From an uncultured Bacteroidota bacterium (GTDB lineage Bacteria > Bacteroidota > Bacteroidia > Bacteroidales > WCHB1-69), in the NCBI GenBank assembly GCA_902770735.1, contig CACXUB010000010.1, positions 1-49,734 of the forward strand: a stretch of 49,734 nt of DNA. The letters are read 5' to 3'. This document shows, piece by piece, positions 1-49,734 of the stretch. The stretch's first letter is position 1, and every line of letters starts with the position of its first letter. Below the pieces are notes generated by a model that saw only the letters and a list, made by a program, of their open reading frames with translations, ran no database searches and was not told the origin of the DNA. The position numbers and the translations under genes were made by a program.

Positions 1-3000
1 AGTATCTTCCAAGTAATCGAATAAAAGATTCACAGACGCACTAATCCCAGCTCTTGATTTACCCATCGCATGTTTAAACGATTTGAATTCCTCCTCTTTT
101 TCGACAAATACAGTTCCTGACAATTTGGAAAGCTCTTGTTTCTTTTCAGCATAACGTTGGCGAGCTAATTCGCTCACGATATTTCTTTGTGTGGTTATAT
201 CTGGCAAGTTAATCCACACATTAAGAAGATCTTCCGAATTGATGAGCATCCCAACTCTATAGTTGTCAATCTGATGTGAGACTTCGGGTAGAGTTAATGC
301 ATAACAGATGTATGCAGGAAGTACTTTGTCCGTGTCCACTGTGAATGCCAAAAGATGACTTTTGACATAAAAGCAAGTATTATCGGGGACTTCCACATAA
401 GTGGGTCTCAAAGTTCCTTGAACAGGCGATAACAACAGGACGTTCCCGTGCAGTGGAATCATCATATCGTTGACAGTTCCCATTTTCAAGTCTGATGTAT
501 CTCTTCGATACTCCACTACATCCGACGAAAGCAGATCAACGTCCAACACCAAACCTTCTGAAACATATACGGTCTCCCGTTTGACTCTCGTCAAAATATC
601 TCCCAACTTATAAGCAGTGGTTCCATCTTGTACAGGAAACGGCTTATAAGTAATAGGGTTCAAAGAATAATTGTTCTCGCTTATGGGCGTATAAGGGATG
701 CTAAAACAATAGGCTTTGTCATTATTCTTGACAGCCGAAAGAATAGCGTCAAATTGAGGAAATACTTTACCTTTGCTCTTCTCAACCAGTTGAGTGGCAT
801 CGCAAAACACAATTTCTGTATTTGCGCATTTGGAGAGTTGAATGATGCACGTATTCACATTGGTTCCTCGGACAGTTCCCCCAGGCAAACTGATGACCTT
901 TTCCACCCAGTGGTTCTCTACTATCTTTTTCCGAATTTCAACTGTCTTAGGCGACCGATTAAAAGTGAAACTTGCCGGAAGTACCATTGTCATTTTGCCA
1001 TTTTCCTCAAGGTGGTCCATACACTCGCTGAATAAAAAGTCATAAAGCGAGGTTTCTTTTTGGGGCAAGAAAGGAGGAATGGTGATGATGGTATCAAATA
1101 GCTCATCCTTCGTCTTTTTGAAGAACTGAAAAGAATCCCCACAGGTATAACGAGCTGATTCCAAAAGTCCTTTCGCATCTAAATGGAATGATCCAAAGGA
1201 AAAAATGGATTCATCAATCTCATCTCCATAATAACTGGAATGTGGGAATAGACAGGCGAACGAAGCCAAACCTGCAAAAGGATTGTACAATTTGTGAACG
1301 GTGTCGGACTCGACAAAACCAGCCATCAGTTTGGCGATCTCAGGTTGGTAAAACTCTTGGGAAGATGCATCCGATCCATAGAGTTCCATAATGAAATCAA
1401 GACATTCGGTATAATGTTCCATCAATATCTCTTCATACACTTTCATTGAAGAAAGAACATCATTTAGCTTTTTCACATTGTCCCAGTTGGCAACGGAAAA
1501 AGGTTTTCCTTCGTTACGAAGTGTCGCAATTCGCAACATAATGTTCAGAAGGATGTCTTTCGTGTCGAATTTGTTACGAAACTGTGACACAATGGATTGA
1601 ATATTAGTTTTGATATCAGAATCGGAATCGGGAACGAAATAGTGATCCGTTGAAATGGAGTGGTTGTTAGCAGCCAATGTCTCCAGTGGCAAGATTCTGA
1701 CATGCTTGGAGTCGGCGTTTAACGCTAACTCATCAATAATGTCTTGATACGACTCTAACCATCTTTCATCATCAACATGATTAAACTTAGCCAACACCAC
1801 TTTATCATCTTGTTTGCTTTGGTTGATGAAAAGCAGGTGTCGATTATTAAGGCTGACCACTTTCTCCAGTAGATTCTCTTTGATAAGATGCTCAATGACA
1901 GGCTGGCACGCTTCCATGTCTTTTTTCATGGCAAACGTCACATATCGTCCATCGGGATTCAACCTGCTTTTTAGTTGCTCATATTGACGGACGTCTTTGT
2001 GCAAATCAATGATAATATCTGCCGTGTCGTGATTAGGAGCGGAGACGTCCCAAACTCCCTTGTATTTACCCTCTATGTCATAGGCATTAAAGATGACATA
2101 TTGAGCGGCAGAACAAATGGGGTCGTAGCCTAATTCATCAGAATTCATCTCAAAAGCCATTTCTACGTCAACACATTGCGTATTGAATGATTTTGGCGAG
2201 AGAAGGCTGCCCCACCCTGCATAGGATGATTGTTCATCAATTCCGAAGTCTCCTGGGTAGAGAATATCCGCAAAGTCATCTTTCCTGACAACTATTTGCA
2301 AATTGTCGGTGTTTCCCAATAGAGCTTCTACAAAGTTATATTGAGATGTATAAGTCGGCATTAAAGTGCTTTCACAAATCTTTTCAATTACTTCAGGATA
2401 ATACTTCTGAAAGGCATCATCATCAATGGTATCAATCATCCTTATTGCATTAAGATATTGTTGATACATGGCCTCTGTAAAATAGAAGCTATCACCCATT
2501 TTGTCAATACAACATTTGAAAGCACGAATAACTTGTACTTTTTCAGGACCATCGTGTTGCTCTTTGCAACTATTTTCCAAATAGCTTGGAATTGAATAAT
2601 TGTCAATCAAATCATGAAGCTCATTATTATAATACATTTTGAAATATGGCACAAGAAAAAAGGATGCCATACTTTCTTCGTAACCGAAAGATATAGCTTT
2701 TTGAAGATTATTCATATTAGTTATAAACCCATCCACTTTCTCGAAAACATCGTATTTGGAAATGTCCGAAGTCAATCCAAATCGAGCTATTGAATCGGAC
2801 ATGATTTCATGAAACTTATAGTCTTCCGAGGAAAAAACGCTCACCGTCATATCGCTGTTTCCACCAGTTATTTCAATCCAACCTGATCCAGATTCATCCA
2901 CACGGAAACGGCGTACTTGCTCTTTGGCGAACAAGTTAAGTATAGCAACATCAGTACGATTCGTTTCAGTTTCAGAAATACCACCAACAACAAAACCTCC

Positions 3001-3714
3001 TGGTTTTAACTTTGTTAGAACATCATCAATTTGGTTATAATCAAGGTCGACATCAAAGTATCCATCGTATTTTTCACAGTCGTCAAACGAAGTATAGTTG
3101 ATAAATACTGTGTTTTTTTCCATGGTCGTCAACTGGTTACCCCCTCGTAAAGCGAGAAAAAATAAATAAGACTCGTCAAAGGTGTCAAAAACACACGTGA
3201 TCTTATCTTCCAATTTAATCACTTTTTTGATTAGTAGTTGCGACAAGCATGAGAACCCTTTTACAAAAAAGGATTTTTTCTCATCAGAATACCACGATTT
3301 CTCATATGTGGGGAAAACAGCTGAATGTATTATTTTGTCAAATATTACAATAAAGATTTGCCCCCGATAACATATCGAATATTCCTCTTTGTCAGGAATC
3401 TTGGCCAAAGTCGCATCGTAAATCTTTTGAATCGCACTTTTTAATGAAATGGTTTCATCATCATTTGACGAAACAAAAAGATTTTCATTGGCTGTTATCT
3501 CATTGAAATAATTCAAAACAGCCAATGCTGTTTCGTTACTATCTGTAATGGTCCAATCATTTGTCATCTTTGCTCTTTTCAAATATAAGAGACCGCCTTT
3601 GACAAACTCAACATGTTGAAACTCGGGGCACTTAACGCAGATACCATCTATTTCATCACAGAACTCTTTTATAACCGACAAAACCTGCTCTTCAGACCAA
3701 GAAATATTTTCCAT
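1..3714 (-). CDS. Large N6-adenine DNA methyltransferase-like protein with C-terminal target-recognition-like region (3' end outside window)
   Basis: The minus strand is open without a stop for 1238 codons from the ATG at 3714 to the window edge, so the C-terminus is missing. Around residues 805-815 lies a motif I-like stretch (YNPFAGLASF), followed by GDEID. Near residue 878 is a motif IV-like TIPPF, and near 950 ISLPGGTVRGTN, as in HsdM/type IIG enzymes. After residue 1000 the sequence resembles a type I specificity domain (KLGDIL, LPDITTQRNIVSEL). This suggests a one-polypeptide modification or restriction-modification enzyme. Motif IV has Ile where N, D or S is expected, so catalysis is uncertain. 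The first 700 residues contain two weaker methyltransferase-like segments (near 210-245 and 560-620). A WYL regulator lies just upstream on the same strand. The methyltransferase-like fold is well supported; the exact system is not. Confidence 0.75.
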   Translation of the reverse strand, partial: MENISWSEEQVLSVIKEFCDEIDGICVKCPEFQHVEFVKGGLLYLKRAKMTNDWTITDSNETALAVLNYFNEITANENLFVSSNDDETISLKSAIQKIYDATLAKIPDKEEYSICYRGQIFIVIFDKIIHSAVFPTYEKSWYSDEKKSFFVKGFSCLSQLLIKKVIKLEDKITCVFDTFDESYLFFLALRGGNQLTTMEKNTVFINYTSFDDCEKYDGYFDVDLDYNQIDDVLTKLKPGGFVVGGISETETNRTDVAILNLFAKEQVRRFRVDESGSGWIEITGGNSDMTVSVFSSEDYKFHEIMSDSIARFGLTSDISKYDVFEKVDGFITNMNNLQKAISFGYEESMASFFLVPYFKMYYNNELHDLIDNYSIPSYLENSCKEQHDGPEKVQVIRAFKCCIDKMGDSFYFTEAMYQQYLNAIRMIDTIDDDAFQKYYPEVIEKICESTLMPTYTSQYNFVEALLGNTDNLQIVVRKDDFADILYPGDFGIDEQSSYAGWGSLLSPKSFNTQCVDVEMAFEMNSDELGYDPICSAAQYVIFNAYDIEGKYKGVWDVSAPNHDTADIIIDLHKDVRQYEQLKSRLNPDGRYVTFAMKKDMEACQPVIEHLIKENLLEKVVSLNNRHLLFINQSKQDDKVVLAKFNHVDDERWLESYQDIIDELALNADSKHVRILPLETLAANNHSISTDHYFVPDSDSDIKTNIQSIVSQFRNKFDTKDILLNIMLRIATLRNEGKPFSVANWDNVKKLNDVLSSMKVYEEILMEHYTECLDFIMELYGSDASSQEFYQPEIAKLMAGFVESDTVHKLYNPFAGLASFACLFPHSSYYGDEIDESIFSFGSFHLDAKGLLESARYTCGDSFQFFKKTKDELFDTIITIPPFLPQKETSLYDFLFSECMDHLEENGKMTMVLPASFTFNRSPKTVEIRKKIVENHWVEKVISLPGGTVRGTNVNTCIIQLSKCANTEIVFCDATQLVEKSKGKVFPQFDAILSAVKNNDKAYCFSIPYTPISENNYSLNPITYKPFPVQDGTTAYKLGDILTRVKRETVYVSEGLVLDVDLLSSDVVEYRRDTSDLKMGTVNDMMIPLHGNVLLLSPVQGTLRPTYVEVPDNTCFYVKSHLLAFTVDTDKVLPAYICYALTLPEVSHQIDNYRVGMLINSEDLLNVWINLPDITTQRNIVSELARQRYAEKKQELSKLSGTVFVEKEEEFKSFKHAMGKSRAGISASVNLLFDYLEDT

Positions 3715-3785
3715 ATCGCAAAAAATTAATTTAACATCGATTTGACGATGCAAAATAACAACTTTCACGTTCACTCATACTGAAC

Positions 3786-4796
3786 CTATTCCCCGTACCT
3801 CTCCAATCCCTTCCCAATCCTCATCTTTATCTTCTCCCTAAACCATTCCGGTTCAAGCACTTCCATGTTTTCGCCAAAGGACAGGATCAGTTGCTCCAGC
3901 TCGTAGTTCAGATACACTTCGATGGTGATGACGGCGCCGGTGGCATCCTCAGCGACCTTCTTTTGCGTGCCATGGAGCGGCTTGGTGCGGACGTACGGCC
4001 ACGAGACCGGGGAGACCCATAACTTGACGAGCGTGGGCTCGGCGTTTGAATCTTTGGACACCCCGATCATCTCGTCAAAATAGTCGGTGAAATTGATGTA
4101 GGCGGGTTGGAACGGTACATCCGTCTCTTTGATGCCCAGGATACGGTCGAGGGCATAGTTGGTCAACGTCTCATAACCCTCATTCCTGGCAATCAGGAAC
4201 CACCGCTTGTTGTACTGTTTCAGATAATAGGGATAGACCACGTATTCCACCTCTTGGTCCTGCCTGAAACTTTTGTAGGTAATGCACAACGTCCGCTTTT
4301 CGCTGATGGCGTTGAACAACGGCGTGAAGTGGTCCAGCCCTTCCAAATCCATGTTCTCGTCAAAACCGACCACCTCATCCGTGGAAACCTCATCGATTTT
4401 CAACGAAGCGCCCAAGCGGTCGGAAATCTCGCTGATCCAGTCGAACTGCGGCATCCCTTTGAACCGTTTCAGCAAACAGAGTGTCTGGATGAGCTGCGCG
4501 GTCTCCTCGGGCTTCAGCAGCGGCCTGTAGATGGAGAAATCGGGATCGGCATAGTGATAGCGGATATTCCGCCCCTCCCGGAAACTTTCCACATCCGCAT
4601 TCGGGGCGTATATCCGTTGAATCTGTTCTATATCGCCGCGGATGGTATTCATGGCCGACACGGGCGGAAAGTCATGTAGTTCCAATTCCTCATTGCATAA
4701 TTCCATCATCTCCGCCATCGAATACTTGCGATTTTTGTCACTCAGACAGCGGTCAATGACCTTGATGCGGAGATCAGCATTTTTGGAATTCGGCAT
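3786..4796 (-). CDS. WYL-domain transcriptional regulator
   Basis: A 336-aa protein. The N-terminal third looks like a helix-turn-helix region. Residues about 165-235 form a WYL domain, seen in the pattern CITYKSF, then YPYYLKQYNKRWFLIA and a following LDRI. WYL proteins sense nucleic-acid or nucleotide ligands and commonly control phage-defence operons (BrxR and CapW are examples). It is followed on the same strand, after about 70 bp, by the large methyltransferase-like gene, and preceded by the ATPase pair, which fits a regulator of a defence locus. It has its own -7 element upstream. It is the only recognisable sequence-specific regulator in the window, so it is also a candidate, untested, for the palindrome-controlled promoters further right. 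The family assignment is firm; the target genes are inferred. Confidence 0.9.
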   Translation of the reverse strand: MPNSKNADLRIKVIDRCLSDKNRKYSMAEMMELCNEELELHDFPPVSAMNTIRGDIEQIQRIYAPNADVESFREGRNIRYHYADPDFSIYRPLLKPEETAQLIQTLCLLKRFKGMPQFDWISEISDRLGASLKIDEVSTDEVVGFDENMDLEGLDHFTPLFNAISEKRTLCITYKSFRQDQEVEYVVYPYYLKQYNKRWFLIARNEGYETLTNYALDRILGIKETDVPFQPAYINFTDYFDEMIGVSKDSNAEPTLVKLWVSPVSWPYVRTKPLHGTQKKVAEDATGAVITIEVYLNYELEQLILSFGENMEVLEPEWFREKIKMRIGKGLERYGE

Positions 4797-4826
4797 AACA
4801 CGATACTTTTATGGCAAACAAGGTTG

Positions 4827-4834
4827 CAAAAGTA
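4827..4834 (-). promoter_or_regulatory. -7 element of the WYL regulator gene
   Basis: On the minus strand the sequence reads TACTTTTG, a match to the Bacteroidota -7 consensus TAnnTTTG, about 30 nt before the start codon. Farther upstream, at 4873-4883, is a half-matching version of the palindrome seen elsewhere in the window (TGCTACTGACT), but its gap is 38 nt rather than 28, so I do not count it as a member. Confidence 0.6.
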
Positions 4835-4931
4835 GCATTTTTGTGATTCTTCTCTTGCGTTTTCTTTTTTTTTGCTACTGACTCCAAAAAAACGAAAAAT
4901 GGAAAGGGATAGTCTGAAGGGTGAGGAAAGA

Positions 4932-5471
4932 CTACTGGTTGAACACCTCGACCAATTCTGCCGTATTTGCATCATACTGTTTGGTTTGCAAATAACAAAG
5001 AGTCCGATCCAGACGGGACATTTCTGAAGATATTCTCAAAGCATTTACCAGCTTCTTGATTCGCGGCTCTTTGTCTGATTCGCTATCCTTGGTGACTTCT
5101 TTCAAACCTTCCAGTGTGTCAGGTAACCCATAATCCGATAGGTTCAGCGACAATTCTGCTGCGCAGGACAACAAGAAATCTTCCGCCGCCTTGCATACGA
5201 ATATCAGATAGTGATGACGTGTTTTGTGTTTCATCAGTCTCAGATGCTCCGAACTTGCCAACAACTGAAAATCGGCATAGTCATACGTTTTTTTCTTGTC
5301 ATCGTCAATGATTCCAATGGCGAAGCCATCAGAAAAGCGGCCAGTTTTCATGCCGACCATTACATTCGAACATCCATGCTTGTGATTTACACCATCCAGA
5401 CACAACAACGTCTTCAAGATGTTCGTATCCACATAACACTCTGGGAATATATGATTCGCTCTCTTAGCCAT
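4932..5471 (-). CDS. Small partner protein of the adjacent ATPase, possibly TOPRIM-like
   Basis: A 179-aa protein I do not recognise as a named family. The N-terminal part contains CYVDTNIL near residue 12 and GIIDDDK near residue 54. This spacing of acidic motifs is reminiscent of TOPRIM-type nucleases such as DUF4435, DUF4276 or RloB-like proteins, but the match is weak and the first acidic residue is not the usual Glu. The C-terminal half is helical. Its ATG overlaps the stop codon of the upstream ATPase gene by one base (TAATG), indicating translational coupling and a two-component function. By analogy with OLD, AbiL and PARIS-type systems it would be the effector and the ATPase the sensor; that is inference. 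Confidence 0.6.
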   Translation of the reverse strand: MAKRANHIFPECYVDTNILKTLLCLDGVNHKHGCSNVMVGMKTGRFSDGFAIGIIDDDKKKTYDYADFQLLASSEHLRLMKHKTRHHYLIFVCKAAEDFLLSCAAELSLNLSDYGLPDTLEGLKEVTKDSESDKEPRIKKLVNALRISSEMSRLDRTLCYLQTKQYDANTAELVEVFNQ

Positions 5472-6676
5472 TAAGTGTACGACTCTATGTTATAATACAC
5501 ATCTATCCCGTCATCGTAGATTTCCTGCACATCCTTTTCTGACGCAGTAACAACCGTTGAAAGCTTTCCTTCCCTCTTTTCCAAAAACAAGTGAAAATCC
5601 TTAAGGTCCTTTTCCAAGAAAGCAGTCATCATATAAGGGCTATGGGTGGCAACAAACAAACAGGCTCCTTGTTCTCCAATTGTCTTCGACAACAACCAAT
5701 CCACCAAGCGGCTCTGGGTTGGGGGGAACAGATTGTTCTCGGGCTCTTCAAGGAAAATCTCTGCATGATCTGTTTCCACATATCTTTTGAAAATTTCTTG
5801 ACACTCTGTGGCATATTCACGTTTTGTGAAATTCAACAAATACGGACCCACTCGTGCAATTGTGATGATTGAATGCGGCTGCTTTACTTCTAATTCAACA
5901 TCATTGTTTTTCTTTCGCCCTTCATCCGTCTTCCCTGTCTTCACAAACAGTTCATTATACATTGTTTGAAGAAACCTTTCCCCAATTTTGATATTCGAAT
6001 AGCTTTGTGCTTCCCTGACATTATTCTCATAGTCACTGATGAAGTTGAGATGTACATACAAAGGGATTAATGACTGGAGTCCACTTGATGTATTGGTAAG
6101 TTCAAGTGTAGTATCTTCGTCCACCTCCACTTGGTCGGTATTCTTCTTTTCATCGTACTTATATGAAACACCAAGATTAAGAATCTCTAATTGTTCTGTG
6201 TATGCTCTTCTTGCACGATCCCAATCGGCCATGAAACTTTGGATGTTATCATCATAAAACTTAACATCAAACCAATTTGGAATGGCTGCCACCAGATTGC
6301 GCTCTGCAGGGATATAGGAGACCTTCGGTCTTCGGTAATCCCATCTTCCCGCTTTCCACTCAAACTGAAATCCTTTGGTTTCGGCATCATACGAAAAACG
6401 AGTGTAATCCGACTCGTAGCCTATATACGAATTCTTCTTAAAATACCCTTTCAATTTATGAAATCTGACAAGCTCCTTGACAAAAAAATCCTCTTTCATG
6501 AATTCCTCCGCCGATTGAGCTAATTCTATCTTTTTTTCCACCCAGGCGCAATAGCAGGCAATCTTCAAAACGCAACTTTTGCCAGAACTTTGAGGTCCAA
6601 CAATCACATTGACCTTTGCCAATTCAATTTCCACGTTTTGCAGTGGCCCAATATTTCGGATTACCAAACGTTTCAT
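5471..6676 (-). CDS. AAA family (OLD/RloA-like, ABC-type) ATPase
   Basis: A 401-aa ATPase of the SMC/ABC-like AAA_15/AAA_21 group. Walker A is GPQSSGKS near residue 28. A signature-like SSGLQSL occurs near residue 195, Walker B is EIFLEEPE near residue 310, and a switch His is in ATHSPYM near residue 345. The protein ends soon after the ATPase core, so no nuclease domain is fused to it. Instead a small gene follows with a 1-bp overlap. Such ATPases sense phage or DNA damage in OLD-like, Septu, AbiL and PARIS systems, and the neighbourhood (WYL regulator, methyltransferase) supports a defence role. The ATPase class is certain; the specific system is not. Confidence 0.88.
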   Translation of the reverse strand: MKRLVIRNIGPLQNVEIELAKVNVIVGPQSSGKSCVLKIACYCAWVEKKIELAQSAEEFMKEDFFVKELVRFHKLKGYFKKNSYIGYESDYTRFSYDAETKGFQFEWKAGRWDYRRPKVSYIPAERNLVAAIPNWFDVKFYDDNIQSFMADWDRARRAYTEQLEILNLGVSYKYDEKKNTDQVEVDEDTTLELTNTSSGLQSLIPLYVHLNFISDYENNVREAQSYSNIKIGERFLQTMYNELFVKTGKTDEGRKKNNDVELEVKQPHSIITIARVGPYLLNFTKREYATECQEIFKRYVETDHAEIFLEEPENNLFPPTQSRLVDWLLSKTIGEQGACLFVATHSPYMMTAFLEKDLKDFHLFLEKREGKLSTVVTASEKDVQEIYDDGIDVYYNIESYT

Positions 6677-6705
6677 TCTGCCAGTTTTTTCTTTTTTTCG
6701 GAATG

Positions 6706-6713
6706 CAAAAATA
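6706..6713 (-). promoter_or_regulatory. -7 element of the ATPase/partner operon
   Basis: Minus strand TATTTTTG followed by C, about 30 nt before the ATPase start codon. It is a perfect match to the Bacteroidota -7 consensus. Confidence 0.7.
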
Positions 6714-7058
6714 CACTTTTATCTCATATCTGACGGAAATTAATTTTTGACATGAAAAAACAAGCTTCCTCAAGAAACTTTGGTCATTTTGTGCGGTGAC
6801 AACCTTCCGAAAGATAAATGTTTTCTGTGTGAACTAACTCCCCAGTGCATCCCCCCCCCCTCGCAAAAATTATTATTCATCTCTCCTGTCACAAACCGCA
6901 TCGGCTTAATCATACACTTCAATTTTTTTCATGTGTTCTTTGTAAGCGTCATGCCATTTTGTTTCCCATTCTAATGTAATGCCAATCTCAAAAATGCTTA
7001 CAGGGACATAAATTATGGTGCACAGAGGTGCATAAGATGGTTTGGTTGTAAAATTTCC
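6714..7058. other. Intergenic region with a run of ten C
   Basis: This spacer between divergent genes holds no ORF that looks like a gene on either strand. It contains the upstream part of the ATPase promoter, a homopolymer of ten C at 6851-6860, and A/T-rich sequence. A short repeat of GGTGCA occurs near 7018-7031. I see no terminator or RNA gene. Confidence 0.5.
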
Positions 7059-7066
7059 TATCTTTG
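7059..7066 (+). promoter_or_regulatory. -7 element of the pseudouridine synthase gene
   Basis: TATCTTTG followed by CC, 24 nt before the ATG. It fits TAnnTTTG. Confidence 0.65.
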
Positions 7067-7090
7067 CCCCCTCAAAAGTACCCATAAAAA

Positions 7091-7624
7091 ATGGTCATCC
7101 TCTTCAACAAACCCTACGGCGTGCTGAGCCAGTTCACCCCCGAGGCGGGACATCCCGCCCTCAACGAGTTCGGATTCCCGCCCGGCGTCTATGCCGCGGG
7201 ACGGCTCGACCACGACAGCGAGGGCGCACTGCTGCTGACCGACGACGGACGGCTGGTGAAGCGGCTGCTGGACCCGAAGAACGCCCATCCCCGCACCTAC
7301 CTCGCACAAGTGGATGGCGAAATCACCGACGAGACCCTGCAACAGCTGCGGAAAGGGGTCGTCATCAAAGGGTACCGCACCCGTCCCTGCAAGGCCGAAA
7401 AGGCGCTGCCGCCGGAGAACCTCTGGGAGCGCGTGCCCCCCATCCGCTACCGTGCCAACATCCCCACCAGCTGGGTCCGCCTCACCCTCACCGAGGGCAA
7501 GAACCGCCAAGTCCGCCACATGACCGCCGCCGTCGGCTTCCCCACGCTGCGGCTCATCCGCGTCCAAATCGGCGACCTCAGTTTGGGAGAACTCCAGCCG
7601 GGCGAGTGGAGGATTGTCAAATAG
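7091..7624 (+). CDS. rluE: 23S rRNA pseudouridine synthase, RluE/RsuA family
   Basis: A 177-aa protein of the RsuA/RluB/RluE family without an S4 domain, which is the RluE layout. The catalytic motif GRLDHDSEG (near residues 36-44) carries the nucleophilic Asp. The C-terminal motif GKNRQVRHM is the conserved RNA-binding and active-site element, and the opening [12 protein letters not shown] is also typical. It modifies a uridine in 23S rRNA (U2457 in E. coli). The gene is GC-rich compared with its left neighbour, in keeping with a core gene. A secreted-protein gene with its own promoter follows. Family confident; the exact target nucleotide is inferred from homology. Confidence 0.9.
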
Positions 7625-7661
7625 AAACGAACGGCAAGAGCGAAACGACAATGAAAAAGCG

Positions 7662-7669
7662 TATCTTTG
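7662..7669 (+). promoter_or_regulatory. -7 element of the secreted-protein gene
   Basis: TATCTTTG followed by CC, 19 nt before the ATG at 7689. It supports that start over earlier in-frame codons. Confidence 0.65.
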
Positions 7670-7688
7670 CCGCGCAAAATTTACCGTT

Positions 7689-9425
7689 ATGAGAAAAAAT
7701 GTCCTCACCCTGCTGGTCGTCGCCCTCGCGACCGTCGCGTTTGCGCAGACGCCGAAACACCTGCGCGTGCTCAACTACGTGCCCGACAGCTGCTATTCGC
7801 TTTCCTTGATGAACTTCGACACGCTGGCTCGGGCGCTTGAACTGGAGGCGCTGCATCGCGAAAACGTCCTCAAACCCGTTTACGACAGCCTGAAAATCTC
7901 CAAAAAGATCATACAGAGTTGGGTCAATCGGGACAATAAAGTCGGGGTGGACTTCACCGCGACGGCGGCTTTTGCGGACTCCCGCTATCTCCTTCTTCCA
8001 TTGAATAATGAAAAGAAATTTGAGAAAACGGTGCGCTCGTTGAACAAGTCAATGCCGACTTTTGTGACGATGACCGCCCCTGACGGCAAGAAAGTCCGCT
8101 GCATGGCTTTGGATGACAAAGAAATGGATATGGGCATGGCCGTGATTTGCACGGAGGATGTCGCCTGTGTCGCGTTGCTTGTCGATCTGAACGCTTTCTA
8201 TTCGGCTATCATGGAATACGATTTCGACCGCGCACAAAGTATGGCGATGGAAACCCCCATGCAGGTGTGGGGCCGGCTGATTCGTTCGCAGTTCGCGAAC
8301 AGCGAGACGGCGAAAGTTATGATGAAGCATGGTTGGGATTCATATAGTGCTTATAATCAGCAAAATGCTTTCAGATACATCGCCGCTGTCCTGTTGGAGG
8401 AACTGAGTGTCCCCTCCGAAGAGATCCAAAGGACTATCGGCCAGCTTGACATGGAAGTTTTTGCGCGGGGCGATGTTTCCCGCGACCGTATCACCGCCTT
8501 CAGTGAATTCCGTCAACGCACACCCATACCGGAATTTCAGGCTTTGAAGACCTCCCCGAAGGAGTTGAAACGGCTGATGCCATACGTGTCGGGCGACTAT
8601 TTTGTCTTTGCTGTCAGTTCTGTGGAAGGCTTTGCCGATCTCGCGAAACCCTACATGGCCACCCTGCCGCAGTGGCGCGAAATCGCCCCGCTGCTGAACA
8701 AACCGTTCGTGATCACCCTGTCCGCCACGGATGATCTCATGCAGCTCTCCACCCTTGTGGACCACCCCGGCGAGGTGCGCGGCATGTTGGAACGTTTCGT
8801 GACAGTGAGTAACCACATCACGGACTCCCTCCGCAAGCTTGAGACGGTTTCGGTTGTTGAGGTTGAAGAACCTGTCGAGGAATCCATCGAAGAGGTTGTT
8901 GTGGAGGAACCCGTAACGGAAACTCCGGAACCCGAAGGGCTGGACAATGCCCTTGAGGTGGAACGCTTGGATGCGCTTTTTGACGACAATGTGGCCATGG
9001 ATTCCACAATCGATATGAAAACATTGGATTACAGAAAGATAAATGGCTGGGATACCTATATCATCACGACGAAAAAGAGAAACCTGGACTACGAGACGTT
9101 CACTTGGTTGGTTCAAGACGACTCCGTTTGCGTGTTTGTGAAGGACGACCTGCTGTTCTGTACGAAAAGCCTTGCCTCGTTGGGGAATCTTTCGCAACCT
9201 TTGGAACGCGAGTGGCCGGAGGAGTACTTTTCACATCCGTTCTATGCGCGGGTTGACTTCGGCGAGTTTTTGACCGCTGTCTTCGGTCCCGAGGCCATGC
9301 CCGTGCGCGACATGGTCTGCTTCGTCGATGAGAACACCTTCACCATGAACATCAACGCGGTGCCGGGACTCCGTCATGGCGTCCTTTACGAATTGGTGAA
9401 GTATGTCATGGAAATCCTGAAATAG
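7689..9425 (+). CDS. Secreted protein of unknown function
   Basis: A 578-aa protein starting MRKNVLTLLVVALATVAFA and then Gln, a clear signal peptide with an AFA-Q cleavage site. The start at 7689 is chosen because the signal peptide begins there and a -7 box lies just upstream; an in-frame start at 7614 would place the promoter inside the gene. The mature part is alpha/beta without recognised catalytic motifs. It resembles the large exported DUF3352/DUF4836-type proteins of Bacteroidota, but I cannot assign a family with confidence. A highly acidic, Glu/Val/Pro-rich linker occurs near residues 390-420. It is probably periplasmic or outer-membrane associated, without a visible sorting domain. 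Confidence 0.75.
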   Translation: MRKNVLTLLVVALATVAFAQTPKHLRVLNYVPDSCYSLSLMNFDTLARALELEALHRENVLKPVYDSLKISKKIIQSWVNRDNKVGVDFTATAAFADSRYLLLPLNNEKKFEKTVRSLNKSMPTFVTMTAPDGKKVRCMALDDKEMDMGMAVICTEDVACVALLVDLNAFYSAIMEYDFDRAQSMAMETPMQVWGRLIRSQFANSETAKVMMKHGWDSYSAYNQQNAFRYIAAVLLEELSVPSEEIQRTIGQLDMEVFARGDVSRDRITAFSEFRQRTPIPEFQALKTSPKELKRLMPYVSGDYFVFAVSSVEGFADLAKPYMATLPQWREIAPLLNKPFVITLSATDDLMQLSTLVDHPGEVRGMLERFVTVSNHITDSLRKLETVSVVEVEEPVEESIEEVVVEEPVTETPEPEGLDNALEVERLDALFDDNVAMDSTIDMKTLDYRKINGWDTYIITTKKRNLDYETFTWLVQDDSVCVFVKDDLLFCTKSLASLGNLSQPLEREWPEEYFSHPFYARVDFGEFLTAVFGPEAMPVRDMVCFVDENTFTMNINAVPGLRHGVLYELVKYVMEILK

Positions 9426-9492
9426 CACGGTAACCGCACCAAAATTCCACTACGACTTAGACATAGACTAATGACAATGACTTTGGCTGTTA

Positions 9493-9550
9493 GCTATTAG
9501 CCATTGGCTTTTAGCGGATAAAATAAAGCTAAAAGCTAATAGCCAATAGC
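9493..9550. terminator. Imperfect inverted repeat between convergent genes
   Basis: Arms of 23 nt at 9493-9515 and 9528-9550 pair with three mismatches around a 12-nt loop. Both arms are built from 7-nt words such as TTAGCTA and TTGGCTT. The right arm overlaps the last codons and TAG of the peptidase gene. It likely terminates transcription from both sides. Confidence 0.55.
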
Positions 9551-11287
9551 TAATTTCCGGATGAATTCGTGGCCGTCGGTTGTTCTGAAATGCAGGAAAT
9601 AGTTTCCGGCCGGGAGGTCGCGGATATCTAATCGGAATGTCCCGGTCTGCAAGGGTGAATCATTATTCGCGCTTACGAGACGGCCGCGCAGGTCGTACAA
9701 AGCCATTTCCGTGATTTCCATCCCGCCGTCCACCTCTACGGTGACGAAATCCTTCGCGGGATTCGGGTAAACGCTTACGCGGTTTTCGTAGCTGTCAATG
9801 CCGACTCCTGTGGTCAATTGCACGTCCTGCACCAGTTTTTGGCCGTCCGCCACGGTGGTGACGATGGTTTTGGGCAGGTAACCCTCCGCCGAGTAGGTGA
9901 CGGCATATTGCCCGGCCTTGATGGGACGGTGGTAATCGCCATTGGGCAGGGAGGTCTCCACATAGGAGTGGTCGAGGTCGTGGTTGGCGATATAGACGAG
10001 CGCCTCCAGCGGTTCGCCGGTCAGCGAGTCGGTGACCGTGCCGTGGATGCCGTTGTCCGCTTCGGCGATGAAGTTCAGCAGCGCTTGTCTGATGTAGCCC
10101 CAGTAATTCGGTAAAGAGTTGGTGGACTGCACTTTATTGTCGCCGACCTCGATGGTGACGTGGCGCGTGCCGAGGTACCAGTTGTGGTAATCCTGCATGG
10201 AGCCGGTGATGACGTACCAGTCGCCGCCCTCCGTGACACCGTCGTTTTCCTCGTTCATGTAATTGGAGTTGTAATGCTGGCACGTGTCGGCGAATTGGTG
10301 GCCGACGAGTTCCCACCAGGCGGCGTCGGCGTGGCTGTGCTGCCAACTGGACCACGTGTCCCACGGATAGTTGAAGACCTCCGCGCCGCCGTGGAAGTTG
10401 GCGGCCAGGGTGAAGTCGTGCGCCTGCATGAACTGCATCATCGCCTGCACCTCGGGCTCGTCCTCGTTTTCCTTCGTCGGGTTCTGCCCCGCCTGCGGGA
10501 ACGAACGGTTCAGATCTACGCCGTGACGGTTCGAACGGATAGATACTGGCGAGGTGTTGATCTGGTTATCGGACGTGTAGTAGGTGCCGTCAGGATTGTG
10601 CAACGGACAGATCCAAATGTCGATGCTGTTGACCAAATCGGTAGCGTATGTATTTGAGTTGTAATTTGTTAGAAGATAGTCGATGAGCCGTAGCATCATA
10701 TAGTAGCCGAGCACTTCGTCACCGTGGATGGTGGAGGTGTAAAAGACGGACGGCTTGCCCTCGCGGTCGCTGAGGTTGTTGCTGATGTGCGCCACCAGGA
10801 TCTTGTGGTGATCGGGCGTGTCGTCCAGGATGGTGTCGATTTCGCACAGCTGCGGGTAGCGCGTGCGGAAGGTGTCCATCGCGGCGAGATAGGTGCTGTA
10901 GGTCGGGTAGCGGTTCCAACTGGCGGTCAGCTGCCCGTAGTTCTGCGCCATCTGCACGTAGGCACGGGTCTGCGGCACGGTCGTGAAGGGGATGTCCTTC
11001 GATAGGAAGTTGTCGAAGTCTTTGTACGACAGACAGATGCGCGTGTTGAACGTGTTGTTGCCGGTGCGCTGCACGCGGTCCACGGAAAATTCGTGTGACA
11101 GGGTGTTCAGCGTGGCGGCGTCCACCACGGTCTCGATGTAGGTCTCGGGATAGGTGAGCGTGGTGTTCTGCGCCGTGGCCGTGACGGCGATGAGGATGGC
11201 GAAGAGGGTGATGATCCCAACACGGCGCGCCGGGTTGACATGTTTCGGACTTATAGCCCTTTTGGAAAAACGGTTCATATAAATCAT
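9536..11287 (-). CDS. Secreted M14 zinc carboxypeptidase with T9SS sorting domain
   Basis: A 583-aa protein with a signal peptide whose hydrophobic core is GIITLFAILIAVTATA, ending before Gln. The M14 catalytic domain (about 115-405) has zinc ligands in the HGDE motif near residue 188, an NRHGVDLNRSFP substrate-binding motif near 252, a late FHGG His near 298 and the catalytic Glu in TIEVGD near 380. A carboxypeptidase regulatory-like domain follows (about 410-495). The last 80 residues are a Por secretion-type sorting domain (VYPNPAKD ... LRGRLV ... LPAGNYFLHF). The enzyme is exported by the type IX system and attached to or released from the cell surface. The start could also be 9 nt downstream. 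The final LAIGY is encoded by the 7-nt repeat tract. Confidence 0.93.
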   Translation of the reverse strand: MIYMNRFSKRAISPKHVNPARRVGIITLFAILIAVTATAQNTTLTYPETYIETVVDAATLNTLSHEFSVDRVQRTGNNTFNTRICLSYKDFDNFLSKDIPFTTVPQTRAYVQMAQNYGQLTASWNRYPTYSTYLAAMDTFRTRYPQLCEIDTILDDTPDHHKILVAHISNNLSDREGKPSVFYTSTIHGDEVLGYYMMLRLIDYLLTNYNSNTYATDLVNSIDIWICPLHNPDGTYYTSDNQINTSPVSIRSNRHGVDLNRSFPQAGQNPTKENEDEPEVQAMMQFMQAHDFTLAANFHGGAEVFNYPWDTWSSWQHSHADAAWWELVGHQFADTCQHYNSNYMNEENDGVTEGGDWYVITGSMQDYHNWYLGTRHVTIEVGDNKVQSTNSLPNYWGYIRQALLNFIAEADNGIHGTVTDSLTGEPLEALVYIANHDLDHSYVETSLPNGDYHRPIKAGQYAVTYSAEGYLPKTIVTTVADGQKLVQDVQLTTGVGIDSYENRVSVYPNPAKDFVTVEVDGGMEITEMALYDLRGRLVSANNDSPLQTGTFRLDIRDLPAGNYFLHFRTTDGHEFIRKLAIGY

Positions 11288-11304
11288 AATCTTTCGTAAT
11301 ATCT

Positions 11305-11336
11305 TAAACTCTAAACTCTAAACCCTAAACCTTTAA
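11305..11336. repeat. 7-nt tandem repeat tract (TAAACTC / TAAACCC)
   Basis: Four to five copies of a 7-nt word with small changes (TAAACTC, TAAACTC, TAAACCC, TAAACCT). The tract overlaps the stop codon of uvrC and its last Lys-Val codons and lies 18 nt before the peptidase start. Confidence 0.8.
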
Positions 11337-13106
11337 CAGATATGCCTTGAGGTCCGCGGCTTTCTTCGGACCGATGACCTTGGCGAGGTCGGCTTCAGGG
11401 GCGGCTTTGATTTTCGCTATGGTTTTAAATTCTTTCAACAATCTGGTTTTGAGTACTTTACCGATCCCTGGCGCGTCGTCGAGGATGGAGGCGATGCTGG
11501 TCTTGCTGCGGCGTTTGCGGTGGTGGGTGATGCCGAAGCGGTGCACCTCGTCGCGCACGTGCTGCAGCAGCTTCTGTGCCTCGGAGCGTTTGTCGATATA
11601 GACGGGCACGTCGTCGCCCACCTTGTAGATGTCTTCCAACCGTTTGGCGATACCCACCATCATGAGCCGGTCTTCGATGTGGAGGGCGATGATGGCGTTC
11701 CAGGCGGCGTGGAGTTGTCCTTTGCCGCCGTCGATGACCACGAGGTCTGGCAGCGGTTTCTCCTCCTCTAACAGGCGATGGTAGCGGCGGTAGATGACCT
11801 CCTCCATGGAGGCGAAGTCATCGGCGCCGACCACGGTTTTGATGTTGAAGTGGCGGTATTCGCTTTTGGCGGGTTTCCCGTCGATGAAGCAGCTCATTGC
11901 GGCCACGGGTTCCTCACCCTGGGTGTTGGAGTTGTCGAAGCATTCGATGCGGCGCGGCAGCGTCTTCATGCCGAGGGCTTCCTGCAGCGCCTGCAGCACG
12001 CGGATGTTGCGCCGCTCGGGGTCGGCGAGATCCTGCCGTTTCTTCTTTTCTAGCATGTAGAAATGGGCGTTTCGCGTGGCCAACTCCAGCAGTTTGTGCT
12101 TGTCGCCGCGCTGCGGTACCTGCAGATCCCAGTCGTCGGGGGCGATTTCCGGCGTGAAAGGCACCAGCAGGGTGGGGGAGAGGCCGCCTAAACGCTCCCG
12201 AATTTCCAGGATGGCCGTCCAGAGCGCATCCTCGCGGGTGGTCTCCAGGCGGTTGTCGATTTCGAGGGTCTGCGCTTGCACCACCGCCCCGTCCAAAACC
12301 CGTAAAAAACTGACATATATGCAGTTGTCGTCTTCTTCCATCCCGAAAACATCCATATCGGTGAGCGACGGGTTCACGACCACCGACTTGACAATGAAGT
12401 TCTCTAAAGTGTCGATTTTGCGTTTCACCTCGGCGGCCTGCTCGAATTTCCATTCGTCGGCCAGGCCCATCATCTCCTCGCGCAGTTGCCGCAACACCTC
12501 CTTGCGGTTGCCCTTGAGGATCTGCATGGTCTTGTCAACGTTTTGTCGGTATTCCTCGGTGGTGATGAGATCGCAGCACGGGGCGGCGCACTTTTTGATT
12601 TGGTATTGTATGCAGGGACGGTCGTTGTGCTTCAGGATCTTGCAGTTGCGCAGCGGGAACATGTCGTGGATGAGGTCGAGCAGTATATTCATCTGTTTTA
12701 CAGAAGAATACGGCCCGAAGAGGTGCATGGAGGCGGGGTCGGGATGGCGCGTGGGGAAGACCCTCGCGAACGGTTCCCGCGTGACGGCGATCCACGGGTA
12801 GGACTTGTCGTCCTTGAGCATGATGTTGTATTTGGGCTTGAACTCCTTGATCATGCTGTTCTCCAACAGCAGCGCCTCCCATTCGGTATCGACCACCACG
12901 GTCTGGATGTCGCGGATTTTGGTCACCAGCATCCGCACCTTGGGGGAGTCGTGGTCCTTGTTGAAGTAGGAGGAGACCCGCCGTTTCAGCCGTTTGGCCT
13001 TGCCGACGTAGATCACCGTGCCGCTGTCGTCGTAGAAGCGGTACACGCCGGGCTTCTCCGGCAGTGACCGGAGGATCAGCATGATGTTGTCGGGGGTCTC
13101 TTTCAT
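11325..13106 (-). CDS. uvrC: Excinuclease ABC subunit C
   Basis: A 593-aa UvrC, close to the usual 600. The N-terminal GIY-YIG nuclease domain is visible (PGVYRFYDD ... VIYVGKAKRLKRRV, residues 15-43). A UVR motif for UvrB contact lies near residues 200-235. The RNase H-like 5' nuclease half contains ECFDNSNTQG and VIDGGKGQLHAA. A helix-hairpin-helix pair sits at the end (DDAPGIGKVLKTRLL). UvrC makes the dual incisions in nucleotide excision repair. It is the third gene of a likely operon after two kinase-like genes, about 40 bp downstream of the second. The C-terminus runs into the 7-nt repeat tract. Confidence 0.97.
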   Translation of the reverse strand: MKETPDNIMLILRSLPEKPGVYRFYDDSGTVIYVGKAKRLKRRVSSYFNKDHDSPKVRMLVTKIRDIQTVVVDTEWEALLLENSMIKEFKPKYNIMLKDDKSYPWIAVTREPFARVFPTRHPDPASMHLFGPYSSVKQMNILLDLIHDMFPLRNCKILKHNDRPCIQYQIKKCAAPCCDLITTEEYRQNVDKTMQILKGNRKEVLRQLREEMMGLADEWKFEQAAEVKRKIDTLENFIVKSVVVNPSLTDMDVFGMEEDDNCIYVSFLRVLDGAVVQAQTLEIDNRLETTREDALWTAILEIRERLGGLSPTLLVPFTPEIAPDDWDLQVPQRGDKHKLLELATRNAHFYMLEKKKRQDLADPERRNIRVLQALQEALGMKTLPRRIECFDNSNTQGEEPVAAMSCFIDGKPAKSEYRHFNIKTVVGADDFASMEEVIYRRYHRLLEEEKPLPDLVVIDGGKGQLHAAWNAIIALHIEDRLMMVGIAKRLEDIYKVGDDVPVYIDKRSEAQKLLQHVRDEVHRFGITHHRKRRSKTSIASILDDAPGIGKVLKTRLLKEFKTIAKIKAAPEADLAKVIGPKKAADLKAYLLKV

Positions 13107-13148
13107 TGTTTTGGCCGCGCTGCGAGGGGATGACGGATAGGATTCCCG

Positions 13149-13778
13149 TTATAGTTCGGGGTATTTCCGCCGCACGTTCTCGGCGAGGAACCGCGCCACC
13201 TGGTCGGTGGTGAAGCCCGACACGTTGATGACCATGTCGTAGTTGCGGGCATCGTAGCGGGAGGTGCCGGCAAAGGATTTCGTGTAGTTCTCGCGGGCCT
13301 TGTCGGCGCGTTCCATGATCTCGCGGGCGCCTTGCTCGTCCACGTTTTGCCGTTCCATCAGCCGTTTGACGCGGCATTCGGGGTCGGCGATGATGAGCAG
13401 CCGCATGGCGTCGGGGTTGTCCTTGAAAATGTGGAAGCCGGTGCGCCCCACGATGATGCAGGACTCCTGTGACGCGAGGTCTTTCAGGAGCTGTTCCTCC
13501 TCCTGGTAGAGTTGTTTCGAATCGACCTCGAAGGATTCGTAGGCGATGGCGGCCGTGGTGCCGAACTGCTTGTAGAAGCGGCAGAAGTCGGCCCACCAAC
13601 CCGGTTTCGTGGCCTTGATCTTTTCGACATCTTCCTCGGTGAGGTTGTATTTCTCGCGGATGGTTGCGAGGATCTCCTTGCCATAGACTTTCACGCCGAG
13701 CAGTTCGCCCAGTTTTTCGGCGATCTCCTTTCCGCCGGAGCCCGCCTCGCGGTTGATGGTGATGACGAATTTGGACAT
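13149..13778 (-). CDS. Cytidylate kinase-like family protein (copy 2)
   Basis: A 209-aa P-loop kinase-like protein opening with VITINREAGSGGKEIAEKLG, the Walker A region of the cytidylate kinase-like family (PF13189 type). Further conserved pieces are SCIIVGRTGFHIF near residue 110 and RYDARNYDMVINV near residue 177. It is a close paralogue of the upstream gene, with aligned motifs throughout, so the two arose by tandem duplication. The substrate is not known for this subfamily; a nucleotide monophosphate is a reasonable guess. The gene lies between its paralogue (17 bp upstream) and uvrC, likely in one operon. Confidence 0.85.
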   Translation of the reverse strand: MSKFVITINREAGSGGKEIAEKLGELLGVKVYGKEILATIREKYNLTEEDVEKIKATKPGWWADFCRFYKQFGTTAAIAYESFEVDSKQLYQEEEQLLKDLASQESCIIVGRTGFHIFKDNPDAMRLLIIADPECRVKRLMERQNVDEQGAREIMERADKARENYTKSFAGTSRYDARNYDMVINVSGFTTDQVARFLAENVRRKYPEL

Positions 13779-13795
13779 TGTTAGGTTAAAGGGTT

Positions 13796-14434
13796 TTATA
13801 GGGTGTATTTCAGTCGGATGTTGTTGACGAGGAATTTCGCCACCTGGTCGGTGGTGAAGGGGGTGACGTTGATGACGAAGTCGTAGTTGCGGGCATCGTA
13901 ACGGGAGACGCCGGCGAAGGTTTTCGTGAAGTTCTCGCGGGCTTTGTCGAGTTCCTCGATCTTTTTGCGCGCTTCTTTTTCGTCAAGGTTGTTCTTTTTC
14001 ATCATGCGTTCCATCCGATGTTCCATATCGGCGATGAGGAATATCCGGATAGTGTCGGGGGTGTCTTTGAAGACATGGAAGCCGGTGCGGCCCACGATGA
14101 TGCAGGATTCTTGTTCGGCGAGGTCTCGCAGGGCTTTGGCCTCGGCGTGGTAGAGCTGCTGGGAGTTCACCTTGGAATTTTCGTCGGCGGTGGAGGCGGT
14201 GGCGCCGAACTGCTTGTAGAAGCGGCAGAATTCCGTCCACCAGTTGGGCTTTGAAGCTTTGATTTCCTCCGCTTCTTTTGGCGTGAGTTTGAACTTTTCC
14301 AAGATATGGGCGAGGAAGGTCTTGTCATAGAGCTTGATGTTGAGCATTTCGCTGACTTTCTCGGCGATTTCGTGCCCCCCGGTTCCCGCTTCGCGGTTAA
14401 TGGTGATGATGAATTTGGGCTTTTCCATATTCAA
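13796..14434 (-). CDS. Cytidylate kinase-like family protein (copy 1)
   Basis: A 212-aa paralogue of the next gene, with the same motif order: FIITINREAGTGGHEIAEKV as the P-loop, SCIIVGRTGFHVF in the middle and RYDARNYDFVINV near the end. It is the first gene of the probable operon with its paralogue and uvrC. The -7 box lies about 30 nt before the ATG, and the whole short leader is a 7-nt repeat tract. It is less GC-rich than the second copy, consistent with divergence after duplication. Confidence 0.85.
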   Translation of the reverse strand: MNMEKPKFIITINREAGTGGHEIAEKVSEMLNIKLYDKTFLAHILEKFKLTPKEAEEIKASKPNWWTEFCRFYKQFGATASTADENSKVNSQQLYHAEAKALRDLAEQESCIIVGRTGFHVFKDTPDTIRIFLIADMEHRMERMMKKNNLDEKEARKKIEELDKARENFTKTFAGVSRYDARNYDFVINVTPFTTDQVAKFLVNNIRLKYTL

Positions 14435-14463
14435 GTTTAGGGTTTAAGGTTTAGAGTTCAGGG
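14434..14463. repeat. 7-nt tandem repeat tract (GTTTAGG-type) in a 5' leader
   Basis: Four degenerate 7-nt copies (AGTTTAG, GGTTTAA, GGTTTAG, AGTTCAG on the plus strand). It fills the leader between the minus-strand -7 box and the first kinase-like gene. Confidence 0.75.
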
Positions 14464-14465
14464 CG

Positions 14466-14473
14466 CAAAAATA
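14466..14473 (-). promoter_or_regulatory. -7 element of the kinase-like/uvrC operon
   Basis: Minus-strand TATTTTTG followed by CGCC, about 30 nt before the ATG at 14434. Confidence 0.7.
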
Positions 14474-14510
14474 CAATTTTTTTGGTGTTTGAGAATATCC
14501 CATTATTGTG

Positions 14511-14518
14511 TATTTTTG
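14511..14518 (+). promoter_or_regulatory. -7 element of the RsmI-type gene
   Basis: TATTTTTG followed by CCGCC, divergent from the preceding promoter. The leader to the ATG is about 90 nt and is half occupied by a 7-nt repeat tract. Confidence 0.7.
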
Positions 14519-14558
14519 CCGCCCGAAATAATCCATAAACGTTACTCCCAGTACCCCT

Positions 14559-14609
14559 ATTAACCCACTAACCTTCTAACCCATTAACCTTCTAACCCAT
14601 TAACCATTA
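14559..14609. repeat. 7-nt tandem repeat tract (TAACCCA / TAACCTT) in a 5' leader
   Basis: About seven degenerate copies of TTAACCC-like words; the 14-nt unit CTAACCCATTAACC is repeated. It ends 3 nt before the ATG of the methyltransferase gene. Confidence 0.8.
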
Positions 14610-14611
14610 TT

Positions 14612-15331
14612 ATGAACTACGGCAAGCTATACCTCATCCCCACTCCCATTGCGGAGGGTGCGTTTGAAACCTTTTTCCCGACGGTGAACGCGGATGCGAT
14701 CAACGAAACGGACTACTATATTGTGGAGGCGTTGCGGACGGCGCGGCGTTTCCTTCGGTATGCGGGCATCAAGAAGCCCATTGACGAATTGACCTTCTTC
14801 GAGCTGAACGAGCACACGCAGGGGGTGGAGATCAACGATTTCCTGCAACCTTGTCTGGAGGGCAAGAACGTGGGGGTGATGTCGGAGGCGGGGGTGCCGT
14901 GCGTGGCCGACCCCGGTCACAAGGCGGTGGAGAAGGCGCATCAGTTGGGCATCGAGGTGGTGCCGTTGATCGGTCCCAGCTCGCTGATCCTCGCGCTGAT
15001 GGGCAGCGGCATGAACGGACAGAGTTTCGTGTTCCACGGGTATCTGCCGTCGGAGCAGTACGACCGGGAGAAGCGGTTGAAGGAGTTGGAGGCGGTGGCG
15101 GTGAAGACGGGGCAGACGCAGATGTTCATCGAGACACCGTACCGCAACAACCGGATGACGGCCTCGATCTGCAACGTGCTGCAGCCGGCCACGCGGGTCT
15201 GCATCGCCGCGAACCTTACGGCCGAAAATGCGCTGTTGAGGACGCAATCGGTGTCGAAATGGCGGAAATATTTCGAGAAAGAGGAGAACCAGTTGGGGAA
15301 AGTGCCGTGTATATACCTAATTAACAGATAG
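14612..15331 (+). CDS. RsmI-family SAM-dependent methyltransferase
   Basis: A 239-aa tetrapyrrole-methylase-fold protein. It carries YLIPTPIAEGA at the start, the motif GVMSEAGVPCVADPG near residue 88 and IGPSSLILALMGSGMNGQSFVFHGYLP near residues 125-150, all typical of RsmI/YraL. RsmI adds a 2'-O-methyl group to C1402 of 16S rRNA. Bacteroidota carry a diverged RsmI-like paralogue of this kind, so the substrate is inferred rather than certain. The gene is monocistronic and followed by the tRNA pair with its own promoter. Confidence 0.85.
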   Translation: MNYGKLYLIPTPIAEGAFETFFPTVNADAINETDYYIVEALRTARRFLRYAGIKKPIDELTFFELNEHTQGVEINDFLQPCLEGKNVGVMSEAGVPCVADPGHKAVEKAHQLGIEVVPLIGPSSLILALMGSGMNGQSFVFHGYLPSEQYDREKRLKELEAVAVKTGQTQMFIETPYRNNRMTASICNVLQPATRVCIAANLTAENALLRTQSVSKWRKYFEKEENQLGKVPCIYLINR

Positions 15332-15374
15332 ATAAAAATTTTCATCGAAAGTGTCGGGGATAAAGAAAAAAGTG

Positions 15375-15382
15375 TATTTTTG
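15375..15382 (+). promoter_or_regulatory. -7 element of the tRNA operon
   Basis: TATTTTTG followed by CGCC, about 42 nt before tRNA-Leu. Confidence 0.65.
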
Positions 15383-15423
15383 CGCCGTCATTTTCGGATG
15401 ACACGTTCATTGGAAAATGTGCT

Positions 15424-15506
15424 GCCATGGTGGTGGAATGGTAGACACGAGGGACTTAAAATCCCTTGCCCGCAAGGGCGTGTGGGTTCAAGTCCCACCC
15501 GTGGTA
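15424..15506 (+). tRNA. tRNA-Leu (anticodon UAA)
   Basis: An 83-nt class II tRNA. The acceptor arm is GCCATGG paired with CCGTGGT. The anticodon stem AGGGA/TCCCT encloses the loop CTTAAAA, giving anticodon TAA. A long variable arm (TTGCCCGCAAGGGCG region) and a T arm GTGGG-TTCAAGT-CCCAC are present. The 3' CCA is not encoded. Confidence 0.95.
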
Positions 15507-15512
15507 CGACAA

Positions 15513-15585
<73 letters not shown>

Positions 15586-15595
15586 CTTCTTCAGC

Positions 15596-15625
15596 AAAAA
15601 GCCCAATCGAAAGGTTGGGCTTTTT
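15596..15625 (+). terminator. Intrinsic terminator after the tRNA operon
   Basis: AGCCCAATC and GGTTGGGCT pair around a GAAA loop, followed by a T run and preceded by an A run, so it could also act on the other strand. Confidence 0.85.
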
Positions 15626-15685
15626 CATTTTAAATCGCTGAAAATCAAGAGCGTATTTTTCGGGCTTTCCAAATCGAATGGTATT

Positions 15686-15732
15686 TGCTACTCGCAGAAA
15701 AATCCCCTATTTTCCATTTTTCCCTATTTTTG
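15686..15732 (+). promoter_or_regulatory. Palindrome-28-TAnnTTTG promoter of the DUF2779 gene
   Basis: The palindrome-like TGCTACTCGCA at 15686-15696 is followed after exactly 28 nt by TATTTTTG at 15725-15732. No -33 TTTG element is evident. One of seven copies of this arrangement in the window. Confidence 0.8.
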
Positions 15733-15741
15733 CCGCGTCAT

Positions 15742-15762
15742 TTAATTCTTAATTCTTAATTC
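15742..15762. repeat. Three exact copies of TTAATTC in the 5' leader
   Basis: A 7-nt word repeated three times without change, ending 3 nt before the start codon of the DUF2779 gene. Confidence 0.85.
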
Positions 15763-15765
15763 GTC

Positions 15766-17274
15766 ATGTCTGGTCTTTCAAAATCCAAATACACCAATTT
15801 CCGCAAGTGCCCGAAATGCCTTTGGCTGGGCACATATAAGCCGGAAGAACAAGTTGTTGACTCCTCCATGCAGGCACGATTCGATACCGGCACCAGCGTG
15901 GGCGAACTCGCCAAGGGGCTGTTCGGCCCCTACACTGATGTCACCACCAAGACGCCCGACGGGCGTCTCGACATCAAGGCGATGCAGGCCCGCACGCAGC
16001 AGTGTCTCCACGACGGCATCGACAACATCTGTGAGGCGGCATTCTCGTACCGAGGGTGCTACTGCGCGGTGGATGTCCTCCGCAAAACCGACGACGGATA
16101 CGCCATCTACGAGGTGAAAAGCAGCACCTCGGCTGACAAGGAGGTCTATGCGCAGGATGTGGCTTTCCAAAAATGGGTGCTCACCCAGTGCGGTATCACC
16201 GTCACGGGCACCTATCTCGTCTGCATCAACAACCAATATGTGCGGAATGGCGCGCTGGATATCCACCAACTGTTCAGCATCAATGACATTTCGGAGGCGG
16301 TGGCGGTGGAATACCCGCAGGTGGCTGCCAACTGCAAGGCAGCCAAAGCGGTGCTGGACAATCCTGCGGAACCGGCCGTGCCCATCGGACCGCATTGCCA
16401 CGAGCCCTATGGTTGTGGGTTTATGAGCTACTGTATGCGCCAATGTGGTATCCCCGACAATGAACCCACTGTTTTTGATCTTTACAGAGGATCGTTTGAC
16501 AAGCAACTGGAATATGTGCAAAACGGCATCGTCACATTTCCCGACATTGTCAAATCCGGCATCAAACTTACGTCTATGCAGAAAATGCAGGTGGACTGCA
16601 CGATACACGGCACCGCGCACATCGACAAAGTCGCATTGCGCGAATTCCTGAACACGTTGAGTTATCCGATATACCATCTGGACTTCGAGACGATGCAACC
16701 CATTGTCCCACCCTTCGATGACACACGTCCCTACCGGCAGATTCCGTTCCAGTACTCGCTGCACATTGAACACGCCGACGGCACGTTGGAGCACAGGGAG
16801 TTCTTGGGCAACAGTGTGGACGACCCGCGGCGGGCGCTGGCCGAACAGCTCTGCCGCGACATTCCTGCGGACGCCTGTGTGACCGCTTACAACAAGAAAT
16901 TCGAATGCGGCCGTCTCAGCGAGTTGGCGGATACCTTTCCGGATTTAAGTGCGCACCTGTTGAGCATCAGCAACCATATCATCGACCTGCTGACGCCGTT
17001 CCAGAAAGGATATTGTTACTATCCGGCGATGGGTGACGGGTTTTCCATCAAGGCGGTGTTGCCTGCCCTCTTTCCCAGTGACCCCGACTTGGACTATCAC
17101 AACCTGGATGGTTCGGTACACAACGGTGGCGAGGCGATGGACATCTACCCGCGCATCAAGGATATGCCGGCCGACGAGGCCGCCGCTGCCCGCGAGGCCC
17201 TGCTCCGCTACTGCGAACTCGACACCTTCGCGATGGTGAAGGTACTGTCGAAGCTGCGGGAGCTGGCGAAGTGA
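15766..17274 (+). CDS. DUF2779 protein: Cas4-like nuclease fused to DEDD exonuclease-like domain
   Basis: A 502-aa protein. The N-terminal half is a Cas4/RecB-type PD-(D/E)XK nuclease: an early CPKC pair (residues 15-18), the catalytic AIYEVKSSTS near residue 113, and a later cysteine cluster (HCHEPYGCGFMSYC, near 206-221) that could bind an Fe-S cluster. The C-terminal half is the DUF2779 RNase H-like domain, with YHLDFET near residue 303, TAYNKKFECGRL near 371 and RYCELDTFAMV near 480, the three positions of a DEDD exonuclease site. It probably degrades DNA or RNA; the cellular role is unknown. It is controlled by the palindrome-type promoter and followed by a hairpin. Confidence 0.9.
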   Translation: MSGLSKSKYTNFRKCPKCLWLGTYKPEEQVVDSSMQARFDTGTSVGELAKGLFGPYTDVTTKTPDGRLDIKAMQARTQQCLHDGIDNICEAAFSYRGCYCAVDVLRKTDDGYAIYEVKSSTSADKEVYAQDVAFQKWVLTQCGITVTGTYLVCINNQYVRNGALDIHQLFSINDISEAVAVEYPQVAANCKAAKAVLDNPAEPAVPIGPHCHEPYGCGFMSYCMRQCGIPDNEPTVFDLYRGSFDKQLEYVQNGIVTFPDIVKSGIKLTSMQKMQVDCTIHGTAHIDKVALREFLNTLSYPIYHLDFETMQPIVPPFDDTRPYRQIPFQYSLHIEHADGTLEHREFLGNSVDDPRRALAEQLCRDIPADACVTAYNKKFECGRLSELADTFPDLSAHLLSISNHIIDLLTPFQKGYCYYPAMGDGFSIKAVLPALFPSDPDLDYHNLDGSVHNGGEAMDIYPRIKDMPADEAAAAREALLRYCELDTFAMVKVLSKLRELAK

Positions 17275-17301
17275 CCTATGGTTTTCATGCCGTCCCATAG
17301 G
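17275..17301 (+). terminator. Hairpin after the DUF2779 gene
   Basis: CCTATGG (17275-17281) and CCATAGG (17295-17301) can pair around a 13-nt loop just beyond the stop codon. No T run follows, so the terminator call is tentative. Confidence 0.4.
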
Positions 17302-17319
17302 GGATTGGGGTGCGTTATT

Positions 17320-17366
17320 TGCTACTAGCAAAAAACGCACCCCGATTTCATTTCTTCCTATTTTTG
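17320..17366 (+). promoter_or_regulatory. Palindrome-28-TAnnTTTG promoter of the 59-aa gene
   Basis: The perfect palindrome TGCTACTAGCA (extended by T and A on its two sides) at 17320-17330, then exactly 28 nt, then TATTTTTG at 17359-17366. Confidence 0.8.
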
Positions 17367-17393
17367 CCGCGTCAAACCAATAAAATTGAAGAA

Positions 17394-17573
17394 ATGGAAA
17401 AGAACAATCTCAAAGAAGAGGAGTTGAACACGTATGAATGCGAAGTGTATCTTTCACACTGCGCCTGTATCACCAAGTATGTCAAGGCCAAAACACTTGA
17501 AGCCGCCATCGCCTATTTGGAGAAAAAGTACCCGGAGGCGACCTGCGTTATAGAAGCGGACCACTGGAGGTAG
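17394..17573 (+). CDS. Small protein of unknown function (59 aa)
   Basis: The ATG at 17394 is the first start after the promoter's -7 box. The product is acidic at its N-terminus (NNLKEEELNTYECEVYLSHC), contains three cysteines in the YECEVYLSHCACI stretch and a later ATCVIEADHW. I know no family for it. The pattern suggests a compact alpha/beta protein rather than a membrane peptide. It is expressed alone from a palindrome-type promoter; a GC-rich folded stretch follows. Coding is supported by the promoter and a sensible reading frame, not by a known domain. Confidence 0.55.
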   Translation: MEKNNLKEEELNTYECEVYLSHCACITKYVKAKTLEAAIAYLEKKYPEATCVIEADHWR

Positions 17574-17579
17574 TGGGAG

Positions 17580-18030
17580 CTCGCTCACTCAGCTGTGTGC
17601 CCTTGCGGGTAGGAGGTTCCGCTCAACGCTTACGCGTCTTGCGGAATGGTGTAGCGCGCTAGGGAAAGAAAAGGGAAAAGGCGGGCGGCGTTCGGACCAG
17701 ATCCGGCCACGGACTTATCTCCCTTAACCCCGTCCGGCGGCGCGCACCATTCCGTTTGGCCAGACTGAGGGTGCTACATTCGCGAAAGCAGTCCGTTAGG
17801 ACTGCGGGGGTTGGTAGCTGGGTAACGGAGACATTGTTGTTTCCCGCAGGCTGTCCCGGGTCGCGATGTTCGCGGCGCGGGGGAAAGTCCCGGGCGAGGG
17901 AATTGGGTGGTTCGCCGCGAAACGGGGAGAAGGTTCGGACGGGCGTGCGAGAGGGATTGAAGCCTGATGTCGCGTAGGAACCGATGTTTCTAACGTTGCC
18001 GTAAAAATCACTGACGCTTGGAAGCGTCGC
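17580..18030 (+). ncRNA. GC-rich, strongly folded non-coding region
   Basis: About 450 nt without a convincing ORF but with many helices. A 15-bp stem with one bulge pairs 17642-17659 with 17740-17754 (CGGAATGGT with ACCATTCCG; GCGCGC with GCGCGC). A perfect hairpin GCAGTCC-gtta-GGACTGC lies at 17788-17805. CGCGGCG pairs with CGCCGCG at 17871-17877 and 17913-17919, enclosing a smaller hairpin. GACGCT-TGGA-AGCGTC closes the region at 18013-18028. I do not recognise an RNA family. It could be a structured RNA or the folded end of a mobile element. The strand is assumed from the neighbours. Confidence 0.4.
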
Positions 18031-18041
18031 CCACTAAGCTT

Positions 18042-18088
18042 TGCTACTAGCAAAATCACAGACGACCCCCATATTAATTGTATTTTTG
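18042..18088 (+). promoter_or_regulatory. Palindrome-28-TAnnTTTG promoter of the broken small gene
   Basis: The perfect palindrome TGCTACTAGCA at 18042-18052, exactly 28 nt, then TATTTTTG at 18081-18088. The 95-nt leader can fold (CCTCG with CGAGG around 18122-18151). Confidence 0.8.
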
Positions 18089-18183
18089 CGCCATCATATC
18101 TTCGGATGCTGTCTTATGGAGCCTCGCAGGGTCTGAAGGTGTGACGAGGAAGAGTGTAAACAGAGGTTCCCGATAGAAAAAAG

Positions 18184-18909
18184 ATGACTATTTTGCAAAA
18201 ACCAAATGCGACGGTAGGGCAGATCGTGAAAGACCTGGAACAGATTGTGGAGAAGAAGCTGGGCATCTTCCTGGAGTACAGTTACGACGGCGATGATATG
18301 TACGTGGAAGGCATCAAACTGCGCAAGGACATTGCCATATTGGAAACCACCGGCAAGAAGAAGCGCGCGGTCACGGCGGAAGACCTCCTGGCGATGTTTC
18401 GCTTGCTGGACGTATCACTCGGAGTAGTGATACAATATGATTGGGGGATGTTGAACTTTGAGCCATTCTAAGACGGTTCTATCTTCAAGTACGACGAGGA
18501 AGAGGATTTTTGCCAGTTTACGATGGACAGAGATGTGCGACTCCTCACCACGCAACAGATTGAGGCCGAATTGAAAAAGGTTGATAAGGAAGGATTCCTC
18601 GATTTCAAGGTGGTGCCTCAATTGTGGTACGGTAATAAGCTGACTGTATATCGTGCGAATTGTCTGTGGTATGACTATGGCAAACTCTTCCTGTGCCACG
18701 ATGAAGACAATGAATCGGACAGCATCACGGTAGGCGAGCTTTTGGAAAAATTTCCTGATTGTGCCGAGTTTATGGTACGGGTAAACGGGAAGTTCTATAC
18801 CGTCGAAGTGGATGAAAATGGACGCTTCTTCAGTTTTCCGAAGTTAGGGAATGAGACTCTTTTTGCCATCCACCTTGGCGAGATGGTGTTTGACCCGAAT
18901 GAGATGTAG
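18184..18909 (+). pseudogene. Small unknown gene interrupted by an in-frame TAA
   Basis: The frame opens at the ATG at 18184, gives 95 codons ending FEPF, hits TAA at 18469-18471, and continues in the same frame with DGSIFKYDEEEDFCQF into a further 128-codon open stretch to 18909. The two halves together would make about 241 aa. The first half looks like a compact alpha/beta module (KLGIFLEYSYDGDDMYVEG). The second contains ITVGELLEKFPDCAEFMVRVNGKFYTV, which resembles part of the next gene. A single nonsense change explains the arrangement. Alternatives are two separate genes, with the second starting at 18523, or readthrough. The function is unknown; the palindrome promoter upstream is intact. 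Confidence 0.65.
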
Positions 18910-18977
18910 TGAAATGGAATGACAATAAAAAAACGAAGCGACGAAAGGGCAGGATATTGAAACAAAAAATAATCATT

Positions 18978-19564
18978 ATGGATAATAAAATTCACAAGTA
19001 CGAATTGTACACGGCAGACACCACGAATATCTGCGTAAAGTCCCGGGTTATGTGGATGAAGATGAGTTGGTGTCAAAAGATGTGACCTTGGGAGAGATCC
19101 TTAAACACGAATTGGCTGATGTCAAAGACCTTAAGTGGGAAATGAGAGTCGATACAAAAAACAAGGAAAAGTTTTATCTGCAGGTAAAAGGTTGCGATAA
19201 AGTGCCGGTAGGCAATAAATACGAGCGCATTGTCGGCTTGCCGACTCACTATGTGGATTGGTATTGTAAGGTGAACTCGGATACTATCAACGAAGATATT
19301 TCAGAAAAGACATTTCCTGATGTGGACTGGAAAACGGTCTCTGCGGAAGAGATTGACAGACGTCTGAAGGAATATTTCCTTTCTCGCAAAATATACTTTT
19401 CCGAAGAAGAAGCCTTCAACAGTCTGCCGAATGAGCTGGTGTTGAACCTGCGTTCGGGAGGCTCCATCACGCCATACGACAAGTATGGTTATCAAATAGT
19501 GAACATCAGCGCATACGGCACTAATTACGACAAAGGTGTGTTTGTCCATATCAGAAGAGAATAA
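18978..19564 (+). pseudogene. Small unknown gene with a frameshift near its start
   Basis: The ATG at 18978 opens MDNKIHKYELYTADT, after which the frame is lost. A second frame supplies HHEYLRKVPGYVDEDELVSKDVTLGEIL and continues open to 19564. The switch falls around 19013-19027 and no slippery heptamer is visible there, so a one-base indel is the simplest reading. VTLGEILKHELADVKDLKWEMRV resembles the ITVGELLEKF region of the preceding gene, so the two are probably distant relatives. A downstream start (GTG at 19052) could still give a 170-aa product. Directly after the stop, ATG TAA followed by a hydrophobic frame (EALLFVGLLWLVVTLFGL) to 19650 looks like a third damaged small ORF. Confidence 0.6.
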
Positions 19565-19746
19565 TGTAAGACTTTGAAAAATCAGTTCTCATCGAAGCAT
19601 TGCTGTTTGTCGGGCTGTTATGGCTGGTCGTGACGTTGTTCGGGCTGTGATAAGAAATTGCAAAAATAGAATGTCTGTCGATTCCTCTGATTTTTTGTCC
19701 CCGAAATTATCGCATCACTTGTGCTTCAAGCCCCTCCCCCCTGCCG

Positions 19747-19802
19747 CTAACTGCTAACTGCTAACTGCTAACTACTAACTGCTAACTGCTAACTACTAAC
19801 TC
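19747..19802. repeat. Eight copies of a 7-nt word (CTAACTG / CTAACTA)
   Basis: Exactly eight consecutive 7-nt units, five CTAACTG, two CTAACTA and a last CTAACTC, with no indel. The last unit runs into the stop codon of prfH. Confidence 0.9.
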
Positions 19803-20424
19803 ACAAATCCCCCTTGAACTTCTTCACCGGATTCCCCCGCTCGAGCGTGTTGTGGTTCATCCAGACGTCGCGCTCGCGCTGGGCTCTCGCGGCTTCGTGG
19901 TCGGCGGCGAGGCGCATCAGCAGCCGCTCTTTCGCCAACTGCTTGTTGCGCATCTGCGATCGCTCGTCGGAGGCTGTCACGCTGAGACCCGTGGGCAGGT
20001 AGGTGGCCCGAACCGCCGTCTCCACCTTGTTGACGTTCTGCCCGCCCGGACCGGAGGCGCGGTGCGTCTCATAGACGATCTGCCGCTCATCGACCTGCTG
20101 CGCCTGCATCGGGGCGATGAAGTGGACCCCCACGAACCAGTTCTTGCGGCGGTGCCACGGACGGAAGGGGTTCTTCTGCGCCACCCACAGCACCGAGCCC
20201 TCCCACGCGGCGGCGAGTGCGGACAACGCCGCCTCGTCGCCCTCCGCCGACAGCGTGGCCGAGAACATACAACCGTTGCTCGGCCCGGGTTCGTAGTCAA
20301 TCAGTTGGCACGAAATGTTTTGGTCTTTGGCCTGATGGATGAGCTTTTCCATCACCAAGACCACCACGCGGCAACACTCCTCGGGGCCGCGACCCGATGT
20401 TATCTGAATATAAGTCTTTTGCAT
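19801..20424 (-). CDS. prfH: Peptide chain release factor-like protein PrfH
   Basis: A 207-aa release-factor homologue with the peptidyl-tRNA hydrolysis motif [18 protein letters not shown] near residues 128-145 but without the codon-recognition domain of RF1/RF2, which is the PrfH layout. It lies 6 bp after rtcB on the same strand. RtcB2-PrfH pairs are reported to act on ribosomes whose 16S rRNA has been cut at the decoding centre, with PrfH releasing the nascent peptide and RtcB resealing the RNA. The pairing here fits that job. A 7-nt repeat tract directly follows the stop. Confidence 0.93.
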
Positions 20425-20430
20425 AATCTT

Positions 20431-21828
20431 CTATTCTTGGTTCATTCTTATGATGCGGGGATGGATCCTCCCCACCACTTTGATTAATGTTTCCGAGGCG
20501 GCCAGCACCTCGTCGATGGATTTGTAGGCGTCTGGGGCCTCCTCGGTGGAGCCGCCCAGCAGCGTGACACCCCGCTGCGCCAACTGCCGGTTGAGGGCGT
20601 AGCGACTGAAGCTGTTTCGCGCCTCCTGCCGCGACATCGCCCTTCCCGCCCCGTGACTGGCCGAGCAGATGGCTTCCTCGCAGCCGAGACCGGTCACCAA
20701 CAGTCCGGCGTCGGTCATGTTGGCAGGGATGATGCCCAACTCGCCCGCGTGCGCCGGGGTGGCACCCTTGCGGTGCACGATTACTTCCGAACCGTCGGTC
20801 AGCGTCTCCCGCCATGCGAAGTTGTGGTGGTTGCTCACGTTGGCTAACGGTTGCAGTCGCATTCCCTGTGCCACGTTCCGGTGTATCAGCTCGTGGCAGA
20901 CCGCCGAGTACTCGCCGGCGATCTCCATGCACTGCCAGTACATCTCGCCCTCCTCGCTGTCGAGGTCGAGCCACGCGAACGGTCCGGCCTCGCGGGGCAG
21001 CCGGCACTGCGCTTTGGCGATGGTCGTGAAGTGCTCGGCGATGGCCGCCCCGAGGCCTCGGCTGCCGGAGTGCGACAGGATGGCCGTATAGCTTCCCGCC
21101 GCTAACGTCAACGGGTTGTTGGCATCTAAATTCACCTCGCAGATATCGACGAAGTGGTTGCCGCCGCCGCTGGTGCCCAACTGCCGGATGGCCTTGTCCC
21201 TCAACTTCTTGAGAACCGGGATGGTGCGCCACTCCTCGCGGTCGAAGAGTGGGTGGTACTGCTTGAACGGCAGCACACCCTCCATCCCGAAGGCGGTGTT
21301 CTCCCACAGCGCTTTCTCGATTCGGCCGTGGTGGTCGCGGATGTGGCTGCCGGGCGCGTCGAGGAGGGTGAGCGACATGCGGCAGCCGATGTCGAGCCCC
21401 ACGGCGTAGGGGAGCACGGCGTTGCGGGTGGCCAGCACGCCGCCCACGGGAAGTCCGTAGCCCGCGTGCGCGTCAGGCATCAGTGCGCCCGCCACGGTGA
21501 CGGGCAGCCGCATGGCGGTCTCCATCTGCCGGAATGCCAGCGGGTCGATGAGGTCGCGTCCGAACACAGCGCAGGGGAGGGGATTCTCCCGCAGGTCGTG
21601 GTGTCGCACGGTCGTCTCTTTCGGCGACAGCAGTTCCGCTAACGCCCGCCAGCGCGGGTTTTGGTGTTGTTTATATTCTTCGGGGTGCGCCACGAAGTCT
21701 TGCAGCAGCGACAAGATCTGTTCGTCGGTGAGGTGTTTGCCCTCCTGCTTCACGAACTCCAACATCCGGCTGCGGAGCACATTGTCGGTGACCCCCATTT
21801 TGGTCAGTTCTTTCTTTAAGTTGCCCAT
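20431..21828 (-). CDS. rtcB: RNA ligase RtcB (PrfH-associated type)
   Basis: A 465-aa RtcB-family 3'-phosphate/5'-OH RNA ligase. Seen motifs are MPDAHAGYGLPVGG near residue 113, the metal-binding Cys in GLDIGCRMS near 145, GTSGGGNHFVDI near 218, SHSGSRGLG near 253 and SHGAGRAMSR near 395, which carries the His that forms the covalent GMP adduct. It joins 2',3'-cyclic phosphate and 5'-OH ends using GTP and Mn2+. The operon with prfH identifies it as the RNA-repair RtcB2 type rather than a tRNA-splicing enzyme. An additional 50-residue N-terminal region precedes the core. Repeat tracts fill the leader. Confidence 0.95.
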   Translation of the reverse strand: MGNLKKELTKMGVTDNVLRSRMLEFVKQEGKHLTDEQILSLLQDFVAHPEEYKQHQNPRWRALAELLSPKETTVRHHDLRENPLPCAVFGRDLIDPLAFRQMETAMRLPVTVAGALMPDAHAGYGLPVGGVLATRNAVLPYAVGLDIGCRMSLTLLDAPGSHIRDHHGRIEKALWENTAFGMEGVLPFKQYHPLFDREEWRTIPVLKKLRDKAIRQLGTSGGGNHFVDICEVNLDANNPLTLAAGSYTAILSHSGSRGLGAAIAEHFTTIAKAQCRLPREAGPFAWLDLDSEEGEMYWQCMEIAGEYSAVCHELIHRNVAQGMRLQPLANVSNHHNFAWRETLTDGSEVIVHRKGATPAHAGELGIIPANMTDAGLLVTGLGCEEAICSASHGAGRAMSRQEARNSFSRYALNRQLAQRGVTLLGGSTEEAPDAYKSIDEVLAASETLIKVVGRIHPRIIRMNQE

Positions 21829-21836
21829 GTTTCTTG

Positions 21837-21878
21837 CTATTAGCTATTGGCTTTTGGCTTTTGGCTTTTGGCTGTTCA
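21837..21878. repeat. Six copies of a 7-nt word (CTATTGG / CTTTTGG) before rtcB
   Basis: Units CTATTAG, CTATTGG, CTTTTGG three times, CTGTTCA. The tract starts 8 nt upstream of the rtcB start codon. Confidence 0.85.
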
Positions 21879-21892
21879 CTGGCGAGGAACTA

Positions 21893-21940
21893 ATGACCAT
21901 AACTATAACTATGACCATAACTATAACTATGACTATAACT
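21893..21940. repeat. Hexamer repeat (ATGACC / ATAACT)
   Basis: Eight consecutive 6-nt units; the 18-nt period ATGACC-ATAACT-ATAACT occurs twice exactly, then ATGACT and ATAACT. Confidence 0.85.
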
Positions 21941-22270
21941 TTTGACTACTGAGCCCTCGGCCTTTGACCCTAACCAACCTTAAGCCTAAAATTTGACACG
22001 GAAATGCCATTCCGCATCGGTTAATAAAAATAAAATGTGAAAACGGCGGACACGTTCAATGTTCGCCACAATATCTGTAACAACTTGATACAGAATTGTT
22101 TTTATCGGATGTTGTCAATCTTTATACTCATCGTTGCGCTCCTTTCTTCTTGAAATCAGGGGTTCAACTTTCGGGCGGCAAAGATACGTTTTTTTGTGAA
22201 TGGTGAGTAGTGATTTGTGATTTGTGAGCAGTGAACTGGCTCGTGAACGCGAGGTTTTGCAGATTTTTGC
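21941..22270. other. Intergenic region with an orphan minus-strand promoter
   Basis: A/T-rich spacer. On the minus strand a -7 box TATCTTTG (22179-22186) is followed by a purine-rich AGAAAGGAG and an ATG that opens only nine codons (MSIKIDNIR) before TAA. This may be the remnant of a deleted gene. No other gene is visible. Confidence 0.4.
22196..22237. repeat. Six copies of a 7-nt word (GTGATTT-type)
   Basis: GTGAATG, GTGAGTA, GTGATTT, GTGATTT, GTGAGCA, GTGAACT: the first four bases are constant and the last three vary. Confidence 0.8.
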
Positions 22271-22278
22271 TAATTTTG
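22271..22278 (+). promoter_or_regulatory. -7 element of the 404-aa unknown gene
   Basis: TAATTTTG followed by CA, 28 nt before the ATG. There is no palindrome at the 28-nt upstream position. Confidence 0.6.
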
Positions 22279-22306
22279 CACTTTCAAAACCAAACAACCG
22301 AAGAAT

Positions 22307-23521
22307 ATGAGAGTGAAGCCGTATGTCCCTGATCCCGAGAACGATGTGTTTTTGAATAGCTACGACAACGAGATTCCGTTGGCGTGCAATGTCATCTATT
22401 ATGTGGAAAGCGCGGAAAACGAGCCGTTGAATGCAGCCATGCGCGATTTGGCGAAGCAAGACATCACGCTGTTGGATGACGCAAAAATCCAGCCATATCC
22501 GTTTGGACTTCAGTATGTTGCGCAGTCCGATCTGGATGAAGAAACCCTTCGCGCAGCCTTGATGCCCGAATATGGCGAAACGCTGACGGAGGAGACCGTC
22601 GGTAACTTCCGTCGCTGCTTGTCGGACGGTCAGGGCGGCACGCTGGTGGCCCGCTGTCTGCCGATATTCTCCAGCGGCGACTTTTTCGAGGACGACAACA
22701 CTGTCTGCACCTTCCCGGGGTTCCGTCTCACCGCCCCTGAGAAGGCCGCAGGGAAAGTTGCGTGGTTCGCCCGTGAGGCCGCCGAACGGAACTTCTATCG
22801 TCTGACCGGTGAATCCTACCAAGACTATATCAATCCTCCGGCGCGTGCTCGGGAATCCCGGTCGGGATACGGGGGATTTGGAATGGGCTTTATCACCCGG
22901 GAAAAGTCCAAGCAGGAAATTACCGAAGATATGCAACGTCGAGCCGAGGCATTGTCGGACTGGATTGTCAAGAACATCCAAGATGACAACGTGGCTATCT
23001 CTGTTTTGGACCTGGTGCAGAAACAGTTGCGCAACAAGGGAAAATTGAAGGTGCCCTGCAAGATTAAAGTCAAGGACAAGAGCATCTACCGGATGCTTCC
23101 CAATAACGAGCTGAAAAAGTTGTCAATCGGAAGGGGCGCCATCCCCAGGATGCTGTACGTTTTCTACCTGATTCAGATCAAGCGTGCGGCAAAGGATGCC
23201 CGCCAGCCAAGGAATATCGCGCAAGTGAATCTCGTGGATTATAAAGACGATTTGTTGCACATTTACAAGAATATCGGTTCCAACTGGGATGCCGACATGC
23301 ACAACATCGAGTCCGTATGGGACAAAACCAATGGCACTTTTTCGAGTGCCCTGTGGTCCATCCGCAACTGTTTCGAAGACATTTTTGATGTAAACAGTCT
23401 GCTGCCCAAGTGTTACACCATAGAGATTGTGGACGAAGACAAGATGGGCAGGAGTCTGTACGGCATCCAGCTCGACCCTGACGACATTGAGTTGGGGTGG
23501 CCGTATGACGGGATGGTGTAA
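22307..23521 (+). CDS. Protein of unknown function with the shared C-terminal domain (paralogue of the 27.8-kb gene)
   Basis: A 404-aa soluble protein. The first 200 residues (CNVIYYVESAENEPLNAAMR, FPGFRLTAPEKAAGKVAWF) match nothing I know; a Gly/Arg/Ser-rich linker (ESRSGYGGFGMGF) sits near residue 190. The last 160 residues align with the gene at 27819 in the pattern LKK-GRG-LYVF-QI-RA-KD, DYK-L--IY-N, then KCY-IEI---D--G---YGI-L-PDD--L-WP. This makes a recurring domain of unknown function; basic patches suggest nucleic-acid binding, which is inference. A palindrome-controlled AAA+ gene follows 87 bp downstream. Confidence 0.7.
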   Translation: MRVKPYVPDPENDVFLNSYDNEIPLACNVIYYVESAENEPLNAAMRDLAKQDITLLDDAKIQPYPFGLQYVAQSDLDEETLRAALMPEYGETLTEETVGNFRRCLSDGQGGTLVARCLPIFSSGDFFEDDNTVCTFPGFRLTAPEKAAGKVAWFAREAAERNFYRLTGESYQDYINPPARARESRSGYGGFGMGFITREKSKQEITEDMQRRAEALSDWIVKNIQDDNVAISVLDLVQKQLRNKGKLKVPCKIKVKDKSIYRMLPNNELKKLSIGRGAIPRMLYVFYLIQIKRAAKDARQPRNIAQVNLVDYKDDLLHIYKNIGSNWDADMHNIESVWDKTNGTFSSALWSIRNCFEDIFDVNSLLPKCYTIEIVDEDKMGRSLYGIQLDPDDIELGWPYDGMV

Positions 23522-23534
23522 GGCGGCCTTTCCC

Positions 23535-23581
23535 TGCTACTAGCAGAAATCAACCCCCTGTCCGTTGATTTCCGACTTTTG
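23535..23581 (+). promoter_or_regulatory. Palindrome-28-TAnnTTTG promoter of the AAA+ gene
   Basis: The perfect palindrome TGCTACTAGCA (extended by C and G) at 23535-23545, exactly 28 nt, then the weaker box GACTTTTG at 23574-23581. Confidence 0.75.
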
Positions 23582-23608
23582 CGGCGTCAAATTCAAACAA
23601 ATATTATC

Positions 23609-25348
23609 ATGAGAGATAACAAGAATTTCAACGCCCTCAAGACCTTGACAGAGGTCGCCAAACTTATGGAAAATTCCACCGACAGGATGATCCGACTTTA
23701 CGATCCCGAGTTCACGGCTTCCGGGAATGCCGACGAACGCTCTAAACGGAAACCGGACAACCAGCTCATCAGCGCGATGGAACCGCAACTGCGCGAACAG
23801 GTGGACCAGCTCGGCCGCTTCCTGAAGACCACCCCGCTGGAAACCCTGCTCTTCGTGGCGGTCTTCGCCATCCAGCTGATCAACAACAGCAGCGTCGACA
23901 CCCGCGACATCAGCCGCTACCTCGACATCAACGGGCTGGACTTCCTGCCGCTGAAGCCCGTGCTGCATTCGCTGCTGAAAAAACGCCTGATCCGCGTGGT
24001 GAACCGCCGTCGCAGCACCAACGACTATATCGTGGCCGATGTCGTGGAGCACTCGCTCCTCCTAAACAAACCGGTGAAACGGATGAAAGCGCAGGAGATG
24101 GACCAGTTCCAGTTCTGCAACCTCGTCTCCGGACTCATCGAATGCCGAAGCAACGAGGACTTTGACACGCGTGAGCTTTTCATCCAGGTGGAAAGGGAGG
24201 AGGAAGCCAACTCTCACATCAAATTAGTGAAAGAGTTGCGGAAACTTTCGCTCGACATTGAGGACAGAACCCTCTTTTATGAAATCTGTGACGATTTCGT
24301 CCGCGACCGCCGGCGCAACACGGGGGTGGAATGCACTCTGAACGACATCTACGACAATCTGCGCCATCGTTTCGACATTGCCAAGAACATCATGAGCCAA
24401 AACCATCCGCTCATGCAGTCAGAGCTGGCGGAACTGCTTCCCGCCAAATTCCTCGCCGAAGCGGAGATTACGTTGACCGAAAAGGGCAAACGGCTGCTGT
24501 TGGACGAGGACTACGACCTGTTCTGCGGCAAGGGTGGTACCGACAAACGGCTGACCGCACCCGACAAGATTCCCGTCCGCGAACTATTTTTCAGCGAGGA
24601 GCTGTCGGCAGACCTCGACTTCGTGAAGGAGAGTCTGCAGGAGGAGAAATTCGTGGAGCTGCAGAAGCGGTTGGAGGAAAATTCGCTGCCCAAGGGTGTG
24701 GCCATGCTCTTCCACGGGCTGCCCGGCACAGGCAAGACCGCCGCGGTCGATATGATCGCCAAGGCCACCGGCCGCAGCGTCTATCACGTCGATATCGCCG
24801 CCTCCAAGACCTGCTGGTTCGGCGAGAGCGAGAAGCTCTTCAAGAGAATCTTCACCGACTACCGCCGCATGTGCGAGACCGAGGAACGCAAGCCCATCCT
24901 GCTGTTCAACGAGGCCGACGCGCTCTTCAGCAAGCGCCGCGACGTCGATTCCGGCAGCTGCGCCCAGACCGAGAACGCCCTGCAGAACATCCTGTTGGAG
25001 GAGATGGAGACGCTGGACGGCATCCTCATCGCCACCACCAACCTGTGCGACAACTTCGACAGTGCCTTCGAGCGCCGCTTCCTCTTCAAGGTGAAGTTCG
25101 GGCAGCCCAACACCGATGCTAAGAAGTCCATTTGGAAGAGCAAACTCCCGTGGCTCACGGAAGAACAGTGCGGCCTGTTGGCGACGAAGTACGACCTCTC
25201 GGGCGGCGAAATTGACAACATCGTGCGCAAGAGCATGATGGAGGAGGTGCTGAGCGGCAACCGTCCCGATGTGGCGATGTTAGAGGCCTGGTGCCGCGGT
25301 GAGAAGCTGACGCGGAAGGGCGGGAAAGCGATTGGGTTTGCGTGCTGA
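23609..25348 (+). CDS. AAA+ ATPase with N-terminal winged-helix-like region
   Basis: A 579-aa protein; ATG 23609 is the first start after the -7 box. The N-terminal half (residues 1-300) is helical, with a possible winged-helix stretch (FLPLKPVLHSLLKKRLIRVVNRRRSTNDYIV near 105-140; a broken quote of the region). The AAA+ core has Walker A GLPGTGKT near 370, a pore-loop-like KTCWFGESEKLF near 393, Walker B LLFNEADALF near 430 with Asn where Asp is usual, sensor 1 IATTN near 475 and an arginine-finger region FERRF near 487. It resembles the AAA+ group that remodels or unfolds proteins (katanin/ClpA-like substrate loop). Substrate unknown. Confidence 0.85.
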   Translation: MRDNKNFNALKTLTEVAKLMENSTDRMIRLYDPEFTASGNADERSKRKPDNQLISAMEPQLREQVDQLGRFLKTTPLETLLFVAVFAIQLINNSSVDTRDISRYLDINGLDFLPLKPVLHSLLKKRLIRVVNRRRSTNDYIVADVVEHSLLLNKPVKRMKAQEMDQFQFCNLVSGLIECRSNEDFDTRELFIQVEREEEANSHIKLVKELRKLSLDIEDRTLFYEICDDFVRDRRRNTGVECTLNDIYDNLRHRFDIAKNIMSQNHPLMQSELAELLPAKFLAEAEITLTEKGKRLLLDEDYDLFCGKGGTDKRLTAPDKIPVRELFFSEELSADLDFVKESLQEEKFVELQKRLEENSLPKGVAMLFHGLPGTGKTAAVDMIAKATGRSVYHVDIAASKTCWFGESEKLFKRIFTDYRRMCETEERKPILLFNEADALFSKRRDVDSGSCAQTENALQNILLEEMETLDGILIATTNLCDNFDSAFERRFLFKVKFGQPNTDAKKSIWKSKLPWLTEEQCGLLATKYDLSGGEIDNIVRKSMMEEVLSGNRPDVAMLEAWCRGEKLTRKGGKAIGFAC

Positions 25349-25354
25349 GGATCG

Positions 25355-25389
25355 GCTGTTAGCTGTTAGCTTTTAGCTGTTGGCCGTTG
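25355..25389. repeat. Five copies of a 7-nt word (GCTGTTA-type)
   Basis: GCTGTTA, GCTGTTA, GCTTTTA, GCTGTTG, GCCGTTG, beginning 6 nt after the AAA+ stop codon. Confidence 0.8.
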
Positions 25390-25424
25390 GCTTCATGCAT
25401 GCCACCGCGAGAGCGGGAAAAATC

Positions 25425-25471
25425 CGCTACTCGCAAAATAACCCGTATTTCAAAAAAACGAACTATTTTTG
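25425..25471 (+). promoter_or_regulatory. Palindrome-28-TAnnTTTG promoter of the YqiA-like gene
   Basis: CGCTACTCGCA at 25425-25435 (one outer base differs from the consensus), exactly 28 nt, then TATTTTTG at 25464-25471. Confidence 0.75.
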
Positions 25472-25487
25472 CCACGTGAAACAATTT

Positions 25488-25529
25488 ACTAATCACTATT
25501 CACTGATCACTGTTCACTAATCACCAATC
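25488..25529. repeat. Six copies of a 7-nt word (ACTAATC-type) in a 5' leader
   Basis: ACTAATC, ACTATTC, ACTGATC, ACTGTTC, ACTAATC, ACCAATC. The tract fills most of the leader between the -7 box and the ATG of the hydrolase. Confidence 0.85.
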
Positions 25530-25537
25530 ACAAAACG

Positions 25538-26230
25538 ATGAACATCCTATACCTGCACGGTTACGGCTCGTCAGGGCAGAGCAGCACCGTGGAATACCTG
25601 AAAAAGTCCCTGCCAGATTACTATCACATCGAAGCCCCCGACATTCCCGTCGATCCGGCGGAGGCGCTGCCGTTCCTCAAGCATCTTTGCGAGGAGGAGC
25701 ATTTCAGCGTCATCATCGGCACGAGCATGGGCGGCATGTACGCCCACCAGCTGTCCGCCGACTTCGTGCGCATCTGCGTCAACCCGGCGCTCCACCTCTC
25801 AGAAATCACCGATGTGATGAAGGTGGGCACCTTCGACTTCTTCCAGCCCCGCAAGGACGGACAGACGCAATACACCATCACGGAGGAGATCATCCGACAC
25901 TATCGTGAGATGGAGGCACACCAGTTCGACCAATGGAAGGCGGATGCCCCCGAGAACATCTTATGCATAGGATTGTTCGGCACACGGGACACCACCGTGA
26001 ACTGCCGCGAGGAGTTCGCCCGTTACTATCCCAACGTACAGACCTTTGAGGGCGGACATCGGATGAACCAGAAGGTGGTGAAAAATGTGGTGTTGCCCAT
26101 CTTACGGCGGATTGAGGCAAATAGTATCATTCCCCGCACAGCAGGTGCGGGCGACCCCAATTCCCCTTCTGTTTCAGAAGGGGTGCCTGAAAGGCGGGGT
26201 AGTAATATTGAACATCAGAATTCTTTGTGA
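25538..26230 (+). CDS. YqiA/UPF0227-like alpha/beta hydrolase
   Basis: A 230-aa protein with the YqiA opening NILYLHGYGSSGQSSTVEYL, the nucleophile elbow IGTSMGGMYA near residue 67, an acid-site region FGTRDTTVNC near 150 and the catalytic His in FEGGHRMNQ near 172. YqiA-type proteins are small esterases with poorly known substrates. The family part ends near residue 195. The remaining Pro/Ser-rich tail is encoded by a folded repeat element that appears to have inserted before the original stop. It is driven by a palindrome-type promoter, which suggests co-regulation with the nearby nuclease and ATPase genes. Confidence 0.85.
   Translation: MNILYLHGYGSSGQSSTVEYLKKSLPDYYHIEAPDIPVDPAEALPFLKHLCEEEHFSVIIGTSMGGMYAHQLSADFVRICVNPALHLSEITDVMKVGTFDFFQPRKDGQTQYTITEEIIRHYREMEAHQFDQWKADAPENILCIGLFGTRDTTVNCREEFARYYPNVQTFEGGHRMNQKVVKNVVLPILRRIEANSIIPRTAGAGDPNSPSVSEGVPERRGSNIEHQNSL
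26130..26206 (+). repeat. REP-like element with two hairpins
   Basis: Contains CCCGCAC-agcag-GTGCGGG and CCCCTTCT-gtttc-AGAAGGGG, both perfect, flanked by CCCCGC and GCGGGG that can also pair. The general form (a CCCCTTC hairpin followed by a short GCC hairpin and GGGGTAGT) is like dispersed intergenic elements I recall from Bacteroidota genomes. It overlaps the 3' end of the hydrolase gene. Confidence 0.6.
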
Positions 26231-26354
26231 AAAAAAGACCATTGACAACGACATTCAAACACTAAATTCTCAAATTCCAAGCAAACGAAGATTTTATTCC
26301 CGTTCAGTTAAACAGAGAAAATGTCGCAATAGTAATAATTGAAAAAAGATTGTT

Positions 26355-27077
26355 ATGAAAACCGTTTTTGAATTAACCAAAATCACCGCTAACAGCAAGG
26401 CGCGCTATCCTGTCCGCAAAACCGATACAGACGAGTTGGGACTTTTCTCCTCTTTATATAAAGCCCAAAAACAGATGTTCAAAGAGGTTAAGGAGTGCCA
26501 AGAGTATGAACAGGAACGGCTGAAAGACATTGCCGAAGACGAGGAATATCGTAAGGAGGAAAAACGCTACGGGCATAACATTGTGTTGGCCTACCGCATA
26601 ACGGAGCTCCAATTGGATATGAGCCGCCATTGGGAAAGCATACAGTCGGTGCGCACCTACACCGCCGACGGAAAGCCCAACGACGAATCTCTGCTGGATT
26701 ACCAATGCGAACGCCATTTCAAGGGCCGCACCCCCGAGCAGATTCGCTTCCGGCCTGGCGACATCGTGGAGGTGATTGACGAATGGGGAGCGGAGCTCTG
26801 TGTGGTAGGTCACGCACAGCCCACCACAGAGGACTACGCCAGTTATCGTAAACGTTGCTGGGAAGATTGCATGAAGGATTGCCAAAAATCATGTCGCGAC
26901 AAAAGCGTTGAGGTCAAGGAGGAAAATTGCACTTTCCATTGGGACTACAGCGACGACTGCTACTTGGTTTACTCCTTAGGCGAGGGCGACACCCACTTCC
27001 ACCCCGAATCGCCGAAGGTGTTCCGCCCCACCAAGCCGGTGCCGAAAGCGTTGCGGGAGAAACTGAAAGCGAAATAA
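26355..27077 (+). CDS. Protein of unknown function with a cysteine ladder (240 aa)
   Basis: No recognised family. The N-terminal half is a charged helical region (YKAQKQMFKEVKECQEYEQERLKDI, given in part). A short SH3-like or beta segment RFRPGDIVEVIDEWGAELCVVG follows near residues 131-152. Near residue 167 four cysteines are spaced exactly four apart in CWEDCMKDCQKSC, which on a helix would line one face and could bind a metal. No signal peptide or membrane helix is present. It follows the hydrolase by 125 bp without an evident separate promoter and precedes the macro-like gene by 81 bp, so it may be co-transcribed. Coding is likely on length and composition. Confidence 0.65.
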   Translation: MKTVFELTKITANSKARYPVRKTDTDELGLFSSLYKAQKQMFKEVKECQEYEQERLKDIAEDEEYRKEEKRYGHNIVLAYRITELQLDMSRHWESIQSVRTYTADGKPNDESLLDYQCERHFKGRTPEQIRFRPGDIVEVIDEWGAELCVVGHAQPTTEDYASYRKRCWEDCMKDCQKSCRDKSVEVKEENCTFHWDYSDDCYLVYSLGEGDTHFHPESPKVFRPTKPVPKALREKLKAK

Positions 27078-27158
27078 GAGGAAATGCTACGGCTTTATGG
27101 AGCAAACTCCTGACTATTACAGTAAGTGAGCGATTTATGTAGATTAAAAATTCACATT

Positions 27159-27599
27159 ATGAATCATTATACAGGAAACATCACCCCGGGGAAGGACATC
27201 ATCTTTGTGTTCGGGAGCAACCCGGAAGGGAAACATGGCGCGGGCTCGGCCAAGGTCGCCCTCCAGAAGTTCGGCGCCAAGTACGGCAAGGGCGACGGCC
27301 TGCACGGACAATCGTACGCCTTGATAACCACCGAGATGCGCAAAGGGTGGCCGCGCATCACCTTGGAGCAGATCACCGACAACGTGCGTCGCCTGTACGA
27401 GGTGGCGAGGAAGATGCCGGACAAGCGGTTCATGGTGGCCTACCGCAATCAGCCCGACCAACGGACCCTGTGCGGCTACACGGGCGCGCAGATGATGAAA
27501 TGCTTCCTTTCCGCCGGCGAAATCCCCGACAACATCTGGTTCAGCGAAGAGTGGTACAAGGCCATGAATTGCGAGACAAATAACCCCAAAACCTGCTAA
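27159..27599 (+). CDS. Small protein of the FVFGSN/GAGSAK phage-type family (macrodomain-like)
   Basis: A 146-aa protein. The ATG at 27159 is chosen because the conserved opening follows directly: IIFVFGSNPEGKHGAGSAKVALQ near residues 14-35. This pattern is common in phage and mobile-element proteins with a possible macrodomain-like fold that binds ADP-ribose-type ligands; I am not certain of the fold. The middle LITTEMRKGWPRI and end MVAYRNQP also fit that family. Its final Cys codon and TAA stop lie inside the next gene's palindrome operator, so the downstream promoter is embedded in this gene's 3' end. Confidence 0.75.
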   Translation: MNHYTGNITPGKDIIFVFGSNPEGKHGAGSAKVALQKFGAKYGKGDGLHGQSYALITTEMRKGWPRITLEQITDNVRRLYEVARKMPDKRFMVAYRNQPDQRTLCGYTGAQMMKCFLSAGEIPDNIWFSEEWYKAMNCETNNPKTC

Positions 27600-27640
27600 T
27601 AGCAGAAAACGTGACTGCCTGAATATTCATCGTATTTTTG
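27594..27640 (+). promoter_or_regulatory. Palindrome-28-TAnnTTTG promoter before a truncated ORF
   Basis: The palindrome TGCTAATAGCA (extended by C and G) at 27594-27604, exactly 28 nt, then TATTTTTG at 27633-27640. The TAA inside the palindrome is the stop codon of the upstream gene. Confidence 0.8.
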
Positions 27641-27661
27641 CACCGTAAAATCATCAAAGCT

Positions 27662-27808
27662 ATGGATAAAGAAAAAGTCAAAGACTATCTGTGGAACTAC
27701 TTCTTCCCCATCACCTCCGCCTCGGAAGAAGAACGACGGCTGGTGCGTGGGAAGCTGAAAATAAAAGTTTTCCTTTTTTTGCCGTGTAAATGTAGTTTAA
27801 CAAAATAA
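27662..27808 (+). pseudogene. Truncated small ORF behind an intact palindrome promoter
   Basis: The ATG at 27662 opens MDKEKVKDYLWNYFFPITSA followed by SEEERRLVRGKLK. The sequence then passes abruptly into A/T-rich promoter-like DNA, which is read as IKVFLFLPCKCSLTK before TAA at 27806. The first 33 residues look like the start of a real protein; the rest does not. I read it as the 5' stub of a deleted or replaced gene whose promoter survives. A genuine 48-aa protein is the alternative. Confidence 0.5.
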
Positions 27809-27818
27809 TTTTGCCCAA

Positions 27819-28625
27819 ATGGAATCAGATGCACAGAAAAAATTAGATGTTAAGAAGTCGGAGGAGATGGAAAGTGCCGGCAACCTCCAAGAATCGCATG
27901 ACGACGAAGTGTCCAAGCCGTGGAACGGCGTGTTTTACACCGAAGGCGATGATGAACCCATTATTGTTGATTCAAAGATCAGAACTATGGGGGATTTGGA
28001 ACGTTTGGTGGATGAGTCAATGGTTAAAAATCAAATGGTGGAAGAGTTGTTGGAATGGGTCTCCATACGCACAAAGGGGGATGTTGACCTTGCGGCCACG
28101 TTGATGAAAAAGGGGTTGCGGAGGCTGAACAACAAAAACAAACAGAAGGATCCGTGTCGTATTATCGTGAAAGAAAATGGAATCTTTGTCGAACTTCCCG
28201 ACCAAAAACTCAAAAAGGTGACTTTCGGACGGGGAAACTTGTCGAAAACGCTGTATGTCTTTTTCCTTCGCCAAATTGTGCGAGCCACGAAGGACAACAC
28301 GATTCCGGGCTGTCTCTCGCAATTTGAGATGGGGGATTACAAGGAGGAACTGATGTTCATTTACCAAAACGTCAGCGGCAAGCATGGTGACATCCAGGAG
28401 GTGGAATCGTGGTTGGAGAAGGGCACGGTGTCCAACAACTTCGCGAACGCCACCGCCTCCGTCCGGAAGTATTTCGACAAGCTTTTCGACAACTATGTCA
28501 TCAAATACAAATGGGAGAAATGCTACAGTATTGAAATCAAGGGGACGGACCGTCGCGGCAACCCGCGCTACGGCATAAAACTCACCCCGGACGATTTCGT
28601 GCTGAAGTGGCCGTTTGAGGTGTGA
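27819..28625 (+). CDS. Protein of unknown function, paralogue of the 22.3-kb gene
   Basis: A 268-aa soluble protein. The N-terminal 110 residues are acidic and helical. The rest aligns with the C-terminal domain of the 404-aa gene: ELPDQKLKKVTFGRG, KTLYVFFLRQIVRATKD, GDYKEELMFIYQN, KCYSIEIKGTDRRGNPRYGI and LTPDDFVLKWPF. A TAATTTTG box (27806-27813) lies only 5 nt before the ATG, so either the transcript is almost leaderless or transcription comes from the promoter at 27.6 kb. No catalytic residues stand out. A folded GC-rich stretch follows directly after the stop. Confidence 0.7.
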   Translation: MESDAQKKLDVKKSEEMESAGNLQESHDDEVSKPWNGVFYTEGDDEPIIVDSKIRTMGDLERLVDESMVKNQMVEELLEWVSIRTKGDVDLAATLMKKGLRRLNNKNKQKDPCRIIVKENGIFVELPDQKLKKVTFGRGNLSKTLYVFFLRQIVRATKDNTIPGCLSQFEMGDYKEELMFIYQNVSGKHGDIQEVESWLEKGTVSNNFANATASVRKYFDKLFDNYVIKYKWEKCYSIEIKGTDRRGNPRYGIKLTPDDFVLKWPFEV

Positions 28626-28740
28626 GGACCAGCGAAACGGGATCTCCGGCTCGAAAGGCTAGGGGGCGGAGCACAACGCGGTGCATACGGGAGAGCCTTC
28701 CTTGAAGGCGTGCGCTGGGCCGACGCGCAGCCGGCCAAGA
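28626..28740 (+). ncRNA. GC-rich folded stretch after the unknown gene
   Basis: GGACCAGCG (28626-) and CGCTGGGCC (near 28712-28720) can form a closing stem with one mismatch. Inside are GCAC/GTGC and the perfect hairpin GCCTTC-ctt-GAAGGC. GGCCG and CGGCC pair at the end. No ORF. It could be a structured RNA, a 3' UTR element or a mobile-element relic; I recognise no family. Confidence 0.35.
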
Positions 28741-28770
28741 AATAAGGGAGATATGTTCCGATTTTTTTGT

Positions 28771-28778
28771 TATTTTTG
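28771..28778 (+). promoter_or_regulatory. -7 element upstream of the folded leader and methyltransferase
   Basis: TATTTTTG followed by CCC. The first gene downstream starts at 29105, so the transcript would begin with a leader of more than 300 nt containing the folded RNA. Confidence 0.6.
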
Positions 28779-28882
28779 CCCTTTCAAAAGAATTATTAAC
28801 GAAAAACCATAAATAGTAGAAAAATAGAGTAATTAACATAGTATAAACCATAGCGTTAACTATTATTCGCGTTCAAAGAAAA

Positions 28883-29063
28883 AAGCGTAGGAAACTGTTT
28901 TCTTGAAAAACGGATAAAGTTCGCGGCGAAGCCGTAAGGCGGAAGTCCGCAATGCATCTCTATAAAGTTTGCCCAAAAGGGTGTGAACTAATCTATAGAG
29001 ATGCAGCGGGTTTCTCCTACGCTTCCCGCGAACGCGAGTAGAGAGGTTCGCACCTTTCTTTTT
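28883..29063 (+). ncRNA. Multibranched structured RNA upstream of the methyltransferase
   Basis: An outer stem pairs AAGCGTAGG-AAAC (28883-28895) with GTTT-CT-CCTACGCTT (29010-29024). Inside it are a hairpin CTGTTTT/AAAACGG, a stem GCGG/CCGC holding GCC-gtaa-GGC, and a long hairpin with a perfect 12-bp stem TGCATCTCTATA/TATAGAGATGCA (28953-28964 with 28994-29005) topped by GTTTGCCC/GGGTGTGAAC. After the outer stem, GCGAAC and GTTCGC form a hairpin followed by a T-rich run, like a terminator or attenuator. The layout recalls retron RNAs, but no reverse transcriptase is encoded in the window. Confidence 0.5.
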
Positions 29064-29104
29064 GCCGTGAGTGATTGATAGTCGCGCTGCAAACATCAAT
29101 CCTT

Positions 29105-30196
29105 ATGGCAAATAATACTTTACAAAAGGCAAAAGCAGCCAAGCAAGACGAGTTCTATACGCAACTCGTCGACATCCAAAACGAAATGAACGCTTATTTG
29201 GATTATAATCCTGATGTGTTCCGTGGAAAAACCATCCTTCTTCCTTGTGACGATCCAGAATGGAGCAACTTTACCCTGTTCTTTGCACAAAATTTTGAGC
29301 GATTCGGGTTGAAAAAGTTAATATCCACATCGTATGCCATTGAAAGCAAATACAATCTGTATGGATCTCAATTGTCATTGTTTGAAACAGATTTTGAGAA
29401 AACTTCAAAACAATACGATGCTAAAAAATCACAATCTCGCGGGAAAATATTTGTCCTTGACAAGGATTGCAATGCCGACGGATGCATCAATTACCATGAT
29501 TTGAAATGGGAATATCTAAAAGGTGATGGCGATTTTCGTTCGGATGAAGTAAAAGCATTGCGTGATGAGGCCGACATAATCATTACCAATCCGCCATTTT
29601 CTCTATTTAGAGAGTTTATGGCTTGGTTACTCATAGCAAAAAAACAATTTGTTATTATAGGTAGTATGATGAGCATATCTTACAAGGAGGTTTTCCCCCA
29701 TATTAAAAACAACAAAATATGGTTAGGAAGATCGACTGGAGGAAAAGAGTATAAAAAACCAGATGGTTCTTTCCAAAAAATGGGGAACACATGCTGGTTT
29801 ACCAATATTGACCATGGCCGAAGACATCAACCATTAACATTGATGTCAACAGCAGACGTTTTCAAATATAGCAAACACAAGGATATACGAGAAATGAACC
29901 ATTTTTACCATTATGAAAACTATGATGCTATAGATATTCCAAGGGTTGATGCTATTCCCTGTGATTACAATGGTGTAATGGGAGTGCCCACTTCTTTTCT
30001 ATACCAATATTGCCCTGATCAATTTGAGATAATTGGAATTGCAGAAGGAGATTCTGGAAAAGAACTTGGTTTGCAACCCTATGATCGTAATCTTAAGAAA
30101 TTAAACAAAAGTCTTAGGGATGGTCAACTGTTTTATTTATTGGAAAATGGCATTCCGAAAAAACCATTTGCACGTATCCTCATTCGCAAAAAATAA
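29105..30196 (+). CDS. EcoRI-type adenine-specific DNA methyltransferase
   Basis: A 363-aa protein of the M.EcoRI-like family. ATG 29105 precedes the family's usual start (KAAKQDEFYTQLVDIQNEM). Seen features are TILLPCDDPEWSNF near residue 40, the catalytic NPPF in IIITNPPFSLFREFM near residue 160, and NTCWFTNIDHGRRHQPLTLM near 225. It transfers a methyl group from SAM to adenine N6. The next gene, 20 bp away, is a DUF262-HNH protein, an association typical of EcoRI-like methylases in defence loci. Codon use and the A/T-rich sequence differ from the surrounding GC-rich genes, suggesting recent transfer of this pair. It is preceded by a folded RNA leader. Confidence 0.92.
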   Translation: MANNTLQKAKAAKQDEFYTQLVDIQNEMNAYLDYNPDVFRGKTILLPCDDPEWSNFTLFFAQNFERFGLKKLISTSYAIESKYNLYGSQLSLFETDFEKTSKQYDAKKSQSRGKIFVLDKDCNADGCINYHDLKWEYLKGDGDFRSDEVKALRDEADIIITNPPFSLFREFMAWLLIAKKQFVIIGSMMSISYKEVFPHIKNNKIWLGRSTGGKEYKKPDGSFQKMGNTCWFTNIDHGRRHQPLTLMSTADVFKYSKHKDIREMNHFYHYENYDAIDIPRVDAIPCDYNGVMGVPTSFLYQYCPDQFEIIGIAEGDSGKELGLQPYDRNLKKLNKSLRDGQLFYLLENGIPKKPFARILIRKK

Positions 30197-30216
30197 TCCA
30201 CTAAATAAATATCAAT

Positions 30217-31380
30217 ATGAAAACCACATTAAAAACGAACATTGCCGTGCGTGACATTTGCAACGGATTTGTTTACAATGAATTAGAAGAAAAAGGTTTG
30301 TATGGTCTTTCTGGCCAATTAGTCATTCAGCCGGAATACCAACGCAACTACATTTATGGCGATGGTAAAAAAGACGTGGCCGTTATCGAATCACTTCTCA
30401 AAGAGTACCCACTCGGTCTTATTTATTTCAATGAACGCGAGGATGGTATGCTGGAAGTGCTTGATGGGCAGCAACGTATAACCAGCATTGGACGTTTTGT
30501 GACAGACAAATTCCCGATCGTTGATGCACATGGCGTGCCGCAGTATTTCAGTAGTCTGCCCGCCAATCTCCAAGATTTGATTATGGACAGCAAACTCTTG
30601 ATTTATGTTTGCAAGGGTGGAGAACAAGAAATCAAGGAGTGGTTCAAAACCATTAATATCGAAGGAAAACCACTAAAGCCTCAGGAACTTCTTAATGCGA
30701 TCTATTCAGGCTCGTTTGTCACACTTTGTAAAGAGGTGTTCAGCAAACGCAACCAGCCTATTATGCAGAAATGGCAGTCGTATATAAAAGGTGAAGTGAA
30801 CCGACAGGATATCTTTGAAAGGGCTTTGGATTGGGTAAGTGGTGGCAATATTGAGGACTATATGAGTCGTCACCGCCACGACACCAACATAAATCCAATC
30901 AAACTCCATTTCGAAAGCGTCATTCAGTGGATAGAGAACGTGTTTCCCACTTATTATGATCAAATGAAAGGCTTGGAGTGGGGCCGCCTCTATGACACAT
31001 ACCATACCAACCCTTACAGTCCTTCCGCTGTGGATGCAGAAGTCGCCCGACTGTTTGCTGATGACAGCGTGGAAGACAAAAAGGGAATTTTTGAATATGT
31101 GTTAGGAGGAAAGCAAGACACTAAACTTTTGAAAATCAGAATTTTTAGTAACGCTGACAAATCAACGGTTTATCACCGGCAAACTGCCGCGGCAAAGGCT
31201 GCTGGCGAGTCCAACTGTCCGTTGTGCGCTCTCGGTCATGATGCCACCCGCACCAAAATATGGAAACTCGAGGAGATGGATGCTGACCACGTGACAGCAT
31301 GGAGCAAGGGCGGCGCTACCAGCATCGCCAACTGCCAGATGCTGTGCAAAACGCATAACAGGGCGAAAGGGAACAAATAG
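30217..31380 (+). CDS. DUF262 protein with C-terminal HNH nuclease
   Basis: A 387-aa protein. The DUF262 (GmrS/ParB-like nucleotidase) domain holds the hallmark [13 protein letters not shown] near residue 82. The C-terminus is an HNH nuclease: paired Cys in NCPLCALG near 332, [19 protein letters not shown] near 353-371, then [16 protein letters not shown]262-HNH proteins include type IV-like and other nucleases that attack phage DNA and often need nucleotide hydrolysis. Together with the EcoRI-type methylase it would form a modification-dependent or restriction-modification unit. A strong terminator follows. Confidence 0.92.
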
Positions 31381-31402
31381 TTGCCATTCATTTTCACCAA
31401 TC

Positions 31403-31443
31403 TGCCGTTCTCCATCAAATTTTCCGAGAACGGCATTTTTTTT
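31403..31443 (+). terminator. Intrinsic terminator after the DUF262-HNH gene
   Basis: TGCCGTTCTC and GAGAACGGCA pair perfectly around a 13-nt loop and are followed by eight T. Confidence 0.9.
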
Positions 31444-31458
31444 GCTAATATTTGTTGT

Positions 31459-31466
31459 ATCTTTGC
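31459..31466 (+). promoter_or_regulatory. -7 element of the Bro-N/Fic operon
   Basis: TATCTTTG followed by CC, 20 nt before the ATG. Confidence 0.65.
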
Positions 31467-31486
31467 CATCGAATTAGTACAGTGTT

Positions 31487-32362
31487 ATGAGCAAGAAATC
31501 TATAAGATTCTACAATGACCACGTGGTTCGTGCGGTTTGGGATGAGGAGAACTCCAAATGGTGGTTCTCGGCCACGGACATCGTGCGCGCCATTAACGAC
31601 GAGGAAGATTACACGAAAGGCCGCAACTATTGGAAATACCTGAAAGGCAAGATGGCCAAAGATGGTGTCCAACTGGTTAGTGTCACTAACCACTTCAAAT
31701 TCATGGCTCCCGACGGGAAGCAACGAGCCGCCGATGCTTTGGATGCCCAATGTGTTCAGACCTTGGCCAAAAACTATCCCAACAACCGCGCAAGCGCCTT
31801 CCTCGACTGGTTCGTCTATAGCGACAACACAATCGATGGTCAGAGTAAGAAGAAAGCCTACACGCTGTTTGAGAGCGGCATCCTCGACAGTATGAAACCC
31901 GGTACGGTGGAGTGCCTCCAGCAGATCCATGCCTACCTCTTCGGCGGGCTCTGCAACTTTGTCGGAAAGATACGCACCAAGACCATATCGAAAGGCGGCA
32001 CAATGTTCTGTAGGGCGGAGTTTCTGATGCAGAATTTGGTCACTATTGAGAAGATGCCGGAAAGCACATTCGATGAGATTGTGGACAAATACGTTGAGAT
32101 GAATGTGGCACACCCTTTCATGGAGGGCAACGGCCGTTCAACGCGCATCTGGCTGGACCTGATTTTCAAGAAACGCTTGAAAATGTGCGTGGACTGGAGT
32201 AAAATCGACAAAAACGACTATTTGGAAGCCATGCGACGGAGTGTGACGGACGCCGAACCCATCAGAACCTTGCTGAAAGGGGCAATGACAGACAAGATTG
32301 ACGATCGCGAAATCTTCATGAAAGGCATCGACTATTCCTATTATTACGAACAGGAGGAATAA
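31487..32362 (+). CDS. Bro-N domain fused to a Fic domain
   Basis: A 291-aa protein. The N-terminal 110 residues are a Bro-N/antirepressor-type domain (HVVRAVWDEENSKWWFSATD near the start). The C-terminal part is a Fic/Doc domain with the active motif HPFMEGNGRSTR near residues 207-218, complete for catalysis. Fic proteins transfer AMP or related groups to target side chains and often act as toxins. No canonical inhibitory helix is obvious. The next gene, 17 bp downstream on the same transcript, is PARG-like, a possible antidote or processing enzyme. The domain calls are firm; the toxin role is inference. Confidence 0.92.
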   Translation: MSKKSIRFYNDHVVRAVWDEENSKWWFSATDIVRAINDEEDYTKGRNYWKYLKGKMAKDGVQLVSVTNHFKFMAPDGKQRAADALDAQCVQTLAKNYPNNRASAFLDWFVYSDNTIDGQSKKKAYTLFESGILDSMKPGTVECLQQIHAYLFGGLCNFVGKIRTKTISKGGTMFCRAEFLMQNLVTIEKMPESTFDEIVDKYVEMNVAHPFMEGNGRSTRIWLDLIFKKRLKMCVDWSKIDKNDYLEAMRRSVTDAEPIRTLLKGAMTDKIDDREIFMKGIDYSYYYEQEE

Positions 32363-32379
32363 TTACAGAAAGAAGAATT

Positions 32380-33222
32380 ATGACAAACTTATCCTATTTC
32401 GACCGTAAAAGACACTTGGTGTCCGTGTTCAACGACACCCTGCAGCGGATTGGCAGCAGCCAAGATTTGCAAGCCGCTGTCAACCAAAGCATCGCCTCCC
32501 AGCAGTATATCGGCGATGCCGACAATATAGAACTTCCCGCACCCTCCTATACCGAAAAGGCCCGGGTGGTGGTGAGCCGTCTGCGCTCTTTCGAGGCGGC
32601 GGCAAGGTATCCTGGACAAAAGGTGGCGGTTCTTAATTTCGCCTCCTCCACCTCTCCCGGCGGTGGGGTGGAGAACGGTGCTTCGGCGCAGGAGGAGTGC
32701 CTCTGCCGCGTGTCAACCCTCTACCCGTGCCTCAAAACCCGGATGGCGTGGGAGAAATTCTACGCTCCGCACCGTGCCGCACCCAACCCGCTCCACAACG
32801 ACGACATCATCTACACCAAAGATGTGGTGGTGCTGAAAGACGACGACTACAATGTCCTGCCCTCTCCGTTCCACGTAGATGTGATTACTTGTGCCGCGCC
32901 AAATCTGCGGGACATCCCTTCCAACCGATACAATCGGCATGACGGCGATGCGGTGCATGTCAGCCCGGAAAAACTTTTGGAGTTGCACCTGAAACGCGCC
33001 CGCAAAATCCTCTCCGCTGCCGCCGCGAACGGGGCTGAGGTGCTGATTCTCGGCGCGTTTGGCTGCGGCGCGTTCCGCAACGACCCCGCAGTCGTGGCCG
33101 CCGCCTACCAACAGGCATTGCCACAATTCCTGAACCACTTCAAAGCCATCGAGTTTGCCGTCTATTGCCGCCCGGGTGACAGCCGCAACTATGATGCTTT
33201 CACGATAATCCGCAATGGCTGA
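32380..33222 (+). CDS. TIGR02452-type PARG-like macrodomain protein
   Basis: A 280-aa protein of the microbial poly(ADP-ribose) glycohydrolase-like family. The signature is VAVLNFASSTSPGGGVENGA near residues 83-102, followed by AQEECLCRVSTLYPCL, where the Gly-rich loop and the Gln-Glu-Glu supply ligand binding and catalysis in the family. Further matches are FHVDVITCAAPNLRD near 165 and LGAFGCGAFRN near 225. It would remove ADP-ribose-type groups. Placement right after a Fic gene suggests that it reverses or limits the Fic modification or counters a nucleotide-based signal; this pairing is inferred. Confidence 0.9.
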   Translation: MTNLSYFDRKRHLVSVFNDTLQRIGSSQDLQAAVNQSIASQQYIGDADNIELPAPSYTEKARVVVSRLRSFEAAARYPGQKVAVLNFASSTSPGGGVENGASAQEECLCRVSTLYPCLKTRMAWEKFYAPHRAAPNPLHNDDIIYTKDVVVLKDDDYNVLPSPFHVDVITCAAPNLRDIPSNRYNRHDGDAVHVSPEKLLELHLKRARKILSAAAANGAEVLILGAFGCGAFRNDPAVVAAAYQQALPQFLNHFKAIEFAVYCRPGDSRNYDAFTIIRNG

Positions 33223-33237
33223 CAATTTTTTGTTGCC

Positions 33238-33265
33238 GTAGATACGCGCCATGGCGCGTATCTAC
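33238..33265. repeat. Perfect 28-bp palindrome between convergent genes
   Basis: The left half GTAGATACGCGCCA is followed at once by its exact reverse complement, with CCATGG at the centre. It sits between two converging genes and could end transcription both ways. Near-identical palindromes centred on GCGCCATGGCGC are, as I recall, dispersed in several bacterial phyla. Confidence 0.75.
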
Positions 33266-33272
33266 CATGAAT

Positions 33273-33977
33273 TCATACCCCTACCAGTCTCCCCAACAGC
33301 TGCGCCATCAGCTCGGAAACGCTCCGTTTTTTGTCATGGCTCGTTTTCAAGTACAGCGTGCCCTTCTCCATATATACCCGCTTGTTCACCTCCAGCATCA
33401 ACGACTGGTACCGGAATGCGCACTCCGGTGCCTCCGAATTGCTGTACGGGTAGTTGATGCCGACCGAGTAGCCGTTCTCCTCGAAAAGGTTTACGACAAA
33501 CTCCACCGTCTCCTTGTCTGGCTTCGACCAATCCTCGTTGAAGCCGATGCAGATGTCCACATTGCCTTGCTCCTCGGGGAAGGAGTGGCAGTCGAGAAGG
33601 AGGGCGTTCTCACAGAGCGTGCTCTTCAGTCTGTGCTGATGGCCGCGCCATAGGTTGTAAAGCTGTTTCTCGCATTGTTTCGGGATGTGACGGTGATAGT
33701 CTCCGAAACGCCGGTAGAGGATGCCTTGCCCCTCCTTCTCCAACGGATCGTTCCACAGCCGCTCGGCATCTACTACAAAACGCGAATAAGGGAAACGTAC
33801 GGGACGGATCCGCTCGTTGCGGAAACCATGAAACAGGAAGTCGGTGTGCCAGTCGGTGAGACGGAACACCACCTCGTTGATGAAGCGGGCGTCGATATCC
33901 CAGAAACTGAGTTCGTGGTCGTACAGCCCTTCAATGGAGGCGTGCGGCTCGTGGAGCACGATGATTGGATATGCCAT
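33273..33977 (-). CDS. N-formylglutamate amidohydrolase family protein
   Basis: A 234-aa protein of the HutG-like N-formylglutamate amidohydrolase family. Matches include the start IIVLHEPHAS, the DIDARFINEV region near residue 27, RFPYSRFVVDAERLWNDP near 60, and the metal-site LLLDCHSFPEE near 126 followed by DICIGFNED. The family hydrolyses N-formylglutamate to formate and glutamate in histidine degradation, but no other hut genes are present here, so the substrate may differ. It follows the coiled-coil gene on the same strand by 6 bp and is probably co-transcribed with it, from the divergent promoter near 35.25 kb. Confidence 0.88.
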   Translation of the reverse strand: MAYPIIVLHEPHASIEGLYDHELSFWDIDARFINEVVFRLTDWHTDFLFHGFRNERIRPVRFPYSRFVVDAERLWNDPLEKEGQGILYRRFGDYHRHIPKQCEKQLYNLWRGHQHRLKSTLCENALLLDCHSFPEEQGNVDICIGFNEDWSKPDKETVEFVVNLFEENGYSVGINYPYSNSEAPECAFRYQSLMLEVNKRVYMEKGTLYLKTSHDKKRSVSELMAQLLGRLVGV

Positions 33978-33983
33978 AGTTCT

Positions 33984-35084
33984 TTATTTTTGATGTGACT
34001 GTTCTGCCGCCGTTCCTTTTTTTACAAATTCCACCACCTCGTCAGATGTGATGAACTCCGTGTCGTCCGGCCGGTTGAAGAGTTCAGGAAGCAGCTCTGA
34101 CAATTCCTTCTTCGCCATGCATTCAAGTTCCTGTTGTAGATTGAAAATCCTTTTTTTCAACGGAGTGAGCTTGTGTTGATAGAACATCCTGGTGATTTCA
34201 CCGTGGCGGAATTGCTGCTTGAGCTGCTGCTTCTGCAGATTCAGCGATTCCAGTACTTCCTTGCCCTCTTCCTGCTTTCGGCAGTAGTCGGCATACCAGT
34301 TCGTGAGTGCCTCGCGTTTGCATTCGAGGTGGGCGTTCAACAGGGTGACCCGCATCTTCTCCATCGCCTTGGCATCGGCCTCGCGGGTGTCCAGTATCTC
34401 CTGCCGCAATACCTGATTCTCGCGTTGAAGAAGATACAACTTTCTTTCTGTCAGACTGTCGCCTTTGTCGTTGGCCTCTAACAGCTTCACCACCTCTTCT
34501 AACGAGTAAGCTTCGTAACGCACCTTGGCCTCATCGTATCGCGTGTTGATATTCGTAAATGGACCCCAAATAGCTCTGAACGGGTTGGGCAGGTTCTCCG
34601 ACCGGCATTCTCCGTTAGCATTGACGATGCCGCAGCAGTTCATTCCCGACAGCGGGCTCCCCGCGATGTAATATACGAGCCAGGTGTCGTTGTGGAGGCG
34701 GCTGATGATGGCGGGAATGCACGTCATCCACCATTCGACATAGACACCCAATGTAGGGCGTCGGAAGCCACTGGTTCCGATGTAAGCGAGGCCGCTTTGT
34801 ACGGGAACGGGGGCAAGGAACATGCGACTGTCGTTCAGGATTTTCTCGCGGTGGTCGAGGAAAAAGAAGGCGCGGTCGGTGAAGAATTTCACGGCCTGTT
34901 TGCGCTGCTCCTCCAGTTCCGGCGGGATGGGCTTCACGACGGGTTTCCGCCTGCCGACAGAGAGATACTGTCCCGTGGTGTCCAGCTTCATCCGGTTGTC
35001 GATGGGCTGTGAGAGTTCCACTTTCGGATAGCACAGTAGTTCGCGACCACTGAGCAAAGTGATTTGATGGATTTGCTTCATCAT
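33984..35084 (-). CDS. Unknown protein with a C-terminal coiled coil, divergent from the AddB/AddA-like pair
   Basis: Start taken at ATG 35084 (MMKQIHQITLLSG), the first in-frame ATG downstream of the -7 box. The frame stays open farther upstream through the promoter, which is probably chance. The 366-aa product has a conserved-looking centre (TLGVYVEWWMTCIP, HNDTWLVYYIAGSPLSGMN, NPFRAIWGPF) that matches no family I know. A long charged helical stretch follows (near residues 200-330, rich in E, K, Q, R and L), a probable coiled coil. It shares the palindrome at 35283 with the nuclease-helicase operon, which suggests a joint function; the amidohydrolase-like gene follows by 6 bp. Confidence 0.7.
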   Translation of the reverse strand: MMKQIHQITLLSGRELLCYPKVELSQPIDNRMKLDTTGQYLSVGRRKPVVKPIPPELEEQRKQAVKFFTDRAFFFLDHREKILNDSRMFLAPVPVQSGLAYIGTSGFRRPTLGVYVEWWMTCIPAIISRLHNDTWLVYYIAGSPLSGMNCCGIVNANGECRSENLPNPFRAIWGPFTNINTRYDEAKVRYEAYSLEEVVKLLEANDKGDSLTERKLYLLQRENQVLRQEILDTREADAKAMEKMRVTLLNAHLECKREALTNWYADYCRKQEEGKEVLESLNLQKQQLKQQFRHGEITRMFYQHKLTPLKKRIFNLQQELECMAKKELSELLPELFNRPDDTEFITSDEVVEFVKKGTAAEQSHQK

Positions 35085-35246
35085 TCGGTTCCGGTTGCCT
35101 GTACACCGGAAGGTTCTGTGCCGAAGATGAGAAACGCGGTGCCCTTTATCGCTAAAGAACACCGCGTATGGCGGGTTGTTATTTAGCGCGTTTTTTAGAG
35201 AGGTTGGCAATTTGACGTAAATCCGTTCCTCTTTCTCATCCGGCGG

Positions 35247-35254
35247 CAAATATA
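35247..35254 (-). promoter_or_regulatory. -7 element of the coiled-coil gene, 28 nt from the shared palindrome
   Basis: Minus-strand TATATTTG followed by CCG. Exactly 28 nt separate it from the palindrome at 35283-35293, the same spacing as on the other side. Confidence 0.75.
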
Positions 35255-35282
35255 CGAAATTTTTTTTGAAATATCGGTTGTC

Positions 35283-35329
35283 TGCTACTCGCAACAATTT
35301 TTTTTGCATGGGGAAAATGATTATTTTTG
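35283..35329 (+). promoter_or_regulatory. Palindrome-28-TAnnTTTG promoter of the AddB/AddA-like operon
   Basis: TGCTACTCGCA at 35283-35293, exactly 28 nt, then TATTTTTG at 35322-35329. The same palindrome is 28 nt from the divergent -7 box, so it appears to serve both directions. Confidence 0.85.
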
Positions 35330-35348
35330 CCGTGTAAAAAACTTTGCT

Positions 35349-38126
35349 ATGCTTAAACTTATTTTCAGCCCCTATTATGACGGGAACTGCTACGCCGGAA
35401 ATCCCGACAAAAACCAATGTGTGCTCGGCACGAAGTATGTCGGACCGCTCGGACTGCTCGACGAATTGGAGCTTCGCGCAGGGATGAGCCGCGGGGAGAC
35501 TTCCCCCATGCAGCGCGCCATCGCCTACTGTAACGCTATCCAGAATGTATTGGACAGCAAGCCTTCTTCAAAACCATTTTACCAACAGTCGTTCGAGAAC
35601 GACCCGCTTGGCGTGGCACAGCAGCTGCTCCGCTGGCGCGATGCTCTGTGTATGGCGGGATGGAGCAAGAACACCAAATTGCCCGACTCGCTTTCCGAAG
35701 ATGGGAAAAAGCGGTTGGAAGATTTGCAGGCAGTTGAAGAACATTTTCATAGCATCGGTGTCGGCGAAAGGTGGCATCAACTGCTGAATGCCGATTTGGA
35801 TGCCATGCTTCCTAAAGATTTGGAAATCGAGGTAGATATGAAGATGGAGCTGCTGCCGCCCGTCATCCGTAAGGTGCTGGAGAAAACCAAAAAAGCCAAG
35901 GAGTCCGAGTCCGTCGCAGATCTTGGAGACAAGACCCTCAGCGACTTTGCCGGGAAGTTCACCCTTTACCGGTTTCCCGAACAGAACGACGCCTACCAGT
36001 GGGCGGCGTTGCAAACGGAATTCACCCCCGACGTTTACGTCAACGAGGACAACTTCACTTTCAACCAGGTGCTGAAATCGGTGGGCAAGCCGTTGGTGGA
36101 TGCCTCTGTTGAGGGTGGTGCCGCCGAACTTTCGCAATTGCTGAAACTGGGTGTTGCCCTCTTCCGTGCTCCCGTCAATTACGACAAACTGATGAGCTAC
36201 CTTAGCATTTTCCGACATCCGATCGATTGGGAAACGCGCAGCTCACTATGTTACCACCTGAAACAAAAGGGCGGTTTGGGCGATATGGTAAATAAAGATG
36301 GCTCAATCACCAAAATTGACGAAACAGCAAAGAACTACCCCGAATTTTGGGGCATGTGGAACCATGGCATTAATGGGCAAGTTGCTGTGAATGAAGTGAA
36401 AAAGTTTTGCAAAAAACTGCTTAAATGGATAGAAACGGCAACTGTCAAAGCCAAGGCAGAGAAGGTTCTGTCGCCTTTGTCTGGCACGCAGGCGTGTGCC
36501 CAGCTGTCGCAGTTGCAGGAAAGAACCGAACTTCTGCTCATTGTTTTGGATGGGAGGAATGGCAATATCAGCAACGACGAACTGGACAAATTAGTCACCT
36601 CCATTTGTCAAGGCGGATTGGTGAGTACCGACTTTGCACGCCTCAAATCCCGCGATATGCTGAAAGACCTCAAAGGTCTGGCCGTGAGTGGGAAGACCGT
36701 GATGTGGCTGGACTGTGTGCGCAAACCGCGTTCGCGATATGAGTACGCCTTCCTGAATCCCGCCGACATCAAAAAACTACAAAATACAGGGTTGGAAATT
36801 CCGCCCGCCACGTTGGAGATGCTGGCCTCCGATTTCGCCGATCTACTGGCCGTAAGCCGGGCTGAAAAGATCATCGCCCTGATGCCCCAGCGTAAAGACG
36901 GAGAACGCACTGAGGAGAACCTGCTCATTACCGAACTTCGTGAAACTTCTTCCGGTACAATTACTATTGCCTCTCCGGTTTTGCCCTCAGGTATTGCCAT
37001 AACGACTACCCCCGCCGATACTCAGAAAGTGGAACATCAGGTTGACAAAGCTTTGTTTGCCAATATTGACAAACCAAAGCCGAAAGAAGAACAGACTATA
37101 GCAAGTGCTCCTTCCAAATTTATGCCCAGACCTGTAGGTTACCGACGCGACTACGAAAGTTTTTCGAGCTTGAGCGAACTTATCAACCAGCCGTTCGACT
37201 ATGTGCTGGATTACATTTACAATATGAAAGAAGAGGACGAGGGCAATCTTTCAACGATGGAAGGCAATGTGGCACATGCTGTTATAGAACAGATAGTGGC
37301 TGAGTGCAAAGACGCAAGCGGCAATGTGGATACTACAAAATTCCTGAGTATTTGCAAAAACAGCACAAACCTTGAAGATCGGACCGATAAGGCAATCCTT
37401 GAAGTAGGTGCCCAACTGCTACAGCCAGAAAACGAGATGGAATGCACCGTCTTCAAGCGGATTTTCATCGAAAAGAGCGTCCCCGTATTGGTGAAAATTA
37501 TTGAAGACAACACTTTGGAGGTGGTAGGCAGTGAAGTGGAATATACCACTATGCTGAAAGATTCCAGCGGAACAGATGCATTCAATTTCAACGCAAAAAT
37601 CGATTTCCTCCTGAAGAGGAAAAACAAAGAGAGCGGAGAATATGAGTATTTGATTTTCGATTTCAAATGGACTGGGAACCCCAGTAAAAGAGAAAAAGAA
37701 TTGAACGAGTGTAAAGAATTGCAATTGGCTTTGTATCAAAAGATTGCAGAGGTGAATGGCAAAACTCCCGTTGTGATGCGCGGCTACTATCTACTGAAAC
37801 AGGCACAGTTGCTCACCATTAATAACGTGCTGAAAACTGCTGACGATATTGTGGAACAAAAATCCACATACGATATCTTCGAGCAGGCCGTGGCCTCTTA
37901 TCGCGAGCGCATCAAAAACCTTAAAGAAGGATATATCGAGGAAGGGGAAGAAAAGAAGGGGACTGAATTTGAAAAAACAGTGTTTGTTGGAAATTATATG
38001 AGCAATCCGGATAATTACTACCTAAATAACAAGTTGAAGAAAAACAGCAGAGGACCTGGAATGACGGCTGCAGCGAAAGAATCAACCTACGGCAAGAATA
38101 CTGTATTAAAAGGCAAAATCAAGTAA
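35349..38126 (+). CDS. AddB-like PD-(D/E)XK nuclease protein
   Basis: A 925-aa protein; ATG 35349 is the first start after the -7 box. The first 600 residues resemble the inactivated helicase-like part of AddB/RexB (ending near SRAEKIIALMPQRKDGE). The C-terminal third is a RecB-type nuclease: FSSLSELINQPFDYVLDYI near 602, GNVAHAVIEQIV near 638, KIDFLLKRK near 750, and the catalytic YLIFDFKW near 768, followed by a QLALYQKI helix. Together with the next gene, 3 bp away, it forms a RecBCD-like helicase-nuclease for end resection, repair or phage-DNA destruction. Length is near typical AddB. Whether it is the genome's main AddAB or an accessory version is not decidable here. Confidence 0.85.
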   Translation: MLKLIFSPYYDGNCYAGNPDKNQCVLGTKYVGPLGLLDELELRAGMSRGETSPMQRAIAYCNAIQNVLDSKPSSKPFYQQSFENDPLGVAQQLLRWRDALCMAGWSKNTKLPDSLSEDGKKRLEDLQAVEEHFHSIGVGERWHQLLNADLDAMLPKDLEIEVDMKMELLPPVIRKVLEKTKKAKESESVADLGDKTLSDFAGKFTLYRFPEQNDAYQWAALQTEFTPDVYVNEDNFTFNQVLKSVGKPLVDASVEGGAAELSQLLKLGVALFRAPVNYDKLMSYLSIFRHPIDWETRSSLCYHLKQKGGLGDMVNKDGSITKIDETAKNYPEFWGMWNHGINGQVAVNEVKKFCKKLLKWIETATVKAKAEKVLSPLSGTQACAQLSQLQERTELLLIVLDGRNGNISNDELDKLVTSICQGGLVSTDFARLKSRDMLKDLKGLAVSGKTVMWLDCVRKPRSRYEYAFLNPADIKKLQNTGLEIPPATLEMLASDFADLLAVSRAEKIIALMPQRKDGERTEENLLITELRETSSGTITIASPVLPSGIAITTTPADTQKVEHQVDKALFANIDKPKPKEEQTIASAPSKFMPRPVGYRRDYESFSSLSELINQPFDYVLDYIYNMKEEDEGNLSTMEGNVAHAVIEQIVAECKDASGNVDTTKFLSICKNSTNLEDRTDKAILEVGAQLLQPENEMECTVFKRIFIEKSVPVLVKIIEDNTLEVVGSEVEYTTMLKDSSGTDAFNFNAKIDFLLKRKNKESGEYEYLIFDFKWTGNPSKREKELNECKELQLALYQKIAEVNGKTPVVMRGYYLLKQAQLLTINNVLKTADDIVEQKSTYDIFEQAVASYRERIKNLKEGYIEEGEEKKGTEFEKTVFVGNYMSNPDNYYLNNKLKKNSRGPGMTAAAKESTYGKNTVLKGKIK

Positions 38127-38129
38127 ATT

Positions 38130-41100
38130 ATGAGAAACGTACATTATATCAATGCCGGCGCAGGTGCCGGAAAGACTTACAGGTTGGTGACCATCCTGAA
38201 AAATATTCTGACCGACAAGAATAATCCTTGCGCTCCATCGGAAATTATACTTACCACTTATACCAAGGCGGCTGCCAAAGAATTTCGGGAAAAGACTTTC
38301 AAAAGGTTACTTGAAGTCCCTGCCGCCCTCGATGTGGCCAAAATCCTCGACACCGCCACCATCGGCACCGTACACTCCGTGGCACAGCAGTATATACAAC
38401 GCTATTGGTCGCTGCTCGGCTATTCCGGACAGTTCAATGTGATGTCGGATGTGGACAAAAAACGCTACATCAACCAATCGCTCAAAAACGTAGTCAAACA
38501 TGCCGATTTGACTTTCTTTTACGAGTTCACCAGGGATTTTAACATAACGAAATATGATGTCGCAAAAGGTGTACCCCTTGTGAATTATGACTTTTGGAAA
38601 GATTATGTGCTGGAAATTGTTTCCAAAATGCGGGCATATAACATCAAGCCGACCCAATTAAAGAATTTCGCACAGCAGTCGTGCGATGTGGTGGACAGAC
38701 TGTTTATTCATGATTTCAAGCTGGCAACATTCCAAAGTTTGGCAAAAGATTACGTAGATTTTCTGGATAGATGTAATGGAAGATCTGCTGCAGCAGCCCA
38801 AAGGAAGAAAAAACAATATGACGTTCTTTGTGCTGCATCACCATTCTCCAAAGAAATCCTTAAAGAATTTGTCGCCTCAAAATCTGATTTCTACAACTAT
38901 TCAAGCACAATAGATAAAGAGCCAAATGCCGAAAAAAGTGGCGATAATTCAAAAAAATACATACAGAAATGTATTGTGCTTAATTCTGCCAATGGCATAA
39001 AAGTGAAAGACTGCATCAAACGCATCTTCACCATTGCAGAGACATGGTCGCAAAAATTCGAACAGTACAAACGTGACAACAACCTGCTGGATTTCGATGA
39101 TTTGGAGGCCAAGTTCCTCGAACTCCTTGATAAAAAAGAAGTTCAAGACGATATCCGAAGCAGTATCAAGTACCTGTTTGTGGATGAGTTTCAGGATTCG
39201 AACCCTATACAGCTTGAGATTTTCAAAAAACTTTCCGATTTGGTACAGGTAAAAAGCTACTGGGTGGGCGACCGCAAGCAGGCTATATACGGTTTCCGTG
39301 GCAGCGATTCCTCACTCACGACCAATCTGTTGAAGTCGTTTCCTGACCCTGTGCCCGGCCAAATATCTGGCTTTGTCCCCAATGCCGATGGCTGCACTTC
39401 GCAACTGATCGACACCTCCTACCGTTCCATCGAAAGCCTGGTGGAATTGGCGAATAAGGTGTTCGAAAAATCGTTTGCCTTTGGCGACCCGTCTGAAATC
39501 ATTGACAATGTGCCGTTGCAGGTAATACGGTTAGATGGGAATATCCAAACACCCATCCAGCATTGGCATTGCAACTCTGTGGACGCTTTGGCCGACCGCG
39601 TGGCGGAAATCCTGAACGGAAATGTAACTACCATACCCGGTGTATATGACGAAGGGGGGGCTGAAAAAACGGATAAAGACAAGAATTGGCGCACACAAAT
39701 TGTCCCTGCCGACATTGCCGTACTTTCGCGCACTAAAGCCGATTGTGCCAAAATTGAGGAAGCCCTGCGCAAAAAAGGCATCCCCGTTTCCTCGCCCGAG
39801 ACCTCCATTTTGGACAAAGCGGAGGTGCGACTCGTTTTTGCCCTGCTGAAATATGTGGCAGGCATCAAACGTCGGTATGCAAAGACGGAATTGGCCAAGT
39901 TACTGGAAGACAAAGGAATTGGCGATGTTTTGAAGGAGATTGCCGCCAATCGCTACGACTACAATCCTTTCTTCGACGAAGAGGACAGCAACGGGAATGA
40001 AGAAGATGCCACAACCACTTCAACAGCAGGAACGCCGGCAGGCAAATCGGCAAAAAAAGATCCTGATGCCTTTTTTGCAGACCTGAACGACAAACTACAA
40101 GGTTTGCGCGGGCTCAACATCAGCGCCATTGTCAAGGGCGTGATTGCCGTGATGGATGTGCGCAATGTAGTTGCAAAATGGGGCAACGCCGAAATCCGTC
40201 AGGACAACCTTGACACGTTGATTGAGCAGGCCATCGCCTACGAGCAGTCCACGGCAAATTCGGCCGAAAGCGCCACCGTGGCAGGCTTTATCAACTATAT
40301 GGAAGAGGTGGAAATACAGTCGGAGCTGGACCAAAGTGCCGAGGGAGTGAAAGTGGCTACCTACCACAAATCCAAAGGTTTGCAGTGGAAAATCGTTATC
40401 CTCAACTCGTTGGATGATAATGAATTGGAGCTCGCTGATTTTGTCAAGAAAAACTGGTTCGGCCTGAATCTGAAAGGTGACTATGGCAATGCTGAACTGC
40501 AGCTGATCCCCAATTGCGGAGATGTGACGGATGCTGTGGCCGAAGCAGTTTTGGCATTATCTAAACAAACGGCGGGCAGCGACGACAACAGCTATTACAA
40601 TATGGTACACGGCAAGGTGGAAGGCGAAATCAAGCGGCTGCTGTATGTGGGTGTCACCCGTGCCCGTGACTACCTTGTAACTACTTCTTTTCCAGATGCT
40701 TGGGGTAGGGCGCAGTCAATGGATTGGATTAAGAACATAATTGGCAGTCCCGCTCCTGCTGCATTGGACACACCTAATAGCCAAACCGACAAAACGCCTG
40801 TTGACTTTTGGGGAGTGCCGGCACATCCCGCCTATTATGAGCAACTTGCCGATTCGGGCAATACCTTCTCTGGTTCGGCGACCACAGATGTGAAACTGGA
40901 TTCAGTAGCGATTAGTACAGAAACGACTCCCAAAACCATCTCTCCCAGCAGCTCGCTGGAGAAATACAACGCTAAGGCTGATCTTCTTGGTCGCTTTTCA
41001 TCTCATTACATTGAACACGGAACTATCAAAGAGGGAGAATCCGCCGCTTTCGGCACCTGCATCCACAACTACTTCGCAGCACACCGATGGGATGGTAAGG

Positions 41101-41558
41101 ACAAGATTGGTGACAATGTAGCATACAACGAAGCCTTCGCTGCTACAACGATAGCGAACCACAATATGACCGAGGAGTTACCCTATCCGGAACTTCTGAC
41201 CCAAGCGGCAGACACCTTGTTCTTCTATCTGGAAAACACGTTCGGCCCAGGTGAATTACTCCGCGAGACTCCGTTCTCTTACCGCCGTAACAACGAGCAG
41301 TTGGTGCAGGGCGAAATCGACTTGATTTGGAAAACTGACAAAGAGTGCATCTTGTTGGATTACAAGAATTTCCCCGCACCAGAAAAATGGGGAAAGGAAA
41401 TTGTCATGGACGACAGGTCCGACAATAAGTTTTATGTGAAAAAGTACTTCCCGCAGTTGGGTGACTACCGCGCCGCCCTCACTGCATACGGCATGAATGT
41501 GACGCACGTGTTCGTGTTCTATGCCGTGCTGGGGTGCTTGGTGGAGGTGAAGTTTTAA
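38130..41558 (+). CDS. AddA/RecB-like UvrD-family helicase-nuclease
   Basis: A 1142-aa SF1 helicase. Motif I is NAGAGAGKT (residues 8-16), motif Ia LTTYTKAAAKEF near 45, motif II FVDEFQDSNP near 350, motif III GDRKQAIYGFRGS near 380, motif V-like TYHKSKGLQWKIV near 746 and motif VI LLYVGVTRARDYL near 842. The C-terminus carries a RecB-type nuclease (GTCIHNYFAAH near 975, EIDLIWKT near 1062, ILLDYKNF near 1075). It pairs with the AddB-like protein encoded 3 bp upstream. The combination unwinds and degrades DNA ends. Both nuclease sites look intact. The operon is controlled by the palindrome promoter, an unusual feature for a housekeeping repair enzyme. Confidence 0.92.
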   Translation: MRNVHYINAGAGAGKTYRLVTILKNILTDKNNPCAPSEIILTTYTKAAAKEFREKTFKRLLEVPAALDVAKILDTATIGTVHSVAQQYIQRYWSLLGYSGQFNVMSDVDKKRYINQSLKNVVKHADLTFFYEFTRDFNITKYDVAKGVPLVNYDFWKDYVLEIVSKMRAYNIKPTQLKNFAQQSCDVVDRLFIHDFKLATFQSLAKDYVDFLDRCNGRSAAAAQRKKKQYDVLCAASPFSKEILKEFVASKSDFYNYSSTIDKEPNAEKSGDNSKKYIQKCIVLNSANGIKVKDCIKRIFTIAETWSQKFEQYKRDNNLLDFDDLEAKFLELLDKKEVQDDIRSSIKYLFVDEFQDSNPIQLEIFKKLSDLVQVKSYWVGDRKQAIYGFRGSDSSLTTNLLKSFPDPVPGQISGFVPNADGCTSQLIDTSYRSIESLVELANKVFEKSFAFGDPSEIIDNVPLQVIRLDGNIQTPIQHWHCNSVDALADRVAEILNGNVTTIPGVYDEGGAEKTDKDKNWRTQIVPADIAVLSRTKADCAKIEEALRKKGIPVSSPETSILDKAEVRLVFALLKYVAGIKRRYAKTELAKLLEDKGIGDVLKEIAANRYDYNPFFDEEDSNGNEEDATTTSTAGTPAGKSAKKDPDAFFADLNDKLQGLRGLNISAIVKGVIAVMDVRNVVAKWGNAEIRQDNLDTLIEQAIAYEQSTANSAESATVAGFINYMEEVEIQSELDQSAEGVKVATYHKSKGLQWKIVILNSLDDNELELADFVKKNWFGLNLKGDYGNAELQLIPNCGDVTDAVAEAVLALSKQTAGSDDNSYYNMVHGKVEGEIKRLLYVGVTRARDYLVTTSFPDAWGRAQSMDWIKNIIGSPAPAALDTPNSQTDKTPVDFWGVPAHPAYYEQLADSGNTFSGSATTDVKLDSVAISTETTPKTISPSSSLEKYNAKADLLGRFSSHYIEHGTIKEGESAAFGTCIHNYFAAHRWDGKDKIGDNVAYNEAFAATTIANHNMTEELPYPELLTQAADTLFFYLENTFGPGELLRETPFSYRRNNEQLVQGEIDLIWKTDKECILLDYKNFPAPEKWGKEIVMDDRSDNKFYVKKYFPQLGDYRAALTAYGMNVTHVFVFYAVLGCLVEVKF

Positions 41559-41645
41559 GGATACGTGGTGCCGGGATGGGGAGAATAGAGTCGTAAAGAG
41601 GGAGAACCATTCCGGCCGAAACACGTCTTTCTCGGGACGATACCC

Positions 41646-42581
41646 CTATTGCTTCACGTCCTTCAAATCGCGCACGCGGAAATTGTTCCACATGGGCTTG
41701 ATGCGGGGATCGTAGCGGGTCTCGTCGATTTGGACGCCACCGTTGGTGAGCGCGATTTTGCCGATGAAGTTCTCGATGACTTCGAATTCGTCTTTGTAGA
41801 AAATGGCCACCTGGTGCCCAAGGCCCGTGTAGCGGCGGATGTGGTAGCTGTAGCCGTTTTTCTTGAACTGCTTCACAATGGCGTTCGAGCCGTAAAAACC
41901 GAGGTTCGCGAAGGCGGTTTTGTCGTAATTCACCAACTTGTCTTCGGTGCCGTGACAGAACAATGTGGGCGCAGGATCGCGCAACTTGTATTTCGGCTTC
42001 CCGTGCGTGGAGAAGATGGCGCCGGCGTATGAAACAACACCTGCGAGCCGGAAATCTTTGGGCAGGATGCCGCTGTTGAGATACCCGTTGCACATCGCGT
42101 AGTCGGCTTGCAACGCCGCGATGGCACCGGCACTGCTGCCCATCACGATGATGTTGGCACTGTTGATGGTGTATTTCTTCGTGCTCTGAAGCTCCCGGAG
42201 GGTGTAGTCCAGTGCCGAAATCACATCTTCGGCAGCCATGTCGATGGATCTCTGGAACTGCTTCATGGCTTTCAACGGGGCGAACTCCTTCTGTCCGCGC
42301 ATCCCAAGCCGGTAGTCGATGGCGATGACCACGTAGCCCTTGTCGGTGAAGTGTTTCTTGACTTCCTGCACTTGGCTGTCGTCGCGTTTCCCGCTGATGA
42401 AACCGCCCCCGAAGACGAAGACCAGACAGGATTGCTGCTCGTTCTGCACCTTGGGGACATACACGTCCATGTAGAGCTTCGTGCTGTCTTTTTCTGCGTA
42501 CAGATACGTTTCCTTCTCTTGCGCAAATGCGCTGAAAACGGCAATAAACGCCAATGCTATTGTCAAAACCAGTCGTTTCAT
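41646..42581 (-). CDS. Secreted alpha/beta hydrolase (esterase/BD-FAE-like)
   Basis: A 311-aa protein with a signal peptide (VLTIALAFIAVFSAFA before Gln). The fold motifs are LVFVFGGGF near residue 53, where FGGG replaces the usual HGGG oxyanion motif, the nucleophile elbow VMGSSAGAIAA near 149, an Asp region FCHGTEDKLVNYD near 212 and a late His in YTGLGHQVAIF near 253. It belongs to the esterase/carboxylesterase group acting on acylated sugars or lipids in the periplasm. It is the last gene of the minus-strand operon and lies 3 bp after the O-antigen ligase-like gene. Confidence 0.88.
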   Translation of the reverse strand: MKRLVLTIALAFIAVFSAFAQEKETYLYAEKDSTKLYMDVYVPKVQNEQQSCLVFVFGGGFISGKRDDSQVQEVKKHFTDKGYVVIAIDYRLGMRGQKEFAPLKAMKQFQRSIDMAAEDVISALDYTLRELQSTKKYTINSANIIVMGSSAGAIAALQADYAMCNGYLNSGILPKDFRLAGVVSYAGAIFSTHGKPKYKLRDPAPTLFCHGTEDKLVNYDKTAFANLGFYGSNAIVKQFKKNGYSYHIRRYTGLGHQVAIFYKDEFEVIENFIGKIALTNGGVQIDETRYDPRIKPMWNNFRVRDLKDVKQ

Positions 42582-42584
42582 CTT

Positions 42585-43883
42585 TTATTCTATGTTCGCT
42601 TTAATCGTGAGTTCGTCTTCTTGTTTGCCCCTCTTTTCAAGCGCCCGCAGCATCAATAACGGAATCATCAGCGCGAAGAAGTCCACGCCGAAGCGCCGGT
42701 CGAAAACGCACTCCACACAACTGTTCAGCGCCAGCAGGATGAAAATCGAGAGCAGCAGGATGTCTTTGTGTCGGATGGAGGTGCCCAGCGGGGTGAAAAA
42801 GTACAGCAACAGGAGTATCAGTCCCGGGATGCCGTTGGTCAGCAGGGCTTGAAGGTATTGGTTGTGCGCGTTGTAGTTGTGCTCGAAGTCCACCCAGTAG
42901 CCTTTTTCGCGATACTTCTCGCGTGTCGCCTCGAAACAGTCGCCGGTGCCGGTGCCGAACGGCAGGTTCTCGACAGCCGCCTCCCATGCCGCCTGCCAGA
43001 TGACCATTCGCGCGTCACTCGGTTTCTTGCCGTTCTCGTCCAGCGTGTATTTCGATTCTATGAAACGGTTTTCAGGCGCGATCTGGGTGGTCATCAGTAT
43101 GATGAACATGCCGACGATTAGGGAGAAAATGAGCAACATCCCTTTCCAGGCCGATCTCCGCTGGCGAATGACGTAAATGCCTAACGGAAGGTGGATGATG
43201 ATGAAAGTGAGAATCCCCGCCCTCGAATATAGACAGAACACGCTGACAAGCAGAATGGTTGCGATGGAATACAACAATGTTTTTCTCAGGGTGGATAGCC
43301 TGAATTTGTTTTCGAAGATATACAGGAAAACAAGGATGTAGGCGAAGGTGGTGTATATGGCCACGTAGGTCGGATGGCGCAGGAAGGAGAAGGTGGAGTA
43401 GTACAGGTAGGTGTTGTCGCCGGTCGTGGCGGCCATGAAGATGCCGCGAGTGAACAGAACGATAATGTGAAGAAGCACGCTGGCGGTAAAAGACCCGAAT
43501 AGGATATTTATGTGTTTGTTAGTCAGTATTTTGCGTGATGTAGTGAGCAGGATGAGCGGCGCGATGAAGAACCATAGATAGCATTCGAAGGTGCGCCATG
43601 CGTAGGCTTGGTTGGTGGAGTTTGTCAGTCCGAAAATGGGGATTAGACAAATGGCAAGCAGGAAGATACCATAAGGGATGCCGTCGTTGGCTTTGAAATT
43701 CTCCCATTTCGCACGCCATTGGCCTTGCGCGATCCACAGCACCATCAGCAGAATGCCGAACGGCCACATTAGATAGGTGGTGAACGGCAATAAAGCCATC
43801 GTCAGCATCATGATGATGAAGCTGACGTTGAAAAGCCTGTCGGGAGTGCGCAGGTCTTGGCAGTATGTGCGGACGCTATTCAT
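42585..43883 (-). CDS. O-antigen ligase-like (Wzy_C/WaaL) membrane protein
   Basis: A polytopic inner-membrane protein of about 432 aa with roughly ten hydrophobic helices and the large periplasmic loop typical of the Wzy_C family. That loop carries Arg and His positions in [14 protein letters not shown] and [20 protein letters not shown]. It would join O-antigen or other glycans to a lipid carrier, or polymerise them. I chose the start at 43883 (MNSVRTYC), which overlaps the trmD stop by 8 bp; a start at 43910 is possible with more overlap. The product's exact glycan is unknown. Confidence 0.87.
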
Positions 43884-44556
43884 GTTCGAGCAGGTCGGGT
43901 CTTCGTTCACGGGTTCGGGTCAGCTGCTGCTCCATGCGCCATTCGTCGATGAGCTTCGGGTTTCCGGAGAGCAGGACGTCGGGGACACGGTGTCCGCGGA
44001 AGTCGGCGGGACGGGTATATACGGGAGCGGAGAGCAGGTTGTCCTGGAAGGAGTCGGAGAGGGCGGAGGAACCGTCGCTGATTACGCCGGGAATCACCCG
44101 CGCAATGGCGTCGGTGATGACCATGGCCGCCAACTCGCCGCCCGAAAGCACGTAGTCGCCGATGCTGAGATCCTCGGTGATGTACAGCTCCCGCACGCGC
44201 TCGTCAACGCCTTTGTAGTGACCGCAAAGCAGGATGATGTTTTGGCGCAGCGACAATTCGTTGGCTTTCTGCTGGTTAAAGGTCGTGCCGTCGGGTGCCA
44301 TCAGGAAAATGCCATCGTATTCGCGCTCACTCTGCAGCTGTTCGATGCAGCGGGCGATGGGTTCGATCATCATCACCATGCCCGCACCGCCGCCGAACGG
44401 GTAGTCGTCGGCGCGGTGGTGCTTGTCGTATGTGTAGGCGCGGATGTCGTGGACATGCACCTCCAGGTACTGTTTTTCCACGGCGCGTTTCAGTATAGAA
44501 CTGCCGAACACGCCGGGGAACATTTCGGGGAAAAGGGTCAGTATATCTATTCTCAT
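43876..44556 (-). CDS. trmD: tRNA (guanine-37-N1)-methyltransferase
   Basis: A 226-aa TrmD, the usual short length in Bacteroidota. Family motifs are [13 protein letters not shown] at the start, [13 protein letters not shown] near residue 52, [12 protein letters not shown] near 110 and the trefoil-knot SAM site [12 protein letters not shown] near 133. It methylates G37 of tRNAs with G36 to prevent +1 frameshifts. The gene overlaps the preceding O-methyltransferase by 4 bp (ATGA) and the following ligase-like gene by 8 bp, so the three are translated as one operon. Confidence 0.96.
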
Positions 44557-45209
44557 CTCGTCAGTTTCTGAATCATCATGATGCCGTCGCGGAAGGGCAG
44601 CAGCAGGTTGCGCACGCGCGGGTCCTCCTGCACCTTGTCGTTGAAGGCCAATATCGCCTGGGTGTCCCTGTCGTTATGCCGCACCTCCTGTACCACTTTG
44701 CTGTTCCATAAAGTATTGTCAATCAATATGAAACCGTTTTCTCGCACTTGAGGCAGCACTAAATTGTAGTATTCCTCGTAGTCGGTTTTCTCCGCATCGA
44801 TAAAAACCAAGTCCCAAGTTTCGTTGAGTGAGGGCACCACGGTTTTTGCATCGCCGATGTGAAGCTGTATCTTCTGGCTGTCAGGACTTTGCGATACATA
44901 TTCCCGAATACGGTCTTCGTATTCTTCGTTAATCTCTATGGTATGAAGGATACCGTCTTCAACCAGCCCTTCGGCTAAGCAGATGGCGGAGTATCCGGTG
45001 AAGGTGCCGATTTCAAGGATTCTTTTCGGACGTATCATCCTGGAAATCAGCGATAAAAACTCTCCTTGCAGTTGTCCCGAGGCCATTCGGGGGTTGATGG
45101 TCTGCAGATGCGTCTCTCGGTACAGCCGACGGAGCAGTTCGCTCTCTCCGGTCGTGTGCGCCTCGCAGTAGGCCTCGATTTCGGGTTCTATGAGCTCGAA
45201 TGTGGACAT
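44553..45209 (-). CDS. Class I SAM-dependent O-methyltransferase (catechol-type family)
   Basis: A 218-aa O-methyltransferase family 3 protein. The glycine-rich SAM motif is [17 protein letters not shown] near residue 62, then the acidic end HTIEINEEY near 92, and [14 protein letters not shown] near 136 with the metal-binding Asp, followed by NTLWNSKV near 166. It methylates small hydroxylated substrates or tRNA 5-hydroxyuridine (TrmR-like); which one cannot be read from the sequence. The position directly before trmD favours a tRNA substrate. It starts immediately after the xseB stop and overlaps trmD by 4 bp. Confidence 0.88.
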
Positions 45210-45398
45210 TTACGACAGTTCTTCGATGGTTTTGTTGACTTCCTCTTCGGTTTTTGTCAGCTTGTCACGGCAGATCTTCATCAGCACCGTGGCACGTTTC
45301 ATCTTCTCGGTCAGCTCGTCCACGCTGACATTGTCGTTTTCCAGCTGGTCCACGATCTCCTTCAGTTCTTCGAAAGCGGCGGTATAGGTGATTTCCAT
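45210..45398 (-). CDS. xseB: Exodeoxyribonuclease VII small subunit
   Basis: A 62-aa helical protein with the XseB pattern TYTAAFEELKEIVDQLEND and then VSVDELTEKMKRATVL. XseB forms the long stalk of exonuclease VII together with XseA, degrading single-stranded DNA. xseA is not in the window. Its length is typical. The upstream region holds a hexamer repeat array and no obvious -7 box, so it may be read from the operon of recN and the outer-membrane protein. Confidence 0.9.
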   Translation of the reverse strand: MEITYTAAFEELKEIVDQLENDNVSVDELTEKMKRATVLMKICRDKLTKTEEEVNKTIEELS

Positions 45399-45437
45399 TT
45401 TAAAGGTTAAAGGTCAATGGGTTAGAGGTTAGGTGGT

Positions 45438-45540
45438 TCTAAGTTTAAGTTCTAAGTCTAAGTCTAAGTTTAAGTTTAAGTCTAAGTTTAAGTCTAAGTT
45501 TAAGTTTAAGTCTAAGTTTAAGTCTAAGTTTAAGTCGAGG
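45438..45540. repeat. Hexamer array (TCTAAG / TTTAAG), about 17 copies
   Basis: Consecutive 6-nt units alternate between TCTAAG and TTTAAG with one single-base slip at 45450. It is the longest simple repeat in the window. It lies between the outer-membrane protein gene and xseB. Confidence 0.9.
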
Positions 45541-45579
45541 TCTATGTTCCAATCTGTCATTTCCATTAATATCCAATAG

Positions 45580-46197
45580 CTAATACTGAATGCCGAGTCG
45601 GACGCCGGCGTAGTGGTAGAGTACGTTTTTGCGGGCGTTGGTGGAGTAGGCGGAGAAGTCTTGTTCGTTGGGGTCGAGGATGGTGTAGCGGATGTCGGAG
45701 TATTGGTTTTTGTAGCAGGCGGCGATCACGATGGAGAGTTTTTCGTTGAGGTTGATGCGCATGCCGATGCCGGCCTCGCCCATTGGGCCGGTTTTCGTGC
45801 CGTGCACCACGCGGTCCATCTTCTCAGGGATGGAGGAGACGTACCATTTGAAGCTGTAACCTGCGTTCAGGTAGAACAACGGTTCGATTTTTGTGTCGGT
45901 GAAGTTGACGGTGAAGTTGAGGTAGATGGGGATGAACGCGGTGTGCCGCCAGAAATCGAAGCCGGCGCCAAGACCCATCTGGAAATACGGGTTGAACTGG
46001 TAGCCGAGGAGCTGGTTCACGGAGATGTCGAAGTTCTTGTTCTGGACGGTCTTGTTCTCCAGTTCGATTTGCCCTAATCCGGTCGCATAGCCCAAGGAGG
46101 TCATATAGATGAACTTGCGGTCGGGCGTCGGACGTCTTTGTGCGTAAACGCTGGCGCAAAGCAGCGTGGCGACGAGGAGGATGAGTGTCTTTTTCAT
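45580..46197 (-). CDS. Outer-membrane beta-barrel protein of unknown function
   Basis: A 205-aa protein with a signal peptide (LILLVATLLCASVYA before Gln). The rest has alternating hydrophobic and polar residues with many aromatic strand ends (FIYMTSLGYATGLGQIELEN, MGLGAGFDFWRHTAFIPIYLNF) and a final aromatic-rich strand YHYAGVRLGIQY, the pattern of a small eight- to ten-strand barrel. No conserved function is known to me. It follows recN by 9 bp on the same strand. Confidence 0.8.
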   Translation of the reverse strand: MKKTLILLVATLLCASVYAQRRPTPDRKFIYMTSLGYATGLGQIELENKTVQNKNFDISVNQLLGYQFNPYFQMGLGAGFDFWRHTAFIPIYLNFTVNFTDTKIEPLFYLNAGYSFKWYVSSIPEKMDRVVHGTKTGPMGEAGIGMRINLNEKLSIVIAACYKNQYSDIRYTILDPNEQDFSAYSTNARKNVLYHYAGVRLGIQY

Positions 46198-46206
46198 AAG
46201 GCTAAC

Positions 46207-47886
46207 CTATTGATTATGTTTTGTTTGCGTTGACTTCAGCATTTCGCGGGCGGTGGCCACGGCCGACTCAGTGCGGTTTTCGCCGCTCATCATCGTGGCA
46301 ATCATCTCTTCCCGTTCGTGCATTTCCAATTCTTTGATATTTGTATATGTTTGATTGTCAGTTGTTTGCTTGTAAACTAAAAGGTGCTGGTTGCCACTTG
46401 CGGCAATCTGCGGGAGGTGCGTGATGGCAATCACTTGGTGGTTTTCCGCCAGCAGCTGCATCATCTGGGCCACTTTTGATGCCGTTTCGCCGGAGATGCC
46501 TGTGTCGATTTCGTCGAAGATGATGGTGGGCAGGAACATGGAGTCGCTGATGATGGACTTGAGGCAGAGCATGATGCGCGACATTTCTCCGCCGGATGCG
46601 ATTTTGGTGATGTCGGCGGGCTCCACGCCGGCGTTGGCGGAGAACAGGAAGGCGGCGGTGTCGCTGCCGTTCTCCCGATAGTCACCGGTGCTCGTCAGCG
46701 TGACGTTGAAGCGGCTGTCGGTCATGCCCAAGCGGTGAAGACGCTCTTGCATCGCCGTAACTAATTGCGGAATAGCCTTTTGTCTCGTTTCTGACAATTC
46801 TGCCGCAAGATTCCGAACTTCCGATTCCAGCGTCTGAGTCTCTTTCTCCATCTCCGTCAGCTGCTCTTTGTTGTCGCTGTATTGCGCCACCTCTTGTCGG
46901 GCGTTTTCCAGCAGTTGCAGCAGTCCTTCGTTGTTCGTCGCATCATATTTCTTCTGAAGCGTGAACAGCGTGTCGAGGCGTTCGTTCAGCTGCTCCGTAA
47001 GGGCGGGGTTGACCTCCACGGAGTCGTTCTTGCGTGACATTTCGTAGGCGAGATCCTGCGTTTCCGTCAGCAGATTCTCGATTCTCTGGTTGAATGCAAC
47101 ATAATCTCCGCCCATGTTTTCCAAAGGACGGCATTCCTGCTGCAGTCTTTTCATCATATATAATATATTGTCACTTTCCTGCTCCGACAAAATACCTGTG
47201 GCATTGTAGAGGTGTGACTTGATGGCTTCGGCGTGTGACAGCTCTTGGATTCTCGATTCGATTTCCTCTTGTTCGCCCGCTTTGATTTCCGCTTTTTCTA
47301 ACTCCTCGATGGTGAAGAGGTTATAGTGGTAATGTTGGGCCTCCTCGGTGCATTTTTCCTTAAGAGTCTCCAACGCTGATTTTTTCTGATGCCACTGGCG
47401 GAGTGTTTGTTGATATTGGCTTGCAACCTGCTGGTTTTGGGCGAATTGGTCAATCAGGCGAAGTCGAAAATCGGCGTTTTGCAGCATCAGGGTCTGGTGT
47501 TGCGAGTGGATGTCCACTAACAGCGCCGAAACGGATTTCAGGATGTTGAGATTGACGGGGGTGTCGTTGATGAAGGCGCGGGATTTCCCGTGCTCGTTGA
47601 TTTCGCGACGGATGAGGGTGTCGTCTTGATAATCGAGGTCGTATTGTTCAAACAGCGGTTGCAGGTGGAGCTGCCGTATGTCGAAAGTCGCTTCCACGAT
47701 GCATTTCCGGGATTTGTCGAAGAGCACGTCGGTGTCGGCGCGGTTGCCCAAGATGAGCGACAGCGCCCCCATAAGGATGGATTTGCCGGCACCGGTTTCG
47801 CCGGTGATGACAATCAAGCCTTGCTGAAATGGAATTTCCAAAGACCTAATAATCGCATAATTCTCTATCTGTAAAGAGGTTAGCAT
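46207..47886 (-). CDS. recN: DNA repair protein RecN
   Basis: A 559-aa SMC-like ATPase. Walker A is TGETGAGKSILMGAL near residue 30; Walker B is PTIIFDEIDTGISGETA near 460. Coiled-coil arms occupy about residues 150-370, and the switch region VIAITHLPQIAASG lies near 495. Its length matches the family. RecN works early in double-strand-break repair by tethering DNA ends. The operon with coaBC, DUF4835 and an outer-membrane protein is characteristic of Bacteroidota. Confidence 0.97.
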   Translation of the reverse strand: MLTSLQIENYAIIRSLEIPFQQGLIVITGETGAGKSILMGALSLILGNRADTDVLFDKSRKCIVEATFDIRQLHLQPLFEQYDLDYQDDTLIRREINEHGKSRAFINDTPVNLNILKSVSALLVDIHSQHQTLMLQNADFRLRLIDQFAQNQQVASQYQQTLRQWHQKKSALETLKEKCTEEAQHYHYNLFTIEELEKAEIKAGEQEEIESRIQELSHAEAIKSHLYNATGILSEQESDNILYMMKRLQQECRPLENMGGDYVAFNQRIENLLTETQDLAYEMSRKNDSVEVNPALTEQLNERLDTLFTLQKKYDATNNEGLLQLLENARQEVAQYSDNKEQLTEMEKETQTLESEVRNLAAELSETRQKAIPQLVTAMQERLHRLGMTDSRFNVTLTSTGDYRENGSDTAAFLFSANAGVEPADITKIASGGEMSRIMLCLKSIISDSMFLPTIIFDEIDTGISGETASKVAQMMQLLAENHQVIAITHLPQIAASGNQHLLVYKQTTDNQTYTNIKELEMHEREEMIATMMSGENRTESAVATAREMLKSTQTKHNQ

Positions 47887-47891
47887 TGCGA

Positions 47892-48794
47892 TTATTTTGA
47901 TGAGGAGTTGATGGCGTCGTAGGCGGAGGAGTTGGTGGGGTCAATTTGTTTCATGATATTGATCACCTGGGTTTTCTCCGACGGCATGCCTTCTTTGAAA
48001 ATGTTGATGATTTCGTCCTTCTTGGTGTTCAGGATGATGCGGACCACGGCGAGGTTGGATTTCTGGGCGTTAACTTGTTGCAACAGTTTGAGGCTTTCAA
48101 GGATGACGGCGCGGCCGGCATCGGGGGTCTCGTACATGACATCCAGACCTAAACGGTGGTATTGGTAGTAAAAATCGTGGATTTTGCTGTAGGTGGAGTT
48201 GGTGAAGTTCTCGGTGATCCAGTAGCGGTTGTTTTGTCCGCTCTCGGCCACACTCCAACCCACATCCTTGGTGTTCAGATTCACGGTGTTCTGGCATTTT
48301 GCGAAGTAGGGGGAGCCGCCGTTGGGGGAGAACGAATCGAGCTCCACGGCGATGAACAGGTTCAGGTAGTAGGCGATGAGCGACGTGAGCTCCGACAGGC
48401 TGGCGTTTTCGTCGTATTCCAGCGGGTCGCCGTCCGCATATCTGAATTTCACCTTTTTGTCCTGGAAGCTCATCAAGGTCGTTTTGTAGCTGGCCTTATA
48501 GACAGGGCGTTGAAGCACCAGCGTGGCCGTGCCCTCGTACTCGTCACCGGAGGCTTTGGTCAGGTTGATGGAGATGGAGCACTCGATGCGCTCGTTCTGT
48601 TTCAGGTTGTACTGGCACCATTTGCGTTCGTGGACGAAGGAGTAGATTTTCTGCCGTAACTCGTTGTAACGCTGTTGGTTGCCACTGCTTGAAATCTGGG
48701 TGGTGTTCAGAGATACCGCGCATTGGAAATCCTGGGCCTTCAGGGTTCCGAGGGTCAGCATTGTCATGAGCAGTAATCCGATAATACGTTTCAT
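47892..48794 (-). CDS. DUF4835 family secreted protein (PorD-like)
   Basis: A 300-aa protein with a signal peptide (IGLLLMTMLTLGTLKA before Gln). The mature start FQCAVSLNTTQI and the middle SLIAYYLNLFIAVELDSFSPNGG near residues 135-158 are the DUF4835 hallmarks. This family is annotated as PorD, a component linked to type IX secretion, although its role is not well defined; the T9SS-sorted peptidase in the window shows that the system exists in this organism. It sits between coaBC and recN, 5 bp before recN. Confidence 0.9.
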   Translation of the reverse strand: MKRIIGLLLMTMLTLGTLKAQDFQCAVSLNTTQISSSGNQQRYNELRQKIYSFVHERKWCQYNLKQNERIECSISINLTKASGDEYEGTATLVLQRPVYKASYKTTLMSFQDKKVKFRYADGDPLEYDENASLSELTSLIAYYLNLFIAVELDSFSPNGGSPYFAKCQNTVNLNTKDVGWSVAESGQNNRYWITENFTNSTYSKIHDFYYQYHRLGLDVMYETPDAGRAVILESLKLLQQVNAQKSNLAVVRIILNTKKDEIINIFKEGMPSEKTQVINIMKQIDPTNSSAYDAINSSSK

Positions 48795-48806
48795 AGTTGT
48801 TTCGAT

Positions 48807-49734
48807 TTAGGGGTGAATATATATCTTCGCCGTTTGCAGGATTTCCTCTGCGATTTCCTGTTTGCTTTTCAGCTCGCTGGCGAACTCCCGTCCGTCCTTG
48901 CTGAAAATGGTCACCTGGTTGGTGGCGGTGCGGAAGCCTGCGCCGGCGGTTCGCAGGGAGTTGAGAACGATGAGATCCGCGTTTTTATTGTGCAGTTTCT
49001 TCTTGGCGTTCTCCACCTCGTTTTCCGTCTCGAGCGCGAAGCCGATGAGCAGTTGGTTGTCGCGCTTGATTTTCCCGACGGAGGCCAAGATGTCTTTCGT
49101 TTTGACCAACTCCACCGACAGTTGTGCGAAGTCTTTCTTGATTTTTTCGGGGGCCACGTGGGCGGGTGTGTAGTCGGCTACGGCCGCGGACATGATGATG
49201 ATGTCTTGATTGTCAACCAATTGCATGCACTGCTGGTACATTTCCTCCGCTGTTTTCACATCGTAGCGGTGGATGTTGCGGTGGCGGGCGGTGCAGCTGC
49301 TGGGCCCGGTGACGAGCGAGACTTCGGCGCCTTTTCGGGCGGCGGCTTCGGCGAGACAGAATCCCATGAGGCCGGAGGAGTGGTTGCCGATGAAGCGCAC
49401 GGGGTCGATGGGCTCGTAGGTCGGGCCGGCCGTGATCATCACTTTTTTGCCTTGCAGGGAGTTGTCTTCCGACAGGAACTCATCCACGGTTTCGAAGATC
49501 TCTTCTGGTTCCTGCATTCTTCCGCTGCCGGAGGTGCCGCAGGCTAAGAATCCTTCGTTCGGGGAGAGGATGTGGCAGCCGCCGATCACGCAGTGCCTGC
49601 ATCCGAAATTGTCCCGCATTTCCTGGGTATCGACATCGGTCAGGAAATAGTCAGGGCCGAGAATCTTGTAGATTTTCTGCGCTTCTTCGTAGGTGCGGTC
49701 GCTCCATTCATGATAGATGTCGTGGTTGCCCGGC
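48807..49734 (-). CDS. coaBC: CoaBC, phosphopantothenoylcysteine decarboxylase/synthetase (5' end outside window)
   Basis: The frame is open to the right edge, so the N-terminus is missing; 308 codons are present. The visible CoaC end shows FLACGTSGSGRMQEPEEI, the substrate clamp and active Cys of the decarboxylase. The CoaB synthetase part follows with KKVMITAGPTYEPIDPVRFIGNHSSG, AAVADYTP, and the lysine-containing KIKKD near the dimer site. The bifunctional enzyme converts phosphopantothenate to phosphopantetheine for coenzyme A. An internal ATG at 49617-49619 is not the true start. It heads the coaBC-DUF4835-recN operon. Confidence 0.95.
   Translation of the reverse strand, partial: PGNHDIYHEWSDRTYEEAQKIYKILGPDYFLTDVDTQEMRDNFGCRHCVIGGCHILSPNEGFLACGTSGSGRMQEPEEIFETVDEFLSEDNSLQGKKVMITAGPTYEPIDPVRFIGNHSSGLMGFCLAEAAARKGAEVSLVTGPSSCTARHRNIHRYDVKTAEEMYQQCMQLVDNQDIIIMSAAVADYTPAHVAPEKIKKDFAQLSVELVKTKDILASVGKIKRDNQLLIGFALETENEVENAKKKLHNKNADLIVLNSLRTAGAGFRTATNQVTIFSKDGREFASELKSKQEIAEEILQTAKIYIHP

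What the first reader, a model, noticed from the sequence alone, without database searches (positions are those of the whole stretch)
15686..35329. A fixed-geometry promoter class: 11-bp palindrome exactly 28 nt upstream of the -7 box at seven sites
Seen directly: TGCTACTAGCA or a one- to two-base variant occurs at 15686, 17320, 18042, 23535, 25425, 27594 and 35283. In all seven cases exactly 28 nt separate it from TATTTTTG (GACTTTTG at one site). In several copies the outer bases change together (T/A or C/G), as expected for a two-fold symmetric protein site. No -33 TTTG element is visible. The genes controlled are a Cas4/DEDD nuclease, a 59-aa protein, a broken gene, an AAA+ ATPase, a YqiA-like hydrolase, a truncated ORF and an AddB/AddA-like operon. 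Inference: a dimeric regulator, probably an activator contacting RNA polymerase, commands an accessory or defence regulon not known to me.
Basis: partly seen in the sequence, partly recalled or inferred. Interest (0 to 1): 0.92.

Follow-up and report, generated by a model that had tools for sequence, protein, structure and literature searches.

The report
Fixed-spacing operator of gut gene islands
In some gut Bacteroidales the same short two-fold symmetric DNA site sits at one fixed distance in front of many separate promoters of DNA-repair, nuclease and other accessory genes, which looks like the docking site of a still unidentified switch protein that controls these genes together.

Summary
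The core observation holds. All seven sites are in place with exactly 28 nt to the -7 box; 0 of 100 shuffles give the pattern. In the whole 2.8-Mb genome TGCTAHTMGCA occurs at 8 places, 7 in this geometry. In 40 genomes of the genus, with 31 spacings allowed, 45 of 52 listed hits sit at 27 or 28 nt (hand count, listing cut). 20 of 104 family genomes carry the motif. The site at 35283 faces a second -7 box 28 nt away on the other strand. Targets include DUF2779, AAA+, UPF0227, PARG, NT5C, DnaB-like, DUF2828 and AddBA; AddB, where tested, is accessory. Best reading: operator of a dimeric activator near -46 on sigma-ABfr-type promoters. Activation is inferred and the regulator was not found; window WYL, S24 and GntR proteins do not follow the motif. 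One stated detail fails: outer bases do not covary. Only 2 of 8 AddB starts seen have the site directly in front. Homology between relocated copies often stops at the palindrome or the -7 box, so the operator behaves as a replaceable module.

The parts
15686..15696 (+). palindromic operator TGCTACTCGCA; -7 box TATTTTTG at 15725-15732; gene 15766-17274 (DUF2779; weak Cas4 similarity)
   Evidence: PF11074; Cas4 model E 0.001
17320..17330 (+). operator TGCTACTAGCA; box 17359-17366; 59-aa ORF starting at 17394
18042..18052 (+). operator TGCTACTAGCA; box 18081-18088; ORF 18184-18471, interrupted relative to relatives of 243-244 aa (L042, L087)
23535..23545 (+). operator TGCTACTAGCA; box GACTTTTG 23574-23581; AAA+ ATPase 23609-25348
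25425..25435 (+). operator CGCTACTCGCA; box 25464-25471; UPF0227/YqiA-like hydrolase 25538-26230
27594..27604 (+). operator TGCTAATAGCA; box 27633-27640; 48-aa ORF from 27662, shorter than its 162-aa relatives
35283..35293 (.). bidirectional operator TGCTACTCGCA: + strand box TATTTTTG 35322-35329, - strand box TATATTTG 35247-35254
35349..38126 (+). AddB-like PDDEXK nuclease, first gene of the AddBA operon
   Evidence: PF12705; found in 8 of 40 genus genomes
38130..41558 (+). AddA-like UvrD helicase
33984..35081 (-). 365-aa protein transcribed away from the 35283 operator; no Pfam family over its cut-off
22307..23521 (+). 404-aa protein of the c0 family (C-terminal domain shared with 27819-28625); candidate partner only
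27819..28625 (+). 268-aa c0-family protein; residues 107-268 modelled (mean pLDDT 90.5), no fold match found

Best explanation
The palindrome is the operator of a dimeric DNA-binding protein that works as an activator at otherwise ordinary sigma-ABfr-type promoters (-7 box TAnnTTTG, no clear -33 element). Taking the first T of the box as about -12 (recalled numbering), the core spans about -51 to -41 and is centred near -46, beside the place where sigma region 4 and the alpha C-terminal domains are expected, so the bound dimer could touch RNA polymerase directly. This would explain why only 27 or 28 nt are seen and why one site can serve two divergent promoters. Many accessory genes or short operons carry their own copy, so one regulator would switch a dispersed set of nuclease, recombination, nucleotide and unknown genes. 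Shown: sites, spacing, symmetry, restriction to these promoters, patchy distribution, and that the operator can be present or absent in front of the same gene. Inferred: activation, RNA polymerase contact, a single regulator, and a stress or phage signal.
For: Seven of seven sites at 28 nt; 0 in 100 shuffles. Whole genome: 7 of 8 exact palindromes in this geometry; in relative G032 9 of 11 (two of the nine with one box mismatch, one at 27 nt with TGTTTTTG); in motif-negative G028 none of 5 at 28 nt within 2 mismatches. Genus scan with 31 spacings allowed: of 52 listed rows that fit GCTAHTMGCR, 39 at 28, 6 at 27, 7 elsewhere (hand count; listing cut after G029). In the 20 motif-positive genomes 75 of 79 rows at 27/28, reversed-pattern control 7 rows in all (these genomes had been chosen by 27/28 hits). 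80 aligned 28-nt sites: invariant or nearly invariant core, symmetric flanks, spacer mostly low in information (27/28 nt was required there, so it says nothing on spacing). Two-way promoters at the window site (28/28), L041 (28/27), L047 (27/27) and L100 (28/27). Same gene with and without operator, shared from the -7 box on: L081 vs L223, 98% over 120 nt. AddB is accessory: 8 of 40 genus genomes, 7 motif-positive.
Against: No transcription data, so activation is not demonstrated. No regulator identified: window WYL, GntR and S24 proteins do not follow the motif; G017 and G025 carry the motif but gave no WYL hit with the window query. Many sites are orthologous, so counts are not independent. 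Of 8 AddB gene starts seen, only the window's and G032's have the site directly in front; those of G001, G009 (two), G016, G020 and G004 do not (in G020, G004 and G009:C2 a site lies farther upstream, before another gene or leader). PARG likewise occurs with and without it. Some genomes have one or two sites only (G027, G029, G031, G078, G081) and may lack a regulator.
Confidence: 0.7

Rival explanations
1. The palindrome binds a repressor (LexA-, CI- or TetR-like) that is released on stress.
For: Bacteroidetes non-canonical LexA proteins bind an 11-bp 3-5-3 palindrome (GGA-N5-TCC), the same size as TGC-N5-GCA (PMC8565304, abstract and passages); AddBA is among the targets.
Against: The site lies about 40 nt above the inferred start at one fixed distance, not over the promoter. 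In the 13 motif-positive genus genomes S24 hits are absent in 8 and lie in short open frames of 143-177 aa in 5; frames of 213-216 aa are in motif-negative G005, G023 and G028 (whether these carry a DNA-binding domain was not tested).
Confidence: 0.1
2. The palindrome is primarily the end of a mobile single-gene unit (recombination or insertion boundary), and its place in front of promoters is a by-product.
For: In 13 of 19 pairs that I chose, largely, shared DNA starts 0-11 nt left of the palindrome; in some it ends at or within a few nt of the stop codon, also between genera (L042/L087, L039/L090).
Against: 4 of the 19 pairs run on to the end of the compared 400 nt and 2 start at or below the -7 box; the pairs share members. 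Operator-less genes of the same loci also show edges at -7 box, start or stop codon, so edges may only mark functional DNA. I saw no common 3' motif by eye; a recombinase or target duplication was not searched for. A recombination site needs no fixed 28-nt distance to a -7 box.
Confidence: 0.1
3. An alternative sigma factor reads the palindrome and box together as one bipartite promoter.
For: Fixed spacing; no -33 element.
Against: Box and following bases resemble other boxes of the same loci; the upstream element is two-fold symmetric and used in both directions, unlike a sigma -35 element.
Confidence: 0.06
4. Copies of one promoter multiplied by recent duplication, without function of the palindrome.
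For: Some spacers are shared by orthologues and duplicates.
Against: Spacers of different genes are largely unrelated while palindrome, spacing and box are kept; found in three genera.
Confidence: 0.04

Closest known systems
Canonical Bacteroidetes sigma-ABfr promoter (TAnnTTTG at -7, TTTG near -33)
   Same: -7 box (consensus from passages of PMC7366714)
   Different: Has an 11-19 bp two-fold symmetric site whose centre lies 34 nt above the box, and no clear -33 element
Near-palindromic promoter motif PM2 of Bacteroides thetaiotaomicron (PMC7366714, passages)
   Same: A near-palindromic element tied to promoters of a Bacteroidetes, linked there to stress genes
   Different: Reported as elements centred at -10 and -30, not about -46 above a TAnnTTTG box; its sequence is in a figure I could not see, so a relation is not excluded
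Class I/II activator-dependent promoters (recalled: CRP, lambda CI at PRM)
   Same: Symmetric operator at a fixed distance that could touch RNA polymerase
   Different: Centre near -46 instead of about -41.5 or -61.5 (recalled values); protein unknown
Non-canonical LexA regulons of Bacteroidetes (PMC8565304, abstract and passages)
   Same: 3-5-3 palindrome architecture; DNA-repair genes as targets
   Different: Other sequence (GGA-N5-TCC or CTAA-N5-TTAG); repressors with S24 domains, whose presence does not follow the motif
WYL-type DNA-damage activators such as PafBC and SiwR (search listing only)
   Same: Activators of genes answering DNA damage
   Different: The WYL proteins found with the window query do not follow the motif

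Membership tests
Bacteroidetes sigma-ABfr promoter | TAnnTTTG -7 box | tested here: met
   6 of 7 window sites exact, 1 with GACTTTTG; TATTTTTG 43, TACTTTTG 12, TATCTTTG 11 of 89 collected sites (where a TTTG box was required)
Bacteroidetes sigma-ABfr promoter | TTTG near -33 | tested here: not met
   0 of 57 at 22-24 nt, 4 of 57 at 21-25 nt; other boxes 11 and 16 of 167
Activator-dependent promoter with dimer operator | two-fold symmetric site at fixed distance | tested here: met
Activator-dependent promoter with dimer operator | expression depends on site and protein | not testable with these tools
   no expression data
Bacteroidetes LexA (SOS) regulon | GGA-N5-TCC or CTAA-N5-TTAG operator | tested here: not met
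   operator is TGCTA-N-TMGCA; motifs from PMC8565304
Bacteroidetes LexA (SOS) regulon | S24 repressor with DNA-binding domain present | tested here: inconclusive
   motif-positive genus genomes: no S24 hit in 8 of 13, short frames of 143-177 aa in 5; domains not examined, MAGs incomplete
WYL-regulated system | WYL protein co-distributed with the regulon | tested here: not met
   window orthologue (93% or more) in 4 of 13 motif-positive and 7 of 27 motif-negative genomes; G017 and G025 no hit; other WYL families not tested one by one

The most novel reading that the evidence does not exclude
The palindrome is at once the operator of the regulon and the left boundary of mobile one-gene units (operator to stop codon) that pass between genera of gut Bacteroidales: a self-promoted gene-cassette system in which an acquired gene arrives already wired to the same switch.
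Probability: 0.08. Interest if true: 0.88.

Novelty: new member of a known kind. Interest (0 to 1): 0.6.

Why it matters
How accessory gene islands of Bacteroidota are regulated is, to my knowledge, little studied. Here one precise, searchable DNA signature ties together AddBA, PARG, nucleotidase, ATPase and unknown genes, several without any Pfam family. It gives a direct way to list further members of the set, to fish out the regulator, and to test whether such genes of gut bacteria are switched on together.

Tried and rejected
Regulator candidates. Window WYL protein (3786-4796 -; PF13280): not co-distributed (Fisher p = 1.0). A second WYL family, divergent from the DnaB-like gene in G001 (L201), has other inverted repeats upstream (by eye); hits of like weak identity also occur in motif-negative genomes (not verified as the same family). 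GntR: 32 of 40 genus genomes, motif-positive or not. S24; hits are if anything rarer in motif-positive genomes (5 of 13 against 20 of 27). XRE/HipA-like pairs in L209 and L094 (named by eye): two cases, not followed. c0 family: at E 1e-30 or better in 15 of 103 genomes, 14 motif-positive (the Fisher figure assumes all 20 motif-positive genomes were among the 103); at E 1e-5 25 genomes match, several motif-negative. It lies in the same islands and is often itself behind a site, so linkage may explain this; its domain model (pLDDT 90.5) has no Foldseek match at E 0.001 in PDB or BFVD and no convincing PDB sequence match, so DNA binding is unproven. AAA+ N-terminal region (A2): at E 1e-120 or better 12 genomes, 10 motif-positive; at E 1e-10 37 of 103.

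McrBC genes stand beside sites in L095 and L042 but on the upstream side, so I do not count them as targets.

Distribution. IMG/VR: 2 stretches at 28 nt and 1 at 27; only L213, which precedes an IS1595-like reading frame on a 388-kb contig, resembles the family sites. GTDB: 19 of 70 stretches lie in other taxa as single hits; my rough estimate for chance is about ten. Literature: the literal sites (20 papers, 15 listed, none by title on a bacterial regulator site) and palindromes with TAnnTTTG (2 papers; passages read of one, the other seen in the listing only). Rfam finds only the two tRNAs in the window and nothing in 17500-18200.

Limits of counts. Spacing counts are hand counts; one search's listing was cut. 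In one search a spacing of 27/28 and a TTTG box were required, 25 loci judged unrelated by title were left out (L149 and L171 among them, which hold island genes), and at least one hit inside a gene (L039, TCAATTTG) was kept. The pairs were picked by hand. The output was cut. The binomial figure ignores relatedness and is not used.

Full report
Observation. The seven sites are as described, and the exact pattern appears in 0 of 100 shuffled windows. The palindrome with two mismatches is not enriched, so what matters is the close match together with the distance. Across the genome of the window (2.84 Mb in 233 contigs, 85.5% complete) TGCTAHTMGCA occurs at 8 places; 7 have a -7 box 28 nt downstream (six in the window, one at C5:74592), and the eighth (C175:2292) lies inside an open reading frame. 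Allowing two mismatches over palindrome and box gives 9 rows: these seven, the CGCTACTCGCA site and the minus-strand reading at 35283; the reversed-pattern control gave 2.

Relatives. In 40 genomes of the genus, with 15-45 nt allowed after GCTANTNGC, I counted by hand the listed rows that also fit GCTAHTMGCR: 39 at 28 nt, 6 at 27, 7 at other spacings (listing cut after G029). A scan for 27/28 nt found 20 of 104 family genomes in three genera (13 of 40 in the window's genus), with one reversed-pattern control row in all, in G017. With free spacing in these 20 genomes 75 of 79 rows are at 27/28, control 7 rows (the genomes had been selected by such hits). In GTDB r220 the pattern with 28 nt gives 70 stretches, often several per genome: 51 in Bacteroidales, Bacteroidia or Bacteroidetes MAGs whose titles mostly name ruminant or horse gut samples or rumen genome sets (L149 and L171 placed here by gene content), and 19 single hits in other taxa (the tool may leave out records of the window's own genome).

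Anatomy. I collected 89 distinct sites with 27 or 28 nt (81 and 8). Core TGCTA-N-TMGCA, centre mostly C or A; the promoter-proximal half is TGCTA or TGCGA. In 80 aligned sites the flanks are symmetric too (T 55 at -4, T 57 and Y 78 at -2 and -1; R 76, A 69 and A 59 after the core), giving about 19 bp. Most spacer positions carry little information. TTTG at -33 is absent or rare (0 of 57 at 22-24 nt, 4 of 57 at 21-25 nt), but rare in other boxes too (11 and 16 of 167); [quoted passage not shown] One palindrome serves two promoters at 27 or 28 nt each way at window 35283, L041, L047 and L100.

Genes behind the sites. Window: DUF2779, a 59-aa ORF, an interrupted ORF, an AAA+ ATPase (weak similarity to IetA in the ATPase domain), UPF0227, a 48-aa ORF, AddBA and, divergently, a 365-aa protein. 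In relatives: PARG, NT5C, DUF2828 with VWA, DnaB-like, a borderline PDDEXK protein, IS1595 transposase, c0 proteins and several unknowns (families partly named on cluster relatives). AddB occurs in 8 of 40 genus genomes, 7 motif-positive, so it is accessory here; only 2 of 8 AddB starts seen (window, G032) have the site directly in front. RtcB with a PrfH-like protein, an EcoRI-type methylase, a GmrSD/HNH protein, Fic and PARG lie between the window sites without a site of their own. The first site begins 100 nt after tRNA-Gly.

Modularity. The same leader and gene occur with and without the operator, the shared part beginning at the -7 box: L081 vs L223, 98% over 120 nt; the leader of the 365-aa gene in the window vs L202 and L049, 92-99%. 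In 13 of 19 hand-picked pairs homology begins 0-11 nt left of the palindrome, in 4 it fills the compared 400 nt, in 2 it starts at or below the box; in some it ends at the stop codon, also between genera (L042/L087, L039/L090). Operator-less genes show like edges (output partly cut), so I read the edges mainly as a footprint of functional DNA; a true cassette system remains possible.

Mechanism. Fixed distance, two-fold symmetry, a position above the promoter and service to two divergent promoters point to a dimeric activator in contact with RNA polymerase. This is inference: no expression data exist here. The regulator is not identified; what was tested is under Tried and rejected.

Novelty. 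Activator-type operators at fixed distance are a known kind; this site and geometry were not found in print by the searches, which cover open-licence papers only. The near-palindromic PM2 motif of B. thetaiotaomicron sits elsewhere, but I could not see its sequence. I therefore call it a new member of a known kind. On re-checking I lowered confidence slightly (0.72 to 0.70) and interest (0.62 to 0.60), because few AddB genes carry the site themselves and McrC proved not to be a target.

Noticed in passing
window 17594-17768; L045 12417-12652; L081 12624-12816; L082 17776-17970 and 18546-18735; L040 9128-9327: A repeated non-coding element of about 180 nt with a strong hairpin (220-nt fold -86 kcal/mol), no Rfam match; a partial copy in L044 (2027-2084) ends directly before an operator.
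   Followed up: partly
window 19801-21828 (-): RtcB and an RF-1 domain (PrfH-like) protein side by side, as in the described RtcB2-PrfH pair (search listing).
   Followed up: no
L043 4452-5384; L153 795-1721; L213 near 7688: IS1595-like transposase genes have the same operator and spacing in their own promoter, also on a 388-kb IMG/VR contig (family named on L160).
   Followed up: partly
window 22307-23521 and 27819-28625: c0 family: variable N-termini with a shared C-terminal domain of about 150 aa, confident model but no fold match; co-distributed with the motif.
   Followed up: partly
window 29105-31380: EcoRI-type adenine methylase next to a GmrSD/HNH protein that matches a PADLOC type II restriction enzyme model.
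   Followed up: no
window 18184-18909, 19052-19564, 27662-27808: Genes behind or near two operators are interrupted or shortened in the window, while longer relatives exist elsewhere.
   Followed up: no
window 15424-15586: The run of operator-bearing genes begins right after tRNA-Leu and tRNA-Gly, a usual kind of place for integration.
   Followed up: no
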